Below, piece by piece: positions 1 to 49,506 of a DNA stretch of 49,506 bases. Below the pieces are notes generated by a model that made no database searches, was not told the origin of the DNA, and saw only the letters and a list, made by a program, of their open reading frames with translations. A program made the translations under genes and the position numbers. Origin of the DNA: Candidatus Omnitrophota bacterium (GTDB taxonomy: Bacteria > Omnitrophota > Koll11 > Duberdicusellales > 4484-171). The stretch covers positions 1-49,506 of the forward strand of contig JAUYCY010000099.1 in NCBI GenBank assembly GCA_030692055.1. The letters are read 5' to 3'. Numbering within the stretch: position 1 is the first letter of the stretch; each line of letters starts with the position of its first letter.

Positions 1-138
1 AAAAGCGTTGGAGAGTTAAATAGCATTCATTCAGCACAGATGCTATCATATTTGAAAACAGCAAATAAGAAAGTGGGTTTGATATTGAATTTTGCAGAGA
101 GTAAATTGGGTATTAAAAGAATGGTAAACAGGTATTAA
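1..138 (+). CDS. GxxExxY protein, 3' end only
   Basis: The open frame enters from the left edge and gives 45 residues ending in NRY. The pattern HSAQMLSYLK, then KVGLILNFAESKLGIKRMV, is the C-terminal signature of GxxExxY proteins (TIGR04256/PF13366, predicted PD-(D/E)XK nuclease fold). The catalytic part lies outside the window. It belongs to a different subfamily from the three copies further right, which read FREQ..SQLKASPYEVGLLVNFGSSKLEY. A palindromic element starts 7 bp after the stop and may be the right end of the element that carries this gene. Function is unknown; nuclease activity is inferred from the family. Confidence 0.8.
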   Translation, partial: KSVGELNSIHSAQMLSYLKTANKKVGLILNFAESKLGIKRMVNRY

Positions 139-144
139 CAAATT

Positions 145-240
145 AACCGCAGACGGTGTAGATAAAGCCTGCAGATGGCGCAGATGAACAATATCGGCGT
201 AATCTGCGGGGCTGAAAGCCCATCTGCGATATCTGCGGTT
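145..240. repeat. Palindromic element with AACCGCAGA ends
   Basis: The left arm AACCGCAGA (145-153) is matched by the reverse complement TCTGCGGTT (232-240). Inside, the word GCAGAT/ATCTGC recurs in both orientations. It has the same design as the other iterated-word palindromes in this window and fills the gap between the partial GxxExxY gene and the response regulator. Confidence 0.7.
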
Positions 241-257
241 GCAGTGGAGGTGGAAAA

Positions 258-635
258 ATGAAAAAAATCCTAATCGTGGAAGATGAAAAAGATATTTTAA
301 GTTTCCTGCAAGATAATTTAACAAGATCTAATTTTCATATCGAAGTAGCTGTTGATGGTAAAGAAGCGATAGAAAAAATGAAAACATTTATACCCGACTT
401 AGTTCTTTTAGATATAATTCTTCCCGAATTAGATGGGTTAGAAGTGCTTAAGTGGATTAAAAAAAATAAACCAAAAACATTTGTGATTTTAGCTACAGCC
501 AAGAAAGAAATTGCTGATATTAAAAAAGGATACGCTTTAGAGGCAGATTATTATATTACTAAGCCATACACGCTAGAGGAAGTAGTAAAAGGAATAAACG
601 TGATGCAGGCGCTGAAAGAGGAAGAAGTCAATTAA
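258..635 (+). CDS. Single-domain response regulator (CheY-like receiver)
   Basis: The 125-residue protein is a receiver domain with no output domain. The acidic pocket is E8-D9, the phospho-acceptor is D52 in LVLLDIILPELDG, the switch residue is T80 in VILATAKK, and the conserved lysine is K102 in TKPY. The start has a good Shine-Dalgarno GGAGGT at 246-251. No histidine kinase is encoded in the window. By position ahead of a pilus locus it may act like PilG/PilH-type regulators of pilus function, but a repeat-filled gap of about 680 bp separates it from the next gene, so the link is only contextual. Confidence 0.9.
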   Translation: MKKILIVEDEKDILSFLQDNLTRSNFHIEVAVDGKEAIEKMKTFIPDLVLLDIILPELDGLEVLKWIKKNKPKTFVILATAKKEIADIKKGYALEADYYITKPYTLEEVVKGINVMQALKEEEVN

Positions 636-637
636 CT

Positions 638-787
638 TTATTCTCTCTCGGCGAATACCCCGTGGCTTGCCACGGGGATGAAGCCGAAAGCGTAAACGTA
701 GCTGATCTCATTCCAAGGCAATGAATGAACCAGTGATAATATTAGCATAGAACATACTCCACGGCTTGCCGCGGAGACTGGTTGATT
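638..787 (+). repeat. 150-bp two-hairpin interspersed repeat, copy 1 of 4
   Basis: It runs from TTATTCTCTCTCGGCG to GACTGGTTGATT. Two GC-rich hairpins with a CTTG loop lie at 658-677 (arms CCCCGTGG/CCACGGGG) and 757-776 (arms CTCCACGG/CCGCGGAG, one mismatch here). Other copies are at 39446-39597 (reverse), 43648-43799 and 49356-49506. It begins 3 bp after the response regulator stop, so it could also act as a terminator. No open frame and no terminal inverted repeats were seen. Confidence 0.9.
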
Positions 788-797
788 AAGGATTTTA

Positions 798-952
798 GAC
801 GGATTTTTGCGGATGCAAACGGATGTAATGCAGATTCAAACGGATGGTTACGGATGTCGCGGATAAATTAATCCCTGCCTGCCGGCAGGCAGGCGTCTGA
901 ATCCCCGCCTTGCCGAACAAGGCGAGGCAGGCGTAATAATCCGTGTGCATCT
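798..952 (+). repeat. GATGCAAACGGAT-family element, gene-less
   Basis: Left half carries iterated GGATGCAAACGGAT and GATTCAAACGGAT words; the right end is ATCCGTGTGCATC, their reverse complement. The middle holds a perfect 20-bp palindrome at 874-893 and a degenerate second copy. No GxxExxY gene is present. The internal stretch GGTTACGGATGTCGCGGAT is shared with the element at 15262-15342. Confidence 0.85.
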
Positions 953-1005
953 ATTGCCCGAAGGGTTGACACGCTATATAAAAAGTGCTAATCTTTTATA
1001 GCAGA

Positions 1006-1114
1006 GATTACACAGATTTCCGCCTGAGGCGGATCAGCCTTCGGCTGAAGATATTAGATTACACAGATTTTTTAAGAAAGTAATCAGTGTAATCTAATTT
1101 TAATCTGCGTAATC
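1006..1114. repeat. GATTACACAGATT palindromic element
   Basis: GATTACACAGATT at 1006-1018 faces AATCTGCGTAATC at 1102-1114, with further copies of the word inside and small GC hairpins near 1021-1048. Related elements are at 21591-21681 and 33368-33526. Confidence 0.75.
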
Positions 1115-1132
1115 AATTTATAAAAATGATAT

Positions 1133-1320
1133 GAACCCCGTTAGACCTTATGTAAAAAAAAGTTTGATGCCGTTAAGAAATTGTTTTTTGCCAAAACATA
1201 GGAAAGGTCTAATCGGGGTGAACCCCGTTAAACCTTTAATGTTTGGAGGCTAAGGGGTGACTTTGGTTGATTCATGTTCATTAATCTTGATATAAAATTA
1301 ATGGAGGTCTAACGGGGTGA
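1133..1320 (+). mobile_element. Gene-less tandem pair with ends of the GIY-YIG cassette
   Basis: There are two units. Unit 1 (1133-1219) starts GAACCCCGTTAGACCTT and ends AGGTCTAATCGGGGT. Unit 2 (1220-1320) starts GAACCCCGTTAAACCTT and ends GGAGGTCTAACGGGGTGA. The same ends bound the GIY-YIG gene at 22424-22697. Neither unit contains an open frame. The right end of unit 2 supplies both the Shine-Dalgarno (GGAGGT, 1303-1308) and the GTG start (1317) of the next gene. Confidence 0.75.
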
Positions 1321-2648
1321 AGAAAAATCTTTCGATACGTTCAGTAAGCTTAAAAAGAAGAATATGGGTAGCTGTTTCTTTGGTTACCTTCATACCTTCC
1401 ATAATTGTGCTTTATTATTTTAGCGGAATTTATATTTCTCCGCCCGCTGTTCTAATCGCTGCTTTTATAGTGTTTTTGGGTTGGTGGATTATTTTTGAGA
1501 TTTTTTCCTCTATTCTCAGGCTATATTCTAATTCAAAAAAGACCTTAAAAAATATAGGAGAAGAAGCGCCAGAAATTGCAAACGAGGTGCAGAGCTTAGA
1601 GGCGATAGTAAACATGTTTTCTTCTAAAATGAAAGGCAGCCTTGAGCAATTGAAAGATTTCAGCCAAAAAACCGAAGAGCTAAACCAGGAAGTTTCAAAA
1701 AAAGTTTTTGTCCTTTCCACAATCATACAGGCTAACGACCTTTTTTCTAAGGATGCGCCCTCTGAAGACATACTACAGCTGCTTACTCAACGTTTAAAAG
1801 AAATATTGGCGATGAAAGTATGTTTTTGTATTTCAAGAGATGAGGATATCGATAAGTTTACTGTAGTTTCGTATTTTGGAATGGATGTATCAAAGATAGA
1901 AGATGCCCTAGAGAAGGAGGGCAAAGAATTGATAAAGCTTAAAAAAATTATGGCTTTGGATAAAGAAAATAAATCTTCTCAAGTTACGTCATTGGCAAAA
2001 GAATTGGGCGTCAATAATATAGCTCTGAACCCTATAACGTCCAAGGGGCAATTAATAGGATTTTTAGTTATCGCTAATAACAGCGATAATTTTGTTTTCA
2101 GCGCGGATAACTTAAATATCCTGAGTTTATTTTCTCAAAATGTATCTTTAGTCTGGGAGCATAAAAAATTATCCGTTAAGGTTGATTCACTAGAGATACT
2201 TGATTATTTAACCGGTCTATATAATGAGAAGTTTATAGTTAAAAGGTTAGACGAGGAAATTAATAGGGCTCTCATTTATCAAAGGCCGTGCGGGTTTTTA
2301 CTTATGGAAATAATTAATTTTGAAGAGTGTCAAAAAACATATGGTTTACTTGAAGCAGAAAAGTTAGTTAAAAAGGTCGCTAGGGTATTTAAGGAGACGC
2401 TGCGGCCCATAGATATAGCGGCGCGCCTTGCGCCTAATAGGTTGGGAGCGATTCTAATAGAGAAAAATAAAAGGCAATCGCAGACTGTCGCTAGCAACTT
2501 AAAAGAGAAGTTAGAGAATAGTTTTAAAGACCAGTTAAAATTGGCTTTTTCCGTTGCAGAAAATCCAATAGACGGTGCAAATTCCCATGAACTTATAAGT
2601 TTTGCCCAGTCCCACATTAGTATATCCGGAATAAATGAAGCCCCCTAG
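1317..2648 (+). CDS. Membrane GAF protein with degenerate GGDEF domain
   Basis: 443 residues. Two N-terminal membrane helices (about 17-35 and 42-62) are followed by a charged, coiled-coil-like stretch (about 70-135), a GAF-like sensor region (about 140-280) and a C-terminal GGDEF-fold domain beginning DYLTGLYNEKF (about 293). The active-site loop that should read GG(D/E)EF is replaced by LAPNRLGAIL, so diguanylate cyclase activity is unlikely; it may bind a nucleotide or act as a scaffold. The GTG start with a Shine-Dalgarno 8 bp upstream lies inside a repeat end. It overlaps the next gene by 14 bp, which suggests a regulatory role in pilus assembly. Confidence 0.8.
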   Translation: MKKNLSIRSVSLKRRIWVAVSLVTFIPSIIVLYYFSGIYISPPAVLIAAFIVFLGWWIIFEIFSSILRLYSNSKKTLKNIGEEAPEIANEVQSLEAIVNMFSSKMKGSLEQLKDFSQKTEELNQEVSKKVFVLSTIIQANDLFSKDAPSEDILQLLTQRLKEILAMKVCFCISRDEDIDKFTVVSYFGMDVSKIEDALEKEGKELIKLKKIMALDKENKSSQVTSLAKELGVNNIALNPITSKGQLIGFLVIANNSDNFVFSADNLNILSLFSQNVSLVWEHKKLSVKVDSLEILDYLTGLYNEKFIVKRLDEEINRALIYQRPCGFLLMEIINFEECQKTYGLLEAEKLVKKVARVFKETLRPIDIAARLAPNRLGAILIEKNKRQSQTVASNLKEKLENSFKDQLKLAFSVAENPIDGANSHELISFAQSHISISGINEAP

Positions 2649-3072
2649 ACAGATTGAAAAACCTCTTGGCCAAATTTTGGTAGAAAGAGGTATTGTCACA
2701 CGCCCTCAGCTTGAAAAAGCCTTAGAAATTCAAAAGAAAGAAGGAGGCTTAATTGGTGAAGTTTTAGTAAAGTTAGGCTTTACGACAGAGGAATCTATCG
2801 CTCACTGTCTTTCTTTACAGTTTGGCTTTCCGTATCTGCCTTTGGAAAATTACGAGGTATCCAAGGAAATCGTTCGTTTAATTCCTAAAAATGTTGCAGC
2901 GCATTATTGCCTAATAGCTATAGATAAGATAGGCAATACTTTGACTATCGCTATCGCTAACCCTTTAAACATACAGGCGATAGAAGACTTAGAAGACTTG
3001 ACGCACTGTGAGATTCAGATATTTATAAGTACTCCTTCAGATATAAGAAAGAGTATAGAAAAATTCTATTGA
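2635..3072 (+). CDS. Solitary MshEN / GspE N-terminal domain protein
   Basis: 145 residues covering only the N-terminal domain of PilB/GspE ATPases (T2SSE_N/MshEN, PF05157), with no ATPase part. It reads LGQILVERGIVTRPQLEKAL, then GGLIGEVLVKLG, the repeated pattern that binds cyclic di-GMP in MshE. The usual first arginine of RLG is replaced (K-P-L-G), so ligand binding is uncertain. It starts inside the end of the degenerate GGDEF gene and precedes two full-length ATPases with the same N-domain. It may bind the ATPases or compete for a nucleotide signal; this is inference. Confidence 0.82.
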   Translation: MKPPRQIEKPLGQILVERGIVTRPQLEKALEIQKKEGGLIGEVLVKLGFTTEESIAHCLSLQFGFPYLPLENYEVSKEIVRLIPKNVAAHYCLIAIDKIGNTLTIAIANPLNIQAIEDLEDLTHCEIQIFISTPSDIRKSIEKFY

Positions 3073-3078
3073 GATAGA

Positions 3079-3160
3079 AGCGGAACATCGCGGATTAAAA
3101 CGCGGAATAACGCAGAAAAATCCGCGTAAATCAGCGTAGATATCCGCGTGTATCCGCATC
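3079..3160. repeat. CGCGGAT-word palindromic element
   Basis: Left half carries GCGGAA, CGCGGATTAAAACGCGGAA and CGCAG; the right half carries the complement TCCGCG, ATCCGCG and ATCCGC. It fills the gap before the first pilB gene. The element at 37494-37579 is similar. Confidence 0.7.
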
Positions 3161-3175
3161 TATGGAGCGTAAGCG

Positions 3176-4876
3176 ATGATGAAAGAGAAATTTGCAGATT
3201 ATTTAATTGATAAAAAATTAATTTCTAAAGAAGACCTAAGCAAAGCTTTAGCTGAACAAAAAACAAAAAGCGGTTCTTTAGTTGAAGTTCTTATAAAATT
3301 AGGTTGTATGCAAGAACAACAGCTTTTAGGTATTCTTTCCGGTTATCTTTCTATACCCCCTGTTCACATTGCTAATCTCACCATAACTAAAGAAATTTTA
3401 GCGTTAATTACGGAAAAGATTGCACGCACATACCAGGTACTACCTATAGGTAAAATCGGCAGCAGCATAACCATTGCTATGGCGGATCCGCTAAACATAT
3501 TACTTATTGATGATTTGAAAAAAATTACCGGATGCGAAATAAACCCTGTTATATGCTCTTTATCTGAAATCAAAGAAGCAATATCCACGCATTATTCACA
3601 AACTACTACCACTACCACAGCCTTAGAAGAAATCATAAAAGATCAAAAATCAGAAGCTATAGAGATTATACACGCAAAAGCCGAGGCAGTAGAAGAGGCC
3701 ATTGAAACGATAGATGAAGCACCGGTGATAAAATTTACTAATTATCTTCTAGAAAGAGCTGTTTCTGAGAGAGCATCCGATATTTTGATAGAGCCTTTAG
3801 AAAAGGTAAGCAGGGTGAGGTTTCGTATTGATGGTATTTTAAAAGAAATTGAGACATTTCTTAGGAAAACTCATCCTTTCGTTGTTTCACGCATAAAAGT
3901 TATGTGTAATTTAAATATTGCCGAGCACAGGCTTCCGCAAGAAGGGAGATTTCGGATCACTACTTTAAATAGAAGCGTAGATTTTAGAGTTTCAATTTTA
4001 CCTTCTAGTTTAGGAGAGAAAGCTGCGCTAAGAATTTTAGATAAAACTACAGCATTGCTAGATTTAAACCTTTTGGGGTTCGAAGAAGATGTTTTAAAGA
4101 ATTTACGCCGGGACAGCCTAAAGCCTCACGGTTTGATTCTAGTCTGCGGCCCCACAGGCTCAGGAAAAACCACCACTTTATATTCCATAATAAGCTATAT
4201 ATATACGCCGGAAGAAAATATCATTACTGTCGAAGACCCTATAGAGTATCAATTAAGAGGAATAAATCAGGTCAGTATAAATCCCGTAATAAATCTAACA
4301 TTTGCTTCTTGTCTGCGCTCAATATTACGCCAAGACCCGGATATAATTATGGTAGGAGAAATTAGGGACTACGAAACAGCGGACATGGCTATAAAAGCAG
4401 CGCTTACCGGACACTTGGTTTTGTCAACTTTGCATACCACAACCAGCGCAGGTTCAATTACCCGTCTACTTAATGTGGGAATAGAGCCATTTCTTCTTTC
4501 CTCAACCTTGATAGGAGTGCTTACTCAAAGGCTGGTGAGGAATTTGTGCCCAAAATGCAAAGAAGAATTTGATGTTCCCGATACGATAAGGGAAAAATAT
4601 TCAATTGAGAAAAAAGCAAAAGTTTACAAAGCAAAAGGGTGTAATCTCTGTCAAACCACAGGCTATAAGGGTAGAATTGCCCTATGCGAATATTTACAGG
4701 TTTCGCCTAAAATGCGCTCCCTGATAAGTTCCAATACCTCCGAACATACGATTAAAAGAGAGGCCAGGCTTTTAGGCATGCATACTTTACGGGAAGACGG
4801 TTTACTAAAAATAGCAAAAGGTGTAACCACCATAGAGGAAGTATTAAAGGTAACCGGGTCGGACGAACCACTATAA
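3176..4876 (+). CDS. pilB: Type IV pilus assembly ATPase, PilB/GspE family (copy 1)
   Basis: 566 residues, normal for the family. An N-terminal MshEN-like domain (about 5-140) is joined by a Thr- and Glu-rich linker to the motor domain. Visible motifs are SDILIEP (201-207), Walker A GPTGSGKT (325-332), Asp box VEDPIEY, Walker B DPDIIMVGEIRD (387-398), the His box STLHTTTS, and a four-cysteine zinc site (C458, C461, C489, C492). It hydrolyses ATP at the inner-membrane base to drive pilin polymerisation. ATG codons at 3176 and 3179 are both possible starts, with GGAG upstream. It is one of two PilB-type ATPases in the locus, so the two may serve different pilins or one may replace PilT. Confidence 0.93.
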   Translation: MMKEKFADYLIDKKLISKEDLSKALAEQKTKSGSLVEVLIKLGCMQEQQLLGILSGYLSIPPVHIANLTITKEILALITEKIARTYQVLPIGKIGSSITIAMADPLNILLIDDLKKITGCEINPVICSLSEIKEAISTHYSQTTTTTTALEEIIKDQKSEAIEIIHAKAEAVEEAIETIDEAPVIKFTNYLLERAVSERASDILIEPLEKVSRVRFRIDGILKEIETFLRKTHPFVVSRIKVMCNLNIAEHRLPQEGRFRITTLNRSVDFRVSILPSSLGEKAALRILDKTTALLDLNLLGFEEDVLKNLRRDSLKPHGLILVCGPTGSGKTTTLYSIISYIYTPEENIITVEDPIEYQLRGINQVSINPVINLTFASCLRSILRQDPDIIMVGEIRDYETADMAIKAALTGHLVLSTLHTTTSAGSITRLLNVGIEPFLLSSTLIGVLTQRLVRNLCPKCKEEFDVPDTIREKYSIEKKAKVYKAKGCNLCQTTGYKGRIALCEYLQVSPKMRSLISSNTSEHTIKREARLLGMHTLREDGLLKIAKGVTTIEEVLKVTGSDEPL

Positions 4877-4884
4877 ATATAATC

Positions 4885-5362
4885 GATGCAGACGGATTAC
4901 GGCGGATGCAGACGGATATAGCGAAGATGCAAACGGATAAGTTATTATTTAGGGAACTAACCTATAAAATTATTGGTATTTGTTATAGAATTCATACCAG
5001 CCTTGGTTGCGGTTTTCCTGAAAAAGTATATCAGAAAGCATTGGAGATAGAGTTTCATAAAGAAGGTATAACTTACGAAACAGAGAAAGCCTTTAGGGTG
5101 CTTTATAATAAGGAAGCGATAGGTAGGTTTAGATTAGATATGGTCATTGATGGAAAGGTTGTTATTGAGCTTAAGGCGGTTGAGCGTTTACCTAACGTAT
5201 TTAGAGAACAAATAATCTCGCAGCTTAAAGCTTCTCCTTACGAGGTCGGGCTTTTGGTAAACTTTGGTTCTTCTAAGTTAGAATATCTTAGGATAGCACG
5301 CTCTAAACCCATCCGTTTGCATCCCTGCCTGCGGCAGGCAGGCGTCATAATCCGTTTGAATC
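4885..5362 (+). mobile_element. GATGCAAACGGAT-family element carrying GxxExxY gene A
   Basis: Left end has iterated GATGCAGACGGAT words (4885 on); right end has ATCCGTTTGCATC (about 5311), an imperfect CCTGCCTGC palindrome and AATCCGTTTGAATC (to 5362). The GxxExxY gene occupies nearly the whole interior. The element lies between the two pilB genes and stops 4 bp before the ATG of the second. Confidence 0.8.
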
Positions 5363-5370
5363 TATTATGA
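4906..5370 (+). CDS. GxxExxY protein, copy A (predicted PD-(D/E)XK nuclease fold)
   Basis: 154 residues. The family motif is GFPEKVY (36-42). The predicted nuclease core is D78 (RLDMVIDG) and E88-x-K90 (IELK). Both tandem MQTD stretches at the N-terminus are translations of the left-end word ATGCARACGGAT, so the start codon is part of the repeat; starts at 4906 or 4927 are possible. The last 20 residues are translated from the right-end repeats. The stop overlaps the ATG of the second pilB gene as ATGA. The biochemical role of the family is unknown; a part in moving or maintaining the flanking repeats is my inference. Confidence 0.85.
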   Translation: MQTDIAKMQTDKLLFRELTYKIIGICYRIHTSLGCGFPEKVYQKALEIEFHKEGITYETEKAFRVLYNKEAIGRFRLDMVIDGKVVIELKAVERLPNVFREQIISQLKASPYEVGLLVNFGSSKLEYLRIARSKPIRLHPCLRQAGVIIRLNLL

Positions 5371-7046
5371 ACGTCAAAGAAAAAATTTTAGATTATATAA
5401 CAAAGAATAAGGCCATCAACAAACATACCCTAAAGACTATCGATGGGGCAAAAGATTACGACAACTTTAAGCGCTTACTTATAGAAAGTAATCTTATAAC
5501 CGAAGAAGAATTGCTGCTTATTTTTTCTAAAGAATTCAGAATGCCGTTTCTGGATTTAAAAAAGTATAGGGTGCCTTATAAGAATAAGGAATTACTTCCG
5601 CGAGACATAGCTTTTAAATACAAAGTTTTCCCCTTATGTACAATAGGAAATATCCTTACTATAGTTACTTCTAATCCTTTGGATGTCCTAATACAGGACG
5701 ATATACGTATTATTACAGGTGTAGGTAAAGTTGACCCCGTGCTTTCGCGGGAAGAGGATATTGTTAAAGCTCTTACGATGCTATACAAGGAAGAAAATAC
5801 CGCGAAGGCGTTAGACGAAGAATCTTCCTTTGAGGTGAGCGAGAGTTATGAGATGAAGGAATCTTTAGAAACCTTAATTGAAGAAAGTAAGCACCCCCCC
5901 ATTGTAAGAGCCGTAGATTTACTTATTTATAACGCGCTTAAAAAAAGGGCTTCAGATATTCATATAGAGCCCTACCAAGATAAATTATTAGCTAAATATA
6001 GGATAGACGGGGTGTTGCATGAGGAATTTGATTTCCCTAAAAAAAATCAACAGGCAGTACTTGCGCGTTTAAAGATAATTTCTTCTTTAGATATCACAGA
6101 GTCACGGCTGCCTCAAGACGGAAGATTTAAGGTAAAGTTTGAAGGAAGAGAGATAGATTTTAGGGTTTCCAGTTTACCCACCAATTTTGGAGAAAAGTTT
6201 GTTTTAAGGGTATTGGATAAGGAAAATCTATCTACGGGTTTAAAAAGCCTGGGTTTTTCAAACGAGCCGCTTACACTTTTTGAAGAGGCAACTAAAGCGC
6301 CCTTCGGCATTTTGGTAGTTACTGGCCCTACCGGAAGCGGAAAATCCACAACCCTATATTCGATAGTTAACCAGATGAATACTCCTGATAAAAATATCGT
6401 GACCATTGAAGACCCCATAGAATATCAGGTAGAAGGTATAACGCAAATTCATGTAAATACAGAAATAGGCCTTACTTTTGCTAATGGCCTACGATCAGTA
6501 TTGCGGCAATCCCCGGATATCATTATGGTCGGAGAGATAAGAGATTCAGAGACCGCAGATATAGCTATTAAAGCGTCGCTCACCGGAGAATTTATCCTTT
6601 CTACGCTGCATACAAACACTGCAGTAGGCGCAATCACAAGGCTGATAGATATGGGGGTGGAGCCGTTTCTTCTAGCTTCTTCTTTGGTTGCTTCAACCGC
6701 ACAGCGGCTCGTTAGGAAGCTCTGCCCAAAGTGTATGGAGAAATATGCGATAGAAGAAAAGGTTTTAAAAGATTTAAAAATAAATACTTCGCAGAGGGAT
6801 TTCTTTAGAGCCAAGGGCTGTGATTATTGTAATAATACCGGCTATAGAGGCAGGCTAGCAATCCTAGAAGTTTTGCTTATCGATGATAAAATTAAAGAAA
6901 TGATTGTGGGTAAAAGCTCCGAAGATGAAATCACCCAATATGCTACTAAATTTAAAGGGTATAAGCCTTTAAGGGAGAATGGTTTTTCTAATTGTATAGA
7001 AGGGTTAACTTCCCTTGAAGAAGTTTTAAAAGTAACATCAGAATAA
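5367..7046 (+). CDS. pilB: Type IV pilus assembly ATPase, PilB/GspE family (copy 2)
   Basis: 559 residues. It has a weaker GspE N-domain (about 1-140), an acidic linker, SDIHIEP (196-202), Walker A GPTGSGKS (320-327), Walker B SPDIIMVGEIRD (382-393), STLHTNT and four zinc cysteines (C453, C456, C485, C488). This copy matches canonical PilB motifs more closely than copy 1 (SDIHIEP against SDILIEP). No Shine-Dalgarno precedes the ATG, because the space is filled by the mobile element. Translation probably depends on coupling to the GxxExxY stop (ATGA overlap). Confidence 0.93.
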   Translation: MNVKEKILDYITKNKAINKHTLKTIDGAKDYDNFKRLLIESNLITEEELLLIFSKEFRMPFLDLKKYRVPYKNKELLPRDIAFKYKVFPLCTIGNILTIVTSNPLDVLIQDDIRIITGVGKVDPVLSREEDIVKALTMLYKEENTAKALDEESSFEVSESYEMKESLETLIEESKHPPIVRAVDLLIYNALKKRASDIHIEPYQDKLLAKYRIDGVLHEEFDFPKKNQQAVLARLKIISSLDITESRLPQDGRFKVKFEGREIDFRVSSLPTNFGEKFVLRVLDKENLSTGLKSLGFSNEPLTLFEEATKAPFGILVVTGPTGSGKSTTLYSIVNQMNTPDKNIVTIEDPIEYQVEGITQIHVNTEIGLTFANGLRSVLRQSPDIIMVGEIRDSETADIAIKASLTGEFILSTLHTNTAVGAITRLIDMGVEPFLLASSLVASTAQRLVRKLCPKCMEKYAIEEKVLKDLKINTSQRDFFRAKGCDYCNNTGYRGRLAILEVLLIDDKIKEMIVGKSSEDEITQYATKFKGYKPLRENGFSNCIEGLTSLEEVLKVTSE

Positions 7047-7067
7047 ATACTTATTGATGATGTAATA

Positions 7068-7508
7068 CGGATTCAAACGGATATAGCGAAGATACAAACG
7101 GATAAGTTATTATTTAGGGAACTAACTTATAAAATTATTGGTGTCTGTTATAGAATTCATACTACTTTAGGTAATGGTTTTCCTGAAAAAGTGTATCAGA
7201 AAGCTTTGGAGATAGAGCTTAATAAAGAGGGCATAACTTATGAGACAGAAAAAGCCTTTAAAGTGCTTTATGATAAAGAAGTGATAGGTAGTTTTAGGCT
7301 GGATATGGTTATTGACGGAAAGGCCATTATTGAACTCAAGGCGGCAGAGGGCTTGCCTAAAGTATTTAGAGAGCAATTGATTTCACAGCTTAAAGCCTCT
7401 CCTTACGAGGTAGGTCTTTTAGTAAACTTTGGTTCTTCTAAGTTAGAATATATTAGGATCGCGCGCTCTAAACGTATCCGTTTACATCCGCTAAAATCCG
7501 TTTGAATC
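7068..7508 (+). mobile_element. GATGCAAACGGAT-family element carrying GxxExxY gene B
   Basis: Left end CGGATTCAAACGGAT (7068-7082) followed by ATACAAACGGAT; right end ATCCGTTTACATC and ATCCGTTTGAATC (7496-7508). There is no CCTGCC palindrome in this copy. It sits between pilB copy 2 and pilC, 9 bp before the pilC ATG. Confidence 0.8.
7092..7505 (+). pseudogene. GxxExxY protein, copy B, start codon lost
   Basis: The frame is intact from position 7092 to the stop and nearly identical to copy C (about 11 differences over some 385 bp by eye). The codon matching the ATG of the MQTD start is ATA, giving IQTDKLLFREL. No in-frame ATG, GTG or TTG lies upstream before the pilB stop; the first candidate is GTG at 7191, which would remove the GxxE part of the motif. 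Core residues (GFPEKVY, RLDMVIDG, IELK) are retained. It is either a recent pseudogene or translated from a non-standard AUA start. Confidence 0.7.
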
Positions 7509-7517
7509 TATAATAAT

Positions 7518-7565
7518 ATGTTAAATTTTTCTTATAACATAAAAAATAAGGAAGGAAAATCATGA
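7518..7565 (+). pseudogene. Displaced N-terminus of PilC (frameshifted)
   Basis: ATG at 7518 reads MLNFSYNIKNKEGKS then TGA. This is the expected beta-strand start of PilC/GspF proteins, normally followed at once by GTIEAES. The main pilC frame opens at the overlapping ATGA (7562-7565). A -1 shift in the AAAA run at 7556-7559 would join them as ..NKEGKIMKGTIEAES. Confidence 0.75.
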
Positions 7566-8725
7566 AAGGCACCATAGAGGCGGAGTCTAAAGATAAGTTG
7601 ATAGATTACTTTCAAAGAGAAGGGTGCATAATTTTTTCTATATCAGAAAGCAAAAAAAGAGCTAAAACGCAAAGAAGAGGTAGAATTAAAAGCGAGGATT
7701 TAGTGATTTTCTCTCGCCAATTCACCACTCTTATTGAAAGCGGAATCCCCGTAGTTGAGTCATTGGAAATACTTAAAGACCAGATTGAAAAGAATTTTTT
7801 TAAGGAAATTTTGAATATGGTATTGAGAGACGTTAGGGAAGGAAGTTCCCTTTCAGGCGCTTTTTCTAAACATTCAAAAGTGTTTCCCGAGATTTACATA
7901 AGTATGGTGGAAGCCGGGGAAGCCAGCGGAAAATTGCCGGCAATCCTAGAAAGAGTTTCAATATATCTAGAGAAAAGCAATACACTTCGGAAAAAAGTAA
8001 TTTCTTCTTTATTCTATCCGATAACCATCGTGATAATGGCAATTGCCATAACTGCTTTTTTAGTAATTAAAGTTGTTCCTACTTTCAAGGGTATTTTTGA
8101 TTCATTAGGAGGAACTCTTCCTTTACCTACGCGGATTTTACTTAAAATATCCGATTTCTTAGGTAGAAAAGAAATTATGTTTCCCGTGGTTATCGTCGTG
8201 GTAATTGTGGTATTCTTATTGTCAAAATATATAAAAACCGATAAAGGTAAAAGAAACTATCATAGATTTCTTCTTAGACTTCCAGTAGTAGGTGATTTAA
8301 TAAGAAAGATAGCTATTGCGAGATTTGCTATGACATTCTCTACTTTAATAAAAAGCGGTGTGCCTATAATGAGGTGTTTAGATATCGTGGGTAGGACTTC
8401 CGGCAACAAAATTGTAGAAGACGCAGTTATAAAAGCTAAGAAATTTATTCAGGAAGGCCAGACTATTTCTACTCCGCTACAAGAAAGCGGAATTTTCCCG
8501 CCTATGGTGGTTAAGATGATTGCTGTTGGAGAGCGTAGCGGAAAACTAGAAGCAATGCTTTCGAAAATTTCAGAATTTTATGAAGCTCAGACCGACGCTA
8601 TGATAGCCGGATTAGCTAGTTTAATCGAGCCTTTAGTAATTGTTTTTTTAGGCGTGATTGTGGGAGGAATTGTTATTTCTTTATTTTTGCCCATCACGCA
8701 GATCACGCAGTATATAGGTAAATAG
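7562..8725 (+). CDS. pilC: Type IV pilus inner-membrane platform protein PilC/GspF
   Basis: 387 residues. Two GspF repeats (about 40-165 and 245-370) each have the FxxxxxxLxxSGxP signature (FTTLIESGIPVVESL and FSTLIKSGVPIMRCL). Membrane helices lie at about 140-165, 205-222 and 355-380. It anchors the PilB motor and the PilM-N-O platform. The first 15 or so residues of the canonical protein are in another frame just upstream. The start at 7562 has a Shine-Dalgarno (AAGGAAGG) and an ATGA overlap with that fragment, so the short form may be made by coupling. It ends just before a repeat. Confidence 0.92.
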   Translation: MKGTIEAESKDKLIDYFQREGCIIFSISESKKRAKTQRRGRIKSEDLVIFSRQFTTLIESGIPVVESLEILKDQIEKNFFKEILNMVLRDVREGSSLSGAFSKHSKVFPEIYISMVEAGEASGKLPAILERVSIYLEKSNTLRKKVISSLFYPITIVIMAIAITAFLVIKVVPTFKGIFDSLGGTLPLPTRILLKISDFLGRKEIMFPVVIVVVIVVFLLSKYIKTDKGKRNYHRFLLRLPVVGDLIRKIAIARFAMTFSTLIKSGVPIMRCLDIVGRTSGNKIVEDAVIKAKKFIQEGQTISTPLQESGIFPPMVVKMIAVGERSGKLEAMLSKISEFYEAQTDAMIAGLASLIEPLVIVFLGVIVGGIVISLFLPITQITQYIGK

Positions 8726-8733
8726 AATAATAC

Positions 8734-8918
8734 GATTCAAACGCCTGCCTGCCGGCAGGCAGGGATTATTATAGATGCAGACGGATGGGAAACGTGATTC
8801 AGACGGATAAAAAAAGGATTCAAACGGATGAGAGCGGATGTAGACGGATAATCCATCTGTTTGCATCCCTGCCTGCCGAAGCCATCGGCGTAGGCAGGCG
8901 CCACAATCCGTATGAATC
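8734..8918 (+). repeat. GATGCAAACGGAT-family element, gene-less, left of pilin
   Basis: It starts GATTCAAACG, has the perfect 20-bp palindrome at 8744-8763, iterated GATGCAGACGGAT, GATTCAGACGGAT and GATTCAAACGGAT words, then a second, looped palindrome and AATCCGTATGAATC. Much of its right half recurs in inverse orientation at 9759-9980 and directly at 16194-16305. Confidence 0.85.
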
Positions 8919-8986
8919 AAAAAGTTAGGTAAGCGTTTTCACAGTTTTAAGCGCCCAGCCAAGTTATTGCCTTGATTTTAACAAAA

Positions 8987-9023
8987 AGCCTAAAAGTCCA
9001 GTATTTATTAGGCATTTTAGGCT
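8987..9023. other. Perfect inverted repeat upstream of the pilin promoter
   Basis: AGCCTAAAA (8987-8995) pairs with TTTTAGGCT (9015-9023) across a 19-base loop. It ends 9 bp before the -35 box. It could be an operator for an activator or repressor, or end transcription from upstream. Confidence 0.6.
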
Positions 9024-9032
9024 AGGTAGCTA

Positions 9033-9061
9033 TTGACAAGCTAGAGGGTATATGTTATATT
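9033..9061 (+). promoter_or_regulatory. Sigma-70-type promoter of the pilin gene
   Basis: A perfect -35 TTGACA (9033-9038), 17-bp spacer and -10 TATATT (9056-9061). The expected start near 9068 gives a leader of about 170 bases. No sigma-54 -24/-12 site was seen, although many pilin genes use one. Confidence 0.8.
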
Positions 9062-9100
9062 TAAAAAGAAGGCTATATTTCTTTATAATTATATATTAAA

Positions 9101-9216
9101 TGGCTCTGCAAAAGGAGGTGAAAAAGCTACAAAAAGGAGCCAGGTCGTCAAGAAAATCGCTTTGCGATAACTTTTAAGCGATTTTCAGTGGTTAGGAAAG
9201 GGCTTTATGCTTTCCT
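9101..9216 (+). promoter_or_regulatory. Structured 5' leader of the pilin mRNA
   Basis: Three successive stems: TGGCTC/GAGCCA (9101-9106 with 9137-9142), an 11-bp perfect stem GAAAATCGCTT/AAGCGATTTTC (9152-9162 with 9176-9186) and AGGAAAG/CTTTCCT (9194-9200 with 9210-9216). A full Shine-Dalgarno-like AAAGGAGGTG (9111-9120) lies in the loop of stem 1 with no good start codon after it. The real Shine-Dalgarno follows at 9228-9235. It looks like an mRNA stability or control leader; no known riboswitch core was recognised. Confidence 0.55.
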
Positions 9217-9239
9217 ACACCATAAAAAAGGAGGTAAAG

Positions 9240-9689
9240 ATGAGAAAGGGTTTTACTCTTGTAGAAATTATGATTGTCGTGGCTATCATTGCTTTGCTAG
9301 CCGCGCTTACTATTCCGAACTTAATGCGTCAAAGGCTAAACACTAACGAAGCAGCTGCGCAGCACACTTTGCAAACCGTATCCTCGGCTGAGATAAGTTA
9401 TCGCACTGCTAACGCGCTATACGGAACACTCGCTCAGCTAATTGCTGCTAATCCCGCTTATATTGATGCCACAGTAGCCGCCGGTGCGGGAAAACAAGGC
9501 TATGTGTTTACTGACGGAGAAGCTGTTCCCACAGCTAATATTTTTTCTATCAGCGCTGTGCCTGTTACCTTAAACCAAACCGGAGCTCGTTCGTTTTGCG
9601 TAACGGACGATGGTGTGGTGAGAGTTCAGGCTACGGGTGCTGCTCCTGGTAACCGTGCTGCTTGTATGCTTTTACCCGCTACTCAATAA
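9240..9689 (+). CDS. pilA: Major type IV pilin / type II pseudopilin
   Basis: 149 residues. A short leader MRKG is followed by FTLVEIMIVVAIIALLAALTIP, the class III signal cut by prepilin peptidase after G4; mature F1 would be methylated and E5 is present. The rest forms the helix and globular head. Two cysteines in the C-terminal part (SFC and AAC) could form the D-loop disulfide. ATG at 9240 is chosen over an upstream in-frame ATG because of AAGGAGGT 4 bp before it. It has its own strong promoter, long leader and terminator, which fits a highly expressed structural subunit. It is bracketed by inversely oriented repeats. Confidence 0.93.
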   Translation: MRKGFTLVEIMIVVAIIALLAALTIPNLMRQRLNTNEAAAQHTLQTVSSAEISYRTANALYGTLAQLIAANPAYIDATVAAGAGKQGYVFTDGEAVPTANIFSISAVPVTLNQTGARSFCVTDDGVVRVQATGAAPGNRAACMLLPATQ

Positions 9690-9716
9690 GCGATATTGTA
9701 ACTTCTAGAGCAAATT

Positions 9717-9752
9717 AGGGGTGACAAGAAATTGTCACCCCTTTCTTTTTTT
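9717..9752 (+). terminator. Rho-independent terminator after pilin
   Basis: Perfect 10-bp stem AGGGGTGACA (9717-9726) with TGTCACCCCT (9733-9742), a 6-base loop, then TTCTTTTTTT. It isolates the pilin as a single-gene unit. Confidence 0.92.
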
Positions 9753-9758
9753 GGAAGA

Positions 9759-9980
9759 GATGCAAACGGATTGATACAGATTCAAACGGATTGTGGCGCC
9801 AGCCTACGCCGATGGCTTCGGCAGGCAGGGATGCAAACAGATGAATTATCCCTGCCTGCCGGCAGGCAGGCGTATGAATCCGTCCTCATCCGTTTGAATC
9901 TATTTTATCCGTCTGCATCCATTTCCCATCCGTTTGCATCCTTATTTATCCGTCTGTATCCGTCTTCCATCCGTCTGCAT
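9759..9980 (-). repeat. GATGCAAACGGAT-family element, gene-less, right of pilin
   Basis: GATGCAAACGGAT (9759-9771) and GATTCAAACGGAT at the left; many ATCCGTTTGCATC, ATCCGTCTGCATC and ATCCGTTTGAATC words at the right, ending at 9980. The perfect 20-bp palindrome is at 9851-9870. On the reverse strand its core matches 8734-8918, so the pilin gene lies between inverted copies. Long open frames across it have only repeat-derived composition. Confidence 0.85.
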
Positions 9981-10001
9981 TGTTTTTTTAGAAGAGATAA
10001 A

Positions 10002-10030
10002 TTGACAAAGCCGTTTAAACATAATAATAT
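10002..10030 (+). promoter_or_regulatory. Promoter for the second pilin-like gene and pilM operon
   Basis: TTGACA (10002-10007), 17-bp spacer, TAATAT (10025-10030). The start codon follows 38 bp later. Confidence 0.7.
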
Positions 10031-10068
10031 ATCTTTAAGTAAAGACTTATTCTAATAAACTTAAAGAT

Positions 10069-10551
10069 ATGTTTTTTAACCTATTTTCAAGAATCAGACA
10101 AAACCGTTTAAATAGCACTGCTAAGGCATTCACCCTTATTGAAATAATGGTGGTATTAGCCATAATTTTGATATTAGTAACCTTAGTTATTCCTAATATC
10201 CTGCGTTTGCGCATAAATTCTAACGAAATAGCTGCTGTCAGCAATTTAAATACTTTAGGTAAAGCTGCGCAACAGTATTGTATGCAAAATGGCTATAAAT
10301 ATCCCCAAAACTTAACTGACCTTACTCTTCCTACATCAAACCCACCTTATATTAGTCAGGAGCTGGCAAGCGGTTCTTTGTCAGGGTATTTATTTGCCTA
10401 TACGTACGTGGATGATGACAATTTTTATGTCAAAGCTAACCCTAAATCTGTCGGAAAAACCGGTGTGAGGTATTTTTATTTAGATGAGACCGGTGTCATA
10501 AGATATAATTTAGAACAAGAAGCAGGTGCAAATGATCCCCCTGTTAAATAA
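10069..10551 (+). CDS. Pilin-like / pseudopilin protein
   Basis: 160 residues. The cleavage region is KA|FTLIEIMVVLAIILILVTLVIP. The leader is long (about 19 residues, MFFNLFSRIRQNRLNSTAKA) and has alanine instead of glycine before the cut, which prepilin peptidases often tolerate. Mature E5 is present. The head carries the WD-like minor motif common in GspG/PilE-type proteins (VRYFYLDETGVIRY). It is probably a minor pilin or an alternative major one. It has its own promoter and overlaps pilM. No clear Shine-Dalgarno was seen. Confidence 0.88.
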   Translation: MFFNLFSRIRQNRLNSTAKAFTLIEIMVVLAIILILVTLVIPNILRLRINSNEIAAVSNLNTLGKAAQQYCMQNGYKYPQNLTDLTLPTSNPPYISQELASGSLSGYLFAYTYVDDDNFYVKANPKSVGKTGVRYFYLDETGVIRYNLEQEAGANDPPVK

Positions 10552-11509
10552 TTTTTTAAAGACAGATACTGAGAGTTTTGTTGCTATAAATTTAGGTAAT
10601 CAGTACATTAAGGGTTTAGTGGTTAAAGGGGATGAGATTATAGATTTTTTTTTAAAAGAAAAGAAAGATATTCCTACCACTTTAAGGGAAATATGGCAGG
10701 AAAAAAAGATAACTACCGACACAGTAAAGATTTCACTCAAAGATGCGGCTACTATCGTTAGATATTTCCCTTTTCCTAAATTAGAGAAGAAAAAGATAAA
10801 GCAGACCCTTTTTTATGAGCTTAACAAACACATCCCTTTTCCTCCCGAGGAAGTCTATTTTGATTTCTCTATTTTAGAAGAACTAAACCCTTCAGAGATT
10901 TTTGTTCTTCTTGCCGTAGCAAAAAAAGAATTTATTAACAATATTTTGCAGATTTTTGAAAAGGAAAAGATGAAGGTTTCAAGTATTACCCTTGACAGTA
11001 TATGCCTAATCAATCTTTTTCTCAAAAACCAGGCAGAAACAAAGATAAACAGTTGTATCCTTGATATAGGAAATAGCTTCTCAACCTTAACTATTTTAAA
11101 GAAAGAAACGCCGCATCTAACCAGAGATATCGGCTTCGGCATCAAAGATATTTTTAATATAATATCTCACACAAAAAATATGCCTTTAGAAGAAATAGAG
11201 AATTGGTTTGCTTGTGTAGAAAACCATAATGAGGTTTTAGAATTATCACAAGACAGCATATCCGGGTTATGTAAAGAAATTAAAAGTTCATTCGATTATT
11301 TCGAGGTAAATAAAGGCGAGCGCGTAGAGAAACTTTACCTTACCGGCGGGCTTACCTATATTAAAAATATTGATAACGTTTTTAAGGATTATTTAGATGT
11401 AGAGACAGGATTTTTAGATAATGCGCAGAATTTAAAGATTTCTTTTTCTAAAGAAGATTTTAACAGAGTCAAAAACAGTTTCTCCGTGGCATTGGGGCTA
11501 GTATTGTAA
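10532..11509 (+). CDS. pilM: Type IV pilus actin-like protein PilM
   Basis: About 325 residues. It has actin-fold features: FVAINLGNQYIKGLVVKG at the N-terminus (phosphate loop 1), FPFPKLEKKKIKQTLFYELNKHIPFPPEEVYFDF, a second nucleotide loop SCILDIGNSFSTLTIL (about 175-190) and LYLTGGLTYIKNI near the C-terminus. PilM is cytoplasmic and binds the PilN tail to dock the motor. ATG at 10532, 5 bp after AGG, is preferred to GTG at 10526. It overlaps the pilin-like gene by about 20 bp. Its partner pilN is now separated from it by a mobile element. Confidence 0.88.
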   Translation: MIPLLNNFLKTDTESFVAINLGNQYIKGLVVKGDEIIDFFLKEKKDIPTTLREIWQEKKITTDTVKISLKDAATIVRYFPFPKLEKKKIKQTLFYELNKHIPFPPEEVYFDFSILEELNPSEIFVLLAVAKKEFINNILQIFEKEKMKVSSITLDSICLINLFLKNQAETKINSCILDIGNSFSTLTILKKETPHLTRDIGFGIKDIFNIISHTKNMPLEEIENWFACVENHNEVLELSQDSISGLCKEIKSSFDYFEVNKGERVEKLYLTGGLTYIKNIDNVFKDYLDVETGFLDNAQNLKISFSKEDFNRVKNSFSVALGLVL

Positions 11510-11521
11510 ATACTTAATAAC

Positions 11522-11999
11522 GATGCAAACGGATAAGTTATTATTTAGGGAACTAACTTATAAAATTATTGGTGTCTGTTATAGAATTCATACCAGTCTG
11601 GGTTGCGGTTTTCCTGAAAAAGTGTATCAGAAAGCATTGGAGATAGAGCTTAATAAAGAAGGTATAACTTATGAGACAGAAAAAGCCTTTAAAGTGCTTT
11701 ATGATAAAGAAGTGATAGGTAGTTTTAGGCTGGATATGGTTATTGACGGAAAGGCCATTATTGAACTCAAGGCGGTAGAGCGCTTGCCTAAAGTATTTAG
11801 AGAGCAATTGATTTCACAGCTTAAAGCCTCTCCTTACGAGGTAGGTCTTTTAGTAAACTTTGGTTCTTCTAAGTTAGAATATATTAGGATCGCGCGCTCT
11901 AAACGTATCCGTCTGAATCCCTGCCTGCCGCCTGCCTGTCGGCAGACAGGGCAGGCAGGCATCATAATCCGTATGAATCAATAGTAATCCGTTTGCATC
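11522..11999 (+). mobile_element. GATGCAAACGGAT-family element carrying GxxExxY gene C
   Basis: Cleanest copy: 13-bp perfect terminal inverted repeats GATGCAAACGGAT (11522-11534) and ATCCGTTTGCATC (11987-11999). The interior is the GxxExxY gene plus an expanded CCTGCCTGCC palindrome (about 11920-11962). It separates pilM from pilN and ends 6 bp before the pilN ATG. Confidence 0.85.
11523..11984 (+). CDS. GxxExxY protein, copy C (predicted PD-(D/E)XK nuclease fold)
   Basis: 153 residues. ATG is the second base onward of the left terminal repeat, giving MQTDKLLFRELTYKIIG. It has GFPEKVY, the core RLDMVIDG...IELK and VGLLVNFGSSKLEY. It is about 97% identical in DNA to copy B over the shared body. 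The patch coding for HTSLGCGFPEK is closer to copy A, which suggests gene conversion among copies. The last 20 residues come from repeat DNA. It has an intact start, so it is the best candidate in the window for an active family member. Confidence 0.87.
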   Translation: MQTDKLLFRELTYKIIGVCYRIHTSLGCGFPEKVYQKALEIELNKEGITYETEKAFKVLYDKEVIGSFRLDMVIDGKAIIELKAVERLPKVFREQLISQLKASPYEVGLLVNFGSSKLEYIRIARSKRIRLNPCLPPACRQTGQAGIIIRMNQ

Positions 12000-12005
12000 T
12001 AAACT

Positions 12006-12560
12006 ATGGATAAAATATATATCAATTTAAATCCAAATATAGAGAAGTTTGATACCGCAACATTTAAGAAGCTATCTTATTACGCAGTCCTAGGTGTTAT
12101 CTCGGTCTTAATTATAATTTTATTCTTGGGTTTATTTGTTACTATCCGTTTGTCAAGCTTAAATAGCTATAAAACAAAATGGAAAAGCTGGGAGGAAAGG
12201 GCTACTTCGTTAAATAAAATAAAAGCCCAATTAGCAGAATTAGAAGCCGAGAAAAAGGAATTTCAGAAAATAGTTATTCCCTATAATCAGGTAGCCAGTA
12301 TTTTTGAAGATTTATTTATATCTTTGCCGCACAATATATGGCTTGATACCTTAAGTATTAAAAAAGACTCCCTTAGCCTAAAAGGCTATGTCTTAAAACT
12401 CGACGAGGATTATTTGATTTCTCTAGAAAAGTTTATAAACGCTATGAAAAAAAGAGAGTATTTTTCTTCAAAGTTTAAAAAAATAAATATAAAAGACTCC
12501 AAAAAGGAAAATTTTTATGGAGTTGAGGTTTTAGAATTTAATATAGAATGCGTAAATTAG
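12006..12560 (+). CDS. pilN: Type IV pilus inner-membrane protein PilN
   Basis: 184 residues. The cytoplasmic start is DKIYINLNPN (the PilM-binding INLLP-type motif). It has one membrane helix (about 28-50), a coiled coil (about 55-90) and a periplasmic ferredoxin-like fold with the typical LPHNIWLDTLSI. PilN forms the alignment subcomplex with PilM, PilO and PilP. There is no Shine-Dalgarno because the repeat ends 6 bp upstream. It overlaps pilO by 13 bp. Confidence 0.87.
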   Translation: MDKIYINLNPNIEKFDTATFKKLSYYAVLGVISVLIIILFLGLFVTIRLSSLNSYKTKWKSWEERATSLNKIKAQLAELEAEKKEFQKIVIPYNQVASIFEDLFISLPHNIWLDTLSIKKDSLSLKGYVLKLDEDYLISLEKFINAMKKREYFSSKFKKINIKDSKKENFYGVEVLEFNIECVN

Positions 12561-13087
12561 ATTTAGATAAACACATAGTTATATTTTCTGTCGCGGCATT
12601 TATTTTGTTATTAGAGTTATTATTAATATTGCCTTTAGAAATTAAAAAAATAGGCGAAATGAATAAAGCCGCAGCAAAATTCAGGCAGGATATAGACAGT
12701 GTTGAGAAAGACTGGCCTAATAAGGACATCTATTTAGCAAGTAGTCAGGCGGCAAAGGCAGAGATTCAAAGGTTATCTGAAAAGTTTATTGTCCCTCAGC
12801 AGGAATCAGGTATATTTTCTTTTATTTCTTCAGAAAGTAAGGGTTTCGGCGTAGAAATAAAAGTTTTAAAGCCATCAGAAATTGAAGATTATGTTTCCAC
12901 AAAATTTGGAAAGTTTAAATATCTGCCTATTAACATAAAAGCGCAAAGTCAATTTCACGATCTAGCAAGGTTTTTAGACTATCTTCAAAGCGGAAAACTT
13001 TTCTTTGAGGTAAAGGAAATTACGATTAAAGCAAATTACCCTAATAATTTAGTAGATATAATTATATGCGGTTTAGTAAAAGAATAA
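12548..13087 (+). CDS. pilO: Type IV pilus inner-membrane protein PilO
   Basis: 179 residues. One N-terminal membrane helix (about 10-30), a coiled coil and a C-terminal alpha/beta domain (LPINIKAQSQFHDLARFLDYLQ, typical of PilO). It pairs with PilN in the periplasm. The gene starts within the end of pilN and ends within the start of pilP, so the three are translationally coupled. Confidence 0.86.
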   Translation: MRKLDLDKHIVIFSVAAFILLLELLLILPLEIKKIGEMNKAAAKFRQDIDSVEKDWPNKDIYLASSQAAKAEIQRLSEKFIVPQQESGIFSFISSESKGFGVEIKVLKPSEIEDYVSTKFGKFKYLPINIKAQSQFHDLARFLDYLQSGKLFFEVKEITIKANYPNNLVDIIICGLVKE

Positions 13088-13647
13088 ACCATTTGACTTC
13101 ATCCCTTGACAGGCTCAAGGACATCCTCGAGCAAAGTCGAATGGATTCGCTCAGGGTTTGCTTCGACAAGCTCAGCATCCTTCATCCTTTGACAAACTCA
13201 GGACGAACACTGAGCATAGTCGAATGTGTCCGAAGCATCCTGAGCAATGTCGAAGGAATACTGAGCGGCGCACTGCATATATTTGCACTCTTAACGGTGC
13301 GAATATGGCGCCGTCGAAGTATAAATATTTTCTTAATATTATTTTTGGTCCCTTTGTGTGCTGCGGTTTGCGCCAATCGCGATTATCCTTTTAGCAGTTC
13401 TGACAGGGACCCATTTTTACCGCTTATAACAAAACAAGGACAAATTTTGCTGCAACAAAATACAGGGATAAAAAGTTTAAAATTAAATGGTATAATATAT
13501 TCTAATGACGGTAGCTTAGCTATCATTAGCGATGAAATATATAAAAAGAATGATGTGATTAATGGTTATACAATTGTTAGGATAGGAGCTAAAAAAGTTA
13601 TTTTAAAAAAAGGTAAAGAGTTAATTATTTTAAAATTGGAGGAATAA
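13066..13647 (+). CDS. pilP: PilP/GspC-like periplasmic protein with repeat-encoded insert
   Basis: 193 residues. The C-terminal 90 residues fit the PilP/GspC homology region: SDRDPFLPL, LNGIIYSNDGSLAIISDEIYKKNDVINGYTIVRI, ending in short beta strands. The hydrophobic export segment INIFLILFLVPLCAAV is at about residues 86-101, not at the N-terminus. Between MRFSKR and it lie 79 codons (13084-13320) made of interspersed repeat, in frame and free of stops. PilP normally links PilN-PilO to the secretin. Either the insert is tolerated or translation restarts inside it. The signal-anchor region then overlaps nothing else and pilQ follows directly. Confidence 0.75.
   Translation: MRFSKRINHLTSSLDRLKDILEQSRMDSLRVCFDKLSILHPLTNSGRTLSIVECVRSILSNVEGILSGALHIFALLTVRIWRRRSINIFLILFLVPLCAAVCANRDYPFSSSDRDPFLPLITKQGQILLQQNTGIKSLKLNGIIYSNDGSLAIISDEIYKKNDVINGYTIVRIGAKKVILKKGKELIILKLEE
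13084..13320 (+). repeat. 237-bp in-frame repeat insertion in pilP
   Basis: It is composed of iterated units such as GACAGGCTCAAGGAC, CGACAAGCTCAGC and GAGCATAGTCGAATG, the CTCAGGACAAGCTC/TTCGAC family also found at about 20191-20257, 21755-21800 and 30411-30443. Its length is exactly 79 codons. The bases at both junctions are similar (AAAAGAATAAAC and CGAAGTATAAAT). Confidence 0.7.
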
Positions 13648-15224
13648 TGGAAAAATATCAAAAATCATACCTTAGATGTCAGATGACACCTGCCTGCCGG
13701 CAAGGCAGGGATGTCAGATGTCAGATTATTATGTTTTCTGTGCTCTGTCTTCTGTCTTTTGTCTTCTGCCCCTTAGCTGTTATTTACGCACAAGATGATG
13801 TAATTCCTGTTGTCAAATTTAAGGACGCAGACATAAAGATAGTTTTACAGTCCATAGCTCAAAAAGCTATAAAAGACGGAAAGAAAGTTAATATTGTGGT
13901 AAGCCCCAAGGTGGAGGGCTTAGTGAATGTAGATTTAGAGGCGGTTGATTGGCAGACCGCGCTTAAAGGGGTGCTTAGCGCTTACGGTTATAGCTATAAA
14001 TGGGTTGGCGATAACATCATTTTAGTGGCTACGGTTGAGGAGATAAAAGAAAAAGACATACAGGATAAAGAGAGGCAAGAAATTGAGGTGCCGCGGATTA
14101 AGGTATTTAAGCTGATCTTTATAGACGCTAACGACGCTAAGATTGCAATACAATCTTTGCTTTCGCCCTTAGGAAAGGCTACGGTACTGGAGTCTACGGG
14201 CCAGGCCGGTTGGGAATTCGGAGAAGACCTTACCAAGCGAAAAAGGTCAAAGGAAGGCCAAGTTTCGCGCACTAAGACTTTAGTTGTTTCCGATACCTCA
14301 AAGAGCCTGGAAGAAGTAGAAAAGTTACTTAAAGAAATAGATAAAGAGCCTAAGCAAATTTTGATAAAAGCAAGAATTATGGAGGTAGATAGAACCCTGT
14401 TGCGTGATATTGGTTTTGATTTCGGAACCGGTTCTGGCGGCGCTTCTAGCACTACCCTTACCGATATCAAATTTAATGCTAGGGGTAATCAGACTGTCGG
14501 TGCTCATGTGCTTGAAAATACCACACCTACTATTTATCCTTCAGGCACCTCTATCACTACTTCAAACACGGGGCTAAAGTTTGATTTTAAGCTCTTAACT
14601 GGTTCTCAATTTGAAGTTATTATGCATGCGCTAGAAGATGATATGAAAACCAATGTACTTTCCGCGCCAGTTATATTAACTTTGAATAATCAAGAGGCTT
14701 CAATTCTAGTCGGCACAAAATACCCGATTATTAAAACAGAGATAAGCACTCAAACCGGACAAGTTACCGGCGGTTCTTTGGATAGATATCAGGATATCGG
14801 TATACAGCTTAATGTGGTTCCGCAAATTTGTGGAGACGCTGATGAATATGTGAATATGATTATCCACCCTATTGTCAGTTCTAAGACAGGAGATTTATCT
14901 GTCAAAGCTAGTACTTCAGATACTGCAATAGTTTCCTACCCTATAATTGATGCCCGCGAGGCAGAAACGCAAATTATACTTCGTGACGGCGAAACCATTG
15001 TGATGGGGGGGTTATTGAAAGATGTAAAGAAAAAAGAAAGAACCGGTGTCCCTGTTTTAGGTAAACTTCCTGTTCTTGGGTGGCTATTTCAGAGAGACAT
15101 TTTCTATACTGAAAAAGTAGATTTATTAATTTTTATTACTGCTAACATAGTGAAACCGGGGAAAGCTTTGCCTGCGGGTGCGGTAGAAACTAAGCCTGTG
15201 CTTTCAAAATTCAAGACAAAATAA
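13647..15224 (+). CDS. pilQ: Secretin PilQ/GspD
   Basis: 525 residues. After the signal peptide come an N0/STN-like domain (VIPVVKFKDADIKIVLQSIAQ, about 50-120), an N1-like domain (about 135-230, with a basic KRKRSKEGQVSR loop) and the C-terminal secretin barrel. The barrel is marked by VLSAPVILTLNNQEASILVG, IGIQLNVVPQI and the signature DGETIVMGGLLKD...GVPVLGKLPVLGWLF. It forms the outer-membrane pore for the pilus. The start at 13647 has GGAGG 6 bp before it; the hydrophobic core of the signal begins only at residue 29 (ATG 13731) because repeat DNA extends the N-region. Confidence 0.93.
   Translation: MEKYQKSYLRCQMTPACRQGRDVRCQIIMFSVLCLLSFVFCPLAVIYAQDDVIPVVKFKDADIKIVLQSIAQKAIKDGKKVNIVVSPKVEGLVNVDLEAVDWQTALKGVLSAYGYSYKWVGDNIILVATVEEIKEKDIQDKERQEIEVPRIKVFKLIFIDANDAKIAIQSLLSPLGKATVLESTGQAGWEFGEDLTKRKRSKEGQVSRTKTLVVSDTSKSLEEVEKLLKEIDKEPKQILIKARIMEVDRTLLRDIGFDFGTGSGGASSTTLTDIKFNARGNQTVGAHVLENTTPTIYPSGTSITTSNTGLKFDFKLLTGSQFEVIMHALEDDMKTNVLSAPVILTLNNQEASILVGTKYPIIKTEISTQTGQVTGGSLDRYQDIGIQLNVVPQICGDADEYVNMIIHPIVSSKTGDLSVKASTSDTAIVSYPIIDAREAETQIILRDGETIVMGGLLKDVKKKERTGVPVLGKLPVLGWLFQRDIFYTEKVDLLIFITANIVKPGKALPAGAVETKPVLSKFKTK
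13689..13709. repeat. CCTGCCTGCCGGC palindrome inside the pilQ signal sequence
   Basis: A copy of the dispersed 20-bp palindrome with one extra base lies between direct repeats of GATGTCAGAT. It is translated as TPACRQGRDV within the first 28 codons. Confidence 0.7.
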
Positions 15225-15261
15225 AATAGAAGGCAAATTTTCATAAAAAAGTTTTATCATG

Positions 15262-15342
15262 GATGCAAACAGATGGTTACGGATGTCGCGGATGAAAAAT
15301 ATCAGAATTATCCGTTTGAATCCGTCAAAATCCGTATGCATC
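15262..15342 (+). repeat. GATGCAAACGGAT-family element, smallest copy
   Basis: GATGCAAACAGAT (15262-15274) faces ATCCGTATGCATC (15330-15342). Only 81 bp, with no gene and no CCTGCC palindrome. It lies in the pilQ to gspA gap. The stretch around GGTTACGGATGTCGCGGAT matches the element at 798-952. Confidence 0.8.
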
Positions 15343-15387
15343 CCTTATGTCTTCACATAAACACAGTTAAAATAATGCCCCAATAAA

Positions 15388-16185
15388 ATGTATATTGATT
15401 TTTACGGCCTTAAAACCTTTCCTTTTAGTATTACCAGTAATCCTGAATTTTTCTTTGCCAGCGATTCTCATAAGGAAGCTTTGGCTTGCCTTTTATACGG
15501 TATTCAGGAAAAAAGAGGCATAATTTTAATGACCGGAGAAGTCGGAACAGGGAAAACTACACTTTGTAAGACCCTGCTTACAGGGCTACCGTCAAACATA
15601 AAAACCTCTCTCATCCTTAACCCTTATTTTAGCGAAGTGCAGCTGCTTCAAGCAGTTATTCAGGATTTTGGAATTATTGCAGTAAAAAAGAGCCGCCTAG
15701 ATATAGTCAATGCTTTAAATTCTTTTTTATTAGATATCCGTTTACAGGGAGGTAATGCAGTTTTGATCGTTGACGAAGCACAGAATTTAACTAACCGTCA
15801 GTTAGAGCAAGTAAGGCTTCTTTCTAATCTAGAGACATCGGATGAAAAATTGCTGCAGATAATTCTTGTGGGCCAACCCGAGCTTGATGAAAAACTTAAA
15901 GCATTTGGCCTGCGCCAAATCCGTCAGAGAATATGTATAAAATATAAACTTGTTCCGCTACGCGAAGAAGAAGTCAAAGATTACATAGATTTCCGGCTTA
16001 AAAAAGCAGGCGATATTAGTTTAGCCATCGAGCCTTCTGCCTATAAGGTTATCTATGAATTTTCCAAAGGTATCCCTCGTCTTATCAATGTACTTTGTGA
16101 CAGGGCAATGCTGTGCGGTTTTGTAAAAGATAGAAAGGTTTTTGACGAGGAAATTTTGAAAGCCTGTATCGAAGAACTAAAATAG
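15388..16185 (+). CDS. ExeA/GspA/MshM-type AAA ATPase
   Basis: 265 residues. It begins MYIDFYGLKTFPFSITSNPEFFF, the family hallmark. Walker A is GEVGTGKT (50-57) and Walker B is AVLIVDEAQNL (D129-E130), followed by the arginine-finger region RLLSNLETSDEKLLQIILVGQPEL and the C-terminal lid. ExeA with ExeB inserts the secretin through peptidoglycan in Aeromonas; MshM is its pilus counterpart. The C-terminal peptidoglycan-binding domain of full ExeA is absent, so this is the short MshM-like form. It is followed by a GspB-like gene, completing the pair. Confidence 0.88.
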   Translation: MYIDFYGLKTFPFSITSNPEFFFASDSHKEALACLLYGIQEKRGIILMTGEVGTGKTTLCKTLLTGLPSNIKTSLILNPYFSEVQLLQAVIQDFGIIAVKKSRLDIVNALNSFLLDIRLQGGNAVLIVDEAQNLTNRQLEQVRLLSNLETSDEKLLQIILVGQPELDEKLKAFGLRQIRQRICIKYKLVPLREEEVKDYIDFRLKKAGDISLAIEPSAYKVIYEFSKGIPRLINVLCDRAMLCGFVKDRKVFDEEILKACIEELK

Positions 16186-16193
16186 TAAAAGCA

Positions 16194-16305
16194 GATGCAG
16201 ACGGATAAAATAGATTCAAACAGATGAGAGCGGATGCATACGGATAATTCATCTGTTTGCATCCCCGCCTTGCCGGCGAGGCAGGCGCCATAATCCGTGT
16301 GCATC
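16194..16305 (+). repeat. GATGCAAACGGAT-family element, gene-less, before gspB
   Basis: GATGCAGACGGAT at 16194, GATTCAAACAGAT, a looped palindrome with CCCCGCCTTGCCGGCGAGG, and ATCCGTGTGCATC (16293-16305). Its right half closely matches the right half of 8734-8918. It ends 15 bp before the gspB ATG. Confidence 0.83.
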
Positions 16306-16320
16306 TGTTACGCGAGAGCG

Positions 16321-16845
16321 ATGAGTATAATTTACGAAGCTTTAAAAAAATTAGAGGATAATAACGATAGAAACTGTATTAATACTAGCGCCTCTAAGCA
16401 AAGCCTTGAAAAGCCTATTAGCAAGAGCCGTAAGCGCAGCAATAAAGTCATAATATACGTATTATTGATAGTTTTTTTCATTTGTATTTCTTTTCTTGCC
16501 GCAATGTATTTAGCGAATATAAATAGGCCTAAACATATAAACAGTATTATTTTCAATGATACGTTAACAAAGCCAATTATTCCACTAACAACACCTATCG
16601 TAGAACCACCCAAATTAAAAAGCCAATCTACGTCAACGCAGCCATCGCCGCAGGTAGTAGCTACTTATCCTTTGTATACGCTAGAAGGAATAGTCTATGA
16701 CGAGGCAGCTCCTTTTGCAATAATCAATGGTAAAATGCTAAAGAAGGCAGACAAAATCGATGATTTTGAAGTCATTGATATTACTGCTAAAACAGTCGAA
16801 CTCCTCAATCTCAAAGACAATACTAAACTTACCCTCTCGCTTTAG
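16321..16845 (+). CDS. GspB/ExeB-like membrane protein
   Basis: 174 residues. It begins MSIIYEALKKLEDNN, the conserved cytoplasmic start of GspB proteins. One membrane helix (about 43-64), a Pro/Thr/Ser-rich linker and a C-terminal PilP/GspC-like domain (YTLEGIVYDEAAPFAIINGKMLKKAD) follow. It is the probable partner of the preceding ATPase for secretin placement. An upstream in-frame start at 16297 would add eight residues translated from repeat DNA; ATG 16321 fits the family. Confidence 0.83.
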   Translation: MSIIYEALKKLEDNNDRNCINTSASKQSLEKPISKSRKRSNKVIIYVLLIVFFICISFLAAMYLANINRPKHINSIIFNDTLTKPIIPLTTPIVEPPKLKSQSTSTQPSPQVVATYPLYTLEGIVYDEAAPFAIINGKMLKKADKIDDFEVIDITAKTVELLNLKDNTKLTLSL

Positions 16846-16870
16846 ATTATCTATTCTATTTAGCATAAAT

Positions 16871-17010
16871 GGGACTGTTGCAAAATGCACCAGTCCCTGA
16901 TTACAATGATTACTAAAAGATTCCAACGATTGAAAACATTAACAATTTTAATCACTGTAATCAAGTTTTAATCGCTGGAATCAGGGACTGTTGCGTTTCG
17001 CAACAGTCCC
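16871..17010 (+). repeat. GGGACTGTTGC hairpin-ended element upstream of rlmN
   Basis: Hairpins at both ends: 16871-16897 (GGGACT...AGTCCC) and 16984-17010 (GGGACTGTTGC/GCAACAGTCCC). Between them are GATTACAATGATT words facing AATCACTGTAATC and AATCGCTGGAATC. A related element follows rlmN. Confidence 0.8.
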
Positions 17011-17038
17011 ACTATAACAGCCTAATGCAAAATCTCGG

Positions 17039-18061
17039 ATGAAACAAGATATAAAAAATTATACCCTGCAAGATTTAAATAAGCGTTTTATGGGCGAAAA
17101 CTTGCCAAAATTTTATGCTTGTCAAGTCTTCAGCTGGCTTTACGAAAAAAGAATCGAAGATTTCGATAAAATGACGAATATTTCAAAAGACGCAAGAGAG
17201 TTATTAAAAAGTAAGTTTTATTTCTCAAATTTAAATTTGTTGAAAAAAGAAGTTTCCTGTGATGGCACAGAAAAGTTTTTATTCAGTTTAAGCGACGATT
17301 ATAAAATCGAGTCAGTTTTGATTCCCGAAAGCAGCCGTCTTACCCTTTGTTTGTCCACGCAGGTAGGTTGTAAATTCAAGTGCAATTTCTGCCTCAGCGG
17401 CCAAAAAGGATTTAAAAGAAACTTAGACACTTGCGAAATTATAAATCAGTATTTATTTATCAGCGATGTAGTTTTACCCAAAAAAATCACAAACATTGTT
17501 TTTATGGGCATAGGTGAACCACTTGATAATTTTACTAATACCATAAACGCCGTAAAGATATTCATGGACACTCGAGGTCTATCCCTTGGTAGGCTAAGAA
17601 TATGCATTTCTACGTGCGGATTAATTCCAGAGATAAAAAGATTAGCCCAATTAAAGTTGGGAATAAAACTTTCCGTGTCTTTACATTCTGCAAATGACGA
17701 CACACGCACAAAGCTTATGCCCATAAACAAGCGATACCCGTTAGTTGAGCTCATGAAAGCAGTTAAAGAATTCGCAAGGTATGAAAGGTATCCGGTTACC
17801 TTTGAATATGCTTTGCTTTCCGCGCTTAATACAAGTAAAAAAGACGCAGTAGAACTTGCATATTTATTAAAACATATACACTGCAAGGTCAATTTAATAC
17901 CTTATAATCACTCCTGTTTGAAATTTAAAGCTCCTTCGCCGGAAGAAATACAGGATTTTAGCCAAATATTAAAAGAAAAAGGCATATTTTTTACTTTAAG
18001 AAAAGCAAGAGGCGAAGATATTAATGCCGCTTGCGGGCAGTTGCGCGCACTATGGGATTAA
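17039..18061 (+). CDS. rlmN: Dual-specificity RNA methyltransferase RlmN
   Basis: 340 residues, normal length. The radical SAM cluster motif is CKFKCNFC (C111, C115, C118) preceded by STQVG. GIGEPLDN is the SAM-binding GEP motif, and the resolving cysteine is in DINAACGQLR near the C-terminus. It adds the C2 methyl group to A2503 of 23S rRNA and A37 of some tRNAs. The 28 bases before the ATG are shared with the gene at 43902. It is bracketed by two similar repeats in the same orientation. Confidence 0.95.
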   Translation: MKQDIKNYTLQDLNKRFMGENLPKFYACQVFSWLYEKRIEDFDKMTNISKDARELLKSKFYFSNLNLLKKEVSCDGTEKFLFSLSDDYKIESVLIPESSRLTLCLSTQVGCKFKCNFCLSGQKGFKRNLDTCEIINQYLFISDVVLPKKITNIVFMGIGEPLDNFTNTINAVKIFMDTRGLSLGRLRICISTCGLIPEIKRLAQLKLGIKLSVSLHSANDDTRTKLMPINKRYPLVELMKAVKEFARYERYPVTFEYALLSALNTSKKDAVELAYLLKHIHCKVNLIPYNHSCLKFKAPSPEEIQDFSQILKEKGIFFTLRKARGEDINAACGQLRALWD

Positions 18062-18066
18062 AATAT

Positions 18067-18254
18067 GGGACTGTTGCAAAACGCAACAGTCCCTGATTAG
18101 ACCCTTCCTTAAAAGGTGTAGGAAGGTCTATCCTTTAGGATTACAGTGATTCATCTGCGATTACAACGATTGAAAACATTGGCATTTCCAATCACAGTAA
18201 TCATCTTTTAATCATTGAAATCAGACGCTGGCGCTATTTCGCGACAGCGCCAAT
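18067..18254 (+). repeat. GGGACTGTTGC hairpin-ended element downstream of rlmN
   Basis: Starts with the hairpin 18067-18093 (GGGACTGTTGC/GCAACAGTCCC) 6 bp after the rlmN stop, which could terminate transcription. It has GATTACAACGATTG words and ends in a diverged hairpin with arms GGCGCT/AGCGCC (about 18230-18252). A 45-bp repeat (18098-18141) with arms GACCCTTCC/GGAAGGTC is inserted in it; that repeat recurs inverted at 21682-21728. Confidence 0.75.
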
Positions 18255-18264
18255 ATAATTCATT

Positions 18265-18452
18265 GATTACACACCCGCCTACCCAGCAGGGTGTCCTGTT
18301 GGACTACGCTAAAGCTTCGGCGGGCAAGGATTAGAAAAGATTACAGATTATTGTAAAGATCGGTGCAATCCGCATCTTCCGCCTCGTGCCAGAGGCAGAT
18401 CCGCCTCTGGCGGAGAAAGCGAATCCGCTCTTGAGCGGAAATCAGCGTAATC
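18265..18452. repeat. GATTAC-ended composite palindrome
   Basis: GATTACAC at 18265 faces GCGTAATC ending 18452. Inside are GC hairpins such as GCCAGAGGC/GCCTCTGGC and TCCGCTCTTGAGCGGA. There is no open frame. It fills the gap before the VTT-protein gene. Confidence 0.65.
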
Positions 18453-18473
18453 ATTCTTAGAAAGGAGAAGAAT

Positions 18474-19151
18474 ATGAAGGCTTTTTATTCGAATAAGTAT
18501 TTTAAAATTTTTATATTCATAGTTTTTATTTTAGCAGTTGTGGCCATCGGCAATTTCTTTTCTAAGGATATAGAAAAAATAGGAAATTTTTTAAAGAAAA
18601 TACCCACTCTATATTCATCTTTAACATTTATCCTTCTTTATGTGCTATCTAACTTTTTTATTTTTGCTGACGTAAAAGATTTACTCAAACCCATTGCCGC
18701 GGTAGTTTTTGGAGCATATATTAGCACTTTTCTTATCTACATCGCGGAAATAATCAATGCATATATATTTTTTAATGTTAGTAATATTTTAGGCAAGAAA
18801 TTTGTCGAAAAATCTTTGAAGGGAAAATTTAAGAACTTTTATGAAAAATTAGAAAATATAAATTTTGGATGGATATTTTTGTTGCGCCTTATGCCGATAA
18901 TTCCTTATAGAGTTTTGGATATTAGTTTTGGATTAAGTAAAGTTTCTTTTAGAAAGTATATCATGGTCGTTATTTTTGCATCTTTGCCAAGAATATTCTG
19001 GATCCAGGCAGTTTTGGCTTCGGCGGGAGGATTCTATCCTGAAAAAATTTTGAAATATTATCAAGAAAATCCTCACGTCACTCTTTTTATTTTTCTATAT
19101 TTTGTCATATCTATTATTTTAGCATTTGCCCTGAAGAAGAAATTCAAGTGA
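18474..19151 (+). CDS. TVP38/TMEM64 (VTT domain, DedA-like) membrane protein
   Basis: 225 residues with about five membrane helices. The VTT/SNARE-associated core is seen as LLRLMPIIPYRVLDISFGLSKVSFRKY...ASLPRIFW (about 138-178), with the conserved arginine and prolines. Family members are inner-membrane proteins linked to lipid scrambling or half-transport. The Shine-Dalgarno is AAAGGAG. It overlaps the following radical SAM gene by GTGA, so the two form an operon. Confidence 0.85.
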   Translation: MKAFYSNKYFKIFIFIVFILAVVAIGNFFSKDIEKIGNFLKKIPTLYSSLTFILLYVLSNFFIFADVKDLLKPIAAVVFGAYISTFLIYIAEIINAYIFFNVSNILGKKFVEKSLKGKFKNFYEKLENINFGWIFLLRLMPIIPYRVLDISFGLSKVSFRKYIMVVIFASLPRIFWIQAVLASAGGFYPEKILKYYQENPHVTLFIFLYFVISIILAFALKKKFK

Positions 19152-20044
19152 TTCCTTCATATCTTAACCTGCATATTCAAGATACAATAAAAAAGGCAAG
19201 AGACATTCTCTTCGACAGCCTTAAGAGATGTAATCTTTGTCCTAGAAACTGTGGAGTCAATAGGTTAAACGGAGAGGTTGGTTTTTGTAAGATAAATAGG
19301 CTGGCTAAGGTCGATAGTGCATTTTTACATTTCGGGGAAGAACCTGAGCTTGTCGGCAACGGTGGTTCAGGAACAATATTTTTTTCCCACTGTAATTTAG
19401 GATGCATTTATTGCCAGAATTATAACCTTTCGCATTTAGGAGAGGGGAGTGAGGTCAGCGCCCAAGAGCTTGCAGAAATGATGCTGTCTTTACAAAGCCA
19501 AGGTGCAGAAAACATAAATTTTGTAACACCTACCCACGTAATAGTTCAAATTTTAGAAGCTTTAATTATTGCCATAGAAAAAGGATTGCATCTACCTTTG
19601 GTGTATAACTGTGGTGGGTACGAAAATTTAAATGTCATTAATCTCGCTTCCGGGGTATTTAATATTTACATGCCTGATATTAAATATTCTGATAATACCG
19701 TGGCGCTAAAATATTCCGGTGTTTCTGATTATTGGCAAGTAGCGCAGGCAGCGGTCAAGGAAATGCATAGGCAAGTGGGAGATTTGCTGATAGAAAAAAA
19801 TGTAGCCAAAAAAGGCCTTCTTGTTAGGCACTTGATATTGCCTAATCGTTTAGCCGGCTCATTTAAGGTGTTAGATTTTATTAAAGATTTATCGTTGCAA
19901 ACGTATGTCAATATTATGGACCAGTACCGGCCTTGCCATATGGCATATAAATTCAATGAATTATTGAGAAGGATAACTCAAAAAGAGTATTCAGAAGTCG
20001 TAAACTATGCCAAAGAAATAGGTTTGCATAGAGGATTTGGATGA
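19148..20044 (+). CDS. PflX-like radical SAM protein (COG1313)
   Basis: 298 residues. It has an N-terminal cysteine cluster CNLCPRNC...GFC (C28, C31, C35, C47) and then the radical SAM motif CNLGCIYC (C82, C86, C89). The order and spacing match the PflX/YggA-type group related to pyruvate formate-lyase activating enzymes, whose target is not established. No glycyl radical enzyme is in the window. GTG start overlaps the upstream stop by 4 bp. An ATGA overlap at its end leads into repeat DNA. Confidence 0.88.
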   Translation: MIPSYLNLHIQDTIKKARDILFDSLKRCNLCPRNCGVNRLNGEVGFCKINRLAKVDSAFLHFGEEPELVGNGGSGTIFFSHCNLGCIYCQNYNLSHLGEGSEVSAQELAEMMLSLQSQGAENINFVTPTHVIVQILEALIIAIEKGLHLPLVYNCGGYENLNVINLASGVFNIYMPDIKYSDNTVALKYSGVSDYWQVAQAAVKEMHRQVGDLLIEKNVAKKGLLVRHLILPNRLAGSFKVLDFIKDLSLQTYVNIMDQYRPCHMAYKFNELLRRITQKEYSEVVNYAKEIGLHRGFG

Positions 20045-20064
20045 GTACACCGCATACCGCAAGA

Positions 20065-20290
20065 TTTTTATCCGCCTACGCAGGAGACGACCCCGACGTA
20101 ACGTCGGGGTGGATGGCGAAGCATACCCGCCGTAGCCTTGGCGAAGGCGGGTATGCTTCGGCGGATTTCGCCGAAGAATTTGAAGATAACGCGGGTGTCC
20201 TTCGACAGGCTCAGGATGGTTCGAAAGATGGTGAGCGAAGTCGAACCATAAACCCGCGGAGCTTCATTTTTAGTCTGGAGTTCAAAAAAC
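20065..20290. repeat. Composite repeat block between the pflX-like gene and truD
   Basis: It contains the palindrome CCCCGACGTAACGTCGGGG (about 20091-20109, also near 42636), a hairpin CATACCCGCC/GGCGGGTATG, and a TTCGACAGGCTCAGG...GAGCGAAGTCGAA unit inside outer arms GCGGGT/ACCCGC (20191-20257). An 89-codon open frame starting at 20041 runs through it but looks entirely repeat-derived. Confidence 0.75.
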
Positions 20291-21469
20291 ATGAAGCCAT
20301 TAAAAATTAAAGTACAACCGGATGATTTTGTAGTGGAGGAAATAGCAGAACTTCCGTTAAGGCAGAGAGGAAAGTTTGCGGTTTATTTTCTACGAAAGAA
20401 AAGTTGGTCAACCCTTGAGTTGTTACGTAAATTATCCCAAGAATTTAAAATTCCCTTCAGTTTCTTTTCTTACGGTGGCAGAAAAGATAAGCACGCACTC
20501 ACTACGCAATATATTACCATTAAACACCAAAAGCAAATAAAGGTGGAAGATAAAAGGTATTCTTTAAGTTTTATGGGCTTTATGGATAGGCCCATGGGCC
20601 CTGATCTTATAATGGGTAACAAATTTGAAGTGGTGGTGAGAGAGCTTTGTGAGGAAGAAATAAATAGCGCGATAGCAGAGATAGAAATTGTTAAAACAAG
20701 CGGTTATTGTAATTATTTTGACGACCAAAGATTTGGCAGTTTTGACAAAGAACAGGGGTTTATCGCAGAAAAAATTATAAAAAAACAATATAACGGCGCA
20801 CTTAAGGTATATTTAACTCACATTAGCTCAAGAGACAGACAAAAAGATAAACAAAAAAAACAGTTCTTTTCTGAAAACTGGAAGGATTGGAAAACTTGTT
20901 GTGAAAAAGCAGAAACAGAATTTGAAAAAAATACTTTCAGTTTTCTTATGAAAAACTCTAAGGGGTTTTTGCCAATGCTTCAGAAGATACCTAAAGAAGA
21001 GATGTCTTTGTTCTTTTCTTGTTACCAGTCTTATTTGTGGAACGAATTACTAAGAAGAATTATTTTAAAGCAGCCCAAGAGCTTATTAAAATTCTATGAA
21101 GGTATGATTGGTAGCTATATTTTTTATACCGATTTAGATAGCGAGAATACCCAATATTTAAAGACTTTAAATATTCCTACGCTAAGCTCAAAAATGAAAG
21201 TAGCCGATAGCTTATCACGGGGTATTTGTGAAGAAATTTTAATGGAAAATGGCATAAAAACTTCTATGTTTAATATACGTCAAGTCCGCCAAGCTTTTTT
21301 TAAATCCAGCGAGCGAAAAGCTATCGTTGTACCTTTAAATATTTCATTTGATTTCTTGAATGATGAAATTTATAAAAATAGTAAAAAGCTAGTTCTTAAA
21401 TTTAGCCTCCCGCGCGCAAGTTACGCAACTATGTTTGTAAAAAGAATATTTAGTAGTACTTTGCAGTAA
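20291..21469 (+). CDS. truD: tRNA pseudouridine(13) synthase TruD
   Basis: 392 residues. Motif I is GGRKDKHALTTQYI with catalytic D66. Motif II is NYFDDQRFGS (standard NYFGxQRFG). The C-terminal YATMFVKRIF matches the family end. It is a stand-alone synthase that isomerises U13 of tRNA. The length is nearer to archaeal/eukaryotic-like TruD than to the 349-residue E. coli enzyme, with an expanded TRUD insertion. The ATG follows repeat DNA without a clear Shine-Dalgarno. Confidence 0.93.
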   Translation: MKPLKIKVQPDDFVVEEIAELPLRQRGKFAVYFLRKKSWSTLELLRKLSQEFKIPFSFFSYGGRKDKHALTTQYITIKHQKQIKVEDKRYSLSFMGFMDRPMGPDLIMGNKFEVVVRELCEEEINSAIAEIEIVKTSGYCNYFDDQRFGSFDKEQGFIAEKIIKKQYNGALKVYLTHISSRDRQKDKQKKQFFSENWKDWKTCCEKAETEFEKNTFSFLMKNSKGFLPMLQKIPKEEMSLFFSCYQSYLWNELLRRIILKQPKSLLKFYEGMIGSYIFYTDLDSENTQYLKTLNIPTLSSKMKVADSLSRGICEEILMENGIKTSMFNIRQVRQAFFKSSERKAIVVPLNISFDFLNDEIYKNSKKLVLKFSLPRASYATMFVKRIFSSTLQ

Positions 21470-21480
21470 AGAAGCTATTT

Positions 21481-21517
21481 GTTATGAAGCTTTCTCAGCT
21501 TTATAACAGAAATTTTT
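21481..21517 (+). terminator. Hairpin after truD
   Basis: GTTATGAAGCT (21481-21491) pairs with AGCTTTATAAC (21497-21507) with one G-U pair, followed by AGAAATTTTT. It is a plausible weak terminator. Confidence 0.6.
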
Positions 21518-21590
21518 CATAGCTAATTATAAATCAAGGAGTTATCTCTTATATCCATCTTTTTAAAGTCTTTGTATTAAGAAAGCTTCT

Positions 21591-21681
21591 GATTACACAG
21601 ATTAAATACACCTGCCTGCCGGCAGGCAGGGATTACACCGATTAAAAGATACTGTAAACTATTACAAAAATCTATGTAATC
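21591..21681. repeat. GATTACACAGATT palindromic element
   Basis: GATTACACAGATT (21591-21603) faces AATCTATGTAATC (21669-21681), with GATTACACCGATT inside and a perfect copy of the 20-bp palindrome at 21611-21630. Confidence 0.78.
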
Positions 21682-21728
21682 CTAAAGGATAGACCTTCCT
21701 ATACCTTTAAAGGAAGGGTCTAATCTTC
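21682..21728 (-). repeat. 45-bp repeat with GACCTTCC/GGAAGGGTC arms
   Basis: Reverse complement of the unit at 18098-18141 with few changes. It has its own inverted arms. A TTCGAC/CTCAGG-type unit follows at about 21755-21800, then a hairpin-like CAAGTTCTTTCCC/GGGAAAGAACTTT (about 21793-21833). Confidence 0.72.
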
Positions 21729-21832
21729 CTAAAATCGTTGTAATCAATCCTTCGATTCCACTCAGGATTGACCCTGAGCTTGTCGAATGGGTCAAGTTCT
21801 TTCCCTTTGCCATAAACTTGGGGAAAGAACTT

Positions 21833-21861
21833 TTGTTATTTTGTATAAAGTAGTGTATAAT
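21833..21861 (+). promoter_or_regulatory. Promoter of the flavin reductase operon
   Basis: TTGTTA (21833-21838), 17-bp spacer, TATAAT (21856-21861). The predicted start at about 21868 leaves an 8-base leader before the ATG at 21876, so the message is nearly leaderless. Confidence 0.7.
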
Positions 21862-21875
21862 ACCAACACTAATTT

Positions 21876-22427
21876 ATGAAAATTAAGGTTAATAATGATA
21901 AAGCGAGCAGATTAATTAATTGTGGGCAAGTTATTCTAGTCAGCTGTGCTTATCAAACTAAGACAAATATTGTCACCTGCGCTTGGCATATGCCTTTATC
22001 AAGAAAGCCGCCGCTTTTAGGTATTGCTTTAGCAAAGACCCATTTTTCTTCAGAGCTAATCGGTAAATCTAAAGAGTTTGTAATAAATATCCCTGACTGG
22101 GCTTTATTAAATAAGGTAATGTTTTGCGGTTCTGTTTCCGGGCGTAGTAGCGACAAATTTAAAGAAGCAAAATTAATTTCTCAAAAAGCTAATGTTTTAA
22201 AGCAGGCTGTAAAAGTTAAAGAATGTATTGGGTCTATAGAATGTTCTTTGTTGGAGACCAAAGAAGTAGGAGACCATTTTCTTTTTATCGGCGAAGCCGT
22301 CTACGCCGAAGCCGAAGATTCGTATTTTATTAATGATTTTTGGGACACAAGTAAAGTGGGTTTAATACTTCACCTTGGAGCAAATTTTTTCTTTAAATCT
22401 TCAAGCCATTCTGAGGTTAAAAAATGA
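21876..22427 (+). CDS. Flavin reductase-like FMN-binding protein
   Basis: 183 residues of the flavin reductase-like split-barrel family (PF01613). LVSCAYQTKTNIVTCAWHMPLSRKPPLLGIAL is the typical FMN-binding start, with FVINIPDWALL and SGRSSDKF following. These proteins bind FMN and reduce it or serve as electron carriers; the partner is unknown. The stop overlaps the next start as ATGA, but that next gene is an inserted GIY-YIG cassette, so the original neighbour was probably the rRNA methyltransferase. Confidence 0.85.
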   Translation: MKIKVNNDKASRLINCGQVILVSCAYQTKTNIVTCAWHMPLSRKPPLLGIALAKTHFSSELIGKSKEFVINIPDWALLNKVMFCGSVSGRSSDKFKEAKLISQKANVLKQAVKVKECIGSIECSLLETKEVGDHFLFIGEAVYAEAEDSYFINDFWDTSKVGLILHLGANFFFKSSSHSEVKK

Positions 22428-22696
22428 ACCCCGTTAAACCTTGGTATTATACCTGTGTGTTGCTAAGCAAAAAAACGGGTGAATTTTATACAGGCGCTAC
22501 CGCTAATCTCAAAAAGAGAATGATAGAACACAATAATGGGTTAGTATACTCGACAAAATTTAAACGCCCTTTACAACTGGTTTATTTCGAAGCCTGCTTA
22601 GATAAAGATGACGCTTTTCGTAGAGAAAGGTATTTAAAAACGGGAATGGGTAAACGATATCTTAGGAATCGCCTGAGAGGAGGTCTAACGAGGTGA
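22424..22696 (+). CDS. Small GIY-YIG nuclease-domain protein (UvrC/YhbQ type)
   Basis: 90 residues, one GIY-YIG domain. Motifs are YYTCVLLSKKTGEFYTGAT (GIY...YTG), LKKRMIEHN with the catalytic-loop arginine, LVYFEA with the metal-binding glutamate, and RERYLKTGMGKRYLRNRL. Stand-alone versions are common in candidate phyla; some relatives are homing nucleases. Both termini (MNPVKP and RGGLTR) are translated from the inverted ends. It overlaps both neighbours by 4 bp. Confidence 0.9.
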   Translation: MNPVKPWYYTCVLLSKKTGEFYTGATANLKKRMIEHNNGLVYSTKFKRPLQLVYFEACLDKDDAFRRERYLKTGMGKRYLRNRLRGGLTR

Positions 22697-22697
22697 A
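22424..22697 (+). mobile_element. GIY-YIG cassette with inverted ends
   Basis: Left end TGAACCCCGTTAAACC and right end GGTCTAACGAGGTGAAC are imperfect inverted repeats (11 of 13 in the core). The left end carries the upstream gene's TGA overlapped with the nuclease ATG; the right end carries GGAGGT, the nuclease TGA and the downstream gene's GTG. A gene-less pair with the same ends is at 1133-1320. Confidence 0.75.
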
Positions 22698-23640
22698 CGA
22701 AATTTTATACAGGCTGCCGCAGGCTTTTTTAAATAAGTTACAAGCGATATATCCATCGCACTATCAACAGATCCTCAATACTTTTCTTAATAAAAAACCT
22801 ACAACTTTCCGCATCAATTATTTAAAGATAGACTTGGTGAATTTAAAAAAAGAGTTATTGAGGCAAGGGGTACGCTTTCAAGAACTTAATTTTCCCCAGG
22901 GTGCATTTATTTCAAAAACCCCTCTTAGGGAGCTACAGACTACAGAAATTTATAAAAACGGTTTAATTTATGTTCAGAATGTTTCGAGCATGCTTCCGGT
23001 AATTATGCTAGAGCCGCAGAATCAGGAAAAGATTCTTGATTTGTGCGCTGCTCCCGGTGCAAAAACAACTCAGATTGCTTCATTAGCTAAAAGCGCGGAG
23101 TTGGTAGCAATAGAGAAAATACGCACCCGCTACTATAAGCTACTTGCAAATTTAAAGATTCAGGGGGTACAAAATGCGCAGGTTCTTCTTATAGACGGTA
23201 TCTGGGTGAGGAAAAAATTTCCCGAATATTTTGATAAAATCTTGGTGGATGCTCCATGCTCTGCGGAAGGCCGTTTCTTAATTCATAACCATAAAAGTTT
23301 CAAATACTGGAAGGAAAGGAAGGTAAAAGAAGTGGAGCATAAACAAAGAAAACTTCTGCATTCCGCTTTTTTTGCTTTAAAAGAGGGAGGAACGTTAGTA
23401 TATTCTACTTGTACCTTCTCTCCGGAAGAAAACGAGGGAGTAATTGATTGGTTTATTAACAAGTTTAAAGATAAAGTAGAGATTGCGCCCATAAATATAC
23501 CATTGCCGAATGTTTTCCAGGGTTTAGCCAGTTGGCAGGATAAACATTTTTCTTCTGCTTGCCGGCTAACGCGCAGAATCATCCCTAACGAATTCATGGA
23601 AGGATTCTTTATCGCAAAATTGAAAAAAATCTCCGTATAA
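22693..23640 (+). CDS. RsmB/RsmF-type (NOL1/NOP2/Sun) RNA m5C methyltransferase
   Basis: 315 residues. The N-terminal PUA-like/ferredoxin region (TTFRINYLK) is followed by the SAM motif LDLCAAPGAKTTQ, motif IV DKILVDAPCSAEGRF with its proline-cysteine, and motif VI LVYSTCTFSPEENEGVI with the catalytic cysteine. The length fits RsmF/YebU-like enzymes without the NusB-like domain of RsmB. The substrate is probably 16S rRNA or tRNA. Its GTG start and Shine-Dalgarno are provided by the right end of the GIY-YIG cassette. Confidence 0.92.
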   Translation: MNEILYRLPQAFLNKLQAIYPSHYQQILNTFLNKKPTTFRINYLKIDLVNLKKELLRQGVRFQELNFPQGAFISKTPLRELQTTEIYKNGLIYVQNVSSMLPVIMLEPQNQEKILDLCAAPGAKTTQIASLAKSAELVAIEKIRTRYYKLLANLKIQGVQNAQVLLIDGIWVRKKFPEYFDKILVDAPCSAEGRFLIHNHKSFKYWKERKVKEVEHKQRKLLHSAFFALKEGGTLVYSTCTFSPEENEGVIDWFINKFKDKVEIAPINIPLPNVFQGLASWQDKHFSSACRLTRRIIPNEFMEGFFIAKLKKISV

Positions 23641-23650
23641 CTTATGTTAT

Positions 23651-23712
23651 AAGCTACAAGATTAAAATCCCTGCCTGCCGGCAGGCAGGCTGCAGCCTAA
23701 AGCCTGTAGCTT
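23651..23712. repeat. Short inverted repeat with 20-bp palindrome
   Basis: AAGCTACA (23651-23658) faces TGTAGCTT (23705-23712) around a perfect CCTGCCTGCCGGCAGGCAGG at 23670-23689. It fills the 80-bp gap. Confidence 0.7.
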
Positions 23713-23721
23713 GTCGCAGAT

Positions 23722-25410
23722 ATGCGCATACTCTTAATAAATCCTCCCATCCAAGACTTCTTTTTTACTCCCCAAAGAGCATACTCCCTAGGAACGCTTT
23801 ATTTAGCAGCGGTTTTAGATCTGGAAGGCTTTGAGGTAAAGGTTTTAAATGCTTTAGAGGGAAACAAAAAAACAACCTTAAAAATACCGCAAGAATTCAG
23901 CTATTTAAAAAAGTATTATCAGCCCAATAAATCTCCATTTTGCTTATTTTCTAATTATTATCATTTCGGCTTAACTTATCCTGAGATAGAAACAGAGATA
24001 AAATCTTTTAAGCCGCAGGTTGTAGGAATTTCCTCAAATTTTTCTGCCTATTTTGATTGTGCGTATAAAGTTGCGCAAGTTGCAAAAAACATAGATAAAA
24101 GGATTATCGTTGTCTTAGGTGGAAGATTCCCGACTGTTCTTCCGGAATTTGTCTTAAACCACAAGCCTATTGATTTTATCATTAGAGGAGAAGCAGAGCT
24201 AAGCTTATTAAGGTTATGCGACAATATTTCAAAAGCCAAAATCCATAGAATAGACGGATTGTGTTGGAAAACAAAGAATAAACGGCATATATCTTCAAAA
24301 ATTTCTTTGGTGGAAAATCTAGATTCGCTTCCTTTTCCTAAAAGGGAATTAATTAATTCCAGTAATTACAGGTTTAAAGGTTTAATCAGCACCTCGCTTA
24401 TTAGCTCACGAGGTTGTAGTTTTGGCTGTAAATTTTGCGCTATAGGCGAAAAATTTCGTAGCCGCAGCGCCAAAAATATTTTTCAAGAGATAGAACATTG
24501 CTTTACTCTTGGCATAAGGCACTTTAATTTCGAAGATGATAACATAAACCTAAATCCGGAGTTTGAAAGAATTTTAGATTTACTTATCGCCAATTTCGCA
24601 GGGAAAATAAAGGTTTCCTTTATGAATGGGCTTCTGGCACTGGGGTTGAGTAGGCGCCTTTGCGCGAAGCTTGTTAAGGCAGGCCTTACCCATATTGATT
24701 TGTCATTGGTGAGCACAAAACTAGCCTTAGTAAGGCAGACGAAAAGGCAAGAAGAAACCAAAAAAATATTTTCTCTTGCCAAGTATTTGACAAAATACAA
24801 TATAGCCACCACCGTACATTTTATCGTAGCGCTTCCTTATCAAAGTTTTACTGACTGCCTTAGCGATTTAAAGCTTTTGGCGAAAAAAAGTTTATTTTTG
24901 GGCCAAAGTATATTTTATCCGGTAATAGAAAGCGGATTTTTTAGGGAATTAAAAGAAAAGTTCTCCGTAAAAGTGGACGATTATGCGTTTTTTAGAAGTA
25001 GCTGCGCTTATTTTGATAAGTTTATGAGCCGCGATAAGATATTCTTTGTTTTTTATCTATCCCGCGTTATAAACTTTATAAAAGAACTCATTGATATGTT
25101 TTCTCTAAAAAACAGTAATTTTCATTCATTCTTGAAAGAACGAGAAGAAAAGTTCAATATTATCGATAACATTTTAGTTTCTACTAAAAAAATAGACAGG
25201 TTGTCTTTGGGAATCATTCTCTTAAACAGGCTATTCAAGGAAAATAAGATTTTTAGAGTCCAGGAACAAAAGAAAGATAGCGGATTCCATTACTTTTTTC
25301 AAGAAGAAGGTTTTATAGGAGAAAAATCTTTAAGGAGATTGATTCATGCGCTTACCGTAAAAGGGTTATTTTCCAAAGCCAGTATAAAAATAAAAAGGGC
25401 ACATTATTAA
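23722..25410 (+). CDS. B12-binding domain radical SAM protein
   Basis: 562 residues. The N-terminal cobalamin-binding-like Rossmann domain starts MRILLINPPIQDFFFTPQRAYSLGTLYLA and includes VGISSNFSAY and VVLGGRFPT. The radical SAM motif is CSFGCKFC (C232, C236, C239), and the C-terminal region is long and unrecognised. Class B-type relatives methylate or rearrange unactivated carbons, for example in lipids or cofactors. The substrate cannot be told. The last codons overlap a bidirectional terminator. Confidence 0.87.
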   Translation: MRILLINPPIQDFFFTPQRAYSLGTLYLAAVLDLEGFEVKVLNALEGNKKTTLKIPQEFSYLKKYYQPNKSPFCLFSNYYHFGLTYPEIETEIKSFKPQVVGISSNFSAYFDCAYKVAQVAKNIDKRIIVVLGGRFPTVLPEFVLNHKPIDFIIRGEAELSLLRLCDNISKAKIHRIDGLCWKTKNKRHISSKISLVENLDSLPFPKRELINSSNYRFKGLISTSLISSRGCSFGCKFCAIGEKFRSRSAKNIFQEIEHCFTLGIRHFNFEDDNINLNPEFERILDLLIANFAGKIKVSFMNGLLALGLSRRLCAKLVKAGLTHIDLSLVSTKLALVRQTKRQEETKKIFSLAKYLTKYNIATTVHFIVALPYQSFTDCLSDLKLLAKKSLFLGQSIFYPVIESGFFRELKEKFSVKVDDYAFFRSSCAYFDKFMSRDKIFFVFYLSRVINFIKELIDMFSLKNSNFHSFLKEREEKFNIIDNILVSTKKIDRLSLGIILLNRLFKENKIFRVQEQKKDSGFHYFFQEEGFIGEKSLRRLIHALTVKGLFSKASIKIKRAHY

Positions 25411-25422
25411 TGTGCCCTTTTT
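25392..25422. terminator. Bidirectional terminator between convergent genes
   Basis: A 13-bp perfect stem AAAAAGGGCACAT (25392-25404) with ATGTGCCCTTTTT (25410-25422), loop TATTA. It has T runs on both strands and serves the radical SAM gene (+) and HU gene (-). Confidence 0.93.
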
Positions 25423-25441
25423 ATATACAAGCTCAGTTAAA

Positions 25442-25708
25442 TTAAAGTATCGATTTTAACTCTTTGGAGGCCTTGAAAGCCACTTTTCTTTTTGCTGGAA
25501 TCTGAATCGTCTCGCCGGTCTTTGGATTTCTTCCTTGCCTTGCTTTTGTTTGTTTTACCTTAAATGTACCAAAGCCGGAGATAGCTACGGGATCTTGTTT
25601 TTTGAGAGAAGCTTTGATTGCATCGAAAATTCCTTCCACGGCATCCTGGGCCTCTTTCTTGGTGCAAGTGTTCTTTGCGACTGCCTCGATCAAATCTGCC
25701 TTATTCAT
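25442..25708 (-). CDS. hup: HU/IHF-family DNA-binding protein
   Basis: 88 residues, standard HU. MNKADLIEAVA at the N-terminus, GFGTFKVKQ in the core, and the DNA-intercalating arm RNPKTGETIQIPAKRKVAF with its proline. It is a nucleoid protein that bends DNA. It has a strong Shine-Dalgarno (AAAGGAGGTG). It is a monocistronic gene with its own promoter. Confidence 0.96.
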   Translation of the reverse strand: MNKADLIEAVAKNTCTKKEAQDAVEGIFDAIKASLKKQDPVAISGFGTFKVKQTKARQGRNPKTGETIQIPAKRKVAFKASKELKSIL

Positions 25709-25759
25709 CTATCACACCTCCTTTGTCTGAAAATGTTAATATTCTCAACCACTTTCAAT

Positions 25760-25808
25760 ATTTTATAGCCTAAGATTTTATTGTCAAGAGATTTTAAAAG
25801 GCTATAAT
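25760..25808. promoter_or_regulatory. Divergent promoters sharing their -35 region
   Basis: Minus strand (HU): TTGACA at 25787-25782, 16-bp spacer, TAAAAT at 25765-25760. Plus strand: TTGTCA at 25781-25786, 16-bp spacer, TATAAT at 25803-25808. The two -35 boxes overlap by five bases, so polymerase can occupy only one at a time. Confidence 0.78.
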
Positions 25809-25815
25809 ATTAACT

Positions 25816-26625
25816 ATGATTATTACCAAAAAAGAGTTTAATTACATATTGGCACACAAAAAAGAGAGTGATTTTGCTTTAAGAGTAGACTTTGGCTTAA
25901 GAGAAATTAGAGTAAATGTCAATAATGACGAGGCTTTTTTTGAAAACGGTTGTATTCTAAGCTTAAAAGAAAAGCTAAGAGACAATTTCTGCTATTTTTT
26001 GGATAAAGAAGGGCTTAAGCCAATTGCTTTTTTTTCAGAAAATACCAATAGATTCTACAAATTAACCTCTACTTTTGATTGGCCTACCATATCTATTAGT
26101 TCAGTTCCTATGCATCAATTGAGTTCTCCTTGTCAAGATACGCAGAATAAAATAGAGCTACTCAAGCCTTACGGGGTGGTTCTTGATACCTGTATGGGTT
26201 TGGGCTACACGGCAATTTTAGCCGCCAAAACAGCTAATAAAGTAATTACTTTCGAAAGAGATGAGAATGTTAGTTTTTTAGCTAAAATTAATCCTTTATC
26301 TCAAGGTTTATTTTTAGCGAAAACCATTGAAATACGGCAGGTAGATGTTTCCTTGGGAATTAAACAATTCAAAGATGCATATTTTGACTGCATAATTCAT
26401 GATCCACCAACCTTTACGCTTTCCCCAGAGCTTTACGCCCTTAGTTTTTACGGTGAGCTTTACCGTGTACTTAAAGAGAGAGGTAAGTTATTTCATTATA
26501 CGCCTTTATATAAAGTTAGCCATGGATTTGATTTTCCCTCAAAAATCAAGGAAAAACTCCAGAAAACAGGCTTTAAGGTCGTTAGCTTTTCTCTCAAAAA
26601 AGGGGGAGTTCTGTGCCGAAAATAG
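25816..26625 (+). CDS. COG2521-type predicted methyltransferase
   Basis: 269 residues. The C-terminal half is a class I SAM methyltransferase: VLDTCMGLGYTAILAA (SAM loop), VITFERDENV, DCIIHDPPTFTLSPELYALSFYGELYRVLKERGKLFHYTPL. This order matches COG2521, first described as an archaeal methyltransferase. The IHDPP motif resembles N6-adenine or amine methyltransferases; the substrate is unknown. The ATG lies 7 bp after the -10 box, so the mRNA should be leaderless. It overlaps the TPR gene downstream. Confidence 0.83.
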   Translation: MIITKKEFNYILAHKKESDFALRVDFGLREIRVNVNNDEAFFENGCILSLKEKLRDNFCYFLDKEGLKPIAFFSENTNRFYKLTSTFDWPTISISSVPMHQLSSPCQDTQNKIELLKPYGVVLDTCMGLGYTAILAAKTANKVITFERDENVSFLAKINPLSQGLFLAKTIEIRQVDVSLGIKQFKDAYFDCIIHDPPTFTLSPELYALSFYGELYRVLKERGKLFHYTPLYKVSHGFDFPSKIKEKLQKTGFKVVSFSLKKGGVLCRK

Positions 26626-27197
26626 ATTTAGAGAAGGAAAGAAAAAGGCTTGATAGGGAAATAACTTTTTTTCATTTTAAAAGAGCCAAACAACGCGCCT
26701 CTAGATGCCTTGATTTAGCAATAAAAACAGGAGATAACTTCTTTTTCTTTTATTTCTTAGCGCAACGTTATATCCTAAGAGAAGATTTTCACAGTGCCAT
26801 AAAATACCTTGATTATTGCTTAAGGATAAGGGGAAAAGATGGTTGTGCCTACAATGATAAAGCACTTTGTTTAGCTGAATTAGGTAAACATAAAGAAGCT
26901 TTAGTTTGTTTTGACGAAGGGATAAGAAGAGATAGAGATTGCGCCTCGTTATACCACAATAAAGGCTGGTTGTTGCATTCTTTAGAAAAATTCACTCAAG
27001 CTTTGCTTTATTTTAAAAAAGCTCTAGAAATAGAGCCGGATAGGGTGGAATCGCTTTTTAGCCTTGCCGATACTTACACTTATTTAGGCGAGAGCATGAA
27101 AGCTAAAGAGTATTTTCAAAAAGCCATTTTTCAAATTAGAGGTAAATGTGCTTATATTTATAAACAGATTTTAAAAAGGCTAAAAAATATAAAATAA
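26613..27197 (+). CDS. TPR-repeat protein
   Basis: 194 residues, GTG start with GGGGGAG upstream, overlapping the methyltransferase by 13 bp. About three to four tetratricopeptide repeats are visible, for example AYNDKALCLAELGKHKEALVCFDEG, ASLYHNKGWLLHSLEKFTQALLYFKKALEIEPD and ESLFSLADTYTYLGESMKAKEYFQKAI. There is no signal peptide. It is probably a scaffold for a complex; the partner is unknown, perhaps the co-transcribed methyltransferase. Confidence 0.85.
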   Translation: MPKIDLEKERKRLDREITFFHFKRAKQRASRCLDLAIKTGDNFFFFYFLAQRYILREDFHSAIKYLDYCLRIRGKDGCAYNDKALCLAELGKHKEALVCFDEGIRRDRDCASLYHNKGWLLHSLEKFTQALLYFKKALEIEPDRVESLFSLADTYTYLGESMKAKEYFQKAIFQIRGKCAYIYKQILKRLKNIK

Positions 27198-27290
27198 TAT
27201 TTTAAAAATAGTTTCTATATAGACTAGTGTTTGGCATTAGTAGAGAATAATTTTTGCGCTATTTAGTTGATAGATTCAAAAAAAGAAATT

Positions 27291-27755
27291 TTAAATTGTG
27301 GTATTAGAAAACTCTGGCAGGAGCGTCTTTACATTAAATTTTTTAATAAATCGGTAAGTAATAAAATAAAATAATAATTTCTCTCTTTGCATGGTATCTA
27401 TTAGAAGATGAATACTTAGACTAAATGCCAGCATTAATAGCGCTTTAGATTGCAATATATAGCCTAAAAACAAAATCACCAGAGTTAATTCCCAAGAATG
27501 TAGAGGTAAATAAACCTTTTCTGAGTAGAGATAGGCACTATCTAAAAATTTTTTCATATCGAATTTTTTGAAAAATAAGAAATAGTCAATAAAATGGTCC
27601 AAATCTATGAAGATACCACCCACAATAAAAATAGCAGCAAAAGCTAAATTATTTGATTTTAAATAGATTGTTAGGGCTATGGCAGTGGTGGTTAGAGAGT
27701 GAATGAATATGTCTAATATAGTCTTTTGAAGTTTGTGATTGGTAATTACACCCAT
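27291..27755 (-). CDS. Small membrane protein, YdjM/DUF457-like
   Basis: 154 residues with four predicted helices. Conserved-looking polar sites within helices are GGIFIDLDHFIDY, LHSWE and HLLIDT, a pattern seen in metal-dependent hydrolase-like membrane proteins of the YdjM/DUF457 group. The assignment is by pattern only. It lies directly downstream (minus strand, 25-bp gap) of the AsmA-like gene, so it may be co-transcribed. Confidence 0.6.
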   Translation of the reverse strand: MGVITNHKLQKTILDIFIHSLTTTAIALTIYLKSNNLAFAAIFIVGGIFIDLDHFIDYFLFFKKFDMKKFLDSAYLYSEKVYLPLHSWELTLVILFLGYILQSKALLMLAFSLSIHLLIDTMQREKLLFYFITYRFIKKFNVKTLLPEFSNTTI

Positions 27756-27780
27756 TATCTATTGTATTAATTTAACAAAA

Positions 27781-30294
27781 TTATTTCAATATCTCTTCGA
27801 GTAAGTTTTTAACCCCTTCTAGATTAGAGAAAAATACCGGTTTAATTTTATAATTTGGTTTCTGCAATGTTCCGTCCAACTCAATTGCCAAACTATTTTT
27901 CCCCAAAATATTAGTTATGGTTTTCTTCAGGCTTTCGGATGAAGAGACCAAATTAGGATTAAATTCCGAAATAAGTATGAAGTTCATATCACCTTTTAAA
28001 GAGATTCTTCCTTTTCCGCGCAAAGCCATTTTATAAGATTTTAGTTCGATATTTTCAAAAACAACATTTTCTCCTTTAAAAATCAGGTCACTATAGCCTT
28101 CTTCAAAAACTATTGTGTTAAACTCAGGAATAAAAAGGAATTGCCCCAGCCCTTTAAGGAAATTTATCTCCCAGATATTGCCTTCTTTAATTGAGATTTT
28201 TCCTCCCCCATTTAATTTATTCCACTGCGATAAGCTGTCGTTTTCTAAGCTAGTCTCTAAAGACAGTATGCCAGCCAAATTAGTATCTTTTAGTTTCAAA
28301 TCTTTTTTAAGCTCAGCAAGATCAAGGTCGTTGATAAGGATATTTAAGATAGCTTTATCATTTAAATAATCCATTTTTATGCGAAGTTCAGCTTTGCCAT
28401 CTGCAATACTGGCAAGCAAAGGGCTCACTATTAACTCATTTTTGTCTCTATACAGCTCAATTTTAATTTCTTTAGCTGTAATGCCACAAACCTTTATCTT
28501 GTCGCTTAAGCCAGCGAATTTAATTTCCCACTCAGCTAAATTTTGCCCGCCGTTTATGGTAAATTTACCAGTCAAGACGCCTTCAGGCCCTATCTTTTCT
28601 AATAGCGGGTATTTTAGGTTGAATAGTTTCAACACTGTTTTGATATCTTTAAGGTCTATATAGCCAATACCTTGCAGCGTTGCCAAGGGCTTTTCCTTAA
28701 TAGTAATAGTCCCTTGCGAAGCAACTTTTGAATCCGCAATTTTTAGAATTAAATTCTCTATATCAATAGTATCTTTATTATATTTTGACTTCAAATCTAC
28801 GCTTAATAAGTCACTTTCAGCATTCAGCGTTATAGCGGGCAAGGAAAAGTTTTCTAAATCGCCTTTTAGCTTCACGGGGATATTCTTATAAACAAGAGAG
28901 CATTTTGTCAGAACCAACTTATCTTTTTTTAAAAAGCCATCCGCATAAATATTCGATAATTCTTTAAATTGTGCATTTTTTATCTGGTAGTCTAGGTAAT
29001 AGTCAAAGGTATTCTGTCTTAGATTACCTTTTAGGATGGCGTTTAACGTTATATCTCCCTTCTCATTGTAATCAAAGGAAAATTGCTTTATGGTTTTTCC
29101 GGCAGCGATAAACTGGGAGATTAGAGAACCAGTCATCACTTCGCAATAGAATTGTAAACTATTTAAATCTAGTTCTCCTTTCGCTTGTAGATGAATTGCT
29201 CCGGTAGTCGTAGCAATTGGAAAATCCGCCGCTATATAGCTGCATTCAAACTTACTATTATCCAAGCTAAAATTAGCATTAATATTATTGAGTGTATTAA
29301 TGGTTGGAATATCATTAATTTCTCCCTGCAATAAACTTCCGCCGATATGACAGGTAAAATTGTTGCCTTCAATTTTTAATTCGGTATCCAAGTTAAGATT
29401 ACCTCTGAGTTTTACTGCATCGCCATCACACTTACTTTTTAAATTACCAATAGTATATGAAACTATAGCATCCTGTATTTTTGCGTTTCCTTTTATAAGA
29501 TAAACATCTTTTCCGTCCACTACTAGTTGCGCTTTTTTAATTGAACCGTTTTCAAAGCTAAAATCCTTAAAATAGGGATTAAAGTCAGCCAAAGTTATTT
29601 TTTGCAACAAACAGGATGCTTTTAGTTGGTTTACGTCTATAAAGTAACTTCCCTTTAAGGAGGCTTTGTCTTCCCAACTGAGCATAAATTTTATTTCCGG
29701 AAAAGTTTTAAGATCGGCGTAGGCAAAAATATTAGTAAACTTTTTTCTAAAGTTAAATAATTTATCTTCGAAATCAAAATTTAATTGTCTTACGGTAATA
29801 TCTTTAATAAAAAATAAAGGTTCTTTATGGGCAGACTTCTTGGCGGTTACAGGTGCGGGGTTGGCTATTTCTTCTTTTTGAGCTAAAGCAGACGGTTCTT
29901 TCGGTGCTGCTGTTTTAATTTGGGGGAGTTTAATTTCTCCGTTTTCTTTTCTTTCAAGATTTAGAGTGCCACCGTCTATTTTTAAGGAAAAGATTAATTT
30001 CTTCTGCGTAAGCAAAGCCGTATAAAACGGAACTGCCCGAATTTTGCTTATTTTTGCATAAGGTATTTTTTCATCTTTATGGTAAATTGACACACCATTA
30101 AATGATATCCCACGCAGTATGTTTATTTTAATTTGGTTAATTTCAATTTTATTATTAAGGTTCTCATCGGCAAATTTTTCAGCCGCTGCCTTTATTTTCT
30201 GCGGAAGGAAAAAGTTTAGCAGGTAATTTGCGGCAAAATATAACAGGATAATTATTATCAAGGCTATGATGAGCTTATTGATTATTTTATACAT
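27781..30294 (-). CDS. AsmA-like outer-membrane biogenesis protein
   Basis: 837 residues. One N-terminal membrane anchor (about 8-30) and a long, beta-rich periplasmic region with the AsmA/TamB-like pattern: INQIKINILRGISFNGVSIY near the start, many SLKGYF- and LKGDLENF-type strands, and a C-terminal block GGGKISIKEGNIWEINFLKGLGQFLF...GKGRISLKGDMNFILISEFNP. Such proteins form hydrophobic grooves that move phospholipid between membranes. This supports a diderm cell. An Ala/Pro/Lys-rich linker is at about 130-155. Confidence 0.8.
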   Translation of the reverse strand: MYKIINKLIIALIIIILLYFAANYLLNFFLPQKIKAAAEKFADENLNNKIEINQIKINILRGISFNGVSIYHKDEKIPYAKISKIRAVPFYTALLTQKKLIFSLKIDGGTLNLERKENGEIKLPQIKTAAPKEPSALAQKEEIANPAPVTAKKSAHKEPLFFIKDITVRQLNFDFEDKLFNFRKKFTNIFAYADLKTFPEIKFMLSWEDKASLKGSYFIDVNQLKASCLLQKITLADFNPYFKDFSFENGSIKKAQLVVDGKDVYLIKGNAKIQDAIVSYTIGNLKSKCDGDAVKLRGNLNLDTELKIEGNNFTCHIGGSLLQGEINDIPTINTLNNINANFSLDNSKFECSYIAADFPIATTTGAIHLQAKGELDLNSLQFYCEVMTGSLISQFIAAGKTIKQFSFDYNEKGDITLNAILKGNLRQNTFDYYLDYQIKNAQFKELSNIYADGFLKKDKLVLTKCSLVYKNIPVKLKGDLENFSLPAITLNAESDLLSVDLKSKYNKDTIDIENLILKIADSKVASQGTITIKEKPLATLQGIGYIDLKDIKTVLKLFNLKYPLLEKIGPEGVLTGKFTINGGQNLAEWEIKFAGLSDKIKVCGITAKEIKIELYRDKNELIVSPLLASIADGKAELRIKMDYLNDKAILNILINDLDLAELKKDLKLKDTNLAGILSLETSLENDSLSQWNKLNGGGKISIKEGNIWEINFLKGLGQFLFIPEFNTIVFEEGYSDLIFKGENVVFENIELKSYKMALRGKGRISLKGDMNFILISEFNPNLVSSSESLKKTITNILGKNSLAIELDGTLQKPNYKIKPVFFSNLEGVKNLLEEILK

Positions 30295-30299
30295 AATTA

Positions 30300-30717
30300 A
30301 AGTAGTGAGTAGCCCGTCACATTAATATTTTTACCAGGCGGGCCCGCCTCCGGCGGAAAAGTAGTAAGTAGCGAGAAATTAATGAAGCCTTCCATAGCTC
30401 CTCGGGCTAACCCTTCGACTTCGCTCAGGACACGAGCCTGAGGTTTCAGCATGGCTAATACCAAGCGGCGCACTATATAATCCGCGGCATGAATGCCACG
30501 GATTTTTGAGCACCTTAATACGATAATAAGCGAAATCCCGACATCATCGGGAAGCGCCGTGAATGTATAAACCTATTTAACCGAGATTATACATTAGGTT
30601 GCCCTTGTAATCGTGAAGCTATCGTTATGCAATGAGTTATCACACATTACCTGCGTAAGAAAAAGTTACAAAGCTTTTTATGGTAGAGAGTAGCTTTTGC
30701 TAACGCAAAAGATGGGT
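30300..30717. repeat. Repeat-filled intergenic region
   Basis: It has GCGGGCCCGCCTCCGGCGG (about 30338), a TTCGACTTCGCTCAGGA unit (30411-30443), hairpins TCCGCGGCAT/ATGCCACGGA (about 30480-30502) and CCCGACATCATCGGG (about 30537), and AAGCTATCGTTATG twice (about 30617 and 30725; the second codes for the end of the minus-strand phosphorylase). No gene was recognised. Confidence 0.6.
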
Positions 30718-33351
30718 TTAATGCAAAGCTATCGTTATGGTAATTTCTTTTTTATTTATTCTTTTGATAATTTCTTTTTTTACAAGATAAGCATTATTTT
30801 GTTTAGTAATTTCTTTACTTTCTATATGGAGCTTTTTTATCTGGTAAGGAGTGCTTTTATTGGTTTCTTTTACAAAATAAAGCTTTATCAACTTGTTTTG
30901 GTAATTGAATTTTATCTCTATGGTTTGTTTAAAAAAGTTATGCGCCAGTAGTTTAGGTTCAATATAAAGATTTCCTAAGATGAATTTTATTCCCAAGATT
31001 TGTTCTAACAAGGTATAAGTGTACCAACTCGCTGAGCCAGTAAGGTAAAGATAAAGACCTCGGCCTTCGTTATTAAAATATTCAGGTATTCCAGGGTATA
31101 TTTTTGCGCACGAATCAGTTGCCATCTTGTATATAGAATTCATCGCCTCAAAACCCTCTTTTATAAAACCTCTTTTATATAAAGAATAAGCAAGCATTAC
31201 TACCATATGGTTAAAAAAAGCGCCGTTTTCTTTATCGCCATAAGAGAATCCAAAAGCCCTTCCTAATTCTAAATATATAGAGCCAAAATCTGTATTTAGA
31301 CGAAACCCGCCAAACCGTTTATCTTTTAAATATTTACTTATAGATAGCCATATTTTTTTAATTTGCGTATCCGTTGCTACATCGCTCATTATGGCAAATA
31401 CTTGTGAGGGAAGAAGCATCTTTATTCTTCCTTCTGTTTTTCCCTCAACGCGCCTAGTCATATTATCGTAATAACCATTGAAGAAACCCTGCTTAAGCCA
31501 CTCTTTTTTGCTTAGCCATGCGGATAGATGCGTAGATTTTTCTTTTAGATCAAAGATTAAATCATCAATTTCAACCTTTACTTTTTCACCACCTATGTTT
31601 TTCGTTTTTTCAAAGTATTCCTGCAATCTTTTTTGTTTTTCTCTAAAGTTGTCATAATTAAGAGGCTCGTTTAACTTATCTAAAAGAATAGTTAATTCTT
31701 TTAGAAGAAATATATTTTTATTGCGCTTTTTAAGTGCTTCTAAGAAAAAGCATAGATCTTTCAGGTTATACGCGTACATAAAACTGAAAGTTACGCTTTC
31801 TCCTTTATCCGAGGCCATATCTAGGCCGTCATTCCAGTCGGCATTTTCAAGTTTGATTATATTGTGGTTCCCTACATTAAAGAACTGAATAAGATTTTGT
31901 ATGAGGACATGTTCAAGGATGCTGCCTTTGTAGATATTATTATTTTTTGTATGTAAAAAATAATCACTTTGGAAAAATTCTTTATCGGTTTCTTTTGCGC
32001 GTTTAACTTGATGATCTTTAAAGTATACAATTTCTTTTAAAAGTATTTCCAAATCTGCGCTTTTATGTATATATGCCCGTAGCGCCAGATATGGCCATAC
32101 TCCATGGTCCATCCAGACGCGGCTTATTTTATTTCTGTCGGCTATAAAATTACCATCTTTGGCGATTATCGTGGCGTTAGAGCCGTCCATCCTTACACCT
32201 GCAAAGCTTTTTAAAATCAATTCTTTTGCTTTGTTCGGTTCTGTAGTCAGCAGGGTAAGCGCATCCTGCCATAGGTCTCTCCAGCCCCGCCCGCCTTTTC
32301 CGTAGTCAAAATGAGGTAGGAATGAACAACCAAAGAGTTTACGTAGCGTTGGTTGAAGCCTCACCCAAAGAAGCCAGTTATTAAAATCTCTATTTTTAAA
32401 ATCAAAATCTAAGCCTGAAAGATAATCCAACCAATATTTTTTAGTTTCCTCAAAGCTTTTTTTGACTTTTTTTAGAGAATTTAATTTATAAAAGGTATTT
32501 TTTATTTTTTGTTTGTTATCGTCGATGCCTAAAATGAGTAAATAATGTGTTTCTTCAAAAGGTTTTAATTTCTTGTCAGCAAACCTAAATGCTGCACAGG
32601 ATTCTTTTCCGTCAAATTCAGGCACTTTCTTGGTGGCGGGTTTTTTATTTTTCATAATTGCATCCGGTGATATTAAATCGCCTTCGCCACAAAAATAATC
32701 GAGCGTGGGAAATTGCCCTACCGGAGGTTTTGTTTTGTTTTCATAACCCAGCACAAAATATATCATTTTGTTTTCTTTATGGCCTTGTTCGTCAAAAACC
32801 ATTGTCGGCTTAAGAAGTATTCCATATTTGTTTAAATCAATATGATTGAGTAATGAGCTGACGTGGCGGTGATCTCTTAAGTTCTTTTCTGCTCTTGCGT
32901 ATAAAGGCATCAAGGAGGTAGGAGTGATTTTTATTTCCTTATTGCTTTTATTTTTAACTTTTATCCACATTATTTCAACCGAAAGGTTGTAGGGAATAAA
33001 GTTTATTATTTCGATATCTAGTAAACCGGCGTTTTTTATTACTTTTTGGTAGAGAAAACCGCACTCTAGGCTGTCGTTATAAGGATAAGAAAGTCTTGTA
33101 GTTTCCTTATCTACTTTAATAAAAAAGTCTCGGCGGCAAAGAAGATTGCTTCTTATGTCTTCAATGCTTGCGGGAACAGTAAGGAAGTGGTCGCTGTCTT
33201 TTTTTATGTCACCAGCTAAATTTGGGCTGATAGAGCTTAAAAGAGAGCCATCTTTATTTGTAAGAGGAAAATAAAGGCTATACTTCTGGGAATTTTCTAC
33301 AGTGAACGTGCCTTTGTCGTCGATAAACTTGTAAATCATTTTATTTTCCAT
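30718..33351 (-). CDS. GH94-like glycoside phosphorylase
   Basis: About 877 residues. The N-terminal beta-sandwich starts YKFIDDKGTFTVENSQKYSLYFPLTNKDGSLLSSISP. The (alpha/alpha)6 catalytic part has GGRGWRDLWQDALTLL (about 370) and the acid site ADWNDGLDM (about 517), as in the GH94 superfamily (GH94/149/161). It would phosphorolyse a beta-linked glucan disaccharide or oligosaccharide to sugar-1-phosphate; linkage is not predictable. No signal peptide, so it is cytosolic. An ATG at 33390 would prepend 13 residues read from repeat DNA; ATG 33351 or 33339 is preferred. Confidence 0.82.
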   Translation of the reverse strand: MENKMIYKFIDDKGTFTVENSQKYSLYFPLTNKDGSLLSSISPNLAGDIKKDSDHFLTVPASIEDIRSNLLCRRDFFIKVDKETTRLSYPYNDSLECGFLYQKVIKNAGLLDIEIINFIPYNLSVEIMWIKVKNKSNKEIKITPTSLMPLYARAEKNLRDHRHVSSLLNHIDLNKYGILLKPTMVFDEQGHKENKMIYFVLGYENKTKPPVGQFPTLDYFCGEGDLISPDAIMKNKKPATKKVPEFDGKESCAAFRFADKKLKPFEETHYLLILGIDDNKQKIKNTFYKLNSLKKVKKSFEETKKYWLDYLSGLDFDFKNRDFNNWLLWVRLQPTLRKLFGCSFLPHFDYGKGGRGWRDLWQDALTLLTTEPNKAKELILKSFAGVRMDGSNATIIAKDGNFIADRNKISRVWMDHGVWPYLALRAYIHKSADLEILLKEIVYFKDHQVKRAKETDKEFFQSDYFLHTKNNNIYKGSILEHVLIQNLIQFFNVGNHNIIKLENADWNDGLDMASDKGESVTFSFMYAYNLKDLCFFLEALKKRNKNIFLLKELTILLDKLNEPLNYDNFREKQKRLQEYFEKTKNIGGEKVKVEIDDLIFDLKEKSTHLSAWLSKKEWLKQGFFNGYYDNMTRRVEGKTEGRIKMLLPSQVFAIMSDVATDTQIKKIWLSISKYLKDKRFGGFRLNTDFGSIYLELGRAFGFSYGDKENGAFFNHMVVMLAYSLYKRGFIKEGFEAMNSIYKMATDSCAKIYPGIPEYFNNEGRGLYLYLTGSASWYTYTLLEQILGIKFILGNLYIEPKLLAHNFFKQTIEIKFNYQNKLIKLYFVKETNKSTPYQIKKLHIESKEITKQNNAYLVKKEIIKRINKKEITITIALH

Positions 33352-33367
33352 ATTAATAAATAAATAC

Positions 33368-33526
33368 AGATTACACGCCTGCCTGCCCAACAGGGCGTCC
33401 TGCTGGACTGCCGTGTAGCCTGCCTATCGGTAGACAGGGCAGGGATTTTAGTAATGATTACGCAGATTATTTAATCGGTGTAATCCCTGCCTTGCCGGCA
33501 GGCAGGTATGTTCAATCTGTGTAATC
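33368..33526. repeat. GATTACAC/GTGTAATC composite palindrome
   Basis: AGATTACAC at 33368 faces GTGTAATC ending 33526. Inside are GCCTGCCTGCCC- and CCTGCCTATCGGTAGACAGG-type hairpins, GATTACGCAGATT and a near-perfect copy of the dispersed palindrome (about 33486-33507). It separates ispH from the phosphorylase gene. Confidence 0.75.
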
Positions 33527-33539
33527 ACTATAATATAAA

Positions 33540-34367
33540 TCATTTGAGTTTATTAGAGATATTTTCTAAAGCTTGCGGCGGAGTAGAGGCGCCGCCGATG
33601 ATTCCTATAGATGAGTATTTAGATAATTTCCTTTTATTTATTTTATCCGAAGCTATCCAAAACGTATGTTTATTTATATTTTTAGCAACTTGATACAGCC
33701 TTTTCGTATTGGCGCTATTTTTAGAGCCTACAATTATAACGGCACCGCAAGTATGTGCCAATTTTTCTATTTCTTTTTGGCGTAGCCGCGTTGGCTGACA
33801 TATTGTGTTTATGAATAACATCTCTTCTGCAAATTTTACCAATTCCGCAATAACTTCAGAAACATTATTGATATTTTGTGTAGATTGGCACACTATGCCC
33901 ACTTTTTTTCCTATTTTGCCTCTTAATCTTCGAATATCTTTTTTATTTTCTAAAACTAAACCTTCCTTTACATTACCTAATATTCCGACAGTTTCTTCAT
34001 GGCTTCTATCGCCAACGATAATTACTTGGTATCCTTTATCTTCAATTTCTTTTGCTTTTTTGTGTATATCTTTTACCATGGGGCAAGTGCTGTCTACTAT
34101 TTTTAGTTTTTTAAACTCTGCCTGCTTGTATGTTTTTGAAGGCTCTCCGTGTGCTTTGATGATGAGGGTAGTATTTATCGGTATATCGGTGATAGAATTT
34201 ATTCTTTTTATGCCTTTTCCCGCCATTTCTTTACAAACCGTTTCATTGTGGACAAGGTTGCCTTTTATATAAACATTTTCATAGCTATTTACTGTTTCTT
34301 TGGCTATCTGTATTGCCCTTTTCACCCCGAAACAGAATCCGCAGTGCTGAGCCATATGTATTTTCAT
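33540..34367 (-). CDS. ispH: 4-hydroxy-3-methylbut-2-enyl diphosphate reductase IspH
   Basis: 275 residues. Three iron-sulfur cysteines: C12 (HCGFCFGVKRAI), C95 (DSTCPMV) and C190 (NTICQPTRLRQ). Substrate histidines are H40 (HNET) and H73 (AHGEP), with SHEETVG and the C-terminal GIIGGASTPPQALE. It makes IPP and DMAPP in the last MEP-pathway step. There is an additional nearby cysteine at C9. No other MEP genes are in the window. Confidence 0.96.
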   Translation of the reverse strand: MKIHMAQHCGFCFGVKRAIQIAKETVNSYENVYIKGNLVHNETVCKEMAGKGIKRINSITDIPINTTLIIKAHGEPSKTYKQAEFKKLKIVDSTCPMVKDIHKKAKEIEDKGYQVIIVGDRSHEETVGILGNVKEGLVLENKKDIRRLRGKIGKKVGIVCQSTQNINNVSEVIAELVKFAEEMLFINTICQPTRLRQKEIEKLAHTCGAVIIVGSKNSANTKRLYQVAKNINKHTFWIASDKINKRKLSKYSSIGIIGGASTPPQALENISNKLK

Positions 34368-34424
34368 AGGAATATATTCTACAATAAAATCCTCATTTGG
34401 CTATTATTTTTTCAAAAGAAGCCC

Positions 34425-34641
34425 AGACTTACGGCAGCGTAATCGCGAACGTAAGTCTGTTGGCTGAATTTGACCCCACACCCAGTTTTGAAACAACACT
34501 TTGTGATAAAGATAAAGGATGAATTTTCACTTCACGCCTACATCTTTTATTCCACACCATTTACAAAACTGGGTGTGGGGTAAATTCGCAGACGCCCTTA
34601 CGGGCTACGACTTATGGGGCGATAGCGACATAAGTCGTCTG
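34425..34641. repeat. Palindromic element X with flanking hairpins
   Basis: The core at 34466-34587 has near-perfect 25-bp terminal inverted repeats beginning GAATTTGACCCCACACCC and ending GGGTGTGGGGTAAATTC. It is bracketed by two related hairpins: AGACTTACG/CGTAAGTCT (34425-34458) and ACGACTTATG/CATAAGTCGT (34607-34638). It is similar to element Y at 38120-38222 on the reverse strand. No transposase is encoded. Confidence 0.8.
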
Positions 34642-34645
34642 CTCA

Positions 34646-34673
34646 TTGAATTTTTTTAAACAGCTGTTATAAT
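34646..34673 (+). promoter_or_regulatory. Promoter of the thioredoxin-CcdA gene
   Basis: TTGAAT (34646-34651), 16-bp spacer, TATAAT (34668-34673). The predicted start at about 34680 is 0-3 bases before the start codon, so the message is leaderless. Confidence 0.72.
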
Positions 34674-34682
34674 TTAAGGGTG

Positions 34683-35813
34683 ATGAAAAAAGCCATTTTC
34701 TTTTTTTTGCTACTGGCTGCGCCGCTTTCAACCTATTGTGTAGATAAACCTGCCATAACCTTATTTCATTCAGATCGTTGTAAGAAATGCCTTAAATTAA
34801 AAGAAGAGTTTCTGCCTGCCGTAAAAGAAAAATATAAGGATAAAGTAGAATGGAAAGATCTAAATATAGACAATAATCAAAAGAATTTAATTTTGCTGCT
34901 GTCTCTTAGCGCAAAGTTAAGAAATAAAACCGCTTTTGTTCCGGCTGTTTGGGCCGGCGATAGCCTACTTGTGGGGGTAGAAGAGATAGAAAAAGGAATA
35001 GGTAAAGCCATAGAAGATGTTTTGAGAAAGAAATCTTCGCTTTTTGATTTTTCCAAAATAGACTTACTCAGCGTGTTTAAAAAAATTTCTGTATTCACTG
35101 TAATAGGAGCAGGGTTAATTGATGGAATTAATCCATGCGCTTTTGCCGTCATCATATTTTTCGTTTCTTTTTTAGCGGTTTACGGCTATAGAAAAAGAGA
35201 AATTATTTGGGTTGGTTCTTCGTATTGCCTGGCGGTATTTATTACTTATTTACTTCTTGGGTTAGGTTTTTTTAAGTTTCTTTACTCCTTATCTAATTTC
35301 TACCTTCTTATAAAAGTTTTCTATTACTTTATCGCGGCTTTTTGTTTTTGTCTTTCAGGTTTAGCCCTATACGACTATTTTAAGTTTAAAAAGACCGGCG
35401 GGACAGAAGAGCTAGTTTTGCAATTACCGAAATTTTTAAAAAAGAGGATAAATATTGTTATAGGCTCACGTTTAAGAGAAAAAAAAGACGAAGCTATTAT
35501 AAACTTGGTTATTAGTTCCTTTGTGGTTGGTTTTCTTGTATCGTTACTTGAGGCAGCCTGCACTGGGCAGGTTTATATACCTACAATAGTTTTTATACTC
35601 AAGAATACAAATTTAAGGTTAAAGGCAATAAGCTACCTTTTGCTTTATAATTTAATGTTTGTTCTTCCTTTGATTATTATTTTTATTCTTTCTTTGTTAG
35701 GTTTTAGCTCCCAAAAGTTTAATAACTTTTTAAAAGAAAATATGGCTAGGATAAAATTTTTAATGTTTTTGCTTTTTCTTTTATTAGGGCTGGTAATAAT
35801 ATGGCTAAGTTAG
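34683..35813 (+). CDS. Thioredoxin domain fused to CcdA/DsbD-like membrane domain
   Basis: 376 residues. A signal peptide or anchor is followed by a thioredoxin-like domain with CKKC (C33-C36, about 22-105). Then come about seven membrane helices with the paired redox cysteines of the CcdA family: GINPCAFAV and EAACTGQVYIPTIV. It would carry electrons across the inner membrane to periplasmic thiols. The order (thioredoxin first) differs from E. coli DsbD, where thioredoxin is last. ATG at 34683 is chosen; GTG at 34680 adds one residue. It overlaps the next gene by 13 bp. Confidence 0.87.
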   Translation: MKKAIFFFLLLAAPLSTYCVDKPAITLFHSDRCKKCLKLKEEFLPAVKEKYKDKVEWKDLNIDNNQKNLILLLSLSAKLRNKTAFVPAVWAGDSLLVGVEEIEKGIGKAIEDVLRKKSSLFDFSKIDLLSVFKKISVFTVIGAGLIDGINPCAFAVIIFFVSFLAVYGYRKREIIWVGSSYCLAVFITYLLLGLGFFKFLYSLSNFYLLIKVFYYFIAAFCFCLSGLALYDYFKFKKTGGTEELVLQLPKFLKKRINIVIGSRLREKKDEAIINLVISSFVVGFLVSLLEAACTGQVYIPTIVFILKNTNLRLKAISYLLLYNLMFVLPLIIIFILSLLGFSSQKFNNFLKENMARIKFLMFLLFLLLGLVIIWLS

Positions 35814-36139
35814 TTTTGATTTTTTTTCTTTTAGCTTCTCTTTGGGCTTACGCCGATGATAATAATAGATTGCTCGAGTATAATTTAGGAGAAATTTCCG
35901 TTAAGAAGGTAGCAATCCAGAAATACGAGTTTAAAGAAGAAATTAAAAGCGCCATAAGTTTATGTGAATGCATGAAGGTAAATGTGTATAAAAAAGAAGC
36001 GCCCAAGGCAGAACCTTTATATATTGTAAATATAGAGTTTGACCCTAAGGATTACGAGGGGCAAGTCACCCAAGATATCATGCTTTTGGATAAAAACGAT
36101 AACCTCATCACCTTAAGAATAAAAGCGTTCGTTCGATAG
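35801..36139 (+). CDS. Exported DUF1573-like protein
   Basis: 112 residues with a signal peptide cut after WAYA. The mature part has LGEISVKKVAI...SLCECMKVNVY...YIVNIEFDPKDYEGQVTQDIMLLDKNDNLITLRIKAFV. That resembles the DUF1573 immunoglobulin-like fold (SCGCT, FDPxGxxG, then the last strands), with LCECM in place of SCGCT. The cysteine pair may be a substrate of the thioredoxin-CcdA protein encoded just upstream in the same operon. The family assignment is moderate. Confidence 0.65.
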   Translation: MAKLVLIFFLLASLWAYADDNNRLLEYNLGEISVKKVAIQKYEFKEEIKSAISLCECMKVNVYKKEAPKAEPLYIVNIEFDPKDYEGQVTQDIMLLDKNDNLITLRIKAFVR

Positions 36140-36162
36140 GCGTCTTTTTAACATCAAATATC

Positions 36163-36197
36163 AAAATTAAAATTTTTGATTTTTGCATTTTAATTTT
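36163..36197. other. AT-rich inverted repeat before the radical SAM gene
   Basis: AAAATTAAAA (36163-36172) and TTTTAATTTT (36188-36197), loop 15 bases, ending 9 bp before the ATG at 36207. It may be a terminator for the preceding operon or a translational control hairpin. Confidence 0.5.
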
Positions 36198-36206
36198 TAC
36201 ATTAAT

Positions 36207-37490
36207 ATGCGACTTCCTTTTTTAATTTTTTCTGACAAAAGCGGAAAAATCTATAGCCATCCATTTTTAATGATGGCTGGTACAAGCCTAAATAATTTTA
36301 GCATACCCAAAGAAAACGAATTGCTTAAACTTCCTAGAGGCAGTAGCCTTTTTTATCTGCCACACAGAATTCCCATTGGTTTTAACCCTGATACCAAAAG
36401 TTTTGAACCTCTTTTTGAATTCAAAGGGAAAAAGGTCTTTAGCGTAGGAGCATTTTTGATTCCCGCTTATTTGAGGCTATATAATCCCGCATATTCAATA
36501 AAGCAGAAAACCACCCTGCCGCTTTGGGCATATAGCGCTTGCGGATTTTATAGAGGAAATTTCTACGTTGCTGGCCTAAGGGTTGATTCTAGAGTACGCC
36601 AGAGCCCGCGTTTCTACGACAATAGTTTGGTTAGGCATAAAGTAAAAGAATTTTCTAGGCTTTATCCTCAAAACAGGCTTTATGCGCATTTGGCAAACTG
36701 CGCGCTTAATTATAACTGCTTGGCAGCAAAAAATCTTTTTTTAGAAAGATGGGAAGCGCCGCTACCCACTTCGCGTTTTTGTAATGCGCGCTGTATCGGC
36801 TGTCTTTCGCATCAGGAATCGGATTGCCTTTCTTCTCATCAGCGTATTAATTTTAGGCCTACGCCAGAGGAGATTGTCCAAGTTATACTGCATCATTTTC
36901 AAAACGCTAAAGAGGCAATTACAAGTTTTGGCCAGGGCTGTGAAGGCGAACCTCTTTTAGAAGAAGGTGTTATTACGGAGGCGATATCTAAGGTAAGAGA
37001 AAAGACCGCGAGGGGAACCATAAATATGAATACCAATGCAAGCATTCCACAAAGAATAGAACTCTTATGCAAGGCTGGTATTGATTCTTTTCGGGTTAGC
37101 CTGAATAGCCCGCAAGAGAAGTTTTATAATCTTTATTTTAAGCCGCGCGGTTATAGGTTTGCCGACGTATTAAAATCTATAGCAATTGCTAAAAAACATA
37201 ATAAGTTTGTTTCCATAAACCTTTTTGTATTTCCGGGCTTTTCTGATTCACAAGAGGAAATAGGCGCATTAATTAAATTCATAAAAAATACCGGAATTGA
37301 CATGATTCAGTGGCGTAACTTAAATATTGATCCGGATTATTATCTTAGGATTCTGCCTTATAAAAAGTTAAAGCCGCAAGGAATCCTGCTGCTTTTAAAA
37401 ACCATAAAAAAGCAATTTCCATATTTAAAAATGGGCTATTTTAACCTGCCAAAAGAACAGTTTAAAAGCTTTAAAAATGTGATAGAATAA
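36207..37490 (+). CDS. Radical SAM protein of unassigned function
   Basis: 427 residues. The radical SAM motif CNARCIGC is unusually far in (about residue 195-203), after a large N-terminal domain (RLPFLIFSDKSGKIYSHPFLMMAG...LPRGSSLFYLPHRIPIGF). SFGQGCEGEPLLE is the GGE-like SAM motif, and INMNTNASIPQ and DSFRVSLNS fit the barrel. There is no C-terminal SPASM cysteine cluster. ATG 36207 is preferred to TTG 36183. The target is unknown. It is followed by a NIL-domain gene and a small protein. Confidence 0.83.
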   Translation: MRLPFLIFSDKSGKIYSHPFLMMAGTSLNNFSIPKENELLKLPRGSSLFYLPHRIPIGFNPDTKSFEPLFEFKGKKVFSVGAFLIPAYLRLYNPAYSIKQKTTLPLWAYSACGFYRGNFYVAGLRVDSRVRQSPRFYDNSLVRHKVKEFSRLYPQNRLYAHLANCALNYNCLAAKNLFLERWEAPLPTSRFCNARCIGCLSHQESDCLSSHQRINFRPTPEEIVQVILHHFQNAKEAITSFGQGCEGEPLLEEGVITEAISKVREKTARGTINMNTNASIPQRIELLCKAGIDSFRVSLNSPQEKFYNLYFKPRGYRFADVLKSIAIAKKHNKFVSINLFVFPGFSDSQEEIGALIKFIKNTGIDMIQWRNLNIDPDYYLRILPYKKLKPQGILLLLKTIKKQFPYLKMGYFNLPKEQFKSFKNVIE

Positions 37491-37493
37491 TTT

Positions 37494-37579
37494 AACGCAG
37501 ATACACGCAAAATACAACGCAGATATTCGCAAATGAATCTATCTGCGTGAATCCGCGTTTCTGCGCGTTAATCTGCGTT
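37494..37579. repeat. AACGCAGAT palindromic element
   Basis: AACGCAGAT (37494-37502) faces ATCTGCGTT (37571-37579). Internal words CGCAGATA and ATCTGCGTGAATCCGCG occur in both orientations. It lies 17 bp before the next start; that gene keeps its own Shine-Dalgarno. Confidence 0.78.
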
Positions 37580-37596
37580 ATAAGAAGGAGAAAAAT

Positions 37597-37818
37597 ATGG
37601 TTACGCAAAAAGTCGAACTCAATATTCCCGGAACGTTTAAAGGAGAACCTCTTTTTTATCACATTATTAAGAATTTTGATGTCATCCCGCGCATTCTAGA
37701 GGCATCTTTTTCTACAGAAATGGGTTGGGCAATTGTCGAGTTTGAGGGAAAAGAAAAAGAATTAAAGCGAATGTTTGAGTTTCTTAAGGAAAAAGGTGTT
37801 GAAATTACCCTCTATTAG
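37597..37818 (+). CDS. NIL-domain protein
   Basis: 73 residues forming one NIL (ACT-like, PF09383) domain: VTQKVELNIPGTFKGEPLFYHIIKNFDVIPRILEASFSTEMGWAIVEFEG. NIL domains occur in methionine transporters and in the ferredoxins of the homocysteine system, as at 47058-47462 here. Stand-alone versions may sense methionine-like ligands. It has a strong Shine-Dalgarno (AAGGAG) and overlaps the next frame by 23 bp. Confidence 0.85.
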   Translation: MVTQKVELNIPGTFKGEPLFYHIIKNFDVIPRILEASFSTEMGWAIVEFEGKEKELKRMFEFLKEKGVEITLY

Positions 37819-38137
37819 AGAAAAGATTCTCGCTATCATTGTTATTATTTTAACCTCGCCAAAAATTTCCGATAATGTCGGTTTGATTTCTTATGGTTTA
37901 AAAAATACTTCTTTTGATTATTTAGAAAAATACTTATCTTTACGCATTGATAAGAAAAAATTAGCACCTACCATGCGTTCACTGGAAAGAATGTTCTTGA
38001 GAACGTACCTTACAAGAAACGAAGTCGCATTACTAAAAAGCCTGATATTAAACCCAAATTTTTCTAATGAAAAATTTGCCCGGAGGGAAGCCCTTTCAAA
38101 AGAAAGGGCTGGGTTAACCCCGCCCCAATTTTATTGA
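37796..38137 (+). CDS. Unrecognised small protein with repeat-derived C-terminus
   Basis: About 113 residues from GTG 37796 (AAGGA 5 bp before it). The N-terminal part is hydrophobic (REKILAIIVIILTSPKI), then helical and basic (YLSLRIDKKKLAPTMRSLERMFLRTYLTR). From about residue 90 the sequence is read from nested palindromes. The final PPQFY and stop are coded by the left terminal repeat of element Y. I do not recognise the family. It could be a real gene truncated by the repeat, and co-transcription with the NIL gene is likely. Confidence 0.55.
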   Translation: MLKLPSIREKILAIIVIILTSPKISDNVGLISYGLKNTSFDYLEKYLSLRIDKKKLAPTMRSLERMFLRTYLTRNEVALLKSLILNPNFSNEKFARREALSKERAGLTPPQFY

Positions 38138-38263
38138 GTGGTGTGGCATTGAATGAAACCATTGATTTTATTGACTAAATCTATGGTTAAGCAGTAACCC
38201 CTTATTTATAAAATTGGGGCGGCCAGCCTTAATATCTATATTAAGGCAGGCAAAATTTGGGTT
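38051..38263. repeat. Nested palindromic element Y
   Basis: Outer arms AACCCAAATTTT (38051-38062) and AAAATTTGGGTT (38252-38263). Core 38120-38222 has perfect 15-bp ends CCGCCCCAATTTTAT/ATAAAATTGGGGCGG. Extra hairpins AGCCCTTTC/GAAAGGGCT (38089-38110) and CCTTAATA/TATTAAGG (38227-38246) sit between. The reverse complement of the core resembles element X (CCACACCA followed by AAAATTGGGG). Confidence 0.8.
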
Positions 38264-38302
38264 AAAAAATATAAATTAAGTTTAGTGGCTAAAAATTTTT
38301 AT

Positions 38303-39409
38303 ATGAAAAAGAATATATTTATCGTATTTTTAGCGACAGCCCTGGCTGTTATTTTCTGTAGTTTTTGTCTTAATGCCTTTTGCGGTGATAAAGTTACGCC
38401 TCATCCGGCGCGGTATTGGCAGAAGATAAAAGATAAAATTGTGCAATGCCTTTTATGCCCGCGTAAATGCGTCCTTAGTGTAGGCCAGCGCGGCGTATGC
38501 ACTGTGCGTATCAATAAAGACGGCGAGCTTTTTTCTCTTGGCTATGGCAATCCCGTGGCAATGCATATTGATCCCATAGAGAAAAAGCCATTCTTTCATG
38601 TACTGCCCGGAGAAACTGCCTTTTCAATTGCTGTGGCAGGTTGCAATATGCGCTGTCTATTCTGCCAAAATTGGCAAATATCACAGGCTAAACCGGATGA
38701 GACAGATAATTATCAAATGTCACCGCAGGATATTGTGAGCGAAACATTAAAGTATAATAGCCCATTTATAGTTTATACTTATACCGAACCCACAGTTTTT
38801 TACGAATATATGCTGGATATTTCAAAATTAGCCAAAGAAAAGGGTCTAAGAAACGGAATGCATACCTGTGGCTACATTAATCCGGAGCCGCTTAAGGAAT
38901 TATTAAAATATATGGATGCGGTTAATGTGGATTTAAAAAGTTTTAATCCGGAATTTTACCGCAGAATGGGAGCACTGGCAGAATTGGAGCCTGTTTTAAC
39001 AACCATAAAAACCATAAAACAACAAGGCGTATGGCTTGAGCTGACTACTCTCATAATTCCTAACGAGAATGACAGCCCCCAAGAACTTAAAAAAATGTGC
39101 GTTTGGATTAAGGAAAATCTTGGCGCTGAGGTACCCTTACATTTTAGCCGGTTTGTGCCGCAATTTAAATTGGCGAATTTGCCGCCTACGCCAATCAGTA
39201 AGTTGGATGAAGCATATAAAATTGCTAAAGATGTAGGGCTAAAGTATGTATATATAGGTAATGTTCCTGGCCATCCCCAGGAAGATACTTATTGCCCCAG
39301 CTGTAAAAAGTTACTAATCGATAGAATCGGCTACGATATCCTCGAAAATAACCTCAAAGAAGGTAAATGTAAGTTCTGCGGCTATAAAATCGCCGGAATA
39401 TGGAAGTAA
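38303..39409 (+). CDS. AmrS-like radical SAM protein with N-terminal signal segment
   Basis: 368 residues from ATG 38303. A hydrophobic segment (KKNIFIVFLATALAVIFCSFCLNAF, about 3-27) precedes the enzyme. CLLCPRKC...GVC is the N-terminal cluster, the radical SAM motif is GCNMRCLFCQNW, and C-terminal cysteines are CPSC and CKFC. This layout matches the AmmeMemoRadiSam radical SAM enzyme (COG1180). The usual partners MEMO1 and AMMECR1 are absent here. A signal or anchor on a radical SAM enzyme is odd; export, anchoring or a mis-set start are all possible, though the cysteine-containing segment directly follows a good Met-Lys-Lys start. Confidence 0.82.
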   Translation: MKKNIFIVFLATALAVIFCSFCLNAFCGDKVTPHPARYWQKIKDKIVQCLLCPRKCVLSVGQRGVCTVRINKDGELFSLGYGNPVAMHIDPIEKKPFFHVLPGETAFSIAVAGCNMRCLFCQNWQISQAKPDETDNYQMSPQDIVSETLKYNSPFIVYTYTEPTVFYEYMLDISKLAKEKGLRNGMHTCGYINPEPLKELLKYMDAVNVDLKSFNPEFYRRMGALAELEPVLTTIKTIKQQGVWLELTTLIIPNENDSPQELKKMCVWIKENLGAEVPLHFSRFVPQFKLANLPPTPISKLDEAYKIAKDVGLKYVYIGNVPGHPQEDTYCPSCKKLLIDRIGYDILENNLKEGKCKFCGYKIAGIWK

Positions 39410-39445
39410 GCGCACAGCGCATAGCGTTTAAGTCTATAAGAGATG

Positions 39446-39597
39446 AATCAACCAGTCTCCGCGGCAAGTGAGCGGAGTATGTTCTATACTAATATTATCA
39501 CTGGTTCATTCATTGCCTTAGAATGAGGTCAACTACGTTTACGAGTTCGGCTTCATCCCCGTGGCAAGCCACGGGGTATTCGCCGAGAGAGAATAAA
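39446..39597 (-). repeat. 150-bp two-hairpin interspersed repeat, copy 2 of 4 (reverse)
   Basis: Reverse complement of the copies at 638, 43648 and 49356. Hairpin 1 (CCCCGTGG/CCACGGGG) is intact; hairpin 2 is altered (GCGGCAAGTGAGCGG), so this copy is the most diverged. It lies between the AmrS-like and DsbD-like genes. Confidence 0.88.
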
Positions 39598-39685
39598 GCA
39601 AGATTAGAGATTTGAGGAAATGCAATAACTATACTATAATTGATGATTTTTGATTCAACGTTTAGCGCTTTGCGTTTAGTTTAAT

Positions 39686-40363
39686 ATGTCAGCCAACCTC
39701 ATTACATCCCTACAGCTTTTTTCTATCGGTTTTAGTTTTGGCATTGCCGGCCCCTGTCTTTTTAGCTGCACGCCGATTATTATAACTTATCTTTGTGCCA
39801 CAAAGAAAAAATGGTTCGCTACCTTTACGGATATTTGTATTTTTTTATTGGGCAGGTTTATGGCATATTTGGTTTTAGGTTTTTTAACCGGATTGTCCGC
39901 AGGTTTATTGAAGCAGTTCATTGACTCGAGGTTTACGCAATTTTTACGTTTCTCTGGCGGTGTTATCACGATACTTTTAGGGATATCTCTTTTCTTTCTT
40001 AAAGAGCAAAACAGCTTTTGGTGTAAACTTAGTCAAACAAAAACTACGAGTCGTACCGGTTTATTTATATTAGGTTTTATCATAGGGGTAAGCCCTTGTT
40101 TACCGTTAGTAACACTTTTAACCGAAATAGCTTTGATAGCAAAGACTGCCTTAGGCGGCGTTTGGTATGCTTTTTCTTTTGGCTGCGGAATATTTCTTTC
40201 AAGTTTTCTGGTTTTAGCAAGTTTAGGGGGTATATTTATATGGATTCCTAAAAAAATAGTAAAATCAAAAACAAGCGAAATTATTTTTAAGATAATCTGT
40301 TCAAGCCTGCTTATTATTTTTGGCATAAATATTATGATGAAAACCTCTCTCTTAGTAAAATGA
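39686..40363 (+). CDS. DsbD/TauE-like six-helix membrane protein
   Basis: 225 residues, about six membrane helices. Cysteine-proline motifs GPCLFSCTPIIITYL and GVSPCLPLVTLL at equivalent places in the two halves are typical of the DsbD_2/UreH-like group (PF13386), thought to transfer electrons or metals across the membrane. No clear Shine-Dalgarno. It overlaps the next gene by ATGA, so the two are an operon. Confidence 0.82.
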   Translation: MSANLITSLQLFSIGFSFGIAGPCLFSCTPIIITYLCATKKKWFATFTDICIFLLGRFMAYLVLGFLTGLSAGLLKQFIDSRFTQFLRFSGGVITILLGISLFFLKEQNSFWCKLSQTKTTSRTGLFILGFIIGVSPCLPLVTLLTEIALIAKTALGGVWYAFSFGCGIFLSSFLVLASLGGIFIWIPKKIVKSKTSEIIFKIICSSLLIIFGINIMMKTSLLVK

Positions 40364-42648
40364 AAAAAATAATAACATTCTCTTTTTTCCTTATAGGATT
40401 TATTGCCATGAGCGCGCAAATTATATTTGTGCGCGAACTGTTGATTGCTTTCTATGGCAATGAGTTATCTCTGGGCTTAATTTTTTCAGCTTGGCTCTTT
40501 TTTACAGCCGCAGGCAGCGCTTTTTTAGGCTCCTTCAGCGACAGGATTAAAAATAAGTTAAATATTTTTGCTTTTTGCCAGATTGTCGTCGGCATTCTTT
40601 TACTTTTTATTCCTTTAGAAATCCGCGCTATCAAGAGTATTTTTCAAGTAGCCACCGGCGAAATTATACCGCTGGAAGTTATTTTCATTTCCAGCATCAT
40701 CGTTACTGCTCCATTTTGTGCATTGCTTGGTTTTATGTTTGCGCTTGCCTGCCGCATAAATACACAAAAGTTAGGCGATGCCGCAAAGGGTATTAGCAGT
40801 GTCTATATATTAGAAACAATAGGTTCAATCGCCGGTGGCGCAATTACCAGCGCTATATTGATAAATTTTTTAAATACCGTCCATATTGTTGGAGTGTTAG
40901 CTTTAATGAATGTTTTTGCCGCGCTTTTATTAGTATTTTTTTCTAAAGAAAAATATATCAAGAAGTTATTAACTATTTTGACGGCATTATTAATAGTGGT
41001 TTTAATTTCAGCTTACTTTTTAAAAGGATGGGACAAGTTTAATGACTACTCGCTGAAAATACAATGGAAGGGTTTTAATGTCATAGCTTGCGAAAACTCC
41101 ATTTACGGAAATATTACTTTAGCTAGTAAAGACGAGGAGATTAGTTTTTTTAATAACGGGCTGTTACTTTATACTATTCCTGATAGGCAAACAGCCGAAG
41201 AGGCCGTACATTTTGCTCTGCTTGAGCATCAAGATCCAAAAGATGTGCTTTTAGTGGGTGCAGGCGTAGCCGGATTAGCCGAAGAACTTTTAAAATATCC
41301 TTCGGCAAAAGTGGACTACGTAGAGCTTGACCCTTTGATCATAAAGATGGCTGATAAATATTTACCGCAAGAAACGAACACTTATTTAAATGATACAAGG
41401 GTAACAATAAAAAATATAGACGGCAGGTTATTTGTTAAAAATACGCAGAAAAAATATGATTGCGTAATTATGTATTTAGGCGATCCTTTGATAGCGCAGC
41501 TAAATAGATATTATACTTTTGAATTTTTTAAAGAAATAAAAAATATTTTGAAAGACGGCGGAATATTTTCCTTTACGGTCAGTTCTTCGGAAAATTACCT
41601 AAATGCCGACCTAAAGAAAGCCTTACAGTCATTTTACGGGACACTAAAGAAAGTCTTTGCTGACGTGAAGGTTATACCGGGCGACACTGCTTGCTTTTTA
41701 GCTTCAAATAGGGTGGATTTGCTTACTTATGATTATAATATTCTAGCTAAAAGAGTAAGCGAAAGAAAACTGGACCTAAAGTATGTGCGTGAATATTATC
41801 TTTCTTCAAAATTATCCGCGCAAAGGGTGCAGTATCTTGAAGGCGTGCTTTCAAGAGAAAATAGAGCAGCTATCAATTACGACTTTCGCCCGATAAGCTA
41901 TTTTTATGAAACGATTTTTCATTTAAGCCTTTTTAAAGACTCGCTCTTTGCCAAAATATTTAGGGCTGTAACTGTTAAGAAAGTTTGGATTGTTTTTAGC
42001 GTCTTTATTGCAGCAATTTTAATTTATTTTTTATTATTGAAGAACAGAAAAAATTTTCCAAATATTTTTATATTGGCGATAGGGGTAACCGGATTTAGCC
42101 AAATGGCATTTCAGATTATAATTTTGCTTTCATTCCAGATAATTTACGGTTATATGTTTTATAAGTTAGGGCTTATTTTAACTTTTTTTATGCTTGGGTT
42201 AGCGCTAGGAGCATTGTGGCTTAGTAAGCGTATCCCTAAACTAGAAAGAGATACAAATAATTTCATCTATGCGCAGTTAGCCGCTGTCATATACTCAGCT
42301 GTTTTGCCTTTATTCTTTTGGTGGCAAAAAGACCAGACAGTCGGTATGGCTTACAAGTTAGGGGCAGAAATATTTTTCCCTTTATTTTCTATGATAAGCG
42401 GTTTTATCGGCGGCTGGCAATTTTCTTTGGCGAATAAAATATGCCTAAAGGATAATCAAAAACCCGGCAGCATAGGGGGCCTTGTGTATGGCGTGGATTT
42501 ATGTGGCGCATGCCTGGGAGCATTTTTGGTAAGCACTTTTTTAATTCCGGTTATCGGCATACCTAATAGCTGTCTGATGCTGGCAATAGCAAACTTTATG
42601 ATTTTTAGCCTACTTTTATCCCGACACGATAAATCCTCCCCGACGTAA
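40360..42648 (+). CDS. Membrane-fused spermidine synthase-like protein
   Basis: 762 residues. N-terminal helices (about 1-220) are followed by a spermidine synthase-like Rossmann domain (about 240-480): DVLLVGAGVAGLAEELLKYPSAKVDYVELDPLIIKMA and KYDCVIMYLGDP. A second block of helices (about 555-760) follows. The catalytic aspartate of true SpeE is not obvious (YLGDP instead of the D-S/D-P site), so polyamine synthesis is unproven. The last residues (RHDKSSPT) run into a repeat palindrome, so the C-terminus may have been altered by insertion. Confidence 0.85.
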   Translation: MKKIITFSFFLIGFIAMSAQIIFVRELLIAFYGNELSLGLIFSAWLFFTAAGSAFLGSFSDRIKNKLNIFAFCQIVVGILLLFIPLEIRAIKSIFQVATGEIIPLEVIFISSIIVTAPFCALLGFMFALACRINTQKLGDAAKGISSVYILETIGSIAGGAITSAILINFLNTVHIVGVLALMNVFAALLLVFFSKEKYIKKLLTILTALLIVVLISAYFLKGWDKFNDYSLKIQWKGFNVIACENSIYGNITLASKDEEISFFNNGLLLYTIPDRQTAEEAVHFALLEHQDPKDVLLVGAGVAGLAEELLKYPSAKVDYVELDPLIIKMADKYLPQETNTYLNDTRVTIKNIDGRLFVKNTQKKYDCVIMYLGDPLIAQLNRYYTFEFFKEIKNILKDGGIFSFTVSSSENYLNADLKKALQSFYGTLKKVFADVKVIPGDTACFLASNRVDLLTYDYNILAKRVSERKLDLKYVREYYLSSKLSAQRVQYLEGVLSRENRAAINYDFRPISYFYETIFHLSLFKDSLFAKIFRAVTVKKVWIVFSVFIAAILIYFLLLKNRKNFPNIFILAIGVTGFSQMAFQIIILLSFQIIYGYMFYKLGLILTFFMLGLALGALWLSKRIPKLERDTNNFIYAQLAAVIYSAVLPLFFWWQKDQTVGMAYKLGAEIFFPLFSMISGFIGGWQFSLANKICLKDNQKPGSIGGLVYGVDLCGACLGAFLVSTFLIPVIGIPNSCLMLAIANFMIFSLLLSRHDKSSPT

Positions 42649-42790
42649 CGTCGGGGAGAATGGAAGCGTTGTCGGCCTGCCTGCCGGCAGGCAGGGATTT
42701 TCCCGACGAGATAGTCGGGACAAGCTGCTCCGCGCGTAGCGGATACAGGAAACCGGAGACTTGCGCCCGCGGAGCTTCACTTTCAGATAA
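42634..42790. repeat. Composite palindrome block
   Basis: CCCCGACGTAACGTCGGGG (about 42637-42655), the perfect 20-bp palindrome at 42676-42695, CCCGACGAGATAGTCGGG, TCCGCGCGTAGCGGA and CCGCGGAGCTTCA. The first and last units are shared with the block at 20065-20290. It begins inside the preceding gene's last codons. Confidence 0.75.
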
Positions 42791-42835
42791 ACTTAATGGC
42801 ATTGTCAATTAATAACTTTTAAGGGAGGGGTATCT

Positions 42836-42991
42836 ATGTTTGACTTCAGTAAATTAGGGGATATGGCGAAATTAGCGCAAGAAGCAAAAGAAATTCAGGC
42901 AAAACAGGAGTGTTTTCAAAAAGAACAGATAGAGTTAAGAAAGATATCCCGGCAGCTCGAAGAACTTATTGCACTTGCTAAAGAAAAATAA
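42836..42991 (+). CDS. 51-residue helical protein, YbaB-like N-terminus
   Basis: Starts MFDFSKLGDMAKLAQEAKEI and ends ELIALAKEK; nearly all helical and charged, with heptad-like spacing. The start resembles the N-terminal helix of YbaB/EbfC DNA-binding proteins but the rest of that domain is missing. A Shine-Dalgarno GGGAGGGG lies 6 bp upstream and it ends 30 bp before the next promoter, so it is a self-contained small gene. The function is unknown. Confidence 0.75.
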   Translation: MFDFSKLGDMAKLAQEAKEIQAKQECFQKEQIELRKISRQLEELIALAKEK

Positions 42992-43021
42992 CGAACCTGC
43001 CCAAAGGCAATTATTTTTTTC

Positions 43022-43049
43022 TTGACAAAGTTTTGCTATTTTGTATAAT
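43022..43049 (+). promoter_or_regulatory. Promoter of the Rrf2 regulator gene
   Basis: Perfect TTGACA (43022-43027), 16-bp spacer, perfect TATAAT (43044-43049). Confidence 0.85.
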
Positions 43050-43080
43050 TACTACTAATTTAATAGAATTAGTAGTAATT
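43047..43080. promoter_or_regulatory. 34-bp operator palindrome at the rrf2 start site
   Basis: AATTACTACTAATT (43047-43060) and AATTAGTAGTAATT (43067-43080) form perfect 14-bp arms with a 6-bp centre. It overlaps the end of the -10 box and the predicted start of transcription. Its position suits autorepression by the encoded Rrf2 dimer. Confidence 0.8.
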
Positions 43081-43097
43081 AAAAACTGGTAATTTAT

Positions 43098-43538
43098 ATG
43101 AAAATTTCTACGCGCTCAAGGTATGGCTTAAGATTAATGCTGAATTTAGCATTAAATTATGGTAAAGGAACACTATTTTTAAGTACTGTTGCCGACAAGG
43201 AGAACATTTCAGAAAAATATCTTAGCCAAATTGTTATGCCTCTTAAGGTAAAGGGCCTAGTGAGTTCTACAAGAGGAGCCCACGGCGGCTATATGTTAGC
43301 CCGTGGCCCGGCTAAAATAACCGTTAAGGAAATCGTAGAGTCTTTAGAAGGAAATTTAAATATTGTGGAATGCCTAAGTGACCCGTCGGCATGTAAAAGA
43401 ATAAGTTTTTGCGTTACGCGCAACGTCTGGTCTTTGCTCGAAGAGAAAATAGCTGGCACACTTAGTGGCATAACATTACAAGATTTAGTCAAAATGTGCC
43501 AAGACCAAGAAGAAAGAGTACCGGTATACAACATATGA
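43098..43538 (+). CDS. Rrf2-family regulator (IscR/CymR-like)
   Basis: 146 residues. A winged helix with KISTRSRYGLRLMLNLALNYG, NISEKYLSQIVMPLKVKGLV and STRGAHGGYMLAR. Three cysteines C92, C99 and C105 match the iron-sulfur ligands of IscR (C92, C98, C104). It probably senses Fe-S status or, like CymR, cysteine supply through cysteine synthase, which is encoded two genes downstream. The operator palindrome lies just upstream. The downstream genes are separated from it by a 150-bp repeat, so control of them is not certain. Confidence 0.9.
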   Translation: MKISTRSRYGLRLMLNLALNYGKGTLFLSTVADKENISEKYLSQIVMPLKVKGLVSSTRGAHGGYMLARGPAKITVKEIVESLEGNLNIVECLSDPSACKRISFCVTRNVWSLLEEKIAGTLSGITLQDLVKMCQDQEERVPVYNI

Positions 43539-43647
43539 ACCCAATCTTTGCCTGCGCTCTGCGCGAGCAAAGAGCGCCGCAGGCGCATTCATTGGGTCCA
43601 TCATTGGATTTGATTGTGGATATAAGCATTTCGCAATAGAGAAAACA

Positions 43648-43799
43648 TTTTATTCTCTCTCGGCGAATACCCCGTGGCTTGCCACGGGGATGAAGCCGAA
43701 ATCGTAAACGTAGTTGACCTCATTCCAAGGCAATGAATGAACCAGTGATAATATTAGTAGAGAACATACTCCGCGGCTTGCCGCGGAGACTGGTTGATT
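43648..43799 (+). repeat. 150-bp two-hairpin interspersed repeat, copy 3 of 4
   Basis: Same orientation as copies 1 and 4. Hairpins at about 43669-43688 and 43769-43788 are both perfect. A short hairpin GTAGAAAGCTTTG/TAGCTTTTTCTAC follows at about 43803-43828. Confidence 0.9.
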
Positions 43800-43873
43800 T
43801 CGTAGAAAGCTTTGTAGCTTTTTCTACCTTGTGAATGTATGATAACTTGTTATCTTATAAAATGTTATCAATT

Positions 43874-43907
43874 ACTATAACAGCCTAATATAAAATCTCA
43901 GATGAAA
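43874..43907 (+). repeat. 34-bp start-codon-spanning repeat shared with rlmN
   Basis: 31 of 34 bases match 17011-17044. Both begin ACTATAACAGCCTAAT and end GATGAAA, where ATGAAA is the gene start. It contains TATAAC, which may be a -10 box. Confidence 0.75.
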
Positions 43908-44918
43908 GCCTTAGCTTTATATTCAGGAGGGTTGGATAGCACCTTAGCAATAAAAATAATTGCCCAGCAAGGCATAGAGGTAATTGCCGTGCACTTTCTC
44001 ACCCCATTTTCAAAGGCTAAAAAAGAAGACATAGAGCGTTTGACTAAGAAGGTGAAGGAAGCATTAGGGGTAGAGCTTAAAGCAATTTATTTAGGCAGCG
44101 AATTTTTAGAAATTATAAAAAATCCTAAATTTGGATACGGCAAGAATTTAAACCCTTGTATAGATTGTAAAATTTTAATGCTGCGCCACACAAAGAAGTT
44201 AATGCAAGAGCTGGGCGCATCTTTTATAATTACCGGAGAAGTAATGGGCCAGCGGCCAAAATCACAACACAAAGATACCTTACGGGTAATAGAAAAACAA
44301 GCGGGGCTAGAGGGGTTACTTTTACGCCCACTCTCGGCGAAATTATTATTTGCTACAATTGCTGAAACTAACGGGTGGGTCAAAAGAGACCAATTGTTTG
44401 GTTTTAACGGCAGAAGCCGCTTGCCGCAGATGAAATTAGCTGAAAGCTTAGGAATAAAAGAATACGCTAATCCGGCAGGGGGCTGCCTTTTGACTATTTC
44501 TTCTTTTTGCGTAAGGGTAGAAGACTTGCTTATGTATAATGAATTGACTTGTGATAATGTAGCCTTGCTGCTTTTAGGAAGGCATTTTCGCTTGTCGTCC
44601 CTTTCTAAGTTAGTAGTGGGTAAAGATGAAAAACAGAACGCGCTACTTTTAGGTTTAGCGAAACCAGACGATATTATTTTTGAGCCAAAAGTATTGCCCG
44701 GGCCTACTGGTCTTGGCAGAGGAATATTTGATCAAGCGGCTAAACTGGCGGCAAGCCAAATAATCGCGCATTATACTTCTAGCGCAGCCAAAGAAGTAGA
44801 AATTGTGTTAAAGGTTTTTCCCCAACAAGAAGAGATTCTTTCTGTAGGTGGAATTAATGTAAATAGGCTTCGGGAATTAATGATTCAAGTTAAGGAGGAG
44901 GTGTATGAAAATAGCTGA
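43902..44918 (+). CDS. PP-loop ATP pyrophosphatase, ThiI/MnmA-like
   Basis: 338 residues. The PP-loop SGGLDS is at 8-13. CIDC (C86, C89) and C195 (NPAGGCLLT) could ligate a [4Fe-4S] cluster as in TtuA/NcsA-type thiolases, with [12 protein letters not shown] as the substrate loop. The C-terminal third is unrecognised. Such enzymes adenylate a tRNA base or a carrier for sulfur insertion. Its place beside cysteine and homocysteine genes supports a sulfur role. It overlaps cysteine synthase by 14 bp. Confidence 0.8.
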
Positions 44919-45825
44919 TAATATTACTCAGTTAATCGGCAACACTCCTTTAGTGCGTCTAAGTAAAATAGGCGTTGGTTTAGAGGCGCAACTTATTGGT
45001 AAGTTAGAGTTTTTTAACCCCTGTTCTAGCGTAAAGGATAGGATTGGGTTAGCAATGATTGAGGACGCTGAGCAGAAGGGTTTAGTGAAAAAGAGTACGG
45101 TAATTATCGAGCCTACCAGTGGTAACACCGGTATATCCTTAGCTTTCGTATGTGCGCAGAGAGGTTACCGTTTAATTCTTACTATGCCCGAGAGCATGTC
45201 TCTTGAGCGCAGAAAACTTTTGTCTTTGTTGGGGGCAGAACTTGTTTTGACCCCGCGCGAAGAAGGGATGACCGGAGCAGTGAAAAAAGCAGAAGAGTTA
45301 GTCAAAGAGACGCCAAATTCTTTTATGCCGCAGCAGTTTAAAAATCCGGCAAATCCGGAGATTCATCGAAAAACTACTGCCCAGGAACTTTGGCAGGATA
45401 CCGACGGTAAAATTGATATTTTAGTCGCAGGCGTGGGTACTGGCGGTACTATTACCGGAGTAGCCGAGGTTATAAAAAAGAAAAAACCCGATTTTAAGGT
45501 AGTAGCGGTGGAACCGAAAAATTCCCCTGTGCTTAGTGGCGGTAAGCCCGGCTTACATAAAATTCAAGGCATAGGCGCAGGTTTTGTTCCGGATGTTTTA
45601 AGAAGAGATTTAGTCGATGAAGTAATTGCTGTCAGCGATGAAGAAGCGATAGCTATGGCAAAAAGGTTAGCTAAGGAAGAGGGAATATTGGCGGGGATTT
45701 CAAGCGGCGCAGCTGTATGCGCAGCCATAGAAGTAGCCAAGCGTAAAGAAAATATAAACAAGTTAATCGTGGTGGTTTTACCAGATACTGGAGAGAGATA
45801 TCTTTCTATGGGATTTGCCGATTAA
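44905..45825 (+). CDS. cysK: Cysteine synthase (O-acetylserine sulfhydrylase)
   Basis: 306 residues. [12 protein letters not shown] lysine in [11 protein letters not shown] (about K43), substrate loop [12 protein letters not shown], phosphate loop [10 protein letters not shown] and C-terminal [10 protein letters not shown]. It makes cysteine from O-acetylserine and sulfide. The Shine-Dalgarno AAGGAGGAGG is strong. In CymR systems CysK is also a partner of the Rrf2 regulator, a possibility here. Confidence 0.95.
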
Positions 45826-45841
45826 AAAGGGGGTGGAGGCA

Positions 45842-47056
45842 ATGGCTAAAACGATAAAAGAAATTAATGAAAAAATAAAAAAAGGCGATGTAGTAGTGGT
45901 AACCGCCGAAGAAATGAAGGAGATTGTGCGCCAGAAAGGAGAAAAAAAGGCGGCACAAGAGGTAGATGTAGTTACCACTGCTACCTTTGGGCCGATGTGT
46001 TCTTCGGGAGCGTATTTAAATTTAGGCCATTCAAAACCAAGGATAAAAATCGGTGGTGGCAGAGCTTATTTAAACGACGTAGAAGTTTATACTGGTTTCG
46101 CTGCGGTTGATGTTTATGTCGGAGCAACCGCTTTGTCTGAAGATGACCCGCGTAACAAAGTTTATCCCGGAGAGTTTAAATACGGCGGCGGCCATGTGAT
46201 TGAGGATTTAGTAAAGGGAAAAGACGTAAGGCTGCGCGCAACTGCTTATGGAACCGATTGCTATCCTCGTAAAAGTATAGAAACACTTATTAATATAAAA
46301 AATGTTAATGAAGCGGTTCTTTTTAACCCCAGAAACTGCTACCAAAATTATAACGTAGCAGTTAACCCTTCGGATAAAATCCTCTACACTTACCTTGGAA
46401 TGCTTAGGCCGAATTTAGGCAATGCAAACTATTGCAGCGCCGGCCAACTATCGCCTTTGTTGAATGACCCTTACTATAAAACTATTGGCATAGGAACTAA
46501 GATATTCTTGGGAGGAGGAGTTGGTTTTGTCTCCTGGTGGGGAACACAGCATAATCCGGGCGTAAAGAGAGCTGAAAACGGCGTTCCCATGGCTCCGGCA
46601 GGAACCATTGCAGTAATCGGAGACCTAAAGCAAATGAGTGCGGATTGGCTAAAAGGCGCGAGTATGTTTGGTTACGGCGTGACTTTAACTGTGGGTATCG
46701 GTATACCCATACCGATATTAGATGAAGAAATAGCTCGCTACACTTCTGTAAGGGATGAGCAAATCATTACCCAAATTGTAGACTACAGTAAGGCATACCC
46801 CGAAAGAATGCCGGACATAATCGGCCGCGTCAACTATGCTGAGCTTAAATCAGGAAAGATAAAGGTTTCCGACAAAGAAGTGCCTACGGGAAATTTATCA
46901 AGCTACTTTAAGGCGCGGGAGATTACCGAAGTTTTGAAAGAGTGGATAAAAAAAGGTAAATTTTTACTAACTGAACCTGTGGCCTCATTGCCAGGTGCGG
47001 ATTCAGGTTACGCATTTAAATCTCTGGAAATAAGAGAGATTAAGGGGGGTGAGTAA
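45842..47056 (+). CDS. Homocysteine biosynthesis protein, COG1900/DUF39 family
   Basis: 404 residues from ATG 45842 (AAGGGGG upstream); TTG 45815 would add nine residues. Family blocks are TTATFGPMCSSGAYLNLGHS, IKIGGGRAYLNDVEVYTGFAAVDVYVGAT, TDCYPRK and FLGGGVGFVSWWGTQHNPG. In methanogens the COG1900 protein with a NIL-ferredoxin is needed to make homocysteine from aspartate semialdehyde and sulfide. This bacterial form lacks the CBS domains of some archaeal members. The conserved cysteines may form the thiol intermediate. The partner ferredoxin follows with overlap. Confidence 0.88.
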   Translation: MAKTIKEINEKIKKGDVVVVTAEEMKEIVRQKGEKKAAQEVDVVTTATFGPMCSSGAYLNLGHSKPRIKIGGGRAYLNDVEVYTGFAAVDVYVGATALSEDDPRNKVYPGEFKYGGGHVIEDLVKGKDVRLRATAYGTDCYPRKSIETLINIKNVNEAVLFNPRNCYQNYNVAVNPSDKILYTYLGMLRPNLGNANYCSAGQLSPLLNDPYYKTIGIGTKIFLGGGVGFVSWWGTQHNPGVKRAENGVPMAPAGTIAVIGDLKQMSADWLKGASMFGYGVTLTVGIGIPIPILDEEIARYTSVRDEQIITQIVDYSKAYPERMPDIIGRVNYAELKSGKIKVSDKEVPTGNLSSYFKAREITEVLKEWIKKGKFLLTEPVASLPGADSGYAFKSLEIREIKGGE

Positions 47057-47057
47057 G

Positions 47058-47462
47058 ATGTTTTCTCGCAAAATGGTGCTACATTTTCCGCCTCAGCTGG
47101 TAGATAAGCCCATCATTTACAGGTTAACCAAAGATTATAATTTGGAATTTAATATTCTAAAGGCATTGGTTACGCCGGATGAAGAAGGTTTGCTGATTTT
47201 GGAATTAAAAGGCGAAAAGAAAGACTATGACAATGCCTTAAAATATTTGAAGGAAGAAGGAGTAAAAACAGAGGCTCTGTCTAAAGATGTAGTGCGTAAC
47301 GAAAGATGTATCCATTGTGATATATGTGTGCCGGTTTGCCCTGTTTCTGCTTTTGAAGTTGACAATAAAACCAGAGAAGTTATATTTAATAAAGAAAAAT
47401 GTATCGGCTGTGAATTATGTATTAACATTTGCCCTTATAAGGCATTAGAAGTAAAGTTCTAA
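47058..47462 (+). CDS. NIL-domain 2[4Fe-4S] ferredoxin of the homocysteine system
   Basis: 134 residues. NIL domain (about 1-75: MVLHFPPQLVDKPIIYRLTKDYNLEFNILKA), then two cluster motifs CIHCDICVPVCP and CIGCELCINICP. ATG 47058 follows AAGGGGGG by 8 bp; GTG 47049 overlaps the previous stop. It is the expected reductant for the COG1900 protein. The NIL gene at 37597 is a one-domain relative. Confidence 0.92.
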   Translation: MFSRKMVLHFPPQLVDKPIIYRLTKDYNLEFNILKALVTPDEEGLLILELKGEKKDYDNALKYLKEEGVKTEALSKDVVRNERCIHCDICVPVCPVSAFEVDNKTREVIFNKEKCIGCELCINICPYKALEVKF

Positions 47463-47535
47463 GAGGAGAAATTCACTTTCAGATGGGTTTACAAATATAT
47501 AGTAATTGCCAAGAGTTCAATTGGCGCTCATTACA

Positions 47536-49302
47536 ATGGGTATCACAGCGGTAAAGAAATTTTTCTTTGCTGCGATAACCCTTATTTTAACTTCGCCGTT
47601 CGCTCTTTCCTTTATTTTCGCGCAAGAAGTCAAGCTAGAGAAGATAGTCGTTGAAAAAAATAACGCCTCTAGCGTTATACAAAACGCCGATTATTTTACT
47701 AAAGAGGAAATTCAATCCTTTCCTTTTTCCTCCTGCGAAGAAATAGTTGATTATTCTTCCAGCGTCAACCTAAAAAAGCGTTCAAACTTCGGCATACAGC
47801 AGGATGTTTCTATACGCGGCTCTATTTTTGAGGATGCTAATATTAGCCTCGCAGGCGTAAAGATTAATGATCCGCAAACCGGACATTTTAGTTTAGAAAT
47901 ACCCTTAACCAGCGCAGACTTAGATGGTATCGAAATTCGTCAAAACACCCAGCGCATAAACTTTACTCCCAAGAAACCAGATGCGAAAGGTTTTCTTCTT
48001 AAAAATTCTTTTGGCCAATACGCGCTCTGGGAAAACCTTATGTCTATTAATTTTCCGCTTCTAGAGGCAAAGAACAGATTATCCATAGAGCATAAGATAT
48101 CGAAAGGTTCTCGCCGGGATACAGATTTTGAAATTTATAATTTTTCTTACCATTATTTATGGGAGACTGAGGCTAGTGACACGGAGTTTTTATTCGGTTT
48201 AACCAAAAGGGACTTTGGCGCAGATAGTTTCTACTCTTCCCGTTTTACCCAAGAAGAAGAGCACACAGAGCAAAAATTTTTCCTGGGGCGTTTAGGCTTA
48301 AACGCCGATTTTTTTAAGCTAAATAACACGGTATATTTACGTAGGCATAGAGATAAATATATTCTAAACCGCGCCAACCCCTCGTTTTATACAAATTACC
48401 ATACCACTTACGTTTACGGCTTAAAACAGGAATTCGACTTTTATAATGACTTATTTGCAGCTTTAAATATAGAGCAGGAAAAAATAGACAGCACTAATTT
48501 AAGTAAGCACTACCGTTTAAGAAAAGGCTTATCCTTGGGGTTAAAAGAGAAAGAATTTGGCAAATTTATTTTTGGCTTATCCGCGGGTACTGATTATTAT
48601 GATAAATGGGAATATTTAGAAAACGGGCATTTAGGCGCAGGTTATTTTTTAAATGATAATTTAAAACTACGATTTTCTTTTGACCATATTTGGCGTGCCC
48701 CCTCTTTTACAGAACTTTATTATTCTGATCCCGCCAACGCAGGCAATCCCAATCTTGGCATACAAAAATCAAATAATTTTGAAACAGGTTTCGATTTTTT
48801 GCCTAGTAAAACTTTAAGTTTTTCCCCTAGTTTCTTTTTTAGAAATCAGTCTAATACTATTGATTGGGTAAAAAATAATTCCGCAGATAGATGGAAGGCA
48901 AAGAATGTCGGCAGTGTAAATGCCTACGGTTTGGATTTTTTTTCAAAATACCAGTTTAAAAATTGTGTACTTGATAATATTTCTCTAGGCTACACCTATT
49001 TAAACTTAGAGAAAGAAAGTCCTTACAGCTATTCCAAATATGTTTTTGACTATGACCGCCACAAGGTAGTTACTAATTTCGGGTTTAACTATAAAGGTTT
49101 TAGAACAAATCTCATCAGCAATTTTTCTAAACCCGTAGATAGAGAAAAATATGTTACTTTTGATGTAAAAGCAGAGAAACAAATCCGTAATTTCACTCTT
49201 GCTCTGGAAGGGACAAATATCTTCAACGAAAGCTACGAAGAGATGAAGGATATCGACGGCTCAAAAAGATGGTATAAGCTGAGTGTGGCGTATACTTTCT
49301 AG
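47536..49302 (+). CDS. TonB-dependent outer-membrane receptor
   Basis: About 588 residues, near BtuB size. Signal peptide ends FIFAQ, a TonB box-like KLEKIVVEK follows, then a plug (about 40-150: DVSIRGSIFEDANISLAGVKINDPQTGHFSLEIPL) and a 22-strand barrel ending in LSVAYTF with the terminal Phe. Import of cobalamin or an iron chelate is likely. Cobalamin would fit the B12-binding radical SAM enzyme, but no riboswitch or BtuCDF genes are present to decide. ATG 47536 is preferred; TTG 47506 is also in frame. Confidence 0.9.
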   Translation: MGITAVKKFFFAAITLILTSPFALSFIFAQEVKLEKIVVEKNNASSVIQNADYFTKEEIQSFPFSSCEEIVDYSSSVNLKKRSNFGIQQDVSIRGSIFEDANISLAGVKINDPQTGHFSLEIPLTSADLDGIEIRQNTQRINFTPKKPDAKGFLLKNSFGQYALWENLMSINFPLLEAKNRLSIEHKISKGSRRDTDFEIYNFSYHYLWETEASDTEFLFGLTKRDFGADSFYSSRFTQEEEHTEQKFFLGRLGLNADFFKLNNTVYLRRHRDKYILNRANPSFYTNYHTTYVYGLKQEFDFYNDLFAALNIEQEKIDSTNLSKHYRLRKGLSLGLKEKEFGKFIFGLSAGTDYYDKWEYLENGHLGAGYFLNDNLKLRFSFDHIWRAPSFTELYYSDPANAGNPNLGIQKSNNFETGFDFLPSKTLSFSPSFFFRNQSNTIDWVKNNSADRWKAKNVGSVNAYGLDFFSKYQFKNCVLDNISLGYTYLNLEKESPYSYSKYVFDYDRHKVVTNFGFNYKGFRTNLISNFSKPVDREKYVTFDVKAEKQIRNFTLALEGTNIFNESYEEMKDIDGSKRWYKLSVAYTF

Positions 49303-49355
49303 TATTTTTTTCCAATCCCCTCTTTTGCTACTTACCTTAAATTATACAATATTCA

Positions 49356-49506
49356 TTTATTCTCTCTCGGCGAATACCCCGTGGCTCGCCACGGGGATGA
49401 AGCCGAAATCGTAAACGTAGTTGACCTCATTCCAAGGCAATGAATGAACCAGTGATAATATTAGCATAGAACATACTCCGCGGCTTGCCGCGGAGACTGG
49501 TTGATT
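49356..49506 (+). repeat. 150-bp two-hairpin interspersed repeat, copy 4 of 4
   Basis: Runs to the last base of the window and stops exactly where the other copies stop (GGTTGATT). Loop of hairpin 1 is CTCG in place of CTTG while the stem is kept; hairpin 2 is perfect. A repeat at the very end suggests an assembly break. Confidence 0.9.

Follow-up and report, generated by a model that had tools for sequence, protein, structure and literature searches.

The closest described systems are the REPIN-RAYT pairs and the intervening sequences (IVSs) of 23S rRNA genes. As far as the accessible text of one report goes, REPINs are extragenic inverted pairs of a short word, a genome can hold several word families, each with its own gene, and the RAYTs are described as single copy; movement in trans was proposed, with its mechanism left open (PMC3116915). 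The Coxiella 23S rRNA IVS, in the accessible portion of its description, is 428 nt long, carries tandem GACAGAT heptamers before its ORF and has a 28-bp terminal stem with excision by RNase III, and the origin and function of intervening sequences were there called unclear in 2016 (PMC4990558). The accessible parts of the literature found under the family name GxxExxY give no sign of a role in any element or in mobility.

Here we have analysed a stretch of Omnitrophota DNA of 49,506 bases (the window), whose elements resemble each of these systems in part. Like REPINs, they are made of a short word in inverted pairs and lie outside genes, but the enzyme is a predicted PD-(D/E)XK nuclease where a RAYT is a Y1 (HUH) transposase, the words are not palindromes and stand several per arm at about 10-bp spacing, and the GxxExxY gene is enclosed by the element and may be present in multiple copies, whereas the RAYT, as described in the text available, is single copy. 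Like 23S rRNA IVSs, they have inverted terminal arms around a single small ORF within transcribed DNA, but they lie between protein genes instead of in the 23S rRNA gene, their ORF belongs to PF13366 and not to S23p/PF05635, and the word spacing is mostly 9–11 bp. As in insertion sequences and their MITEs, a gene-bearing parent occurs with gene-less derivatives that have the same ends; unlike them, the ends are made of multiple words, not of a single terminal repeat, and neither a transposase of known class nor a target duplication was found.

Scanning the 49,506 bases for GATKCARACGGAT (at most one mismatch) gave 19 plus-strand and 19 minus-strand matches, against a mean of 0.1 in 10 first-order Markov shuffles, and all 38 fall within the eight clusters claimed in the initial annotation (E1 to E8, Table 1). 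The inverted layout described there also holds, with plus words at the left ends, minus words at the right ends and one exception at 9830. The word GATKCARACGGAT is not self-complementary. Adjacent words within an arm are mostly 19–22 bp apart; wider gaps of 39–60 bp are also present, several of them holding an inserted CCTGCC-type palindrome. E5 is flanked by a 16-bp near-repeat, TTTTTTTrGAAGAGAT, at 9746-9761 and again at 9983-9998. The elements sit in the gaps separating protein genes, most of which belong to a type IV pilus/type II secretion cluster, and the midpoints of all eight lie outside the listed CDSs (chance about 4e-6, assuming independence, at a non-CDS fraction of 0.214 for positions 1-18061); the only CDS overlap is one of 9 bp, at 16194-16305. 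Four mechanical ORFs across E4 (antisense), E5 (107 aa) and E8 (antisense) had no Pfam match above cut-off, and an Rfam scan of positions 1-20000 returned nothing at threshold and no rRNA match. A sub-threshold Rfam match to the Moco riboswitch was seen at 9669-9776.

Table 1. Elements, reading frames and related features of the window
Feature	Position	Strand	Details
GxxExxY, fourth, C-terminal end	1..138	+	cut by window edge; PF13366, E 1.9e-9
Right end of fourth element	139..247		different word, CCGCAGAT type; by eye
E1, gene-less	798..952		left words 812, 833; right words 939, 891 (2 mismatches)
E1 interior	within 798..952		palindrome CCTGCCTGCCGGCAGGCAGG
E2, gene-bearing	4885..5362	+	left words 4885, 4905, 4926; right words 5311, 5350
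E2 GxxExxY ORF	4906..5370	+	154 aa from 4906; homologous start ATG 4927, inside left word
E3, gene-bearing	7068..7508	+	left words 7070, 7091; right words 7476, 7496
E3 GxxExxY frame	7083..7505	+	start codon lost, ATA at 7092
E4, gene-less	8734..8918		words 8734 (2 mismatches), 8774, 8796, 8817, 8837 / 8855, 8906
E5, gene-less	9759..9980		words 9759, 9779, 9830 / 9878 (2 mismatches), 9888, 9907, 9928, 9948, 9969
E6, gene-bearing	11522..11999	+	left word 11522; right words 11907, 11967, 11987
E6 GxxExxY ORF	11523..11984	+	153 aa; ATG inside left word
E7, gene-less	15262..15342		81 bp; word scan
E8, gene-less	16194..16305		112 bp; word scan
Gene-less GATTACRRYGATT element	16899..16982		word scan
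Second gene-less GATTACRRYGATT (GATTAC) element	18139..18222		word scan

The family assigned to the genes enclosed by three of the elements is confirmed for all three frames by TIGR04256 (120-127 bits against a cut-off of 35) and for the two frames scanned by PF13366 (120 bits against 22), scores far above the curated cut-offs. Identity to the E6 protein is 88% for E2 and 93% for E3. At the C-termini of all three the reading frame runs through the right arm, and those of E2 and E6 also encode an inserted CCTGCCTGC-type palindrome; the end of the E2 ORF overlaps the start of the next listed ORF at 5367. Three gene-bearing copies had been proposed: three GxxExxY frames are present, but E3 lacks its ATG. 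The left word holds an ATG in E2 and E6 but ATA in E3, whose earliest listed start is a GTG within the frame (7191), so that this copy is probably crippled. The only family matched by the gene within the gene-bearing elements was PF13366, with no transposase of known class. A fourth GxxExxY gene, overlooked in the initial annotation, lies at the window edge beside an element end of another word. A further word, GATTACRRYGATT (at most one mismatch), matches the window 13 times against 0.49 expected, and also surrounds another GxxExxY subfamily, in loci L002 and L016.

From its predicted fold, GxxExxY appears to be a PD-(D/E)XK nuclease of RecB/Cas4-like type, of about 130 residues, and the fold comparison with Cas4/RecB nucleases gives a large rmsd. 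The closest folds are mostly those of DNA nucleases, tRNA-splicing and cap-snatching endonucleases being also among the matches listed; a sequence search of solved structures gave nothing significant. The D-x9-E-x-K core is kept almost throughout the 109 genes compared (D in 108, E in 107, K in 108), as is the GxxExxY motif itself (G in 107, E in 106, Y in 108). Among the 42 sequences of A2, the D, E, K, E32 and Y35 are invariant, and the conserved residues of the E6 protein are E32, D71, E81, K83 and Q95. The genes are under purifying selection, with a median dN/dS of 0.129 (61 pairs, highest 1.66). A defence family was rejected, PADLOC giving only weak matches (E 0.037 for the window protein and E 0.0011 for L125, a four-helix-bundle protein), as was a phage family, with no PHROGs match.

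The association of inverted words with GxxExxY genes extends to other genomes. A TA06 genome carries the window's word round a broken relative, so that one word is common to Omnitrophota and TA06. In the phylum of that genome, GxxExxY occurs in 75 of the 147 genomes searched and four-helix-bundle genes in 80. The GxxExxY set was chosen by similarity to the window protein; of the 118 genes found, seven were excluded because their flanks were short or rich in N or because of the window edge, and L003 and L004 were removed as duplicates of L001. At 75 of 109 genes (72 of 106 once the three from the window are set aside) the inverted arms outscore the 99th percentile both of 103 other ORFs and of shuffles, and the linkage predicted for GxxExxY genes elsewhere is thus present at most of them; the 34 below the 99th percentile of other ORFs include L006, L013, L001, L034 and L057. 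PIN genes, used as a control, gave no arm score above 11 in 30 and one at 11. Against mismatched flanks of other GxxExxY loci the contrast is weaker, with 30 of the 109 above the 99th percentile and 53% above the 95th, partly because words of different families look alike. Nearly all of these data come from a single phylum, whose genomes are in many cases fragmented. Among named sources, the spread beyond the TA06 genome is documented by seven plasmid records, since the scan of genome contigs gave one locus; four of the records are clear, and arms in the plasmid records score 7 (L304), 9 (L306) and 11 (L305), not above controls.

It is clear from pairwise comparison that the word tracks the gene, not the genome. 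The covariation foreseen between GxxExxY subfamily and flanking word is borne out: the 159 gene pairs with at least 60% protein identity have a word score of 13.5, and pairs below 50% one of 8.3-8.6 (Mantel Spearman 0.19, a value reached in none of 500 permutations). Pairs of at least 60% identity in different genomes score 13.7 (135 pairs), and pairs below 50% in the same genome 8.8 (177 pairs). In 137 of the 159 similar pairs no homology of neighbours was detected, and these score 13.6. Along the arms the word recurs mostly every 9–11 bp, while PF05635 four-helix-bundle genes have similar elements with repeats every 7–8 bp (70 loci, L186 left out and two more dropped for their flanks; the two arms of one locus are not independent in these counts). 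The latter spacing, found here outside rRNA, matches the heptamers in the available description of the Coxiella IVS.

Orthologous sites change state between genomes, being filled, gene-less, occupied by another family or empty, instead of always carrying the same element; empty sites were found in diverged genomes (20 of the 30 loci were read by script at site 1; for site 2 a gene tree with 171 columns and a midpoint root was used). Two-armed gene-less copies make up 21 of the 35 clusters listed. The origin of such copies by analogy with MITEs is supported in so far as one gene-bearing copy appears to have turned gene-less; in that near-identical genome pair (97-98%) the loss is best read as an internal deletion, at a locus with weak arms (L057 scores 7). 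The MITE comparison omits three features, namely ends built of several words spaced by roughly one helical turn, the co-orientation described below and the parallel with four-helix-bundle genes and IVSs. In three of seven similar-copy pairs (L077/L081, L087/L090 and L019/L043) homology stops no more than about 12 bp from the outer words, and these copies sit at unrelated sites. For L093/L097 the common sequence passes the words by about 34 bp on the left and 15 bp on the right, and for L046/L051 it also extends past them. The target duplications that had been looked for did not appear, by eye, in the seven similar-copy pairs or at three orthologous sites; the junction of G084 against G001 can be read with no duplication or with one of 5 bp. 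The extra DNA of G081 relative to G079 includes a mini-element of another kind (L301/L277) and, in L283, a stretch containing GATTAC words, with no clear duplication at either. Neither excision nor fresh insertion was observed in the compared genomes.

We infer that the nuclease may move these elements. It could also be a selfish passenger, the words being its autoregulatory or self-recognition sites and the whole unit being spread by ordinary recombination, transformation or other transposases. The ATG inside the left word of E2 and E6 fits this account, since binding there could repress the gene, and so do the missing target duplications in the similar-copy pairs and the sharing of common sites by unrelated element families (seen by eye). 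We nevertheless regard it as unlikely: operators alone would not produce the common two-armed gene-less copies, and in three of seven pairs similar copies occupy unrelated sites, their homology stopping close to the words.

GxxExxY genes have the orientation of both neighbours far more often than the opposite one (++ 78, -- 4, P 8e-19), and of 24 PF05635 genes with both neighbours near, 20 are ++, none -- and 4 mixed (orientation, neighbour and empty-site calls were made by custom ORF and tRNA scripts). A simple DNA transposon would not be expected to share the direction of its host operon so strongly. It would suit an RNA-level element, whose arms form a transcript stem cut by RNase III and which enters transcribed regions by an RNA-linked route; the common layout of the PF05635 elements and the stem, excision and upstream heptamers given in the accessible account of the Coxiella IVS (PMC4990558) point the same way. 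Co-orientation can, however, equally reflect selection for read-through transcription, and the fold matches favour DNA nucleases, RNA-processing matches notwithstanding. In addition, a gene's own arms are no more complementary to each other than to those of other copies (13.03 vs 13.16 over 80 genes, P 0.16), and differences between arms show no asymmetry between G-U and A-C types (47 vs 42). On these last two results the words behave as independent sites, and an RNA hairpin is rejected as the main conserved unit. The RNA-level account seems to us slightly less plausible still than a passenger. It is improbable that the words are host-useful sites for DNA organisation, termination or uptake with GxxExxY as a domesticated caretaker, since different word families occur within one genome and orthologous sites change state repeatedly, even though all eight window elements are intergenic and G081 and G085 are word-rich with no listed GxxExxY match (G093 has distant matches only; 27 genomes were grouped as word-rich once their counts were known).

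Taken together, the elements are best read as miniature selfish elements of intergenic DNA, belonging to a class that is widespread. We lean, with modest confidence, towards GxxExxY recognising its own words in such REPIN-like elements and thereby spreading or maintaining them. Each element consists of two inverted arms, in which short words follow one another about one helical turn (9–11 bp) apart; the arms may or may not enclose a GxxExxY gene. The nuclease would bind its element's own words on both arms and cut or process the DNA there, so that the element spreads or persists in tolerated intergenic spots. Gene-less copies would arise at least partly by internal deletion, as the one near-identical pair suggests, and would probably be served in trans. 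A broader proposal, that GxxExxY proteins are mobility enzymes with a private word once per helical turn on both arms and four-helix-bundle proteins a parallel class with a heptamer code, is tentative, and we put its chances somewhat below even.

If the broader proposal is true, these would be a new class of mobile element, among the smallest autonomous ones and present in at least five bacterial phyla; enzyme and word would diversify together as a readable protein-DNA code, and 23S rRNA intervening sequences would be the so far noticed members of the four-helix-bundle class, which makes their origin and movement an experimental question. The link between protein and word similarity is a natural data set for such a recognition code. 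GxxExxY and four-helix-bundle genes are often multicopy for unexplained reasons, and serving as partner proteins of word-built elements gives them a testable role, one that would also account for intergenic repeat families otherwise resembling noise. Because the framing words change together with the nuclease, the data suggest that a selfish repeat of a little-noticed type has as its partner enzyme a common protein whose role is unexplained.

With one mismatch or fewer allowed, the window has 38 copies of the word GATKCARACGGAT, 19 per strand, against 0.1 in shuffled sequences, and all 38 lie within the eight clusters that the initial annotation had listed as inverted-repeat elements. The words run forward at the left ends and reversed at the right ends, with row neighbours mostly spaced 19-22 bp apart. 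All eight elements are intergenic, and the surrounding genes belong mostly to a type IV pilus/type II secretion cluster. Three of the eight (E2, E3 and E6) enclose GxxExxY frames; identity to the E6 frame is 88% for E2 and 93% for E3. The start codon of E2 and E6 lies within the left word (ATG CAA ACG GAT AAG), and the same position in E3 is ATA. The mutual dN/dS of the window copies is 0.09-0.23, and they have therefore diverged as working genes. For the RlmN encoded in the window, the relatives listed with a named organism come from Omnitrophota, the one exception being labelled simply 'bacterium'.

Further elements and repeats of the window
Feature	Window position	Remark
Fourth GxxExxY gene, C-terminal fragment	1-138	ends at 138
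Different right-end word after fourth GxxExxY gene	within 1-247	CCGCAGAT type
Gene-less element	16899-16982	word GATTACRRYGATT
Gene-less element	18139-18222	word GATTACRRYGATT
Palindrome-family copy	871-904	CCTGCCTGCCGGCAGGCAGG family
Palindrome-family copy	5320-5353	CCTGCCTGCCGGCAGGCAGG family
Palindrome-family copy	8741-8774	CCTGCCTGCCGGCAGGCAGG family
Palindrome-family copy	9848-9881	CCTGCCTGCCGGCAGGCAGG family
Palindrome-family copy	11917-11950	CCTGCCTGCCGGCAGGCAGG family
Palindrome-family copy	21608-21641	CCTGCCTGCCGGCAGGCAGG family
Palindrome-family copy	23667-23700	CCTGCCTGCCGGCAGGCAGG family
Palindrome-family copy	33484-33517	CCTGCCTGCCGGCAGGCAGG family
Palindrome-family copy	42673-42706	CCTGCCTGCCGGCAGGCAGG family
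151-nt direct repeat	637-787	96-98% identity to middle copy
151-nt direct repeat	43649-43799	middle copy
151-nt direct repeat	49356-49506	96-98% identity to middle copy
16-bp direct repeat, one side of E5	9746-9761	TTTTTTTrGAAGAGAT, one mismatch
16-bp direct repeat, other side of E5	9983-9998	TTTTTTTrGAAGAGAT, one mismatch
Moco riboswitch match, overlaps E5	9669-9776	below threshold, 21.6 bits vs 36
Mini-hairpin	16870-17011	adjoins element

Several of the palindromes sit inside word arms. The 16-bp repeat around E5 is possibly a duplication, or else two T-runs, and the Moco riboswitch match is probably due to chance. Mini-hairpins of unrelated sequence also adjoin elements at loci L266, L267, L274, L286, L288, L290 and L296, often directly upstream of the Shine-Dalgarno sequence. 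In the locus pairs L269/L279 and L266/L283, element and hairpin diverge far more than the surrounding DNA.

A scan of genome contigs gave a single locus, L001 from a TA06 genome, in which the GxxExxY gene is broken into two overlapping pieces in different frames, with a TAG within the first, and is flanked by the window's own word, two per side. In the phylum of this genome, 75 of 147 genomes have a GxxExxY match. A group of 27 genomes (G001 and G068-G093, defined after the counts were seen) has 159 exact copies of the word, as against 35 in the other 120; read backwards, the word occurs 9 times in total. Inside the 27-genome group lie the genes closely related to the window subfamily (L001, L005-L008 and, in part, L013). 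Genomes G081 and G085 are rich in the word without a listed GxxExxY match, and G093 has distant matches only. Among 35 word clusters from sampled regions of the group, 21 have both arms within 51-121 bp and are therefore gene-less; of the others, L303 has a GxxExxY gene and the remainder are one-armed or have spread-out words. In the best-formed clusters each arm measures about 33 bp and its words start at 0, 10 and 20. A separate mini-element, about 160 bp long and with CATATAATAGTTTCA-like ends, is 98.8% identical between two G081 sites (L301:1888-2044 and L277:2445-2608) and is missing from the matching G079 site.

The loci yielded 118 GxxExxY genes, and inverted arms were scored for 109 of them by the best match of the left flank to the right flank in inverted orientation. 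The median score was 13, against 8 for 103 other ORFs, shuffles and mismatched flanks, and 75 of the 109 (72 of 106 without the window) exceeded the other-ORF 99th percentile of 11, a level exceeded by none of 30 genes of PIN, a small dispersed control family. Only 30 of 109 exceeded the 99th percentile for mismatched flanks of other GxxExxY loci, partly because the word families resemble one another. Scores were low despite visible words at L001 and L013 (11), L006 (10), L034 (9) and L057 (7). Seven plasmid records scored 47, 21, 19, 16, 11, 9 and 7, the four clear cases being from Gemmatimonadota, Bacteroidota (two) and Alphaproteobacteria; examples among these four lie in the fabD-fabG gap of Sphingomonas parapaucimobilis and 3' of radA in Bacteroides finegoldii. 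At L311:300-480 (G080), the left arm GATGCACAGATGACACAGAAAAATAGG stands in a tandem array upstream of the GxxExxY gene.

Words and genes covary. When the left arm of one locus was matched with the right arm of another, the score was 13.5 at gene identities of at least 60% (159 pairs) vs 8.3-8.6 below 50%, and the rank correlation over all pairs (0.19) exceeded 500 of 500 permutations. Close genes from different genomes scored 13.7 (135 pairs), close genes whose neighbours had no homology detected 13.6 (137 pairs), and distant genes (<50%) sharing a genome 8.8 (177 pairs). The two arms of one gene matched each other no better than they matched those of other copies (13.03 vs 13.16, P 0.16), and G-U-preserving changes in the arms showed no excess over the mirror-image changes (47 vs 42). 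With neither an own-arm excess nor a G-U bias, the arms are thus maintained as words, like binding sites, and not as a compensating stem. The best lag of the arm repeat is 9-11 bp in 96 of 108 GxxExxY arms, with z values of 16.3 for lag 10 and 10.2 for lag 9. The four-helix-bundle gene PF05635, present in 80 of the 147 genomes, has arms above the control limit at 46 of 67 loci, and 74 of 80 arms repeat every 7-8 bp, lag 7 having a z of 28.9. The lag of 7 was first measured before the comparison with the published Coxiella intervening sequence, which has three tandem heptamers GACAGAT upstream of its S23p ORF and 28-bp terminal repeats (PMC4990558).

Orthologous sites show turnover. At site 1, where genes for a carboxyltransferase and a cupin flank the gap (20 of 30 loci readable by script), GxxExxY elements with the word are found in four loci (L114, L118, L133 and L136), a gene-less copy in L120, a PF05635 gene (Pfam E 6e-17) amid AAATCCGAA-like repeats in L125, and additional gene-less word families by eye; in L123 the gap is short, 64 bp, and has no element. 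At site 2, between tRNA-Arg (present in 28 of 30 loci) and a nitroreductase gene, GxxExxY elements with GATTAC-type words occupy four loci, word remnants three (L153 by eye only) and other filler five, and sixteen have at most 119 bp without any word. On the nitroreductase tree, the GxxExxY state requires four changes, not fewer than shuffled labels, and a branch with weak support has eleven rows to one side, all of them empty. At site 3 (L057), G081 is 97-98% identical and lacks 374 bp holding nearly the whole gene; the junction has a 6-bp repeat with short words on both sides, and we read the absence as a probable deletion. G082 has AAATCCGAA-type repeats here. When similar copies were compared in seven pairs, the shared sequence stopped at about the outer words in three and extended past them in L093/L097 and L046/L051, and no target duplication was seen.

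The structure model of the GxxExxY protein (pLDDT 83.5) has SSO0001 and other RecB/Cas4/lambda-exonuclease-like proteins as its closest folds, with middling scores. In one study, a reverse-transcriptase pipeline reported a GxxExxY domain where another tool assigned a cas4 gene (PMC8934634), which agrees with the predicted fold. The predicted catalytic residues are nearly invariant, and dN/dS over 61 pairs has a median of 0.129 and a maximum of 1.66.

Both neighbours are close by for 97 GxxExxY genes; 78 of these genes are co-oriented with both, 4 are opposed to both and 15 are mixed (78 vs 4, P 8e-19). Either only transcribed copies survive or entry is linked to transcription; this co-orientation is the chief feature that the reading as selfish elements leaves unexplained. 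The literature searched, which mostly comprised papers outside subscription, gave no sign of an element or mobilising role for GxxExxY (PF13366/TIGR04256) or its words. Taken together, the element class and its association with GxxExxY are well supported, and the simplest reading would be that the nuclease mobilises the elements.
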